DNA from: Saccoglossus kowalevskii
Lineage: Eukaryota > Hemichordata > Enteropneusta > Harrimaniidae
NCBI RefSeq assembly: GCF_000003605.2
Contig: NW_003114469.1
Location: 188,369 to 246,072 of the forward strand
Reading direction: 5' to 3'
DNA length: 57,704 bases
A program made the translations under genes and the position numbers. Below are positions 1 to 57,704 of the stretch, piece by piece. Numbering within the stretch: the stretch's first letter is position 1; every line of letters begins with the position of its first letter. The notes beneath the pieces are model-generated. The model saw only the letters and a program-made list of their open reading frames with translations. It was not told the DNA's origin and searched no databases.

Positions 1-63
1 TCCCCCGCTTTAAATATCACGATATCAATGTCTGGGCTCTTTACAAAATTTGTGAAATTAACA

Positions 64-98
<35 letters not shown>

Positions 99-880
99 AC
101 TATTATTATGCTATGCGGTGTTGTCATAAAGATGTCGTATGGATTATATACACAACCAACAATTATTAGTGAAATGTTGAAATTGAGAAGATTATATTGG
201 AACCAAGCGGTGACGTTCGGATTTTGAAAGCAGGGTATTCTGATTGTTAAGATTAAATGTTATCTTGAGATCGATGAATAACCAGAAAATAGCCTGGCCA
301 TCGTCAAGGTTACTGACTATGTCCGACGGTAATTCTATCACTTATTTTCATATATGCAATAAACAAACAGTTTGTCAACGATTAATTCGGCGATTTTTTT
401 TGATAAAACTGATAACCGTAAGTAATTTCCTGCGTCTTGATCTATCAAGTTCTTGACAATTTTAACCGAAAATACTATATCTATATGTAGACAATTGATT
501 AGGTTCGACATTTTAGCAGTACACGTAGCAAGTACGATGATTGCGGCTTCTACAAACCAACAACTATTATAACGGCGTAGCTGCAATATTTGAAGCAAAC
601 ACCTTCCAGCGTAAGGTTCACAGTAAGTTGAAGGCTGGTTAAGGTGTCACACTACATTTAAAACTTGTATCAATGCGCGGGATTACAACACTTTTGTGGG
701 TACGATTGCAATATATGTTTTTTTTTTGTATTTTGTTTTTTTAAATGCGCACGTGTTTCATGTTTTATTAAATATGATATCAGGGTACAAAAGGTTTATA
801 GTTAAGCAAAAAACAGTCGATTTTTGAATTGAATCGTCGGGCTGGCACTGATAAGTATAGTGAGTACATATCTCGGTCAA
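1..880. other. 5' flank, no gene seen
   Basis: AT-rich. Contains a (TA)n run at about 69-98. From about 720 it resembles the DNA upstream of copy D (about 27220-27310), so the array's duplicated flank begins near there. No convincing exon on either strand. Confidence 0.5.
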
Positions 881-1382
881 CGTTTTCGTCAGTTCATTTC
901 CACTACCTACGAACTTCAATTAAGTTCAACCGTCATACAGCTTATTATTTGACGTTGTTGAAACCACTCTATCCAAGCCTACCCAAACAATAGCGAATAA
1001 GAACTCAATAGTTATACATGTGAAATAACCCAATATTTTTCAATATTAAATTACACGTGTACGCCGTCACCGTTGGAACCACAGAGCAACCTGACCTTGT
1101 CGAGTTGTGCGAGCAAATTTGTCTTACCTCCTTATTTTTCACTCATTACCGAGTTGTGGTTATGAAAATATAATATAATACCAAGATTTACATATTTATT
1201 TGAATCACATCTTTTATCAATAGGAAAATCTAATAATGGATGGCCTAATTTACGAAAACCATTAAAACTAGTTAACGTATCTCATATGTGCTCAAATCAC
1301 ATCATTATTTTAGCCGAAGCGGAAGGATCATCCTGATAACAGAGATAACATATAATGAATAACAACTAAAACAGAGATAATA

Positions 1383-1469
1383 CGACAGACTTTGGAACCG
1401 AACTCTGTTAACATGCAATACAACCCCCTGCTGGCGCTTCTTTCGTGCCTTGCAAGTCGTACATAAAAC
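1383..1469 (+). promoter_or_regulatory. Conserved proximal upstream block of the gene family (copy A)
   Basis: A block starting cgacagactttggaaccg and ending just before the ATG (cgtacataaaac) is repeated before copies C (about 19322-19409), D (27716-27802) and F (44800-44878), and remains in E (about 37024-37095) without the exon. In C, D and F it contains caataaaa about 45-60 bp before the ATG, a possible weak TATA-like element. Conservation of both spacing and sequence suggests core promoter plus short 5' UTR, though recent duplication alone could also explain it. Confidence 0.4.
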
Positions 1470-4400
1470 ATGTCTCGCTTCGTGCTATTAACGCTAGTCT
1501 GCCTTGCATTTTTTAATAAAGGTAAGTTCGCATCAAACAATTTGAACAGATTTTTTCTCAGATTAGTATATGTATACGTGGCCCACGTACCGTCAAATGA
1601 ACAAAGATTTCTTTGCGTGCAAACAGCTGCATTTTCAATATATTTGTGAGTCGTTACAATTTGGTTCTCCTCCGCGGAAGCTAATGACTGTAATGACATG
1701 ATGTCCACATACACGAACTGCGGCGACACATGGCACTTAAGTTGACACGTACACACTATTTTCGACTGTTAACTATTTAAATTTCTAAATAGATGCATTA
1801 TCAAGTGGACTGTTTGGCGAGGGTGGCGAAGGTGGCCCGCTAGAAGGGGCTTTGGAAGATAAACCCATACTCAGGGCATTACTGATGAAACAAATTATCG
1901 GTAATGTAGGCGGTGGTACTGGTGCGCCGCTCCCCATATTGCGGGCACTGATGAATGGTCAGACTCCACCACCAATAGTACGAGCGATGATAGCTAAACG
2001 TGTTATGGAGGTGTGTAATATAATTATAGAACCCATCAATTCATATCATTTCATACCATTTCACATCAAATCATAGCATATAATAAGAGAAACTCGGTAC
2101 AAATTCTGTACAAATTCCCTAATCATGTTTTCCATATTTTGCTATGTGAAAGTTGGTCGCTAGTCCCTCCAGACTATCAATGCAATTTCACTCCGCATTA
2201 TGCGCAGTGTATCCACACGTACTCGGATGGGTCAAGGGCGCATCGATGGTCAGTTCATCGCGATATGAACATATCTAAATAACCACACTATCGTTTAACC
2301 TACGTCAGCATCACGTATTTAAATCACTTAATAATCTGAATATTTGTTCGCCTATGGTATTTTCATCACCCACAGTTTGTCTGTTGTTTGTTTCAGTTTA
2401 GATACATATTTTCCCCTTTTTGTTCGGAGATAATTTACTTATTAGTTGTTCATATGTAATATACTTTTACCGTAAAAGTGGTGTACGCGGGCTATATTAG
2501 ATTAAAGCAATGACATAAACACATATAATAAGTCATCTATTTAGACAAAATACAGAAACGATTCATTGATCAGTAGTCAGATCATAAAATCAAAAAACAC
2601 GAAAAACACATGTAGTTACTGCCAGATCCAGAATGTGGAATAATTTATTGTATGAAAATTGTTACAAGCTAATTTCTGTTTACTGTGTTCCCTTTAAGAA
2701 TACCGGCGAAGATGGACCCCTTCTCCTCAAACTGTTGGTCTTCCGTAAAGTTGCCGGTGAATTGGGAATGCAAATTATAGAAGGGCTGAGGGCGAGGAAA
2801 CAGTCTGATAGAGTATACACGTTCGCTTTAACTCCACTGTGTGACTGTGCTCTGGAATACATGTAAGCTAAGTACTGTGATATAAGCAGACGTTGCATGC
2901 ACATTTGAATCGTGTACAATCTTACTGTTCTGTGCAATCGCTCCGGTTTTATAATATCGGCGAGGGAATACGTATTTCCTATACAAGTTGTCGCGTATTT
3001 CAGGTCATGCCGTGCTAAAATTGTAATTACACCTATATGGTATATGGTAAAACCTTAATGGACTGGATAGCCGTATCCAGTTCATAAAGATTATTATCGA
3101 ATACTGATCAAAATACAGACCCCGTGAATGGTCCTTTCTTACCTTTACGTCATATAAGTTCTTAGTCACTAGAGGGCGAGCTATAAGATGCATATTATTG
3201 TGATATAATATATAATTATAATACAAATTTATCTGGAGGTCATTGGCCCCAGTATCAATATATACAAATCCCACAAAGCGATTGTAATGCAATATATGTA
3301 TAATATGTTATTCACTTTAATATTCCCACGTAGTGAGACATACCATTACATAAACTAATATTTGTCGTTCACATTCTTCTTTTTCTTATTTTCCAAAGTG
3401 ATGATGAAGGTGCAATGAAGGGGTTTTCTATAGACCTCATTAATGCAGGTAATGTTCGTAAATTTAACCATATGGATTCTGGGCTTGGTGGGTGGGGGTA
3501 TATACAATTTGCTATTACTATATGCAGTATTAAAATGTTATTGTACATTTGATATAGAACCATATCAATTGTTATACGTCTATTTTATATGGCAACAAGT
3601 TATACTGAAAACGGCTGATGACTTGTTTTATTCGAAATCTATATAACAAATACAACGTGATATGTTACTTAAATTTTCTTAGTTTGCGAGGAAGCTGGAA
3701 GGAACTGTGAAACACAATACGACCACAATTCCAACTGTTTTGCCCATGATGATAATCATTTTTTGCTCGGCGAAGGTAAGAACATTTTTTTCCAAATTTT
3801 ATTCGAATTTATTTTTTCTTTCCCATACATTATTAACAACAAGAAACGATACCGAATTTCTGTCAGCTGATGTAGAAAAAGAAGAAATCGAAACTGTTTA
3901 ATAAGTATAACTCATCGAAGTTAATTATTTCTCATATCGAATTTTAATTTAAGGTTTATATCACCAGATCATTAATTATCAAACAACGATGGCTACACAC
4001 TAGTCTGTAATGCAAAAACACGAGGAGGAAATACAAACGCAGCTCGTTTACATTTTTTTTATTATAGGCCTTATATCCAAACAATATGACGTTTGCATGT
4101 CTTGGTTTAAAACAAAGGATCGTACACACGTAGCGGCATTTACGGAGCCATATTGGAAAACTGACAACATATACAATTTGTACGTACCATCCGACAATCC
4201 TAATGAATTCGACGAAAACAATATTGCTGGAAAGAAAATCGGTAAGTTGACCATCTTGTCTTGCATTTAATCTAATACGTATGTAATGTAGTGTAATGTA
4301 ATGTAATGTAATGTAATGTAATGTAATAACGATGTCTGATCCATTATTTAACTAACACCCATTAGACTCACAATATTTATTTTCTAGGTTTCATGGATGG

Positions 4401-5341
4401 GTGGACTGGGGGTCATACATGCCTTGAAGACGTGGCAGGTGCAGATACGATGACGCAAGAATATATCATTCAAATGAAAGACTTGTTTAACAAATTAAGA
4501 AATGGAGAGGTAATGGAAGTTGAATAGTCTTAACATGTTACAGTGTTATATTAGACATTACACATTCAAAAGTTCGAACAGTTTTTAACAATCGCCTTAA
4601 TATTAATGGTGGCAAGGTCATCTTTGTCACCCTTCACAAAATATTTTTTTTTTCCATATTCTGTCAACAATTTTGAAGAAAACATATTCTGATCTGTATA
4701 AAAATATTTCAAATTTATCAAAGTATAGAAATACATGAAATTGTGCATAAACTTTACACCAACATTTTGTTAGGGTAAATGATGGCGTTGAAATTGTTTG
4801 CGTCAAGAAAACCTCTTCCTATTACATAGCTGGATGCTGCGTTCGTGCTTGATGGGTTTGCAAAGAATTATCTTAAAAATGGATTCCAGAAGATTGGAAA
4901 AGGCATCAAATGTGCAGAGCCAGGTATTACTCATGCTATTGCCAGGAAGGACAATGACGTCACTGACTGGTTCAGTGAAACGTTGAGAGAGATGAAGACG
5001 AACGGAAAGTATTATGGTCTGTGTAACAAGGCTAAACGGGATCACGGTGAGGGCGTAATCCTATACATGAAATATTTTACGGCCCTATGTGTTTTTTTAT
5101 TATCTTAGAGCAATTTTTGGCTTTTGAGCCGATTTGGATACATTTACATGAATTCTGAATAAAGTCAGGCATAAAAAAATAATCTGTTACAACATGCATC
5201 GAAATTTATTTGACATGAATTGTATTTTTATAAGTATAAATCTTCATTTCAGGTTCGAAGGGACCAATTAACTGTGTCGTCGAAGGCGAAGAGGTCATTG
5301 AATTTCCCAAGATCAAGTGTGGCGAAGGATGCTGGGTTTAA
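1470..5341 (+). CDS. Copy A: secreted solute-binding-protein-3 / glutamate-receptor-LBD-like protein, intact, 9 exons
   Basis: Exons: 1470-1521, 1793-2010, 2699-2862, 3399-3448, 3683-3775, 4068-4241, 4388-4509, 4830-5046, 5253-5341. All junctions are GT-AG and the joined frame is open for 392 residues. Residues 1-17 (MSRFVLLTLVCLAFFNK) are a signal peptide. Residues 18-127 hold repeated amphipathic helices. From about 128 the sequence follows the family 3 solute-binding / iGluR ligand-binding fold: GFSIDLINAV (153-162), DRTHVAAFTEPYW (210-222), an IAGKKIGF strand followed by GGHT (258-261), and LDAAFVLDG (292-300). R211, T261 and D299 sit where amino-acid ligands are held in that superfamily. 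No transmembrane segment follows the first lobe, so it should be soluble. The mature part has 12 cysteines (138, 140, 163, 170, 180, 202, 262, 319, 356, 371, 386, 390), suggesting disulfides. The ligand is inferred, not shown. AATAAA at 5341-5346 overlaps the stop. Confidence 0.82.
4283..4326 (+). repeat. (GTAAT)n microsatellite in intron 6 of copy A
   Basis: About eight tandem gtaat units. The same intron in the other copies has shorter runs, and a reverse-complement run (attacattac) is seen near 33770-33795. Confidence 0.85.
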
Positions 5342-6230
5342 ATAAAATGTATCTTATTGGCTATATATTATTCGTTTTTTTTTCAAAATCATATATAATC
5401 ATTTAAGCATTAACATAAAGCACAAACATATGTTATTGTGCTGTAAAGATGGAAATATAATACTATGAGTTAAACCGAGTAGTGGAGTGAAAGAATTGAT
5501 TGTCCGAAGGACGGACCACGGATTGTTGTCTGACAAAATAAGATTACTGGCATAGTATATTTCACATAAAATATCAAGCTATGGAGAAATAGCGTTTACA
5601 ACGTGTTCACAATGTAATTCGTACATTAACATAGTAATTCCCTAATACGTCTAATAACACTTCTCGCGATATTTGTATATTCGTCATGCAAATGACATAC
5701 ATTACAATACATTCCACACATACTCCAGAATCAAATTAATTTAACGACTCGTGAGTTGTCTAGTGTTAAGGATGATGTAAACAAATTAGCCGTTTGCAAT
5801 TTTTCCACAGAAAATATATAATAAAGCCATTGAAGACAAAAATAATGCTGCTATATTAACCTTGAAAAATACACGTGTGTCAGTCAACAGACGTACAAAA
5901 TAAGCCAAATTGACCATGATCTGATATTTTTCAACTATCACCCAGTTTCAAATTCATTATTTGAATATTTGGGGGACCTGTTTCCACGCAAATCCTTCAT
6001 ATTATTTTAGTTAGCTCACAATTAATTTTATACAATAGCACTGAAACTGTTCCAATTCACCTTTCCACAACGGCGATCTAAGCCACGCCCCCTTATTTAC
6101 AGTTGCTACGTCTGACATTTATGTAAACTTATCGGCTATGGCGGGCGCGGGAGAAAGCAGACAGCTTCATCTATTTATTGATAGTCTTGTTCATGTACCA
6201 AATGATATTTCCATGATATATATATAACTG
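5342..6230. other. 3' flank of copy A, no gene seen
   Basis: Matches the DNA after copy E (about 41637-42340), including the ctgtaaagatg and gagttaaacc blocks. No exon recognised. Confidence 0.5.
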
Positions 6231-6234
6231 GGAA

Positions 6235-6434
6235 AATGTGTCTCAGAAGGCTCAAGAAAAAGGGTTGAATTATTCCGTTCAAGGTTATGTGCACCACATC
6301 AGGGTAGACAACGAAAGCTCAGTCAGTGCGCGATGTTGGAGGTCTATGTCAAAATCGAAGCTTCCGCATAAAATCACCATGGACATATGTTCCGACAGAA
6401 GACATGCGACTTCCCGCTGTTCTTGTAAGGCTGT
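6235..6434 (+). pseudogene. SWIM-zinc-finger-like exon fragment
   Basis: An open frame reads GYVHHIRVDNESS, then a CWRSMSKSKLPHKI segment and RCSCKA, followed by a good donor (gt|gtaagt-like, exon end near 6434). This resembles the start of SWIM zinc-finger domains in repeat-associated animal proteins, which continue with a CxH element; that part is not seen nearby. Interpreted as a mobile-element or retrocopy fragment. Identification is by pattern only. Confidence 0.4.
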
Positions 6435-6939
6435 GTAAGTTTTGTTTTTGTACCGTACATTTGTGAATAATTTTTAAATTTGCCAGTATTAAATTCGCGA
6501 GTAGCGCCATCGAATTTGCACTAAACCATGATCTTTGTATAGCGTCCGCTAGATTAACCAAATGTCAGGGCCGTAGCTAGCTTTTTTTTCACTAGGGGGG
6601 CAAATGTATTTTTTTAAGTTGCGTATAAATGTATAAAGGCGTAGATGTGTGCAGTTGCGCCATAAGTCTATGGGGGGGGGTGTACTAGTATATCCATCTA
6701 TTTTTAACAATAAATTCATCTTGATATATTTTATGAATATATACAAAACACAGGATATTACGGTATGAACTTTATACACGTCACCTGAAACAATTTTGTT
6801 CTATCTTCCTATATAAGCAACATTAATGTGCAGGACTGATTAATACAATTGATAGTTGTACAATACACAGTTTATGTTTACAACTTTGGCGATAGCATAT
6901 TAATTTATCTCCAATTACCTTTCCTTGAATAAATCACTT

Positions 6940-7490
6940 TTGGGGAAGAAATGATGTCTGTGCCTCGGTGTACTAGTAACATTGCAAGAGCGCTGAGTCT
7001 GTCTTGAGCCATGCTATATCGTGTCCATAACTTTACCCGCCGACAGATGTTGTAAAGAATATTGTGAGAATTCTGTGGATGGCTGGGAAATAGTTGACAT
7101 CACAAACAGCAAGAGATGAAGCAGCATCATTGGGCTTTTGCTCAATTGGTGTATCACTGAACTTTGTTATCCACTTCTCAATTTCAATATTCAAAAATTC
7201 AGCCCTTTGCAAAAATTTCCCTTAGTAATTTTTAATTGAGGTCACATGGGTTGATGTGAGCTGACCAATGTTGCATTGTAAAGGTGCTTGTGCAGCTATC
7301 AGACCACAGAGATGATCAGCAAATCGTGTCTCAAGATCTTGGATGACATGATCCGAGAAAAGATAATATACATGTACATTCAATATTTTTGAATATATTC
7401 CGCATCGTTTACGAAATTCTGTCAATTGCTTCCGGCCGTCGTGAGGCATTGCAGACCCTATGGAATCTCGACCACCAAGAAGATCATAAT
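6940..7490 (-). mobile_element. Decayed hAT-family transposase fragment (ZMYM/P52rIPK-like)
   Basis: Minus-strand translation from 7490 downwards reads RKRCGIYSKILNVHVYYLF, then DLETRFADHLCGLIAAQ, a stop, WITKFSDTPIEQKPNDAA, ILTIFFTTSVGG, a frameshift, and finally SMAQDRLSALAMLLVHR. This follows the C-terminal part of hAT-type transposases, whose dimerisation region ends in an ERLSGLALL-HVHR-like motif. The usual CERSFS block is deleted. One stop and at least one frameshift show it is dead. A cagggccgtagctagc sequence at about 6567 resembles a hAT terminal repeat and could mark the 3' end. Confidence 0.65.
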
Positions 7491-8159
7491 GAAGTGACCG
7501 AGCTTGATTAGTGGCTTCATGTCAACCAAACTAAACGGCTCTTTTCAGGGTCACCACATATTCCAAAAAGAGAGAAGCCGTAATTTTAAATGATTAATAT
7601 CATCAGATTGTGGCGAGTGTGATCGATTTTTTGTTTATTTGAATTTACTGCCATACATACGACGTCATACATCAATAATACTGATATTCCTCACATCACT
7701 GCTTGTACTATAAAAAATCAACATTGACAGTTGTGCGCAACGTTTCTTCGAAGCTGCCATGGCTGACGTGTCAATCTGAAATACGTTTGACCCTTGAATG
7801 TACGTGCGCGCTACAACACATTTCGGCGAAATTATACAAGATCAGTGACATCTAGCATTTAGCCACATCATCCAGGGCTTTCGTAATAAAACATGCTAAC
7901 ATTTGTTTCAATATTAAAGACGTATGACTCACCTTAGAACACACGTACTTGTGTCTATCGATATTGTTTACAATAAGTTGCGAATGGGGTCGGCCGCAAG
8001 CCTTGATCCACTGCAGACATTTGTTGTACTGGGTTTCGGGAATGAGAATAATACAATATTGGAATTCTGTTTCGGATGTCTAGTGTCAGATTTACACTGG
8101 CCCCAGGTACAACGTTTGACCATCCTAATAATCGGCACACGCTACCACCAAGCAATATA

Positions 8160-9734
8160 GGGCCTCCACATGGGTAAAAAATAATACTGTATTGCCTATT
8201 CCCACTTCACTTTTCATACAAAAAAATCAATTCACTTCATTTTTTATAACATAACTATTCTTCACTTCACTTTATATAAGCATTCAATTATTACTTAATA
8301 GCTTGTACTATTAATAATAACTAGAAACTTTGCATTTCAGATACAATGATTTATTGCATTACAGATGTTATCAGGGCAAATCTTCATACTAATAAAGCAA
8401 TATAGACTGTACTCCTGATACTGTTGTTTCTGTTAGTCCCCAAGTTGAATTAGGCGAAAAACCGGCATATACAATTTACCTTCTGTGCATTCAGTCATAA
8501 CTCAGCTATATATTATTTTTGGTCATCTTTAGCACATACATCACATTGAGGACATGATGCATGTGTGGAATATATTGTCAAAAACATTCTCCATTTTGGT
8601 GAACCTCAGATACAAATACATGTAGACTACAAATGTACTTCCCTTGGGACACATAATTATAAAACACTTTCTAGTTTTGAAACTTGAGTAAGTCAGTTTC
8701 AAGTTTTTTTCTTCTGTAACATGACTTCTAGGGGATTTCTACCTATTTAAGCTTGTCGGCCCACTGAATTAGTTTATTGCATTATCATATTCTTGTTTTG
8801 AAATGTATTGTGATGAATTGATTATTGGTTATTGATTCTTGCCAACTCAAAATATAAATCAACTACGGCATGGCTATAATAGTGTCCCTATGTTTACATT
8901 TTATCCTGCTTTAAAACAGAAAGTAGCATGTTGTTTATGTAACAGTTATGAAGAATGTTCAAGAGATTTAAATAAATGTATATTGTATGTATTTTTTTTC
9001 TGAACTTCAAAAATGATATTACTAGTTTATTTGCAGAGCAATATTTAGTCATAATATGCTTCTAATTTACCAGTTATAGTCACACAAATAAAATAGGCAC
9101 ATATGTCATCTTTGCCCAATCATGAAACTACTGCAAGGAGTATTTACAACTTTGGTAACCACCTATTCAAAATGTAATCTACAAATGGCCACAAAATGTA
9201 AATAACTGGTTATTAGACGGACAATAGGGACACAATGTTTCTGTCAGTACTCGCCAGTCAGTAGGCGCCAGTCGTTGCGCGGGCCAGCTCGTCTGCAAAA
9301 TTGTTCCGTTTTAGACTTAACAGACATGACGTCAGAGCTAGATATTTCCATTACGTGCATTCTGATTGTTGTAGGGTACTTGGCCTTCATTTAACAATCG
9401 AATAAAGAAGCGGGTAACACATTACGCTTTTAGTTCCTTTTATTACCAAGCCAGATTCTGTTGGGCAAGATTCGGCGAAGCCGGCGATGTTCGGCAATGT
9501 ATGCCATGTATGATCTTTGCCTGGCTTCCATATTTATAAGAAATTCACTTCAGTTTCCTAATTTTATAAAATAATCACATCAATATTCACTTTCTATAAC
9601 TCAAACAGGTCACTTTTACAATTTTTATAAGATTTTCACTTCGTTTTTTTACAGTTTTTAAAAAGCATCACTTCGATTTTTACACCTTTTAAAACGGGTA
9701 CTTCGGACTTCGTTTTTTACCCATGTGGAGGCCC
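8160..9734. mobile_element. 1.6-kb non-autonomous DNA transposon with terminal inverted repeats
   Basis: The left end is GGGCCTCCACATGGGTAAAA and the right end is its reverse complement (ttttacccatgtggaggccc), about 22 bp perfect. The bases aatata occur on both outer sides and may be a 6-bp target duplication. Subterminal DNA at both ends carries repeated cacttcattttttata-like units. No long reading frame is present, so it is probably mobilised by a transposase from elsewhere. Confidence 0.75.
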
Positions 9735-11340
<1,606 letters not shown>

Positions 11341-11350
11341 TCCTATCAAG

Positions 11351-13634
11351 AATACCGGCGAAGGTGGACCCCTTCTCCTCAAACTGCTTGTCTTCCGTAA
11401 AGTTGCTGGCGAATTGGGAATAAAAATTATAGAAGGGCTGAGGGCAAGGAAACAGTCTGATAGAATATACACGTTCACTGTAACTCCAATGTGTGACTGT
11501 GCTCTGGAATACATGTAAGCTAAATATAATTATATAAGCAAACGTTGCATTCACATTTGAATCGAGTACGCCTTAGTGTTTTGTACTTTGAAAACACCTT
11601 CCATACAAACCTCGCCCTCGTCTCTGTCAACGTGACCCCGTGAATAGACCTTTCTCAACTTTACGATATAGTAGTTCTTAGTCACTGGATGGCGAGCTAT
11701 AAGATGCATATTATTGTGATATATACATAAACGTTTACAATTTCAATACAAATTTACTAAGTCATTTAGTAATTGATATTTTACGTGCACATTTTTTTTA
11801 TATTTTCTATAGTGATGATAAAAGTGCAATGAAGGGATTTTCTGTAGACCTCATTAATGCAAGTATTGTTCATAAAATAACCCTTTGGATTCTATACCAT
11901 TATAATATAGTTAATACGTAACAGATGGTTTCGAGTGGGCTTGGTGGGACGTATTACTACTTTTAATAGTAATACTAGACTTCAATTGCAATATGTTTTT
12001 TACATGGCAAAAGATATGCGGATAATGATTGATGACCTGTGTTATTTGAAATCAATATAACATAATTAATACAACGTTGCATGTTACTTATTTCATTTAG
12101 TTTGCGAGGAAGCTGAAAGGAACTGTGAAATACTATGTGACTATGATCCCAAATGTTTTGCCCATGACAATCACCACTTTTCGCTAGGCGAAGGTCAGAA
12201 CATTTTGTCTTCTTTGCCATACATTAATTATTTGACAATGGAAAGAAACCGCATTACTACTGTAAGCTGAGCTATTACAATTCAATAAGAAATCGAAATT
12301 ATTTATTCAAATTATAAAACATAGGAGTTAATTATTTCACATATCGAGTTTGTAGTTTAATATCACCATTAGATCATTAATTACCAAACAACGATTGCTA
12401 CACACTAGTCTGCATTGCAACAACACGAGAAGGAAATGCAAATGAAGCTTTTCCACAATTGTTTTTTTTAATCATAGACTTATTTCAAAACAATATGACG
12501 TTTGTATGTCGTGGTTTAAAACAAAGGATCGTACGTACACACGTAGCGGCATTTACGGAGCCATATTGGAAAACTAACAACATATACAATTTGTACGTGC
12601 CATCCGACAATCCTAATAAATTCGACACAAACAATATTGCTGGAAAGAAAATAGGTAGGTTAGCCATTTTTAATTGATAACTTCATTATTAAACATGTCT
12701 TGCATTTAATGTTACATGTAATTATGTAATTAAATGTAATGTAATTTAATAAAGAAGTCTCATCAATCATTTGATTACAATTCATTAGACTGACAATGTA
12801 TATTTTCAAAGGTTTCGTAGATGGGACGACTGGGGGTCATACTTGCCTTGAGGATGTGGAAGGTGCAGATACGATGATGCCTGAATATGTTATTAAAATA
12901 ACTGACTTGTTTAACAAATTAGGGAGTGGAGAGGTAACGGAATACGTTTGTTGAATAGTGAACATATGTTATATTAGAATGACTACTCACTGATTCACCG
13001 ATTTCGAATATTAATCATAGTTATATATTAACCCTTTTGGTGGCAAAATCAACTTTTGTTGTCTTTCACAAAATAACCAGAATATTGTCAGAAAAAAATG
13101 AAGGCGCTCGAAAAAATTAAATGGTTGAGTCATATACGAGAATTATAAAACGTCTTCTTATTAATTATCTGGATGCTGCGTTCGTGCTTGATGGGTTTGC
13201 AAACATTTATCTTAACAATGGATTCCAGAAGATTGACGAAGGCAACAAATGTGCAGAGTCGGGTATTACTCATGGTGTTGCCAGGAAGGACAATGACGTC
13301 ACTGACTGGTTCAGTGAAACGTTGAGAGAGATGAAGACGAACGGAAAGTATTATGGCCTGTGTAACAAGGCGAAACAGGATCACGGTGAGGGCGTAATTC
13401 TTTAAATGGATACATTTATGGCATTAAGGGATTGTGTTAATTTGAGTGCATTTACGAGAATTTGAATAAAGTCACGCTTAAAAAATATCAACGTTTATTT
13501 GACATGAATTGCATTTTTTAAAACTGTAAATCTTCTTCAATTCAGGTTCGAAGGGACAAATTAACTGTGTCGTCGAAGGTGAAGAGTTCAATGAATTTGC
13601 GGAGATTAAGTGTGGTGAAGGATGCTGGGTTTAA
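11351..13634 (+). pseudogene. Copy B: 5'-truncated member of the same family
   Basis: Recognisable exons 3-9: 11351-11514, 11813-11862, 12101-12193, 12478-12654, 12812-12933, 13169-13385, 13546-13634. Exons 1 and 2 are absent: DNA matching the intergenic spacer after copy E runs directly into the exon 3 acceptor near 11340. The exon 8 acceptor AG, present in every other copy, reads AT just before 13169, so normal splicing is lost. Exon 6 has one base missing at its 5' end and a 4-bp duplication (cgta) about 50 bp later; these cancel, leaving about 17 residues read in the wrong frame before the correct frame resumes at RTHVAAFTEPYW. Exon 4 ends AA|GT instead of AG|GT. Exon 9 is intact, with AATAAA at 13702-13707. 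A reading frame from 11273 runs into exon 3 without a clear signal peptide. Probably a pseudogene; an altered transcript is possible. Confidence 0.8.
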
Positions 13635-16440
13635 TGGAAATGTATTCAATGTGGCGGATTTTATTAGTTGTTTATTTTAAGTAATTTTAAGTAACTATTA
13701 AAATAAAGCACTGAAACATGTGTTATTGCTCGGCAAAGATGGACATACAATTTACTATAAGTTAAATCGAGGAGTGGAATAAAGGAATTGCTTGTCTGGA
13801 TAGGCCACTGGTTGCAGTGTGACCAAATAACGTTACAAGCATTGTACATTTTTTTTTTTACAAATAAACATTGTAATTCCGTAATGTTTGTTAACACTGC
13901 TCAGAAAATTTGTATATTTGTGTACAATACGTTCCACATATGCTCGATTGCTGCCACGTGTGAGAACATAATGTATGTGTGTATTACATAATGTGTATTA
14001 CAGTCGTGCGTTATTGTAATACAATCATCAACTGATTATCGAAACCGCGATGTCAGTTGATTTAGTGAGTCATGGGGTATCTCGTGTTAAAAATGGTATT
14101 TTGCTTTGTTTTCCCACGGCAATTGCTTTTTTGTGGCAATGTATAATTAGGCCATTAATAAAACATAATGCCGCCATATTAACCCTTATTATAAAATACA
14201 CGTTGGTCAGTCAGCAGACGTACAACTGAATATAAATCTCCGTAACATATTCACTTTGGGAATTGCTGATATGAAAACAAAACAAAACATAAACCTTATA
14301 AATTGGTGTTCACCAGTGAATCAAACAAACGGCAGTTATTTAGCCGATTTGCTGGGATGAGATAGGGACAACGAGTCTGGGCAAATTTAACATGTGTGAG
14401 TAATATCGCAAGTTGAAAATGGAATTTGATGAAGAGGACTACTATACCTGTGATTCGGATCTAGTAATGAAGGGAATTGAATTAAAGCAGACGATTCTAA
14501 AGGATGGACTCAGACAAATACCATAAATAGCCTTTCTTCTTCTGATGAATCTGTATATGATTTTATTGATTAATTGCACATTAAAATAAAAATAATCTTG
14601 GTTTTGTAAATATCCGTTTAAATAACTTATCATTAACGTGTACACTAAAAGTGATTCTATAACGAAGTATATATTTATTATTATTATATATTAGACATTA
14701 TTATATTATTTATTGCAAAGTAAACTTTCTCCCGACCAAATACTTTATTAGATTAAAACATAACATTTATTGGATGCTATATTTCAGTCAGCGTACAAAA
14801 GACACCCTAGCAATGAAAATTGCTCTAATTAATATGCAAAGCGATCTCATAATTGCAGTAGTTGTCCAGGTTTTGTTATAATACTTCTTGCTTTAAGTAG
14901 GGCTTTTGTCGCTGTGGAGCATGATATACTATTAAAAAGTTCTGAAAAGTACTCGGTATTTGTGGAACAATTCTGACTTGGCCTAATTTCTATTTATAAG
15001 ATAGATGTCAGTGTGTTTCTGTTCGAGTCTACATCCCCTATGCGTGCGTGCACATCAGAGCTAGTTATTGGGCGACTGTTAGTCAGTATGTTTATATCCC
15101 CGTCAGCGACCATTATTGAACGTCACGGTTTATGGTATTACATTGTATGCTGATTGGACTGTATTTGTCTCTTCAACCGAAACCTTTTGTGGAATATCAA
15201 TCAGTTAATAGAACCAATGACTTGATTTGTTATTTAAAAAAATTGATCCAAACAAAAAATAAGATTCAATCCACATATTTTTATAACCGTTTGGCAACGT
15301 CATATTGACCAATTCAACTTATGTCAGCTCTGTTAATATGTGGCCAGTGATAATACTATCAGTGATAATGTACGTAATCTAAGTGAGATATTTGAGAACT
15401 ACAAAGAATATCTCAAACCATAAAGTATCTGTCTGTCAAAACTGTCACTAACCTGACTTGATTCGTCAATCAGCGTTGCTATAACAGCAACTCGCACGCG
15501 CCGTTGAGTTTAAGTTCGTTGACAATGAAAACAGGTTTATAGCGGAGTTTTTGCGAAGTTATAATGGTGAGACGACGGCCGAATATCTGAACTTTGGCTG
15601 GCAAAGACAAATAATCATTACATTTTTTTAAACTACTAAATTGAATGTTCGACAAAATTAACATTGTTCAAAAAGAAACTAACATTATTTCTCGGCCGAA
15701 AATAGTGCGTGTGCCTTTATACAATAACTTATAACATAGAATTAACATATCTATATATATTTTATCACAGACGATCACCATTCGTTTATTATGAAACTAA
15801 TTTATTCTCTGTTCTCTGTTTATTGCCTGGTATTAAACAAACTGGACGTAACTAGGTCTATGCATATGTATTTTGTTTTTTATTTTGCAAATTTAAAACC
15901 ATTGGTTCTTAAAATTATTTGTCGTAGAAAATTACAAAAAAAACTTTTATCTCGCTTCTGAATCTTAATATATGCAAATGTAAACAAGACTAGAAAAGTG
16001 TTCAACTTCTGCTTTGCCATCGAGTGGACAAATACTTGTTTCTTCTTAAAATTAAAGAACGGGAAATATCATAATATTGTTACCATACACCCACTGTAAC
16101 CGCCATTGGTAAATAGCTGAGTGGTCGTAGCGCTGCACTTGTGTGTTAGCGTGGTAACACCTCTTAATTAGAAGACTGTGGAATGAACAGCGAAATCGTG
16201 CAAGAGAAATTTAAGGAGAACTGAATTTGTACTGAGCATTTTACTGGCTGCCGGGTTGTCCTCCTCAAGCTAGCTGTCCTCGAGTAATTGTCGTAGTTGT
16301 CCATTGCAATTCACAAGAAGGTATTAAACCCAAGCATTTATAGTGACTCCACAGTCCTGGATGCATGCAATCATTCCATATTCAGAATAGATATTTCTAA
16401 ATTAGACAGAATGCCGATACTCAGTGCAGGATTACGACCC
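13635..16440. other. Spacer after copy B, no gene seen
   Basis: Matches the DNA after copy D (31311-34100) and after copy F (49766-51200). Stops in all frames are dense and no spliced coding pattern is visible. Confidence 0.5.
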
Positions 16441-16448
16441 GCGGCGAC

Positions 16449-17035
16449 TTTGTCAGCATCCTTTATTTTATGTTTTTTGTGATATTACGTTGTAAATAGA
16501 AGTGTGCATGGAATTATGGGAAGAAACGGTGTGCATTGCCAGGTGGTAACTGTCATAAAAGTGATTGACAGGTCATACTTGTTTACAACTCAAGAAGGAC
16601 AATTGGAATCTACCAGATGTGTTTGTGATTTACATAAAGGATGTTTACAATATTCTGACATGCCTGCATGAGACAGCTACTAGCAAGGCCACATTCTGAT
16701 TGGCTCATGTGGAAACCTAGGTGGTGTCCCTTAATCTGGGCCATTTATGCCTATAAATAGGCTAGATTGAAAACAGTTGGGGTCGATCAATTCAAGTGGG
16801 TACCCTGCTGCTGTGATATTGTGAGACAAGTGATACAGGCTTCAATCATCATTCTGTGAGACTTGTAGGAACTGCTTTGAGATCTCCTGCTATCAGCGGT
16901 GCCTTCTAGAATAACAGCGTTCCTCTACAAGCAAGACTACTTCATTTCTAGGTCCTTGTGTTGTCATCAATTTCCTTATCCTGGAACTGTGAGTTATAAC
17001 CAATGCACACTTCCATAGGCAACCACCTATTTTAG
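16449..17035 (+). repeat. LTR-like dispersed repeat, copy 1
   Basis: Begins tgtcagca and ends near ctattttag. It is homologous along its length to 35648-36325. A cctataaatagg TATA-like box lies near 16750, followed by conserved blocks including tgcacacttccata near the end. Size, TATA box and solo occurrence suit a solo LTR, but clear TG..CA ends and target duplications were not established. Confidence 0.4.
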
Positions 17036-17246
17036 TACAAGTGCACTGTTTGGCGATGGATGCAAAGGTGGCTTGTTAGATGGGTCTTTGGGCGATCAAT
17101 CTCTTTTCACCATTTTACTTTTAAAACAAAAGTTGGCAACTTATGGGGGTCATGCTTATCTACCACTTCCCCTACTGCGAGCACTGATTACTAGCGATAC
17201 CCCTCCACCAATAGTACAAACGATGGTAGCACGAAGTGTTATGCAG
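17036..17246 (+). pseudogene. Lone exon-2-like relic 1 (open frame)
   Basis: Translates as a divergent exon 2: SALFGDGCKGGLLDGSLGD, then LPLLRALITSDTPPPIV and ending ARSVMQ before a gtttgtg donor. The frame is open over its length, unlike the two related relics, but no exon 1 or exon 3 pairs with it before copy C starts at 19410. It contains a cysteine (GCKGG) not found in exon 2 of the full genes. An LTR-like repeat abuts it upstream and supplies the preceding tttag, and the splice phase does not match exon 1. Probably a relic of an older duplicate. Confidence 0.65.
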
Positions 17247-17639
17247 GTTTGTGTTTAGTATAATATCTTATCAGCTGACTAAGGTACATATTATTCGCAA
17301 TAAATAACCTGTAACACTAACATTACATGTATTCATTGCCTAGTACATGCTACCGCTTTATCAGGCGAATGTTTGTATGACAAATATCATTACACGAGTC
17401 TCATGGGAGGGGCTAAAGTCTAGAGTAGTAATGTAGAATTATAGTCTATGTTTGATGCCCATACTAAATCATCATATTATGATTTTAAACCGTTGATTTC
17501 ATGACCATTTTTGTGATTTTAGTCGATTTGGGGTTGTATTGAATATTTACTACTTTGAGCGGTGAATATGTAACAGCTTCCACATTATGTCAAAAATAGT
17601 ACTAATGCTGTAAATTAACACAACTATTTAAAGACGTAC

Positions 17640-17875
17640 TAAAACTAATTCGTCCCAGTCACTTTGTAGCGCACGAACACTTCGCACCAGAGGGTTACTT
17701 CGCACCACAGGCTAACCTCAGACCACACGGTCACTTCGTACAACATGGTCACTTAGTATCACATATTCATTTGTCTCGAGAAACTCGCTACCACACGATC
17801 ATTTCGTCCCACGCGTGCATTATTAATTCCCCAGACACTTCGACCACAATTCAACACAAGTCGTTTTGTACCATC
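17640..17875 (+). repeat. Degenerate minisatellite of about 18-20 bp (ggtcacttcgtaccacac-like)
   Basis: Repeated, imperfect ggtcacttcgtaccacac-like units. The equivalent block recurs at 35290-35520, at the same place downstream of relic 2. Confidence 0.6.
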
Positions 17876-19030
17876 ATCAATGTTGTTTTATGGTCTTACT
17901 AATGAAGACTAAAGATATATTTCGTACAATGTATACTTATTGTTACATACACATTACACTCAGTAGCCCCAAATGTGTCGCCTCCTACAAATATAGGACT
18001 AAAAATATCGGTTATAGCTCATTCTACTCAGCTTGAGTGTGGATACAATATTACCATTTTTTTGATATTCAATTTTATTGATACTTTCGCCCCGAACGTA
18101 CCCCCCTACCAGTCTTGTAATATTAGTGTTCAAATATTAACATGCATGATACAAAATATATGAGATATATGCAATAAGATGCATAAATGACACACTAAAT
18201 GAGAAATGCAAGGAAGGAAAATGTGTATAAGGTACTTTATAAGTAGCTATGCAGTTATGAATGTCGTTATTCTGTCAGCAACCTGTGAAGATAAACACTT
18301 TCAGTAAAAACGTATGACAAAAATGACATTGAAATGAATGGTATGGAAGCTAGACATTAAATTAGTTCATGTGTTCCAGACTCTTTAGGATGAAATTCTG
18401 CTAGGTTCAATGAAACCAAAGAATTATCTGGAGCTGAAATAAATATCCAAGAAGTATATCCATAGTATCTGACTGATAGAATTGACATAGTGAATGCCAG
18501 CTGAGTTTTGATAACTATCAGATTTGTCGTCTGATTAGTTTAGATCAGAATGATTTCCTTTATCAAATTGTGACTTTTTAGAAAGAATGTGCTTTTTTGT
18601 ATGTTATAAAGGATGACAACTTATCTGAAATTACAAAATAAACTTGACACTGCTCTTAAGACTGATTGGAGAAGGTTTGCTTGGAAAAAGATAGTATTTC
18701 AATAGATAGTAATGTGAGCAACATCCGGTTGATATTTATATCAGTCGAATGCAATAAAAGATTACAGAATTTTTTTATCACTGTCTTAGCATTGAGGAAC
18801 GTGCATTTCGTCTACCAATCAATGATATCAATTTCAATAGAAAGTGATAGTTCCATGAATGGAAACGGGTTTGTGTCGTGTGATGTAAAATTTCCAGTAG
18901 ACCAATGAAAATAGTTATGTATAGGCACGTGATTCCCTGGCACGCAATCATGTTTCTTAGGGAATGAATAAATGTTTTAATGAAAATTACAATGAAAATA
19001 AATGCAGTTCGAAAATTCGAACATTGACCA
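17876..19030. other. Spacer between relic 1 and copy C, no gene seen
   Basis: No exon with family homology, and short open frames only. Part of it (agactgattgg...tttgcttggaaaaag) is repeated at 36478-36540. Confidence 0.45.
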
Positions 19031-19170
19031 CAAATTGACGACATTCAAGTGAATCCTTTAAATTTGCGACATTCAAGTCAATCTTCCGAATTGACAACAT
19101 TCAAATCAATCCTACAAATTTACAAGATTCAAGAAAATCATACAAATTTACGACTTTGACATTAATCCTC
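19031..19170 (-). repeat. 28-bp minisatellite, block 1 (upstream of copy C)
   Basis: Degenerate units like cctacaaattgacgacattcaagtcaat. The same unit is present at 36567-36900 in the same orientation and at 52895-53465 in the opposite orientation. Confidence 0.75.
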
Positions 19171-19409
19171 TTACTTGGGCCTGATTTGCTATAACCATTC
19201 AAACTTGTTGACGTACGTATCTCGTATGTCTTTTAATCACATCATTACTCTAGCCTTAGCGGAGTGAGCATCCTGATAAACGAGTTAACATATAATAGAT
19301 AACAACTAAAGCAGAGATAATACAACAGACTTTGAAACCGGTCTCAGTTAACACACAATAAAAGCCCTTGCTGGCATATCTTTCGTGCCTTGCAAGTCGT
19401 ACATAAAAC

Positions 19410-22400
19410 ATGTCTCGCTTCGTGCTACTAACGCTAGTCTGCCTTGCATTATTTAATAAAGGTAAGTAAAGTACACATCAAATCATTTCAACAGATTTCT
19501 TCTCAGACGATTATATGTATACGTGACTCACGTGGCCCATGTTTGCGTGCAAACAATCACATTTTCAATATATTTATGGGTCGTTGCAATTTGGCTTTCC
19601 TCTACAGAAGCTAATGAGTGTAATGATCATATTGGCAACATACACGACACTTAAGTCGACACGTGCACACTATTTTTAGACTTTTTATATTCCTCTATAG
19701 ATGCATTGTCAAGTGGACTGTTTGGCGAGAGTGGCGAAGGTGGCCCGCTAGGCGGAACGTTGGAAGATAAGCCCATACTCAGGGCATTATTGATGAAACA
19801 AATTATCGGTAATGTAGGCGGTGGTACTGGTGCGCCACTCCCCATATTGAGAGCACTGATGACTAGCCAGACCCCACCACAAATAGTACGAGCGATGATA
19901 GCTAAACGTGTTATGGAGGTGTGTAATATAATTATCCAATAAATTCATTCTATATCATATCATATCATTTCACATTAACTCATAGCATATAATAAAATAA
20001 TTCCCTAATCATTGTCATGCATACAGATACCAACAATCTTGACTTTGTTGCCTCAACCCATCCATCAGTCAGTAAGGCCATAATGTATTATTTAGTTGAT
20101 TAATATTGAAAGAATAACTGTAATTATACAAAAAAAGAACAAAATAGATTAAATATAAATTTAGGATTTTCTGCCTAATAGTGAAACATTAGACTATTAG
20201 ATGCAAAACGTACAAGAAAATCGCAGAAGGAATGATTTCAAATTTGATTTAATCTGTCCTCTATCTAGAAAGTCATCAGAATGTGCAATATGGTTGCCTT
20301 AAATTACACATTTATATATAACACACAAAGATATCCATAATGTCTGAGTAATACATCGCAAGTCTTCCAATAATTAACGTAATGTAATTCGGTAATGTAG
20401 CACTAAGTGCTTTATATATTCAAGGTGACACGATAACAATTATCCGTAACATAAGAACTTTACAAGATATATATCCAGCTTGCTATTAAGGCTTGAAAGT
20501 TTCATGTCATTCGTTGAAACAATATAATATCGAAATTTAACAGAAATAATTCTCATAATTAAACTCAACAAATTCGACAACAAAAATCTTACAATGGGTT
20601 TCCTGCATTGAGACCCTTTGTAACGAACCCCAGGTGCACAGCAATTGAGTTGTATGTACACAACAAGATATCCTTGACGTGGCGCCCCTAAATACCTACT
20701 ATAGCTAGTCTGTCTTTTTGTACAGTTCTTGCCACATTAGTTCCATTTACTAAAACTAACCCAGGCTTATACTAGAGATATAACCACTTCTCTAGCGCCC
20801 TATACAATAAGCAAAACGTGGCTCGTCACAATAGCCCAGCAAGAGGTTGCCTAAGAAACAACTTTCCATAAAATCAAAAACCCCAAAAGACTCACTAAAC
20901 CAGTTCCAGAACGTGGAATATTATCTTGTATGAAAAGCTAATTTGTGCTCACTGTGTTCCTTTTAAGAATACCGACGAGAGTGAACCTCTTCTCCCCAAA
21001 CTGTTGGTCTTCCGTAAGGTTGCCGTCGACTTGGGAAAGAACATTATAGAAAGGTTGAGGACAAGGAAACAGTCTGATAGAATATACACGTTCGCTATGC
21101 TATCTCCACTATGTGACTGTGCTAATGAATACATGTAAGCTAAATACTGTGATATAAGATATTTTATAATATCGGTGAGAGAATACCTAATTCCTATAAG
21201 AGGCGCACCTTCCATCGATAACGCGTCTTTATGATTGGAGGTAAAAGCGTTCAAAGCGAAAGTTAGATTGGCTGTGTTGTCGGTCTTCAGTTCGTACACC
21301 GTAAAAACTATAAAATCATTCTTTATCACATAATTCATTTTGCCCGGCCTCGTAACGCTATGGAAAGTGCGCCCTCATATCAGAAAAAATTATTTCGCGT
21401 ATCACGTCCGGCTTTCATCAATCAAACAAAACGGATTAAACACGCATCACTATTGTGATATAATATATAATTATAATATAAACTTATCTGGAGGTCATTG
21501 GTCCCAGTATCGATATATACATATCCCACAAGGCGATTGTAATGCAATATATATATAATATGTTATTCACTGTAACATCCCCACTTAGTGAGACATACCA
21601 TTACATAAACTAATATTTGCAGTTCACTGTCTTCTATTTTTTATTTTCTAAAGTGATGATGAAGGTGAAATGAAGGGATTTTCCTTGGATCTCATTAATG
21701 CAGGTAAGGTTTATAAAGTTAATCATATGAAATCTAGATCACTGTTAGCTCGAGTGGGCTTAATGTGTGCGGGTATATAAGGTTTGCTATTACTACATGC
21801 AGTAGTAAAATGTTATAATATTGTACATTTGATATAGAACCATATCAATTGCAATATGTTTATGTTATACTGATGATTTGAAATCTATATAACAAATACA
21901 ACGTGGTATGTTACTTATATTTTCTTAGTTTGCGAGGAAGCTGGAAGAAACTGTGAAATTCAATACGACCTTGATATCAACTGTTTTGCCCATGATGGTC
22001 GTCACTTTTTGCTCGGCGAAGGTAAAAACATTTCATTTCCCAAATTTCATCATATTTATATCCCAAACAATAACATCCAACCGCATTTTTACGGTCAGCT
22101 GATGTAAACAAATTAAAATTGAAATTGTTTATTAAGTATAACCCATCGGATTTATTTATTTCACAGATCGAAATTAAAATAGTTTTATACCACCATTAGA
22201 ACAGTTATTATTAAACAATGATGGCTACACACTAGTATGTATGGCAATAACACGAGGAGGGAAATGTAAACGCAGCTTGTTTACAATTGTTTTTTTTCAT
22301 AGGTCTTATATCAAAACAGTATGACGCGTGCATGTCGTGGTATAAAACAAAGGATCGTACACATGTAGCGGCATTCTCAGAGCCATATTGGAAAATTAAC

Positions 22401-23528
22401 AACATATACCATTTATATGTGCCATCCGACAATCCTAACGATTTCGATCCAAACAATATTGCTGGAAAGAAAATAGGTAGGTTGGCCATCTTAAATTTAT
22501 TATTTCATTATTAAACGTGCATTCAATCTTGCACACCTGTAATGTAGCTTGTAATGTAATGTAATAACAATGTCTAATCAATATTTTATACCCATTAGAC
22601 TCACAATATTTATTTTCTAGGTTTCAAGAATGGATGGACTGGGGGTCATACTTGTCTTGAAGATGTGGGAGGTGCAGATACGATGACGCATGAATATGTC
22701 ATTCAAATGAAAGACTTGTTTAACAAATTAGGAAAAGGAGAGGTAATGGAAGTTGTTTATTGAGCAGCCTTAACATGTTACAGTGTTATATTAGACACTA
22801 CGCTTTCAAATAATCACCCTTAACACAATAAAGCGTTTTTATTTGTTCCCCCATATTCTACCAAAGATTTTGATATGCTGCCAAAGAAAAAATATTTATA
22901 CAAATATTTCAAATTCAGCAAAGTATAGAATATACTTAAAATTGTGCATAAACTTTACACCAACATTTTGTTAGAAAAATGATGGCGTTTAAAACATGTG
23001 TGTCGTATATGAGAAGTGCAAAACCTTTTTCTATTAAATAGCTCGATGCTGTGTTCGTGCTTGATGGGTTTGCAAAGTATTATCTTAAAAATGGATTCCA
23101 GAAGATTGGCGAAGGCATCAAGTGTGCAGAGCCAGGTATTTTTCATGCTGTTGCCAGGAAGGACAATGACGTCACTGACTGGTTCAGTGAAACGTTGAGA
23201 GAGATGAAGACGAACGGAAAGTATTATGCTCTGTGTAACAAGGCTAAACAGGATCACGGTGAGGGCGTAATTCTGTACATTGAAACATTTATGGCACTAA
23301 AGAACTGAGCTAATTTGAGTGCATTTACGTGAATTAAGTCGTACATAAAAGAAAAACCGAATCTTTAACAATATTCACAAAGTTTATTTGACATATATTT
23401 GAATTATATTTTTAAAAGTATACATCTTCTCCATTTCAGGTTCAAAGGGTCCTATTAACTGTGTCGTCGAAGGTGAAGAGGTCAATGAATTTGCCAAGAT
23501 TAAGTGTGGTGATGGATGCTGGGTTTAA
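19410..23528 (+). CDS. Copy C: secreted SBP3/iGluR-LBD-like protein, intact, 9 exons
   Basis: Exons: 19410-19461, 19701-19918, 20968-21134, 21654-21703, 21929-22021, 22303-22476, 22621-22742, 23042-23258, 23440-23528. The joined frame is open for 393 residues, one longer than copy A because exon 3 has an extra codon just before the CDC pair (MLSPLCDC). The signal peptide is MSRFVLLTLVCLALFNK. The Arg in DRTHVAAFSEPYW, the GGHT turn and the LDAVFVLDG aspartate are kept, as are all mature cysteines. Exon 3 is the most divergent of the family (KVAVDLGKNIIERLRTRK). Intron 3 carries a small inverted-repeat insert at 21200-21376. The AATAAAGCAC block that follows the B, D and F stops is mutated here; the next AATAAA I find is near 23757. 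Fully coding by inspection; function inferred as for copy A. Confidence 0.82.
21200..21376. mobile_element. Small inverted-repeat (MITE-like) insert in intron 3 of copy C
   Basis: Left end gaggcgcaccttccatcg; right end ...ctatggaaagtgcgccctc, whose reverse complement starts gagggcgcactttccat. Imperfect terminal repeats of about 17 bp bound 177 bp that is absent from intron 3 of the other copies. Non-coding. Confidence 0.5.
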
Positions 23529-24380
23529 TTGAAATGTATCTAATTGTGTAGATTTTACTCGTTGTTATTTTTTTAATTAGATGTTATCATGAAAGTAGTA
23601 AAAGTAGTAGCACTAAACATATGTTATTGTACTGCAGAAATGACACAAGTTATCGTGTGACAATCTACAAAAAAGCTATTGAAGAAAAAAAATAATGCTG
23701 TTGTATTAATCTTGAAAATACACGTGAGTCAGTCAACAGATGTACAGGTGAATATAATAAAGGCTAATATGAAGAAAAGCCAAATTGACCTTGAACTGAT
23801 ATTTATCGTCCAGTTTCAAATTATCATTTATATTAGAATATTTGAGGAACTTTTTTTCGAGCAAATTCTTCATGGCATTTTAACCAGTTGATATGTAATA
23901 CAAAATCACTGAAACTGTTTTTATTAAAGTGCAAAACCATCTGCTAAAGGCAAAGAATGGTCTGCATATTTTAGTCACGGTACTCCATGGTTTAAGTAGG
24001 GTTTTGATATTGTGAATCATGAAATACTATTAAAAAGTATTCGGTATCTGTGGAACATCTCTGAGTTGGCTCAATTCTTATTTGACATTAGATGTCAGAG
24101 TGGTTCTGTTAGAGGGCGCACATTCCATACGCGTGATTTGAAGTGAGTGTACATTATTGCTCAGTGCTTGGCCCACTGTTATTCAGTATATGTACATCTC
24201 CGATAGCAAGCATTATTGAAATTAACGGATTATCGTATCACTTGTTTGTGAGCCAACTGCGTATGACCTTCAACCAAAACCCTTTGTGAAATGTCAATGA
24301 GATAATAAGCTCAATTACTGCATTTATAATTTGAAAACTGCATACAGGAAAAAAAGCTTCAACTAAATCCACAGTTCGGT
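23529..24380. other. 3' flank of copy C, no gene seen
   Basis: Shares blocks with the flanks of A and E (attaaccttgaaaatacacgtg; aaattgaccttgaactgat). No exon recognised. Confidence 0.45.
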
Positions 24381-24660
24381 CACTGGAAGCATAGTGGTTG
24401 TCGCATCAGACTCATGATCGGTAGACCCAAGTTCAAAACCTACCTTAGGCTGAACATCAAAGGGTCGACCCCTACCCTGGGTGAGTGTGCCACAGACTCA
24501 ATGGGAAGGCCAATTCCACTGGCCAAGATTCATTTACTAAGGCCCGCAGGTGCTTGTGTTCGACCGAGCCTGTTTGATAGCGCATTAAAATTACATTTGA
24601 TAGGGAGATGGTCACACATCCCTGCCATGTAGTCCCAAACAGGAAATGACTTCTGTGGCA
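24381..24660 (+). mobile_element. tRNA-derived SINE
   Basis: Starts with a tRNA-like head: tagtggttgtcgcatcag as an A-box region, ctcatgatcggtagaccc, then agttcaaaacct as a B box, the usual arrangement of a decayed RNA polymerase III promoter. A non-tRNA body follows and A-rich stretches appear near 24693 and 24752. The insert interrupts spacer shared with the other units (after aaatccaca). A short SINE of this kind is not expected to encode protein. Confidence 0.65.
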
Positions 24661-24779
24661 AAAAATGCACTAGCACTAGCAATTTGCTCTTACAAAAAAA
24701 AGTCAGGTAAGACAACAGTAACATTCAATGTCCGGAACTGTCGCCTGGCAAAAAAAAAAAAACATTATAAAAAAGTGTA

Positions 24780-27700
24780 TGTAATATCAGATTTTTGTTC
24801 AACTACAAAGAGTATCTCAAATCAGAAAGTATCTGTCTGTCAAAATTACAACAATTTCCATTCATGTGCTGACCAGTTACAGACTTGATTTCTGCAACGA
24901 TTTATTGTATGGCATTTCTGGTGTTGAAATCTATTTTTTGGGTTGTGTTTGACGCATATGCCACCGATTATAATCACCACCTTTGTAAAGTTAACTAATT
25001 ATTACCTCACCAGTTATGTCCTATACCACGATTTGCATTATCCTTGAAGGGGTGTCTTGTAAATTCATTACTGAAATCGCCCGAAGTCCATGTGTCATTC
25101 TCCCGATGGGTGACTTTAATTATGGAGCCACGAATTTGAAAACAAACTTGCTAAAATCAAATGACAACTGAAACCATTTTCACACCATAACTATTATATT
25201 GCAAACTAAGCTCAGCTTTTGTTTTGTAAGCTAACAGTGTGGACCAATGTGTAATCATGACCGTTTGCATATTTCAATATATCAATGATTTTGTAACCGT
25301 CGATAACATTCATTCATTCATAAGGACGAAAATTGACATTCACACTTTAGCTTTAATAAAGTAAATTAACCACACATAATCATTGTTTACCTATTTAATC
25401 AAAGCATCATGCATTGAAAATGCAGGCATGTTCAATCATAGCAATATGTCAGCGCTGTAAATAGTTTGTTTGTAAACATAGTTTGGTCAATAATGACGGG
25501 GTGCGAAGTAAGTAAGTAAAGAAGTATTACTGTCCAAACTGTGCTATCCAATAGTTCACCTTTATGTGTGTTTTTTTCAAAGAAAATACCTGTACGGTAG
25601 GACATTTAGTTGACACATCTTTATAAAAAAAGCAAAATTTCAATGCAATTTGTGAATTTTTCGTGATTGGCTCGACAGTTTTGTTGATGCTCAGTCGGCG
25701 TACAGTTTATGTGCCTGTTTAACTGTTTGAGACAAGAATATCGTTGGTCACCAGTGTTTATCCACTCGAAAAAAAAATATCAATATTAATATTAATCAAT
25801 ACCATTATTATTATTACCTACATGTATGTATTTGTTTATTGGTATGCCGTAAAAATAAGAGATGTGCGTGTGCAGTAATATAAAAGATCTGAACAGGAAA
25901 TTACAAGACAAAGGATTTTTTCTTTAGTGTTGAGGAAAAAGTTATTCGGAAAGGGAAAAAACATTGTTGGACCTTGGGAGATCTGCTATTTGTGTGTTTA
26001 CATTTTGTGAGTACATTCAATAACACACCGCGCACCTGTGTAGTGGCGTGTTTTGTTATTTCGCTAAACGAATATTATATTATTTGTGCGTTACGATTTA
26101 TTATTTTATATGCCTATGGCATGTAGTTACACAATGCACCTCTAGTTTGTCTGGTTCATTTTCTATCTCATACTCAAGATGATAGTTTGACTTGACCCAC
26201 AATTTAAAGAGTGGAAAATAAGGTTTGTCTTCATCTTTCTTGACATTATGTGACATTTAGCAATTAACAGTCGATGGTTATAAATTATTAGGGTAAGAAG
26301 TATTTCTAAATACTTCTAAATGTCCGTAATGGAGATACATCCATATTTCTCTTGGTCAGGGCACAGTTTGTATAATATCTTCTATGTATTAGCTTAAATT
26401 TAAAAGCCTGAACTTGTGTGTCAATTGACATTTTAAAGGGCAGTTTGTAAATTGAATTCCAAAATTCTTTAAAATTAAATTCCCTTTCATAGTACTGTTC
26501 GATGACTGGTTTTATGTGATTTTCACCTTTGATGGCCTTACTAACACATTTTTTTTAAAGTGTTTCAATATCAATGAAGTTATAATCAAAGTAATACTTG
26601 TGGTTCAGATCCTCAAAGTGTTTTGGGAAGAGACAAAATTATTCCATGAAGTACGAATATTTCGTTAATATATAGTTGTTTTGACAGTAATTTATTCAAT
26701 TCCAAGAACACCTTGTGTTATTTTTGTTAAAGTCTGAGCGTTGGGTAGTAAACTGATTCCAGATGATTTGACTGGTGTTCAAGGCAAAATAGTCTTTCTC
26801 ATTAAGGTGATCGGAATAAGACCATGCTTCCAATGCTTCTTAATAAAACTTACATGTATGAGTTTCCCAACAGTAAAGTTACATTTAAATAGATATTTGA
26901 CACCAAAATTTAACGAGCGATGGTCGAAGGTCATCTTCCAGGGATGATTCGTCATTTAAATCTCTTCTAATTTGTAAGTTAGTTAAATATCTGAAGCATT
27001 CAGACGACCTTCTAAGACCATCACTTTCCAGGCAATCCCGTCTCATCCTTTCAGAGAAAGTCAACAATAATTCAACCTTGTGAAGAATATCATTAGTGGC
27101 ACTAACTATTCTGAGTAGGTAATTTATATTGCATCTTTAGTCAAACTACATTTGAAACATATTTCAATGCACGTGGTCATATTACTTTTGTAGGTACATT
27201 CAATATATGAATTTTGATTTTTTTTAAATGTACATGGGTTCCTTGTTTTATCAAATGTGATATCAGGATACAAAAGGCTTGCAGTTGAACAAAACATTTT
27301 TTGAATTAAATAAATCGGTAGACTGGCATACCTCTTTTCAAAGCTCTTCTTTTTTCGGACTTTAGTCTTTGTGATGGTATTTTAGTAATGCATGATATAG
27401 TTTGCGTCATTAAAATTGTTATTTTCAGATATTAGTATTTAATATAAGTAACACAAATGTGCGACGCCAATTGGTATAGCAAATACAAGTCGACAAAAGA
27501 ATGATATTTGTATGTATCCCACCACCGACACTATCGCTTATTAAAAATATGTTCATTAAAGTCACTAAAGCCAAAACAGTGATACAAGTTCAACTAAGTT
27601 CAGGCATCATACAGATTACTATTTGATGTGGTTAAAACCAGTTTATCCAAGCCTATTCAAACAATGGCGAATACAAACTCATTAGTTATACGTGTGAAAT
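24780..27700. other. Spacer between C and D, no gene seen
   Basis: The first 700 bp match 10260-10950 and 42780-43320. The middle part (about 25500-27100) has no counterpart I could place and no convincing exon. The last part resembles DNA upstream of copy A. Confidence 0.45.
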
Positions 27701-27802
27701 GCACACTTAGATAATACGACAGACTTTGGAACCAATCACTGTTAAAATACAATAAAACCTCTTGCTGGCGTATATTTATTGCCTTGGAGTCGTACATAAA
27801 AC

Positions 27803-30800
27803 ATGTCTCGCCTCGTGCTACTAACGGTAGTCTGCCTTGCAATTTTTAATAAAGGTAAGTAAAGTTCGCATCACACCATTTCAACGGATTTCTTCTCAGA
27901 TTATCATATGTATACGTGGCCCACGTACCGTTAAATGAACAACGTTTCCTTGCATGCAAACAGCTACATGTTCAGTACATTTATGAGTTGTTACAAGTTA
28001 CTATTTATATATCTCCATAGATGCATTGTCAAGTGGACTCTTTGGCGAGGGTGGCGAAGCTGGGTCGTTGAGTGGGGCTTTGGAAGATAAATCCATACTC
28101 AGAGCATTTTTGATGAAACAAATTGTCGGTAATGTAGGCGGTGGTAGTACTGGCGCGCCACTTCCCCTATTGCGAGCACTGATGACTGGCCAGACCCCAC
28201 CACCAATAGTACGAGCGATGATAGCTAAACGTGTTATGGAGGTGTGTAATATATTTATCTCATCAATTAATATCATATCATACAATTTCACAGCATAGCA
28301 TAGCATAGCATATAAGAAACAAATTCCCTAATAATGTTTTCCATATTGTTCTGTGTAAAAGGAGGTCACTGGTCCCTCCAGATTATCAGTGCAATTGCAC
28401 TCCGTTACAGTAATCACTGACTGATTATTGTACTATGAGCAGTGTGTATACACATATTCTGATGGGTAAAGGGTGTTTCGATTATCAGTTAATCGCAATA
28501 TAAACATGTCTAAATAACCATACTATCATCTAAGCCCACAGGCGCCATGTATTTAAATCACTCAAGCATCAGTATATGTTCGCATATTCTAAACACTTTA
28601 CCCATAGTTTGTCCGATGATTTTTAGCTTTTTTACTATACATTCTCCGGAGCTAATTTACTCATTAGTGGTTCATATGTGATATACTTTTTTCTGTAGAG
28701 TGGTCTACGTAGGCTATATTAGATCACAACAATGACATAAACACATGTAATAAGTCGCCTATGTAGACAAAATACAGAAACGATTCATTGATCATTTAGT
28801 TCATAAAATCAAAAACATAAAAGTCTCACTACACCAGTTCTTGTACAAAAAGCTAATTTGTGTTCAATATGTTCTTTTCAAGAACACCGACGAGAGTGGT
28901 TCCTTTCTCCCCAAACTGTTGGTCTTCCGAAAAGTTGCCGGCGAATTTGGAATGAAAATTATAGAAGGGCTGAGGGCGAGGAAACAGTCTGATAGAGTAT
29001 ACACGTTTGTTATATCTCCACTATGTGACTGCGCTCTAGAATACATGTGAGCTAAGTACATCGTAATAAGCAAACGTTGCATTCACCTTTGAATCGAGTG
29101 CAACCTCAGTGTTCTGTACGTTGAAAACATCTTTCATATAATTATCGCTCTCAAGCGAGAAGCGTCTCTGCCCGTGACATCAACATGACCCTGTGAATGG
29201 ACATTTTTCTCTCTGGGTCATAAAAGTTCCAAGTCACTTGGCAAGCTATAAGATATAAATAATATATAATATTATATTATTGTGATATGTACATATACGT
29301 TTTCATTTATAATACAAATTTATCTGGAAGTCAGTGGCCCTAGTGTCGATATATACAAATCCCGCAATACTGTATAATATGGTATTCACTGTAATATTCT
29401 CTTTTAGTATAATGCATACTATTACAAAACATTACGTTCACTATCTTTTTTTTTCATTTTTCCATAGTGATGATAAAGGTGAAATGAAGGGATTTTCTGT
29501 TGACCTCATCAATGCAGGTATTGTTTTTAAAGTTAACCATATGAATTCTAGCCCAATGTAATGTAGTTAAATACGTAACGGATAGGTTCGAGTAGGCTTG
29601 GTGGGTGGGGATGTATTACTACTTGTAATGGTAAAATAGTACAGGACATCAATCGCATTTATTTATTTTACATGGCAACAATTTATACGGATAACGATTG
29701 ATTGTGTTATTTGAAATCAATATAACAAAAATTAATACAATGTGGTATGTTACTTAAATTTTCTTAGTCTGTGAGGAAGCTAGAAGGAACTGCGAAATAC
29801 TATATGACTATGATCCCAAATGTTTTTCTCATGATGGTCACCACTTTTTGCTAGGCGAAGGTGAGAACATATTTGTCATTAAATTTTATACGATTTTTTT
29901 GTCACATGCAATAGTTATTTGACAATGAAAAACAACAACATTTCTTCTGTAAGCAAATCGAAATTGTTTACTTAAATTATAAAACATCGCGGGTAATTGT
30001 TTCTCATATCGAAATTTGAATTTATAGTTCAATACACCATTAGAACATTATTACCAAACGATTGCTACACACTAATCCGTATTGCAACAACACTAGGAGA
30101 AAAATGCTAATAAAGTCCGTTTTCAATTGTTTTTCAATCATAGGCCTTATTTCAAAACAATATGACGTTTGCATGTCGTGGTTTAAAACAAAAGATCGTA
30201 CACACGTTGCGGCATTTACGGAGCCATATTGGAAAACAAAGAACGAATTTCATTTGTTCGTGCCAACGGACAATCCAAACGATTTCGACCCAACCAATAT
30301 TGCTGGCAAGAAAATCGGTAAGTTGGCCATAATTCAATTATTAAAAATGCTAAACGTAAGTAAAGTATGTAATGTGATGTGATGTAATTTCATGTAATAT
30401 ATGTTTTCAAAGGTTTCTTGGAAGGGAGGACTGGGGGTCATACTTGCCTTGAAGACCTGAGAGGTGCTGATACAATGACGCCTGAATATGTTCTTTCAAA
30501 AACTGACTTTCTTAACAAATTAGGAAATGGAGAGGTAAAGAAATTCGTTTATTGAATAATATAATTTCTCATAGTATTCTATTAACCCTTTTCGTAGCAA
30601 GGTCAAGTTTTGTCATCTTTCACAAAATAAATTCGTCTAATTGTTTCCATATTTTGTTAGCAATGTTGATCGAGATTTGTTGGCAATAACAAAATTTTCC
30701 CATATATTCCAAATTTATCAATGTATAGAGAAATACAGAAACATTTACACATATTTCACACCTAAATGTTGGCGTTCAAATAGATTGAATGTTTTCATAT

Positions 30801-31310
30801 ACGAGAAGTGTAAAACTTCTTCCTATTAAATAGCTAGATGCTGCGTTTGTTATTGATGGGTTTGAGCATTATCTTACAAATGGATTCCAGAAGATTGGCG
30901 AACGCATCAAATGTGCAGAGTCAGGTATTACTCATGCTGTTGCCAGGAAGGACAATGACGTCACTGACTGGTTCAGTGAAACGTTGAGAAAGATGAAGAC
31001 GAACGGAAAGTATTATGGTCTGTGCAACAAGGCTAAACGGGATCACGGTGAGATCGTAATTCATTTATTGCACTAAAAAATGAACTAATTTGAGTACATT
31101 TACGTGAATTCTGAATAAAGTCATATGTAAAAGAAAACCCGATTTTTAACAATACAACTGTATACATCAAAGTTTATTTGACATTAATTTTTTTAAAAAC
31201 TATAAATCTTCTTTAATCCAGGTTCGAAGGGACCAATTAACTGTGTCGTCGAAGGTGAACAGGTCGATGAATTTGCCAAGATCAAGTGTGGCGAGGGATG
31301 CTGGGTTTAA
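27803..31310 (+). CDS. Copy D: secreted SBP3/iGluR-LBD-like protein, intact, 9 exons
   Basis: Exons: 27803-27854, 28021-28241, 28883-29046, 29468-29517, 29768-29860, 30144-30317, 30413-30534, 30834-31047, 31222-31310. The frame is open for 392 residues. The signal peptide is MSRLVLLTVVCLAIFNK. Exon 2 has one extra codon (GGGSTGAP instead of GGGTGAP), and exon 8 lacks one codon after the ligand-site aspartate (IDGFEHYL instead of LDGFAKNYL). Ligand-site positions are kept: the Arg of DRTHVAAFTEPYW, GGHT in exon 7 and the Asp of LDAAFVIDG. The exon 6 tail is of the FHLFVPTDNPNDFDPTN type shared with copy F. AATAAA lies at 31387-31392, about 77 bp past the stop. Splice sites are canonical throughout. 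Probably an active copy. Confidence 0.83.
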
Positions 31311-34300
31311 TTGAAATGTATCTAATTGGGTAGATTCTATTCGTCGTTGTTATTTTTTAAATCATATGTATTCATTGAAGTATTAAAATAAAGCACTAAA
31401 ATATATTCATTGCTCTGCAAAGATAGACTGACAATATTCACTATGTTAACAGGCGGTAGTCGTCGCGCCACACATGCGTGAGATATATGTGTCTCTTTGT
31501 ATGCGACTGCGTCATACTTTCCATATATTCCCATTAGAAGAGTGCATTTGGTTGGGAAAAAATCAATATTTATCAACACACAAGTGTCGCCCTTTAAACC
31601 GATCGAATAGTGGAGTAAAAAAATTGCTTGTCTGAAGGATGGGCACTGATTGCAGTATGGTCAAATAATGTTACAAGCATTGTGTATTTTTACTTAAAAA
31701 ATCAAACGCTGGAGAAATAGCATTTAAAACGTGTTCATAATGTAATTCGTAAGCAAGCATTGTAATTCCCATTGGTGCGTCCATTGTATTAGAGTCATCA
31801 ATGGATTATCCAAATAGCGATGCAAATTGATTTAGTTAGTCATTGGGTGTCAAGAATGATGTTTTTTTTGTTTTCCAACGGAAATTGCAAAATCTTTCTT
31901 GTGGGAAAATATAATAACGTCATATTAACTCTTATTATTATAGATACACGCGAGTCAGTCAGCATATGTACAATATTAATAATCACAGTTTCCAAGTAAG
32001 TACTAAATTGAATGTTCAAAAAAATAACCTTGTTCAAACACAAACTTACAGTATTTCTCGAAATATATAGTACTAGTGTGTGTGGTTTATACAATAACTC
32101 ATAAAATAGAATGAACATATCTTTATGTTTTATTTCAAACGATCAACATTCGGCAAATTCACAGCTCCTATTTTCATGACAAAACTAATGTATTTTCTGT
32201 TCCCTTTTATGTTAATCTCTGTTGATTGTCTTGTATTTAGAAAGTAAACGGAATTATGTCTATGCATATATATTTAAATTTTTCGTAAATCGCTTATCTC
32301 ACTCACTGAATCTCAATATATGGGAAACGTATGCAAGACGAAAAAAGTGTTTAACTTCTGCTTTTTCATTGAGTGGTTGAATACTTATTTCTTCTTAAAG
32401 ACTACCGGTAACCATCGCCAGAAATGAGTGGACAAGATCACCGACTTCCGCCTCTGGCCAGTGCTCCACTGTCAAATAAACATCACAGGATATGCCATAG
32501 AGAATGCATTGCATAAACATATACTAGTATTAAAACAAAATTTAATTTTGAGTTTATATTTTTTTATTTTTCACTTTGTTGTGCTTCGTAATAGACAGGT
32601 GACGCTTCAAGCTTTTGATTTTTATAGATGTTTCCATGTGTTGCCCAATTTGCTGTAAAACCTGATGATAAATGCTACACTAGCACAGGGAATGGACGAT
32701 GTGTATCTGTATGATGTAACGTATGTGACTCGTCACGTTTGTTCGCTTCGTTCTGGATAATTTCTGGTTCAATACAAAGCGATGCAGCTGACGAAGTTGT
32801 AGACGCAGTATTCGCAGCCCAATGTATTCACACAGATGTACGATGTGTGAGCAAATATAACTGTTGTAATCCAAATAACAACAGGAAGTAACATGAATCA
32901 AGATAGGGTTTCAGATTATGTCCGTTATTCCACGTGAAACCACCCCACCTTTCGAACGCGAACCACTATCGCCATACTGCTTTTGGTGCTAAAGGTCAGA
33001 CCAATAGATCAACAAATTGTATGGTCGTTTTTCCACCACATAAACGAGGGTTTCATCACGACATCTGTCCCTGTGTTCCACGACAGTATCGACTTTTGTC
33101 TTGTAATGCGTCAGACAAAAGTAATTTGCATATCAACCACCTTCACAAGATTAGTCTGTCCACATATCTTTGTATTAAGTATTTTTAAGTATTGTATTTT
33201 TGTCTTTAACGCCATCTCGAGAGTGTACCAAAGGGCATCTCGTTCTCTGGCAACCACAACCATTTATTACATGGCTTCCTATGACCAGTTAACTAATACA
33301 GGTGGACACAGAACAAGGACAACAAAAGATTACCTCACTTACTATTGTTTCCAATCCCAAACAGTGAACTACTTATCATAACAATAGACTCTCATTAGGA
33401 TAGACAATATACCACTAAAGTCAATGACATCATCTGTTATCTTGAATATTTTTCATGAAATTACTGTCCCTGCAATGGGATAGACAGGAAATTCCTTCTT
33501 GACCAGATTCTATTTCTTGCAAACACCGTAATATTGTTACTCTACACGTACTGTGACCGTCATTGGTAACTACGCCGAGTAGTCGTTGCAATGCAGTTAT
33601 GTGTTAACAGTAGTAATGACCCCTCGCTCTTAATAAGTTGGCCATGGGATGAACAGCGAAATCTTGCAAGGGAAATTTAACAACTGGATTTGTACTGAAT
33701 ATTTTTCTGGCTGCAGGGGGTTCTTATATTGTCACTCTAATGGTTTAAATCAAATGTCTAATGATACTTATTCATTACATTACATTACATTACACATTTT
33801 ACTTACGTTTAGACATTATTAATCAAAGTCACATGTTTGTTTGTAATACAATTATCACTTCGCCACTCACGGCATGCGTGAAAGTAAGTTTCAAATCTAG
33901 GTAAAAGTAACAACAAACTTTATGTAAATACTAATCGTAATATACATTACATTGCATGGTCTAAATGCCTTTCATGCTTGCTCTCCTCAATAATTTGTCA
34001 CAGTTTTGTCACCATCTTCGATATACTATGTAAACATTCCATATTTAGAATTCGCATTTCTTAATAATCACTATCAGTGCAGGATTACGGCCCGCTGTGA
34101 TTTATGGGATGTATAATAATTATATGTAGTTCAATGACCGATCTTTTGACAGTCTTTATAATCAGTCGACAGTTCAAGCACTGAAAAAAAAATACTCGCA
34201 CTACTTTGCTTGTTTGCGCTACTTCCAGGCTAGTATCAAACTGTTTTAAACTACACTTTGAAATATTCACCGTAACACGTACTTAGCAAGTAGGGATTAT

Positions 34301-34740
34301 TTGAAGAAGTTAAATATCAAATGTGTAGTCTATTGTTTCGCCCATATGTGGTTCAAGTCTGACAACGTCACGCTCCCTCTATGTTTCTAATTGAAATCAC
34401 CTCGGCAGTTGACATCGGCAATTAGCAACATATCTGGGTTGGCGGTTATCTAATACTTAATTGAACATACATGTTTTCACTATTCTGGAAAATATGATCA
34501 GAACTGTATGTAAATAATGCATGCATCTATTTGAACCAATATCATTACCCATCACGTTACAGCAATTAATCGTTGCTATATACTCGTGGTCATTTTGAGG
34601 TGAACCTCCAAAGTATGCTGATGTGTGTAATAGTTTTGATGACACCCACAAATGTACTTCGGTCTGAAAGGGCAGCATAATAAACTCCTTCAATCTTTTA
34701 TTAGACTGATTGCTATCTGTATTACGTTATATTGCTATCT
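31311..34740. other. Spacer after copy D, no gene seen
   Basis: Matches the spacers after B and F in part. Overlapping open frames at 32934-33381 have no motif or family resemblance and lie in a stretch specific to this unit. Confidence 0.45.
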
Positions 34741-34754
34741 GTATTACTTTATAT

Positions 34755-34941
34755 ATGCATTGACTAGCGGACTGTTTGGCGAGGGCAGCAAAGGTGGCTT
34801 GTTATATGGGTCTTTTGGGGATCAATTTCTTTTCACCGTCTTACCTTTAAAACAAATGTTAGTAACTTAGGGCGTAATGCTGTTCTACCACTCCCCCTGC
34901 CGCGAGCACTACGAGCGATGGTAGCACGAAGTGTTATGCAG
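34755..34941 (+). pseudogene. Lone exon-2-like relic 2 (decayed)
   Basis: Begins like exon 2 (ALTSGLFGEGSKGGLLYGS) but has no AG acceptor (tatatatgcattg), reaches a stop at LVT*, and has lost about 30 bp before the conserved RAMVARSVMQ end and gtttgtg donor. It and its flanks match relics 1 and 3, and it sits about 17.7 kb after relic 1. Confidence 0.7.
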
Positions 34942-35289
34942 GTTTGTGATTACTATCATATCTTATCACTTGACTAAGGTACATATATTCGCAATAAATA
35001 ACCAGCAACACTAACATTATTACTAACAAAATTATTCATTGCCTAGTACATGCTACGATAACCGCTCTATCAGGCGAATGTTTGTATGAGAATTATCATC
35101 TCCTGACTCTCATGGGAGGGGCTAATATCTAGAGTAGTAATGTAGAATTATAACCATCAAATTATGATTTAAACCGTTGATTTTATGACCATTTTGTGAT
35201 TTTAGTCGATTTGGGGTTTGTATTGAATATTTACTACTTTAAGCGGGAAATATGTAACATATGCTGTAAATTAACACAACTATTTAAAG

Positions 35290-35520
35290 ACGTACACAAA
35301 TTACCAAGTCGTTTTGTAGCACAGGAATACGTCACAGTAGAGGTTTACTTTACACCACAGGCTACATACCAAATGGTCACGTAGTATCACATGTGCATTT
35401 GTCCCAAGCACACGGTCATTTCGTTCACCCACGCGTGCATTTAGTCCACAGACACTTCGTACCATATAGTCACTATGCAACAAGTCACCACATCTCAAGT
35501 CGTTTCGTACCATTTACTCC
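35290..35520 (+). repeat. Degenerate minisatellite of about 18-20 bp, second block
   Basis: Same ggtcac..cgtaccac-like units and same position after a relic exon as the block at 17640-17875. Confidence 0.55.
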
Positions 35521-35647
35521 CTTTGGACCAAATCACTCACTTTGAACTACACGTCTTCATCTTACTAATAAACACTACAGATAGCAAAATAAATATTTCA
35601 TACAATATATACTTATTGCTACATTGCTAGTGTGTCTGTATATGTGT

Positions 35648-36325
35648 GTGTCAGCAATCTTTATTTTATGTTTATGTCATATTACCTCAAACCCTGCCAA
35701 TAGAAGTGCATATAATCATGGGAAGAAACGATGTGCATGCCGTGTGATAACTGTCACAAATGTGATTGATAGGTCATACTTGTTTTCAACTCTGGAAGGA
35801 CAATTCGAATCTACCAGGTGTGCTTGTGATTTACATGACAAAGGGTGTTTACAACATTTGAAGGACAATTGGAATCTACCACGTGTTCTGTTATTTTAAT
35901 TACAAATGATGTTTATGATCTACTGAGTTGCCTACATGACACAGCTGCTAGCAAGATCACATTCTGTTTGGCTCATGTGGGAACCCAGATGGTGTCACTG
36001 AATCATGCCTATAAATTAGACAAACTGAGGACAGTTGGGTTCCAACTTTTGTACTGTGTATCCTGTGTTTGGCTACTGCGATATTGTGATCAAGTGATAT
36101 AGGCTTCATCCATCACTCTGTGGGACTTGTATGAACTTCTCTGTGATCTTCTGCTTCCAGTGGTGCCCTCCAAAATAACAGCGTTCCTCTGCAAGCAAGA
36201 CTCCTGTATTTCTTTGTTGTTGTTGTTGTTGTTGTGTTGTAGAGGCCATTGACTGTCATTAATTTCTACATTCTGGAACTGAGTTATCACCAATGCACAC
36301 CTCTCTAAGCAATCCCCTATTTTAG
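35648..36325 (+). repeat. LTR-like dispersed repeat, copy 2
   Basis: Homologous to 16449-17035 from tgtcagca to ctattttag, including a tgcctataaattag TATA-like box near 36007. It contains a (tgt)n run at about 36214-36236 and an internal partial duplication (ggacaat.cgaatctacca / ggacaattggaatctacca). It lies after relic 2, whereas copy 1 lies before relic 1, so these are separate insertions or rearranged copies. Confidence 0.4.
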
Positions 36326-36566
36326 TGAATTAATCCATTGTATTTTTCTGTGCTTTATTTTTTGTAATTATTTTGAGAGGTATTAAAGCCAGGAGCTTTA
36401 ACTCGATATTTTGGTGTATGTGTATTTTATTTCCAGTAGTATCTGAAATTATGAAACAAACTTGATACTGCTCTTAAGAATGATTGGCAAAATAAAGGTT
36501 TGCTTGGAAAAAGACAGTATCTCAATAGAGATATACTAATTACATATTTGCCATGAGCAATTGAAG

Positions 36567-36900
36567 TCCGGGAAGGATTCTACAAATTGACGGCATTCAA
36601 CTCAATCCTACAAATTGACGGCATTTAGGGTCAATTCTACAAACTGGCGACATTCAAGTCAATTGCTAAAAAATGTCGACATTCAAGTTCAAATTGTCAA
36701 TTTTCAAGAAAATGCTACAACTTGATGACCTTAAAATTAATCCTACAATTTGGCGACACTCAAGTAAATCCTACAAATTGACGAGCTTGATGTTAATCTT
36801 GCGAATTCGAGTCAATACTACAAACTGACGACATTCAAGTCAATCCTAAAAATTTACAAGATTCAAGAAAATCATACAAATTTACGACTTTGACATTAAT
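36567..36900 (-). repeat. 28-bp minisatellite, block 2 (upstream of copy E)
   Basis: About a dozen degenerate units of the cctacaaattgacgacattcaagtcaat type, ending in the same tttacgactttgacattaatcctcttact sequence as block 1. Confidence 0.8.
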
Positions 36901-37201
36901 CCTCTTACTTTGGCCTAATTTGCGATAACCATTCAAATTAGTTGACGTATGTATCTCGTATGTGTTTTAATCACATCATTAATCTAGCTGAGGCGGAATG
37001 AGCATTCTGATAACATAGATAAAACGACAGACTTTGAAACCGACCTCAATTAACACAAAGTAAAGCCCCCTTACTGGCGTATATTTCTTGCCTTGCGTGG
37101 CACACGTACCGTTAAATGAACAACGTGTATTTGCATGCAAACTGCTACATGTTCAGTATATTTATGAGTTGTTACAATTTACTATTTATATTACTCCATA
37201 G

Positions 37202-40200
37202 ATGCATTTTCAAGTGGACTTTTTGGCGAGGGTGGCGAAGCTGGGCCGTTGAGCGGGGCTTTGGAAGATAACCCCATATTCAGAGCATTATTGATGAAAC
37301 AAATTATCGGTAATGTAGGCGGTGGTAGTACTATTGTGTCACTCCCTCTATTGCGAGCACTGACGACTGGCCAGACCCCACCACCAATAGTACGAGCGAT
37401 GATAGCTAAACGTGTTATGGAGGTGTGTAACACATTTATCCCATCAATTCATATCATACCATTTCACATCATAGCATAGCATATAATATAAGAAACAAAT
37501 TCCCTAATTATGTTTTCCATATTGTTCTGTGTGAAAGGAGATCACCGGTCCCTCCAGATAATCAGTGCAATTGCACTTCGTAACGGTAATCACTAACTGA
37601 GTATTGTACTATGCGCAGTGTGTCTACACGTAGTGGGACGGGTCAAGGGTGTACAGATGGGCAGTTGACCGCGATATACACATGTCCAAATAACCATACT
37701 ATCATCTAAACCCACATGCGCCACATGTTTAAATCACTCAAGCATCTGTATATGTTCGCATATTGTATTCACTTCACCCATAGTTTTTCCGCTGATTTTT
37801 ATTTTATTACGATACATATTTTTCCTATGAGATAATTTACTCAATAGTGGTTCATATGTGATATACTATTTCTGTAGAGTGGTGTACTTAGGCTATATTA
37901 GATAACTGCAATGACATAAACACATATAATAAGTCACCTATTTAGACAAAATACAGAAACGATTCATTGATCATTGGTTCATAAAATCAAAAACACGAAA
38001 AAGACATTACTACCAAATCCAGAATGTGGAACAATTTCTTGTATGAAAATTGTTACAAGCTAATTTGTGTTCACTATGTTCCCTTTAAGAATACCGGCGA
38101 GAGTGAACCCCTTCTCCTCAAACTGTTGGTCTTCCGTAAAGTTGCTGGCGAATTGGGAATGAAAATTATAGAAGGCCTGAGGGCGAGAAAACAGTCTGAT
38201 AGAGTATACACGTTCGCTGTATCTTCACTGTGTGACTGTGCACTGGAATACATGTAAGCTAAGTACTGTGAAAGCAGACGTTGCATTCACCTTTGAATCG
38301 AGTACAACCTCAGTGTGCTGTATTTTGAAAACATCTTCCATATAAATCTTACCCTCAATCGAGGAAGTGTCTCTGCCTGTGACGTCAACATGAACCTATA
38401 AATGGACTTTTTTTCTGCTTAGGTCATAGAAGTTCATCGTCACTAGAGGGCGAGCTATAAGATGCATATTATTGTGATATATACATATACATATACGTTT
38501 TCAATTATAATACAAATTTATCTAGAAGCCAGTGGTCCTAGTGTCGATATATACAAATCCAACAAGACAATTGTAATGCTATAGCTGTATAATATGTCAT
38601 TCACGGTAATATTCCCCATTTAGTAAAAGACATACTATTACACAATCTTATTTTTTTAGTGATAATAAAGGTGCAATGAAGGGATTTTCTGTAGACCTCA
38701 TTAATGCAGGTATTGTTTTTGAAGTTAACCATATGAATTCTGTAATATAGTTAATACGTAACAGATGGGTTCGAGTGGGCTTTTTGGGTGGAATGAATTA
38801 CTTCTCGTAATAGTGAAATGTTATTGGAAATCAATTGGAATATGTTTTTTTTACATGACAAGTTATATGAAATTAATAAAAGATAATTAATACAACGTTG
38901 CTTGTTACTTATTTATTTTAGTCTGCGAGGAAGCTGGAAGGAACTGTGAAATACTATATGACTATGATCCAAAATGTTTTGCCCATGATGGTCACCACTT
39001 TTTACTCGGCAAAGGTTAGAACATTTTGTCCTCCAAAGTTTATTAGATTTTCTTTTTTTCACATGCATTAATTAATTGACAGGAGGTGGAAACCGCATTC
39101 CTACTGTAAGCAAATCGAAATCGTTTACTCAAATTATAAAACATCGGAGTCAATTTTATTCCACATATCGAATTTTGAACTTTTAGTTTTATCACCATTA
39201 CAACATTTATTTCCAAACGATTGCTACACACCAATCTGTATTTAACAACACATAGGGGGGGGATGCTAATGAAGCTCGTTTTCAATTGTTTTTTTAAAAT
39301 AATAGGCCTTATTTCAAAACAATATGACGTTTGCATGTCCTGGTTTGAAACAAAGGATCGTACACACGTAGCGGCATTTACTGAGCCATATTGGAAAACT
39401 GACAACATATACGATTTCGACCCAACCAATATTGCCGGAAAGAAAATCGGTAAGTTGGCCATCTTTAATTCATAATTTAATTATTAAACGCGTCTAAACG
39501 TATATAAAATGTGTATTGTATTGTAATGTAATTTAATAAAGCAGTATCTTCAATCATTTGATTATGACCATATATGTTTTCAAAGGTTTCATGAATGCAA
39601 GGACTGGGGGGTCATACTTGCCTTGAAGACCTGAGAGGTGCAGATACGATGACGCCTGAATATGTTATTCAAAAAACTGACTTGTTTAACAAATTAGGAA
39701 GTGGAGAAGTAACAGAATATGTTTATTGAATTGTCTTAACATGTTACAGTGTTATATTAGAATGACTACTCACTGATTCAAAGGGTTGAACCGATTTCGA
39801 CAATCATCATCGTATTATATTAACCCTTTTGGTGGCAAAGTCAACTTTTGTTTTTCACAAAAATAAATCTTTCTATTTTTTTCCCAAATTATGTTAACAA
39901 TTTTGATCAAGATTTGTTGGCAATAATAAAATATTCCCATCTATTCCAATCTTTTCTAAGTATAGAGAAACTATGCTTCCGCACTTAAATTTAAATTGGT
40001 CCGACAAGCCTTTTACATTATTAGGTGTAGATTTAATTCTGTATGAGAATATTAATTTTGATGATAAAACCTTTCAAGTTAAGTCACTCCTGTCCAACTG
40101 GGCTTGGAGACCTTTGACATTATGTGGCAAGGTGACAGTAGTGAAGACATCAGCATCATATGCCAGAAAAACTGACAAAGTCTATTAGGGACGCTTTTTA

Positions 40201-41636
40201 TGAATTCATTTGGAATAAGAAACAAGACAAAATTAAAAGACTTTGTGTTGTGAATACCACAATGGCGGTTTGAGCCTAACCCATTTACCATCATTTATCG
40301 AATCGATTCATGTTTCCTGGGTAGATAAGCTGTTATCTAGCCAATATGATGAAAGGCGCTGGAAACGGCTATTTCAAGCTTATATTTGTATGGATTGCTC
40401 ATGTTTTGAAGTTTTCAGTCAGAAACCAGCCGCCGACTTTTTGTTACCATGCTTTTCTTAGTTGGTCTAAAATAATTACATGTACAATCCCCTTACTCAA
40501 AGCAATGAATTTGGTTTAACCCAGATATCTTAATTAATAAGCGAACTATATTCTATAGAGATTGGCACCAGAGTGATATCGTATTTCTTTCCGATGTACT
40601 GGATGATAGTGGCAATTTCCTCACCTTTAAACATTTCTCGGACAAATATAACATATCATCAAATCATTTTTTAAAATAGTTTGGTCTTATTGATGCTATT
40701 CCTGGAAATTGGTTAGTTTCCTTGAATAGCAGAGATAATGAAAATGAATATCCCTGATCCATATTAAAAGAGCTTACTCAGAAATCGTGGAGAGATAATT
40801 TGTTTAAATTACCTTTTACTGCTGATGAAAAAATATACTTTCATTTGTAGATACAAGAATGTAAAACCATCTTTTGTAAATTTATGTAATTATTTAGCAT
40901 ACCAAAAGAAAATAGATATGTACAAAATAAGGATATACAATGTGAAATCAAACTCTTTCAGATTATATTGGAGTTTATTAGATCAGTTACTGTGAACATA
41001 TATTGTGTATAGAGAAATACAAAAAATATGTACACCCAAATATTGTCAGGAAAAATGATGGCGCTGAAAAAGATTGAATGTTTGTATCATATACGGGAGG
41101 TGTAAAACCTCTTCATATTAAATAGCTGGATGCCGCGTTTGTGATTGATGGGTTTGGAAAGAATTATCTTGAAAATGGATTCCAGAAGATTGGCGAAGGC
41201 ATCAGATGTGCAGAGCCAGGCATTACTCATGCTATTGTCAGGAAGGACAATGACGTCACTGACTGGTTCAGTGAAACGTTGAGAAAGATGAAGACGAACG
41301 GAAAGTATTATGGTCTGTGCAACAAGGCAAAACAGGATCACGGTGAGGGTGTTATCCTATACATTAAATATTTTACGGTCCTATGTTTTTTTTATTATCT
41401 TAGAGCGATTTTTGGTTTTGAGCCGATTTGGGTACATTTACATGAATTCTGAATGAAGTCAGGTATAAAAAAATGAATATGTTACAACATACATCAAAGT
41501 TTATTTGACATGAATTGTATTTTTATAAGTATAAATCTTCATTTCAGGTTCGAAGGGACAAATGAACTGTGTCGTCGAAGGTGAAGAGGTCAATGAATTT
41601 CCCAAGATCAAGTGTGGCGAGGGATGCTGGGTTTAA
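37202..41636 (+). pseudogene. Copy E: broken member of the family (no exon 1, frameshift, LINE in intron 7)
   Basis: Exons 2-9 are found: 37202-37422, 38090-38253, 38660-38709, 38922-39014, 39306-39449, 39586-39708, 41126-41342, 41548-41636. Exon 1 is missing: the conserved upstream block ending ...ttgccttg joins intron 1 sequence (cgtggcacacgtacc) at about 37095, a deletion of about 130 bp relative to copy D. Exon 6 lacks 10 codons in frame (the HLFVPTDNPN part of copies D and F). Exon 7 has one extra G in its G run (actgggggg), which shifts the frame and gives an early stop. A LINE fragment lies in intron 7 with an 11-bp target duplication. Exon 2 is copy-D-like, whereas exon 8 and the 3' flank are copy-A-like. 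Clearly non-coding for the full protein. Confidence 0.85.
39971..41006 (+). mobile_element. 5'-truncated LINE fragment in intron 7 of copy E
   Basis: Flanked by an 11-bp target duplication, gtatagagaaa, at 39960-39970 and 41007-41017. Translation shows the C-terminal part of a LINE ORF2: FTLLGVDLILYENINFDDK, SLLSNWAWRPLTLCGKVTVV, then after a frameshift FYEFIWNKKQDKIKR and SWVDKLL. This matches the region after the reverse transcriptase core in L1/Tx1-type elements. Frameshifts and stops show it is dead. Confidence 0.8.
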
Positions 41637-44600
41637 TTGAAATATATTAATATAATAATATATTGGCTATATATTATTCGTTCTTTTTAATCAGATGTTA
41701 TTGTGCTGTAAAGATGTTATTGTGCTGTAAAGATGAAAATATAATACTATGAGTTAAACCAAGTAGTGGAGTGAAGGATTTGCTTGTCTGAAGGACAGAC
41801 CACTGATTGCTATCTGACCAAATAAGATCACTGGCATTGTATAATTTACATGAAATATCAAGCGTTTACAACGTGTTCACAATGTAATTCGTATATAAAC
41901 ACCCTAATATGTTTAATAACACTACTCACGATATTTGTATATTCGTCAAGACAATGACATATATTACAATACATTTCACACATACTACAGAAGCAAGTTG
42001 GATTAGCCAGTCATGAGGTGTCTAGTGTGTAATGATGTAAACGAAATGGCCGTTTGCATTTTTTCCACACAAAATGTATAATAAAACCATTGAAGAAAAA
42101 CAAATAATGCTGCTATATTAACCTTGAAAATTACATGTGAGTTAGATAAGGCCAACGTACAAAATAAGCCAAATTGAACATGAGCTGATATTTTCAACTA
42201 TCATCCAGTTTCAAATTTATTATTTGAATATTTGAGGGACCTGTTTCCGTGTAAACCCTTCATAACATTATAGACACCTCGCAATTAATGGATGGCCAGC
42301 AAGTTTCCTTTATGGCACTTTTTACTTTAAGGTCTTGACACTGAGATGAAATACCATTAAAATGGTCGGCACAGTATTCGATATATTTGAAAGTGTGTTT
42401 ATGTTAGAGGGCGCAAATCTCCTATGCGTGTTTTGAAGTGCGTGTACACTGGCACAGTAATTGGCCCACTATTATCCAGTATGCATATATCCCCGTTAGC
42501 GAGCAAAATTTGAATTCATGGTTTATCGTTTTACTTGTAAGCCAACTGTACGTGTTCCTACAAGCGAAACCTTTTGTGAAATGTCAGTCGAAGAATAAGC
42601 TCAATGACTGCATTTATGATTTGAAAACTGGGTGCGGGAAAATAAGATTAAACTAAATCCACATAAAACAAATATTTTGATAATCGATAGGCGACGTCAT
42701 ATTCATCAATGTCAGCTCTGTTAATGTGGATCACAGTTACCATAATTGCTATCAGTGATAGTGTAAGTAATGTCAGCGACATTTTGTCAACGATATTTTG
42801 AATCAGATCGCTTCCAGACTTGATTACAGCAACGATTTATTGCATAGCATTTCTGATGTGAATTGAATTTAAATTCTTTAGGCTGTATTTGAAGCACTGT
42901 GCGACCAATCACCGACGTATATGCCACCAATTATATATAACTAATACATATTAGAAACGGACTTATTATCTTGGAATGGGTGTCTTGTTAAGTCATCACT
43001 CAAATCACCTGACGTCATTCTCCTGATGGGCGAATTTAATTATAGAGCCACATACTGGAAAACAAACATGCTATAAAAACAAATGACAACTGAAATAATG
43101 TTAACACCACCACCATTATAATGCACTCACTCTATTGTGTTGGCTTGTGTAAGCTAACAGTGTGATCTAATGTGTAATGATTACCGTTTACATTTTTTCA
43201 ATATATCAATGATTTTGTAACCGTCGGTAACATTAATATGGACGAATATTGACATTCACACGTTAGTAATTTTAATTAACCCCACATATTCACTGTTTAC
43301 CTATTTAATCCAAGCAATATTCGCTAGAAATGTTGTCATGTTCAAACATGGCAACATGACAGAGCTGTAAACAGTTTGAATCCGCTGGAGATACTGGTCA
43401 CGTGATCACGAACGCAGAAAAAGGTGTTGTCACCAGGCAATTGCAACAATGCTGGAATCTGAAGAGTACTGCACAGTTTTCTGGTTAATTATCCATAAAA
43501 TAACTGACTTATTGTTCTAAAAAGGCAGCAGTGGAAATCTGGAAAACAGACTATTTAATAAAAACAGGATTAAAAATCTTGTGATATAAGAAATAGGTAA
43601 TTGATAATGTTCAAAGACTGGTAAACTAAACCAACATAATAATTAACAGGAAAATTATTTCTAGTTATCATATGTCCACCGTCATGGTGAGTTGCTGAAA
43701 ATGAACTATTACTGATAGCATTTTGTTAATTGTTAATTCAAACATTCGGCAATGGCCGAATAAATGAACCTTGATTAGCGAAGATGCAGCAGGAACACGT
43801 TTGTTTGAAAACAAATATTAATTTTGATGATAAAAGAAACCTTTAAAATATGAAATCTCATTTGTGAATAAAAAATACAATTTACTCGTAATATTTTATC
43901 ATAATGCAAGTTTATTTATTGAGTTGTACATTGAGTCGCCACTGCCACATTGGGTTGCAAATTATTTCTCTTAATCGTGGTCCACCCGTCTATCTCACCG
44001 AAAATATTAATTTACTACATTTTATTCGCGATAGTTCGTTTTTTGGCGGAGACTGTAACAAAGGATCGTTCTTTCCGTTTCAGCAGCGCGGCCATGCTTG
44101 CTCCATGGAGGTATAAACATACCTCCATGCTTGCTCTAAATATGCATGCGCATATCAAAGTTGCAATTTCTGTGTTTATATTGATTTTTCCAGTACGTTC
44201 AACAAGGGTCCATACAACTGATTGAAACTCCATAAACGACAATGTTAACATATAACGAGATTGCTAATTGACAATAATATACAAAGTTGAAAACATGGCT
44301 CTAAAATGAGAAATCGATATGCCAGTAATCAACCACATTAAAAAAAAAACGCGCATGTTGGCCGGCTCAAACACTTGCAAAACTCAGGTAAACAAGACAC
44401 ACCTACTGTAATTTGGATTACACCTAGAGAAATCACTGGAAAAACACCAACATTAGAACATCCAAATACACACAGAATAAACCCACAGGTACACAGCCGC
44501 TGAGTAGTAAACAAAAGATCACATGTTAGTCTCACCTTTGATCCAGGTGATGCACACCCCCAAACAGGGCGCACCAAAGAAAACAGTATTAACAAAAACC

Positions 44601-44790
44601 ATTGGTTCTTGCAAGGCATTTAAATTGAACGGTCATTGGATGGTTCGTGGCATGAGACCTTAACAAATCGAGTACCTGTGTAGAAGCGGGTTTTGTTATT
44701 TCACTGAATTAATACTACTTAGTGTACTAATATTATCAATCCAAGCCTATTTAAACAATGCCGAATACAAAACTCATTAGTTATACACAC
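41637..44790. other. Spacer between E and F, no gene seen
   Basis: Matches the spacers after A and before B. A 26-bp inverted repeat (catggaggt..acctccatg) lies at about 44103-44128. No exon recognised. Confidence 0.5.
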
Positions 44791-44878
44791 TTAGATAGTA
44801 CGACAGACTTTGGAACAAATCTCTGTTATTATACAATAAAACCTCTTGCTGGCGTGCCTTGAAAATCGTACATAAAAC

Positions 44879-47800
44879 ATGTCTCGCCTCTTACTACTAA
44901 CGGTAGTCTGCCTTGCAATTTTTAATAAAGGTAAGTAAAGTTCGCATCAAACCATTTCAGCGGATTTCTTCTCAGATGATCGTATGTATGCGTGGCGTTT
45001 CTTTGCGTGCAAACAGCTACATTTTCAATATATTTGTGAGTTTACAATCGTTTACGATAGAACATGAGTGCAATGACCAGCATGGCCACATACGCGAACT
45101 GCGGCGACACATGACACTTAAGTTGACACGTACACACTATTTCCGACTGTTAACTTTTTATATTTCTCTAAAGATGCATTGTCAAGTGGACTGTTTGGCG
45201 AAAGTGGCGAAGGTGGCCCGCTAGGCGGGGCTTTGGAAGATAAGCCCATACTCAGGGCATTACTGATGAAACAAATTGTGGGTAATGTAGGCGGTGGTAC
45301 TGGTGCACCGCTCCCCATATTGCGGGCACTGATGACTAGCCAGACCCCACCACCAATAGTACGAGCGATGATAGCTAAACGTGTTATGGAGGTATGTAAT
45401 ATAATTATCCAATCAACTCATTCTATATCATAACATTTCACATCAAATCATAGTATATAATNNNNNNNNNNNNNNNNNNNNNNNNNNNNNNNNNNNNNNN
45501 NNNNNNNNNNNACGAGCGATGATAGCTAAACGTGTTATGGAGGTATGTAATATAATTATCCAATCAACTCATTCTATATCATAACATTTCACATCAAATC
45601 ATAGTATATAATACAAATTCTCTAATCATGTTTTTCCATATTTGTTTTTGCGTGAAAGGAGGTCACTGGCCCCTCCAGATAATCAGTGCAATTGCACGTT
45701 GTTACAGTTATCACTGAGTATCGTATGCACAGTGTTGTCTATACGTATTCTGATGGGTCAAGGGCGTATCGATGGTCAGTTCATCGCGATATGAACATGT
45801 CTACATAACCACTATATCATTTGACCTACATCAGCGTCATGTATTTAACTCACTTAATCATTTTATATGTTCGCTCATGGTATTTCCTTCACCCACAGTT
45901 TGTCTGTTGATTTTTAGTTAATTACGATACATATTTAGTACGTAGATAATTTACTCAATAGTGGTTCATATGTGATATACTATTTCTGTAGAGTGGCCTA
46001 CCTAGGCTATATTAGATCACTGCAATGACATAAACACATATAATAAGACACCTATTTAGACAAAATAGAGAAACGATTCATTGATCATTGGTTCATAAAA
46101 TCAAAAACACGAAAAATACATGTAGTTACTGCCAGATCCAGAATGTGGAATAATTTCTTGCATGAAAATTGTTAGAGACTAATTTCTGTTTACTATGTTC
46201 CCTTTAAGAATACCGGCGAAGATGGACCCCTTCTCCTCAAACTGTTGATCTTCCGTAAAGTTGCCGGTGAATTGGGAATGCAAATTATAGAAGGGCTGAG
46301 GGCGAGGAAACAGTCCGATAGAGTATACACGTTCGCTGTATCTTCACTTTGTGACTGTGCTCTGGAATACATGTAAGCTAAGTACATTGATATAAGCATT
46401 CTGTACTTTGAATCTTCCATATAAACTTCGCCTTCAAGCGAGGAAGCGTCTCTGCCCGTGACGTCAACATGACTCCGTGAATGGATATTTTGCTCCTCGG
46501 GTCATAGAAGATTCTAGTCACTAGAGGGCAAGCTATAAGATATAAATATTATAAAATATACGATATTATATTATTGTGATATATACATATACGTTTTCAA
46601 TTATAATACAAATTTATCTGGAAGTTAGTGGTCCTAGTATCGATATATACAAATCCCACAATGTAATTGTAATGCTATTGTTGTATAATATGGTATTCAC
46701 AGTAATGTTCTTATTTAGTATACTAAGACATACTATTACACAATCTTATTTTTTTATTTTCGATAGTGATGATAAAGGTGAAATGAAGGGATTTTCTGTA
46801 GACCTCATTAATGCAGGTATTGTTTTTAAAGTTAACCATATGAATTCTGTAATATAGTTAATACGTAACAAATGGGTGGGCTTGGTGGGTGGGATGAATT
46901 ATTTCTTGTAATAGTAACATTTTACTGGACATCAATTGCAATATGTGTTTTACATGGCAACAAGTTATACGAATAACGATTGATGATTTGTGTTATTTGA
47001 AATTAATATAAAATAATTAATACAACGTTGCTTGTTACTTATTTATTTTAGTCTGCGAGGAAGCTGGAAGGAACTGTGAAATACTATATGACTATGATCC
47101 CAATTGTTTCGCCCATGATGGTCACCATTTTTTACTTGGCGAAGGTCAGAACATTTTGTCCTCCAAAGTTTATTAGATTTTCTTTCTTTCACATGCATTA
47201 ATTATTTAACAATAGGTGGAAACCGCATTCCTACTGTAAGCAAATCGAAATTGTTTACTAAAATTATAAAACATCGGAGTCAATTTTATTCCACATATCG
47301 AATTTTGAACTTTTAGTGTAATCACAATTACGACATTTATTTCCAAACGATTGCTACACACTAGTCTGTATTTAACAACACAAAGGGGGAAGTGCTAATG
47401 CAGCCCGTTTTCAATTTTGTTTTAAATAATAGGCCTTATATCAAAACAATATGACGTTTGCATGTCCTGGTTTAAAACAAAGGATCGTACACACGTAGCG
47501 GCATATACTGAGCCATATTGGAAAACTGACAACATATACCATTTGTTCGTACCAACGGACAATCCAAATGATTTTGACCCAACCAATATTGCCGGAAAGA
47601 AAGTCGGTAAGTTGAATCTTTAATTCATAATTTAATTTATGAAACATGTCTAAATGTATATAAAATGTGTATTGTAGTGTGATGTTTTATTTACGAGTAT
47701 GTAAAACAAAATTACATTAACGAATGAAACTGATAACTTTCCCAATGAAATCCTTATCACCCCGTTGGCAGGCCAGTCACACTGGTTCTCACTACAAGAG

Positions 47801-49765
47801 GTTACGATCCCCCCTGCCAAATGCTAAGAACAACTGAAACTAATATATACATATTTACATGAAAATTGTCCACCTATGCGGATCTGTTTGTGCAGGAGTT
47901 TTACGACCGTATGCCCTTACTGACGTCAACCAAACTTGTTATGTGGGAAGTTGGCACCCAAGGCTCACGGGTGCTACACCTTGCCCAAGGGTGACTGGAA
48001 ACAGTTGTGGCAAAGGGTAACCTCATTCTCCCACGTCCATAGACTCCACAACCGGGTGTAGTTTGAAATCTTGCCCAGGACACATATATACATATTTAAA
48101 TAAACGTAAACGTTGCCTTTAATAAATAATACCTCACACGTGAGGCTGAGTTGGTGCAAGGCTTTTATGACGTATGCCCTTACTGACGTCAACGAAACTT
48201 ATTATGTGGGAAGTTGGCACGCAAGGCTGACAGGTACTACACCTTGCCCAAGGGTGACCTGGAGGTAATTGTGGCAAAGGGTAAACTCATTCTCCCAAGT
48301 ACAAAAACTCCACAACCGGATGCAATTCTAACGTCGTACCCAGGACATGTCCAATAAAGCTGAAAACCGACACGACTAAGTCGTGAGGTCAAACCTGTAT
48401 TAATTCGGGGAACGCTGAAAAGCACCGCGTTCACCCGCGCGTTTAGTGTGCCCAAGGTTGACATGGAGGTAGTTGTGGCACAGGGTAACCTCACCCTCCC
48501 AAATTCCAAGGAAAAACTAAAACATTAAAAGCACAGAACAAGTAGCAGGAAAGAAAAACGCGCGTATGTTTGCAGATAACCCACCAAGAGGACGAAACTC
48601 TTGGCTCCTGTGCGTGTTCTAAACTTGGTTGTGCATTTCTGTACGTATTGTATTGTAATGTAATGTAATTTAATAAAGAAGTATAATCAATCATTTGATT
48701 AAAATACATTAGACTGACAATATATGTTTTCTAAGGTTTCATGGATGGGAGGACTGGCGGTCACACTTGCCTTGAAGACGTGACAGGTGGAATTACGATG
48801 ACGCATGAATATGTCATTCATATGGAAGACCTGTTTAACAAATTAGGAAAAGGAGAGGTAATGGAAGTTGTTTATTAAGCAGTCTTAACATGTTACAGTG
48901 TTATATTATACACTACACTTTCAAAATATCACCCTTAACACAATAGAGCGTTTTTATTTTTTTCCATATTCTACCAACAATTTTAATATGTTGCCAAAGA
49001 AAAAATATGAATACAAATATTTCAAATTCAGCAAAGTATAGAATATAATCCTTATATTATTCTCTTTTGGTGGCAACGTCAACTTTTGTCATCTTTCACA
49101 AAATAAATCCTTCTAATTGTTTCCATATTCTGTTAACAATGTTGATCAAGATTTGTAGGCAATAACAAATATTCCCATCGATTCCAAATTTATTAAAGTA
49201 TAGAGAAATACAAAAAAATTTACACAAATTTTACACCTAAATGTTTTCATATACGAGAAGTGTAAAACCTCTTCCCAACAAATAGCTGGATGCTGCGTTT
49301 ATTATTGATGAGTTTGGAAAGAATTATCTTGAAAATGGGTTCCAGAAGATTGGCGAAGGCATCAAATGTGCAGAGTCAGGTATTACCCATGCTGTTGCCA
49401 GGAAGGACAATGACGTCACCGACTGGTTCAGTGAAACGTTAAAAAAGATGAAGACGAACGGAAAGTATTATGGCCTGTGTAACAAGGCAAAACGGGATCA
49501 CGGTGAGGGCGTAATTCAGTTATTGCACTAAAGATTTGAACTAATTTGAGTAAATTTAAGTGAATTCTGAATAAAGTCACGTGTAAAAGAAAACCCGATA
49601 TTTTAACAATATAATTGTTTACATCAAAGTGTATTTTACATGAATTTTCAAAAACCATAAATCTTCTTCAATTCAGGTTCGAAGGGACCAATTAACTGTG
49701 TCGTCGAAGGTGAAGAGGTCAATGAATTTGTCAAGATTAAGTGTGGTGAAGGATGCTGGGTTTGA
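44879..49765 (+). CDS. Copy F: secreted SBP3/iGluR-LBD-like protein, intact, 9 exons
   Basis: Exons: 44879-44930, 45174-45391, 46209-46372, 46767-46816, 47052-47144, 47433-47606, 48736-48857, 49286-49502, 49677-49765. The frame is open for 392 residues, ending in TGA where the other copies use TAA. The signal peptide is MSRLLLLTVVCLAIFNK. The Arg of DRTHVAAYTEPYW and GGHT are kept; the exon 8 motif is LDAAFIIDEF, so the glycine after the ligand-site Asp is Glu. Intron 2 contains the 50-N gap with a duplicated exon 2 end, and intron 6 holds a roughly 970-bp insert. The gene is a mosaic: exon 1 resembles D, exons 2-3 resemble A, exon 7 and its following intron resemble C, and exons 8-9 with the 3' flank resemble D and B. 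AATAAA is at 49843-49848. Probably active. Confidence 0.8.
45462..45511. other. Assembly gap (50 N) flanked by an identical direct repeat
   Basis: The 101 bp before the Ns (45361-45461), which include the end of exon 2, are identical to 45512-45612 after them. This is best read as two overlapping contigs joined without merging. Confidence 0.9.
47677..48644. mobile_element. Repeat-bearing insert in intron 6 of copy F
   Basis: This intron is about 1 kb longer than in other copies. The extra DNA is bounded by gtattgta at 47669-47676 and 48645-48652, a possible 8-bp target duplication. Inside, three spaced copies of a block containing ccttgcccaagggtgac and gtggcaaagggtaacctcat occur near 47977, 48240 and 48450. 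No terminal inverted repeat or transposase was seen. Confidence 0.5.
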
Positions 49766-51710
49766 TTGAAATGCATCTAATTGGGTAGATTTTATTCGTT
49801 GTTTATTTTTTTAAAATCAGATGTATTCATTAAAGTATATAAAATAAAGCACTAAAACATATTTATTGGGCTGCAAAGATGGACAGAAAATATTCACTAA
49901 GAGTTAAAAAGCTGTGTGAGATATATGGGTCTCATATAAAAAAAAATGCGACTTTGACCGTTGCGAAGATCAACGAGTACAAACGAAGACGCTACCAAGC
50001 TATAATTAAATATTTTTTAGGTAATTGGAAGGTATCGAAGGAGTGCTCAGGTCAGGCGTCATACTTTCCATAGATTTCCTTTAGAAGAGCGCATTGGATT
50101 GTGAAAACATATCTATCAACACAAGTGTCGCACATGCGCAGCGCGACGACCACCGCCCTTTAAAGCGACCGAGTAGTGGAGTGAAGGAATTGCTTGTCTG
50201 AAAGATGGGCCACTGATTGCAGTATGGTCGAATAACGTTACAGGCATTGTGTATTTTTACATAAAATATTAAACGCTGGAGAAATAGCATTTAAAACGTG
50301 TTCACAATGTAATTCGTAAGCAAGCATTGTAATTCCCATTGGTGCGTCCATTGTAATACAGACTGCAATGGATTATCCAAATAGCGATGCAAATTGATTT
50401 AGTTAGTCATGGGGTGTCTGGTGTCAAGAAATTGCAAAATCTTCTTGTGGAGATATATAATAACGCCACATTCACCTTTATTATTAAAGATACACGTGAG
50501 TCAGTCAGCATATGTACAATATTAATAATCGCAGTTTCGAAGTAAGTACTAAATTGAATGTTCAAAAAATTAACCTTGTTCAAACACAAACATACAGTTC
50601 TTCTCAGTCGAAATATATAGTACTAGTGCGTGTGGCATATATATTTTGTTTTTTTTTATTTACAAATTCAAAACCATTGTCCTTGAAATTATTATTTTTT
50701 TTTCAACTCGCTCCTGAATCAATATATGGAAAACGTATGCAAGACTAGAAAAGTATTTAACTTCTGCTTTGTCATCGAGTGGACAAGTACTTCTTAAAGA
50801 CTACTTGTAACATTTGAACGGGAACACCATAATATTGTTACTCAACACGCACTTATGTGCTGCACTTATATGTGTTAGAGGCAGTAACGACTCTCGCAGC
50901 GAAATTGTGCAAGGGAAATGTAAGTAAAATTGGATTTGAGTATTTTTCTCGCTGCAATGAGGTCCTTTTAAATCACGATTAGTCACATGTTTGTTTGTAA
51001 TGCAATCACCACTTCGCTACTCGCGTGAAAGTAAACTTCGAATCTAGGTAAAAGTAGTAACGAATATTTGTGAATACTAATCGTAATATATTGCAAATGT
51101 ATAATCCAAATGTTTTTCATGCTTGCTCTCCTTCCATATACTACGTAACCATTCCATATTGAGAATTTGCGTTTCTTAATAAGGCAGAATGCCGATGAAT
51201 GGGATGTATAATAATTATATATAGTTCAATGACCGACCATTTGGCAGTATTAATAATCAGTCGACAGTTCGTTCATTCCGTAACTTCCAAGCACTGTGAC
51301 AGAAAAAAATGACTCGCGTGACTATACTCGCACTGCTTGCGTGATTGCGCTAGTTCTAAGTTAGTATCAAACTGTTTTAAACCTCACTTTGAAATATTTA
51401 CCGTAACACGTACTTAGTCATTAGGAATAAGATCGATCTCAAACGTGTTGTCCATTGTTTCGCGCGTATGTGGTTCAAGTCTGACAACGTCACGCTCCCT
51501 CTATGTTTCTAATATACGACTAAATCACCTCGGCAGTTGATATCGGCAATTCACAATTAGCAGCATATCGGGGTTGACAATTACTAAGTATTTAATACAT
51601 AACTAAATATACATGTTTTCACTATCCTTTCCCTTGCTACTATGACCACAGCTTTGTGCATGCATCTATTCGAACCATTACCATTACCCAGTCACATTAC
51701 AGTAATTAAT
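49766..51710. other. Spacer after copy F, no gene seen
   Basis: Matches the spacers after B and D. A 64-codon open frame at 49879-50073 is basic in composition but has no counterpart in the sister spacers and no motif I know. Confidence 0.45.
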
Positions 51711-51851
51711 CGTTGCTATATACTTGTGGTCATTTTGAGGAGAGCCCTCAAGAAATGCTGATGTGTGTAATAGTTTGGATGACCCCATACTTGTACTTTG
51801 GCCTGAAAGGGCAGCATTATTTGACTGATTACTATCTGTATTACGCCATAC

Positions 51852-52072
51852 ATGCATTGACCAGCGGACTGTTTGGCGAGGGCTGCAAAGGTGGCTTGTT
51901 GGATGGGTCTTTAGAGGATAAACCTTTTTGCTTTAGTTTAAATTTGAAAAAAAATCTGTTGGTAACTTAGTGGGTAATGATGATCTACCGCTTCCCATAC
52001 TGCGAGCCCTTATTACTGGCAATACCCCATCGCCAATAGTATGAACCGATGATAGCACGAAGTGTTATGCAG
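51852..52072 (+). pseudogene. Lone exon-2-like relic 3 (decayed)
   Basis: Exon 2 homology starts at ALTSGLFGEGCKGGLLDGS and stops at LLVT*. The remainder (LPILRALITGNTPSPIV-like, then ARSVMQ before gtttgatt) is visible in a shifted frame. No AG acceptor precedes it (catacatgcattg). The upstream 130 bp match those before relic 2. It lies about 17.1 kb after relic 2. Confidence 0.7.
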
Positions 52073-52894
52073 GTTTGATTATTATCATATCTTATCACTT
52101 GATTTGTTTTTTTTATTGAATATGTATTACTTTAAGTGAGAAATATGCCCATTATGTCAAAAATAGTACTAATGCTGTAAATTAAAGACGCTCTAAAACT
52201 ACTTCCCAAGTCAATTTGTGTTCATTTTTGTTACAACCATGACCCCCACGCAATTTCTCATTATAATATAAATGATACCATTGAAATGTACTATCGCTAG
52301 TCGAGATCTGATATGTTTTTGTTCGATATTGCACAGAATTGTTACCATTAAATGTTATAGGCCGCTTATATACACATCGAATACAATAATGATCTCTCAA
52401 AATTACGCACCACAGACCGACATCTTGTCTACTATTCACATTCACCATCTAACGCGAATCTAACGATATATAAATGATGTGTCTCAAAGTTTTGTTATTT
52501 GAAATTTCGCACGTTTCAAAACCTTCCTTAATTGTTATTTACCCCCGATATACTTTTTACATAATCGTTACAGTGTCACAGTTTCTGTGAAAACGTAAGT
52601 ACATTTTCACTAATGTTTTTTCCGATTTAAACGATGCCATAAACAAAGAAATTAACTCAACCCCTTAAAAAAGGATGTAAAAGAACTGCAGTTTTAGACA
52701 TTGTATAGCGATATGGTCGAAATGCTTACTTCGCAACAGGCGTAAAACTGATTGAAGCCACAAGCAATCGAACGCGAATCTCCCCCTGTTCCAGTAGTAC
52801 ATATACTTACATATAGCGTATAATGAACGAAAATGTCGCCTGTGTTCCAAAAGGCCCCATAAGTAGAATAACATTCACGTGAAATACTCCCTAG

Positions 52895-53465
52895 TTTGAC
52901 CTTGAACGTCGTCCATTTGAAGGATAAACTTGGACAACTTTTAGCATTGTGAATTTCATCAGAATTGACCCTGAACGTCGTCAGTTTGTAAAATTGACTT
53001 GAAGGTCGTCAATTTGTATAATTGATTTGAATATTGTCTATTTGTGGGATTAACATGAATGTCGTCAATTCGACTTGAATGACGTCAGAATTAACATTGA
53101 CTCTCAACGTCTTCAGTTTTCAGTATTGACTATAACGAAGTCTGAATTTACCCTGATCGTAATAAATTTGTAGAAATATCGTCAGTTTGTATAATTGATC
53201 CTGAATGGCGTCCATTCGTAGATTGGCTTCAAGGTCGTAATTTTGTAGGATTGATTTGAATGTCGTCAATTTGGAGGTTTAATTTCAAGGTCGTCGATTT
53301 GTAAAATTGACCCTAAATTCTCATTTTTTAGGATTTTTTGAATATTGTCAATTTGTACAATTAACTTGAATATTGTCAATTTGTATGATTGACCCCGAAC
53401 TTCGCCGCTTTGTTAGTTACTTGAATGTCGTCAATTTTTAGGATTAAAATGAATATTGTCGCCAT
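52895..53465 (+). repeat. 28-bp minisatellite, block 3 (inverted orientation, right edge of array)
   Basis: Long degenerate array of cttgaatgtcgtcaatttgtaggattga-like units, the reverse complement of the units at 19031 and 36567. Confidence 0.85.
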
Positions 53466-54310
53466 AGCAACTACTAATGCTACGATGCCAAACTATATAC
53501 TGCAGTTAAATTTTGGTCAAACTTTTCCGGCAACATTACTGTACATTGAATAATAATAAACCCTAAAAACTTCTAAACAGGAAACTTAAAAAGGATTAAT
53601 CTCATATGTGTACAATTTTGCCAACCACAATGTTAGAAGTAAGTCCTATTATCGCACAGGACGCATACTGGGCGAGTGTTCACGTCAGCATAGGGGTTTA
53701 TATGCGACCATTTTTGATGTGGAGCTGTAAAATGGTCCGAATGTGTATTTAATATGTAGGAAAAACGGTCATGGCGCAGTGATTGAGATTGCGCCGTTTT
53801 TCTTTTCCAGTCATGTCAGAACACACTACACATAGTTGATTTGCAAATTATCATTGACCAAAATTAAGTACTAATCAATGAAAGTTTAATGTATTGGAGG
53901 CATATATGAGAAACAAATACGGAATATTTAAAATTATATTTTAAATTTACTCCTTGCCTGGCAATATTTACAAACAAATATTAATAAAACAAAATGAAAA
54001 AAAAAAACATGATTGAACATTTTTGGTTAATAGTCTGAATTGTTCGTTGAGTTGCATGGTAAAAATTAGAATTTTGCCTGAAAAATACTGACTGTTGTGC
54101 CAACAAAAAGTCAAATCAGCGTAATTATATTAACAAGCGATGCGATCGTGCTCTGCTCTTACAATAAAATATTACAGCAATCAGATTTTACGAACAAGTT
54201 ATGAAAAATGACAAAATAAATTGTCAGAATAAATTGCAGTAACTAAATGAAAAAAATCTGATGTATCATGATGTACCTAGTATGAACATGTTGACCTTAT
54301 TGTAAAGTGG
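53466..54310. other. AT-rich spacer outside the array, nothing seen
   Basis: No match to the repeated units and no exon or repeat recognised. Confidence 0.4.
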
Positions 54311-54319
54311 TGTGGTTGG

Positions 54320-54719
54320 CTAATTTGCAGTCATCTTATTTCTAACGCCAACAAAATTGGAGACCACTGCAACTGGACAGTAAGGGATCCGTTGACAATC
54401 CATAATAACGACCTGAGGTGTATAGCCATGCTTGTATTTGGTGAGGTTTACTTTCAAAGAACTCTCTACAGAGCACCACCAGGGGCGCAAAATGGCAATG
54501 TCGTGTAATTGCAAGGTATGTGAAACATTATCTTTGGTAGTAAAAGTTACCTTCCCAGTGCATGTGCATGCATAGAACATGAACAGAAAGAGTGCTTTGA
54601 ATAACAGATGGTTATAGCCTGGTCCAACAATATATGGCAAAGAGTCAACAAGGGCATGCAAACTGGAGAGTGATATTGGTAAACGCCTATATATAGGTGG
54701 CGTTTGTTTAAGCCCCTTT
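54320..54719 (-). mobile_element. Decayed tyrosine-recombinase fragment (DIRS/Crypton type)
   Basis: Minus-strand translation from about 54719: KGLKQTPPIYRRLPIS, LSSLHALVDSLP, LLFKALFLFMFYACTCTGKV, SSLKVNLTKYKHG, CPVAVVSNFVGVR. This follows the catalytic domain of eukaryotic tyrosine recombinases found in DIRS and Crypton elements, with an LPIxL start and an S-KxYKH block. The first catalytic arginine, expected in the (G/T)xRxGE region, is not present (CTCTGK), and the C-terminal HxxR...Y part is missing. Probably a dead element fragment. Confidence 0.5.
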
Positions 54720-55556
54720 CACAATTGGTGTCAAACAGACTACAACGGCTTGCGACTCGAAATTTTTCCCGTTGTACGACTCGTTGTAGCCGTTGTACCA
54801 CTTATTGTACGATCCAGATGCGACAAAATGGTCGCATCTCGGTCGGGAAAAAACCCCATGCTGCTCCGATATTTTGAGCGACTGACGCGATGAAAAATAA
54901 TTGCACGACAGGCAGTACGAGTGTTGTGCGACTTTGCAGTCTCCGAATTTCTGTAACTACTATACAACCACGAGTTAAATATTTGCTGACTTTAAAAACC
55001 TCCATACCTGCAAGAGTGCCCTACGAACACTTCGATAATATCTACTTACCCAATTTGTTCAAGTTAATGCCATCATTTTTTATTAATACATATTCAATTA
55101 CCTGCTACTTGAAAATCGTAGCAAAACCCAGAAATATTTATTCTTGATTAATTATCAACTGGAGGATTAATTTGCACTGTCAAGTTCAGTTGATAAAATT
55201 CAAAGAATACCTATGCAAATTTCTTGGATATCTTTTACATATTTTTCACAATTTTTCTAACAATACTAGACCACCAATTAAACTGAAGGGCTCCCTCAAT
55301 TGTTCATAACATTTCATAACAGAGACTGATTCGATACGCAATACCGCCAACGCTATAATCAACCGAGACTTGATCAATGCTGTTGACGGTGATTTCACCT
55401 ACACCTCAGATAAGGTTTATGCAATGTATTACAGCACGAATACAAATGTTTGCGGTCGAGCTCAGAAAAAATAAACCTGCCATCTCTTCTTTTGCTCTCG
55501 GGTTTTTGAAGCGAACTTTGGTCTATGTCTGTACGCATGTCCATTTTGTATCCACC

Positions 55557-55684
55557 ATGTCACACGTATTATCCATGAAGTGCTTTAACCTCAGAATTTT
55601 ACTATTTTGTATCTTCACGATTGTCTTACTGTATTATTTTACCAGTGATTTAGTATATGGTTACATCAAGGGCAATGGCAACAG
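55557..55684 (+). CDS. Possible first coding exon of a type II membrane protein
   Basis: An ATG in good context (ccaccatgt) starts a frame with a short basic N-terminus (MSHVLSMKCFNLR), one hydrophobic span (ILLFCIFTIVLLYYF) and a stem-like tail (YGYIKGNGNR) that ends at a strong donor (cag|gtacgt). This layout fits the first exon of Golgi glycosyltransferases or sulfotransferases. The catalytic part is not in the window, so the call rests on layout only. Confidence 0.3.
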
Positions 55685-55689
55685 GTACG

Positions 55690-57704
55690 TCATTAATTAG
55701 TAGAGAACGCTGACTGGTTTGAACCCCATTGATTTTAGTAAACTTCGGGGCCCGCAAGTTATATCACAGGGAGACCAGAAACTATAATCAACCGTACGCA
55801 GTTCCTATGAGCGGGGGGGGGGGGGGTTATCGGCTGGTATCTAGTGTAAGAAACAGACAAGAGATGAAGGCCCCAGACAGCTAACATTTTTTAAACTCGA
55901 AAAAACAGTAGTCAGCCGAATTGATCATGAGTACTCTGGCCCAAATGTGTACACACAAATGTGGATTCTATATAATGGTACTTAAATCATAACCATCTAA
56001 ATATCATTATATCACTTTTTCATCTAAACTGTTTTTCTTATATTTTAAAATATTATTTTCTTGATTTGAAAACCATGCATAACTTGTGTTGGTAGGTAAA
56101 GCTGCTGATGAAGTATGGCAACAGATTGAACGAGATGAATTATTTTGATGAATTGTTTTTCTTTTATTTGTTCTCGTACTGGTCGTACTTGATAATTGAT
56201 TATTTGCATTAGTCAATCATTTGCCATACTTGAGTGGTTTACACAGTGGTAATTAATTATTTTAATATCGACGGGTAGAGCATGTGAACACAAAGTATAA
56301 TCAGTTTGCAACCCTTAACGTAGAGCGGCAAAGCGACTCTTGCAAACCTCAAGTAGAACGGCCTTGCGGCTTCACCACCAACTCGAATTGGCATGGAGCA
56401 GTGTGTGTCTTTAGGAATTTATTGAACAACTTAAAATAATAACGTCACCACGCAGCGAATGGCTGAGTTAATGCATAGTTTTATTGTGACTCATAGAAAT
56501 CAGCCACTGACGGGCTGTAACCTGTAACCCGTATTCATAGTAAACCAAAGACTCCCTAAGCTCGGGTTAATTTTTTCAACACCCTCAACCATAACGTTCT
56601 TTCCCTAGCGTATTATAGGTACAATATTCATTACAGTGTAATAGCATGTGTCACTGTGGTCAAATACGTCATAAATTCACAATGTAGATTAAAGGGCGGT
56701 GGTCGTCGTGCTGCGTCCTGTTCGATATGGGATTCATAGCGACGTATACAACGCGTGTAAAATACATTGTTTATTTACATGAAATTCGACTCGATCACAG
56801 TTTTAATTGGCTTATTACCTCATCATCTACGTCATGGGAGCGTCTCGTCACTAGAGGGCGTGATGTAATAATAACAATAATAATCTTTTAATTATAATTA
56901 TAATTATTTGGATATTACAAGGATATTAGGGAAATTACAAGAAGCAAAACTGGTGCTACAAGAGAAAAATAGAAGAGAATGGTAGTTTTTCATAATGATT
57001 TTCTCTGGCACTGAAACAGATATAATTCTTAATTTCGTTAAAACTGCTCTATGTTCTGCATTTGTTACTGTTGATAGATAATTTTATACGGACAATTCTT
57101 CTTTAACAGTAATACTTGCACAGATTATTCATTTGTTTTTGTTTCATCATCAACGTGCATTTGTTGATTGATGTATGTGGTCGTGTTTGTCCTTGTGACT
57201 TGGTGAGGTTGTTTGTCCAGTAAACTTGATTTGACATTTTCCCCTGCTTACCCTTCGCGTGCACCTGGTCTGACTCCCTTGTGGGGGGGGGGGGGTTGTG
57301 ATGTTCCGCTTCCATGGATTTTGACAGTATATTTTTTCCAGGCTACTGATATTAGGAGAATTGCTTATTTGTACTACTATAATTATTCTTGACTCTTGTT
57401 TTTGAGTAATTTGTTGGATTGTTGTAAATTATGTTGATTAGATTGGTTTTACAATTCGAATCAATATTTCGCAATGTAAGTTTCATGGACTAATGTGTTT
57501 TCATTTTAGTGTGGAAAACCTGCTATGTAGTGCTGCTAATTTAAGTGGCTATTTTAGTAACACTGATGAGGTCACGTTTACAAGGAGCCGAGAACGAACT
57601 TCTTATTTATCGATTTTTATGTTGACATTCGTTCCAAAATTCTAGTTATTATATCAGAGTCTCAATTCCTGCTATGACCCTTAGCGAAGTTCAATTATGA
57701 GAAA
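55690..57704. other. Right flank, no gene seen
   Basis: Contains poly-G runs near 55811 and 57283 and an (ata)-rich stretch near 56868. A cactagagggcg motif is at about 56849. No exon with support. Confidence 0.4.

Follow-up and report, generated by a model that had tools for sequence, protein, structure and literature searches.

The genome of the hemichordate Saccoglossus kowalevskii carries a tandem family of nine-exon genes whose products are, by sequence, bacterial-type family-3 solute-binding domains resembling HisJ and ArtJ, with the fold assigned by homology only. We put it at slightly better than an even chance that these are secreted, soluble Venus-flytrap proteins of the bacterial family-3 type, capturing a small carboxylate-bearing ligand in a rebuilt cleft.

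A tandem family of nine-exon genes

We analyzed a stretch of 57,704 nucleotides (the window; contig NW_003114469.1, positions 188,369 to 246,072). Positions 1470-49765 hold four intact genes and two broken copies, arranged in tandem and all on the + strand, and the window also carries exon-2-like relics.

1470..5341, + strand: gene A, intact, 392 aa (spliced model; Pfam SBP_bac_3 E 5.8e-15); exons 1470-1521, 1793-2010, 2699-2862, 3399-3448, 3683-3775, 4068-4241, 4388-4509, 4830-5046, 5253-5341
11351..13634, + strand: gene B, broken; limited to exons 3-9, with a frameshifting 4-nt insertion in exon 6
17037..17246, + strand: exon-2-like relic, frame still open; 49% identical to A exon 2
19410..23528, + strand: gene C, intact, 393 aa (spliced model, with a second independent recovery by spliced alignment); exons 19410-19461, 19701-19918, 20968-21134, 21654-21703, 21929-22021, 22303-22476, 22621-22742, 23042-23258, 23440-23528
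27803..31310, + strand: gene D, intact, 392 aa (spliced model); exons 27803-27854, 28021-28241, 28883-29046, 29468-29517, 29768-29860, 30144-30317, 30413-30534, 30834-31047, 31222-31310
34757..34941, + strand: exon-2-like relic, frame broken
37201..41636, + strand: gene E, broken; lacks exon 1, has lost 30 nt in frame from exon 6, and carries a 1-nt insertion in exon 7
44879..49765, + strand: gene F, intact, 392 aa (spliced model; Pfam SBP_bac_3 E 1.5e-14); exons 44879-44930, 45174-45391, 46209-46372, 46767-46816, 47052-47144, 47433-47606, 48736-48857, 49286-49502, 49677-49765
51854..52041, + strand: exon-2-like relic, frame broken

The nine exons of each intact gene join into a single open frame, the intron phases are 1-0-2-1-1-1-0-1, and all 32 introns are GT-AG, confirming the four intact and two broken genes proposed in the initial annotation. 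Copy C, whose phases were recovered again independently, scored 1762 by spliced alignment, while three shuffles of another genome stretch gave 19 to 23 with a differently scaled profile. The motif order described earlier was also present, with minor variants among copies (AAYTEPYW in F, LDAVF in C, and IIDEF in F). Ka/Ks lies between 0.22 and 0.35 in all six pairs of intact copies, which are under overall purifying selection. Searches for exons 1 and 2 of gene B came up empty, as did a search for exons accompanying the relic at 17037..17246. Close to the relic at 51854..52041, a degenerate exon-1-like ATG stretch was seen by eye near position 51310.

The expansion anticipated by the initial annotation extends beyond the window: a search of the genome's contigs recovered 14 more family gene models, several of them partial. 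About 20 family genes were modelled in the whole genome, on 8 contigs, with intron phases mostly common to them. Searching the genome at E 0.01 with C46, a diverged member, yielded neither new contigs nor receptors. Candidate C4441 (E 0.07) was dropped, as the window profile reached 80 in an implausible model and a broader profile gave nothing above 75. Two fragments on C3981, one near 163.8 kb and the other near 443.8 kb, contain stops and were treated as relics outside the gene count. Also left out was C805, a signal-plus-N-terminal exon pair only; within about 13 kb downstream of it, the best binding-domain score was 34 (shuffles, 19 to 23).

Domain identity and continuity of the two lobes

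SBP_bac_3 (PF00497) matches both lobes in one chain, at 55.7 bits in A and 54.3 bits in F, and the curated cutoff is 26.4. The scan covered 10 proteins, namely, A and F of the window and 8 paralogues; all exceeded the cutoff, the lowest paralogue at 28.8 bits. The claim of a continuous, two-lobed family-3 solute-binding domain was thus borne out by sequence. A Protein Data Bank (PDB) search with a profile of 11 diverged members matched bacterial amino-acid binding proteins at E values down to 2e-14. By name, the best 60 of 92 matches were bacterial-type solute-binding domains, related bacterial proteins, and reconstructed ancestors, and no glutamate receptor was among these 60. With copy A alone, the best bacterial protein was found at E 1.8e-11 and one receptor (delta-2) at E 1.5. 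The earlier description of the family as "glutamate-receptor-like" is thus not supported.

The family profile also gave 16 to 60 bits for all nine bacterial proteins scored and at most 5.4 bits for eight glutamate-receptor open reading frames of this genome, which are partial (66 to 368 aa), so that this comparison is not fully fair and the PDB search is the fairer one. The receptor ligand model Lig_chan-Glu_bd matched A at 13.8 bits (E 0.065), below its cutoff of 30, and F was unlisted at E 10; two of eight paralogues reached 12.0 and 12.9 bits (E 0.12 to 0.23), also below the cutoff, and the other six were unlisted at E 1.

The crossover between the lobes sits within exon 6, and the intron that follows (exons 6-7) measures 146 nt in A, 144 nt in C, 95 nt in D, and 1129 nt in F. 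In A, C, and D, the post-crossover introns are too short to encode a pore. Because the crossover lies inside an exon and the next intron spans only 95 to 146 nt in these three copies, we conclude that a pore between the lobes is absent. The mature proteins of the four intact copies contain no hydrophobic stretch (the top 19-residue mean past residue 25 was 0.93 to 1.22), in agreement with the hydrophilic, pore-less lobes originally proposed. At the N terminus, the 19-residue mean forms a modest peak of 1.51 to 1.67 in the four window copies and reaches 1.82 to 2.22 in four of five paralogue models that extend to exon 1; the fifth (C687), whose first exon is doubtful, gave 1.17. Inspection and hydropathy thus indicate that the predicted signal peptide is probable, and with it secretion. 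The products further carry an extra N-terminal domain of ~110 aa, which in copy A holds three P-x-x-R-A-x repeats, and each intact copy has 12 cysteines after residue 11.

Cysteine framework, binding cleft, and possible functions

Seven cysteines and one cleft arginine are invariant in the 11 diverged members aligned. The arginine (R211) aligns with HisJ R77, which we take to be the carboxylate-binding arginine, and is R in 11/11 members and 8/8 bacterial rows. The column of HisJ D161, presumably the ammonium-binding aspartate, has D in five of the eight bacterial rows and in none of the 11 members; in the window copies, D299 stands one column beyond, and in an alignment of ~27% identity, a shift of one residue could bring it to the canonical place. 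At HisJ S70 and Y14, assumed here to be the cleft Ser/Gly and aromatic contacts, the family has W (8 of 11 members) or Y (3 of 11) in the first column and, in the second, C in 6 and nothing aromatic among the 10 members that have a residue there. Cleft Ser/Thr/Tyr positions of amino-acid binders have thus become Trp/Tyr/Cys in the family.

Amino-acid binding, as claimed initially, is consequently doubtful: the carboxylate arginine was found throughout, but the aligned aspartate is absent from all 11 members and other cleft contacts are replaced. Since the cleft is rebuilt, a standard alpha-amino acid is probably not what these proteins bind, and the alterations suggest capture of something besides ordinary amino acids. 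The replacements are also compatible with a protein that binds nothing.

In the reading that we favor, each intact gene would give rise to a secreted, soluble, two-lobed protein to which a new N-terminal domain has been added and whose cysteine framework is animal-specific. The lobes would most likely close around a small extracellular molecule bearing a carboxylate, with R211 holding this ligand, which would thereby be stored, carried, or removed in body fluid or in mucus or some other secretion. Ligands may differ among the tandem copies, as cleft position 256 holds W in A and C and R in D and F.

Alternatively, the fold may have been kept and binding lost, leaving a protein with a structural or matrix function in mucus, the egg coat, or some other secretion, its disulfide-braced lobes joining with the N-terminal domain to build up a material. 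The replacement of canonical contact positions in most members, the abundant and invariant cysteines, and the repeats of copy A would fit such a role, but the arginine is invariant, the motifs flanking the cleft are well kept, and the sequence is without low complexity; we regard this alternative as unlikely. Less probable still is innate-immune recognition, with secreted domains catching bacterial wall peptides or metabolites and expanding in tandem as immune genes often do. Variation at position 256, a birth-and-death pattern of broken copies and relics, and a family-profile match (E 5.9e-7) to a chain named murein transglycosylase MltF by its depositors are consistent with this idea; against it, selection is purifying overall, and nutrient binders are able to expand likewise.

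Ionotropic receptors do occur in this genome. Descent of the family from such receptors by pore loss and then secretion was set aside as a first choice because profile scores favor bacterial proteins, and we consider it very improbable. Membership in the same superfamily, the presence of receptors in the genome, and the weak, below-cutoff ligand-domain matches speak for it, but the profile strongly prefers bacterial proteins, the C46 search retrieved no receptors, and the few exon edges compared by eye fail to coincide. Least probable of all is an enzyme derived from a binding protein, as is cyclohexadienyl dehydratase, which the profile matches at E 3.4e-6 (its reconstructed ancestors at E 6.8e-10 and 8.3e-10) and with which new aromatic residues in the cleft would agree, but which the best binding proteins outscore.

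Origin and relation to known systems

Bacterial contamination was rejected because each intact gene has nine exons, intron phases are common to several contigs, and receptor genes lie in the same assembly. A recent bacterial donor was sought in 84,980 species (one genome each) with two short peptide patterns derived from an alignment of the window copies only; of the 36 stretches that fitted a pattern, not one was confirmed, in a scan that is insensitive to distant relatives. Among plasmid records, 215 matched, and the best 20 of these had 26 to 28% identity. A tree restricted to family rows and a few hand-chosen bacterial ones split the 14 family rows from the 9 bacterial (100/100, on a stem of 2.35). 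We infer an origin from a bacterial-type protein. A fuller account, to which we give somewhat less than even odds, is that an animal lineage domesticated such a protein, by ancient transfer or retention, and that ~20 genes now encode secreted ligand-capture products whose cleft is rebuilt and whose N-terminal domain is new, a Venus-flytrap counterpart of lipocalins or odorant-binding proteins.

Family-3 binding proteins that stand alone occur chiefly in bacteria, and the fold is known in animals mainly within glutamate receptors. We know of no reason to expect an ABC partner for a solute-binding protein in an animal. With bacterial family-3 proteins (HisJ, ArgT/LAO, ArtJ, and GlnH), the family has in common continuous lobes, motif order, the carboxylate arginine, a profile match over both lobes, and probable secretion. 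Unlike them, it has nine exons, the additional N-terminal domain, seven invariant cysteines, and 10 to 11 extra residues ahead of the lobe-1 GL...D.C block, and it has Trp/Tyr and Cys in the cleft and no Asp in the HisJ-161 column. Ligand-binding domains of ionotropic glutamate receptors (PF10613), which belong to the same superfamily as family-3 binding proteins, show the same motif order, whereas the family is without pore, membrane helices, or inter-lobe insertion and matches their profile below the cutoff. As an intron-rich multigene family of an animal, kept under selection and combining conserved Arg and Cys with a remodelled cleft, these genes would define a new class of extracellular binding protein in animals and offer a concrete target in the search for ligands.

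A search of the licensed PMC literature found no account of this family, a result that cannot show the family to be undescribed; two of the papers it returned, PMC11366302 and PMC6011983, concern marine and Vibrio bacteria. SBP_bac_3 genes have been reported as horizontally acquired in the anaerobic gut fungi Neocallimastix and Anaeromyces (PMC11291939), likewise eukaryotes with a gene of this bacterial domain. That study describes individual transfers from named groups of prokaryotes, each into one species, unlike the present intron-rich, diverged animal multigene family, for which our searches found no close prokaryotic relative. In shrimp, transcripts have been assigned, by annotation only, to this bacterial type of binding protein (PMC5070816).

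Gene array in the window

The window lies on contig C812 of the 572-Mb animal assembly. Exon-wise tblastn and inspection of splice sites gave four intact genes, all on the + strand (copies A, C, D, and F), each with nine exons, GT-AG introns in phases 1-0-2-1-1-1-0-1, and a product of 392 or 393 amino acids; the copy C model was reproduced by a purpose-written spliced aligner. The initial annotation had recognized a tandem gene family here with two broken copies, B and E. It was right on both points, and important details can be added.

Family genes and relics in the window (window positions)
1470-5341, + strand, intact copy A
11351-13634, broken copy B
17037-17246, exon-2-like relic, frame still open
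19410-23528, + strand, intact copy C
27803-31310, + strand, intact copy D
34757-34941, exon-2-like relic, frame broken
37201-41636, broken copy E
44879-49765, + strand, intact copy F
51854-52041, exon-2-like relic, frame broken

Pairwise Ka/Ks values among A, C, D, and F were 0.22 to 0.35 (6/6 pairs; Ks, 0.19 to 0.34), and therefore purifying selection acts on the intact copies. Ka was also below Ks in 6/6 pairs for the N-terminal part and likewise for the binding domain. Spliced alignment extended by ~10 kb beyond each end of the window found no family member above the score threshold, and the array therefore appears to be complete. An assembly gap of 50 N (45462-45511) lies within an intron of copy F, and the 101 bases preceding it are repeated exactly behind it (45361-45612); copy F therefore spans an assembly join, and the local structure there may be artificial.

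The three exon-2-like relics appear to be vestiges of another paralogue type, since lost, that was interleaved with the array. Their spacing is ~17 kb, and those at 17037 and 34757 are embedded in a longer repeated block. Imperfect ~28-base repeats resembling GACATTCAAGTCAATCCTACAAATT occur at 19014-19169, at 36673-36903, and, on the opposite strand, at 52972-53445.

Domain type and the region between the lobes

The family had been described as glutamate-receptor-like, a label that profile, PDB, and bit-score comparisons, all favoring bacterial proteins, do not uphold. Copy A matched the family-3 solute-binding domain SBP_bac_3 (PF00497) over residues 142 to 357 with an E value of 5.8e-15, versus 0.065, under its cut-off, for the glutamate-receptor ligand-domain model (PF10613); 8/8 paralogues scanned passed the SBP_bac_3 cut-off. 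When copy A was compared with PDB by phmmer, bacterial amino-acid binding proteins ranked on top (6svf; E value of 1.8e-11), and the single receptor, delta-2, appeared at 1.5. A profile of 11 diverged members matched 4zv1 (2e-14) and HisJ (1hpb; 1e-13), with no receptor among the 60 matches listed of 92. In direct scoring, 9/9 bacterial proteins reached 16 to 60 bits and 8/8 receptor open reading frames (ORFs) of the same genome ≤5.4 bits, a comparison biased against receptors because these ORFs are partial. The eight receptor loci, fetched from 11 genome matches, were all receptor S1 segments by eye, and three continue into hydrophobic pore segments; the genome therefore holds ordinary receptors and, separately, the binding-protein family.

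The absence of a pore between the lobes was borne out. Alignment to bacterial proteins places the point where lobe 1 gives way to lobe 2 within exon 6, and the following intron measures 146 nt in A, 144 nt in C, and 95 nt in D, leaving no room for pore helices in these copies (1,129 nt in F). Mean hydropathy of any 19-residue window past residue 25 was ≤1.22 in all four copies. Judged from sequence, these would be pore-less binding proteins, bacterial-type rather than receptor-like, and probably secreted.

The binding cleft

Cleft columns were compared between 11 members (copy A and 10 paralogues) and eight bacterial proteins (five from E. coli and three of four from plasmids; the Rhizobium row was omitted) at the positions of the HisJ contact residues. 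The column of R77 holds Arg in 11/11 members. Asp is found at the D161 column in 0/11 (L, M, L, F, L, L, Q, N, A, N, F), although a one-residue alignment shift is possible at this low identity because D299 immediately follows. The S70 column holds W in eight members and Y in three; the T120 column holds W in nine, V in one, and D in one; and the Y14 column holds C in 6 of the 10 members having a residue there and an aromatic residue in none. These replacements argue against a standard alpha-amino-acid ligand, and the family is probably not a plain amino-acid binder. The earlier interpretation was half right: a pore-less, probably secreted binding-protein family stands, while the receptor likeness is not supported and amino-acid binding is doubtful.

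At the D161 column the three plasmid proteins, picked from best-matching records, likewise lack Asp (N, N, A), so it may have been lost before the animal family arose, or its absence may mirror a common nonstandard ligand. Among the tandem copies, the T120 column is W in A and C and R in D and F; the cleft therefore differs between them.

Wider family, N-terminal domain, and origin

With copy A as the genome query, 101 exon matches were obtained (E value up to 1), and spliced alignment of fetched regions yielded 14 family genes beyond the window's six. Most of these models are without exon 1 or 2, and the family total of about 20 counts incomplete and broken genes as well.

Family genes on other contigs
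C3981, five genes, two requiring a frameshift
C1168, four genes, as two pairs
C687, C2441, C46, and C885, a single gene each
C1875, one gene, reaching the contig end

The diverged member C46, used as a query, gave 31 genome matches, all on already-known contigs, and no receptor at an E value of 0.01. The binding-domain phases 2-1-1-1-0-1 were complete in 7/14 extra genes (in at least one of two runs); three partial models were consistent over the part covered, three deviate at the last intron, and C46 deviates at an inner intron. Common phases at identities falling to ~31% point to a single intron-bearing ancestor. Among the diverged members, 11/11 share seven invariant Cys and an invariant cleft Arg.

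Residues ~18 to 126 (exons 2 and 3) of A and F matched no Pfam family at an E value of 10; this region of one paralogue gave a chance-level match to PRAP (0.3). Copy A carries three P-[IL]-[ILV]-R-A-[LM] repeats, at 42, 65, and 78, and by eye similar stretches begin the C3981, C2441, C1875, and C805 proteins. This part of the protein could serve as a pro-region or, alternatively, as a helical oligomerization domain. On C805 (233000-242900, stretch L040), positions 3880 to 4654 hold a signal-peptide exon and an N-terminal-domain exon, with no clear binding-domain exons downstream; the pair is possibly the N-terminal domain on its own or a decayed gene.

No close prokaryotic relative was found in plasmid records or in a scan, insensitive to distant relatives, of one genome each for 84,980 species, and the family stem in a small tree (14 family and 9 bacterial rows) is long (2.35). 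The family may stem from an old transfer or an old retention. SBP_bac_3 genes of gut fungi, reported as horizontal acquisitions (PMC11291939), are therefore a precedent for a eukaryote acquiring such a gene.

The 17,037-base mitochondrial contig (C4830; stretches L045-L046), whose gene order looks deuterostome-like and possibly that of a hemichordate, reads TGA as Trp and carries tRNA-Lys(ttt); AAA codons are used 43 times across the eight genes counted, and COX1 is encoded on the other strand from the majority of genes.
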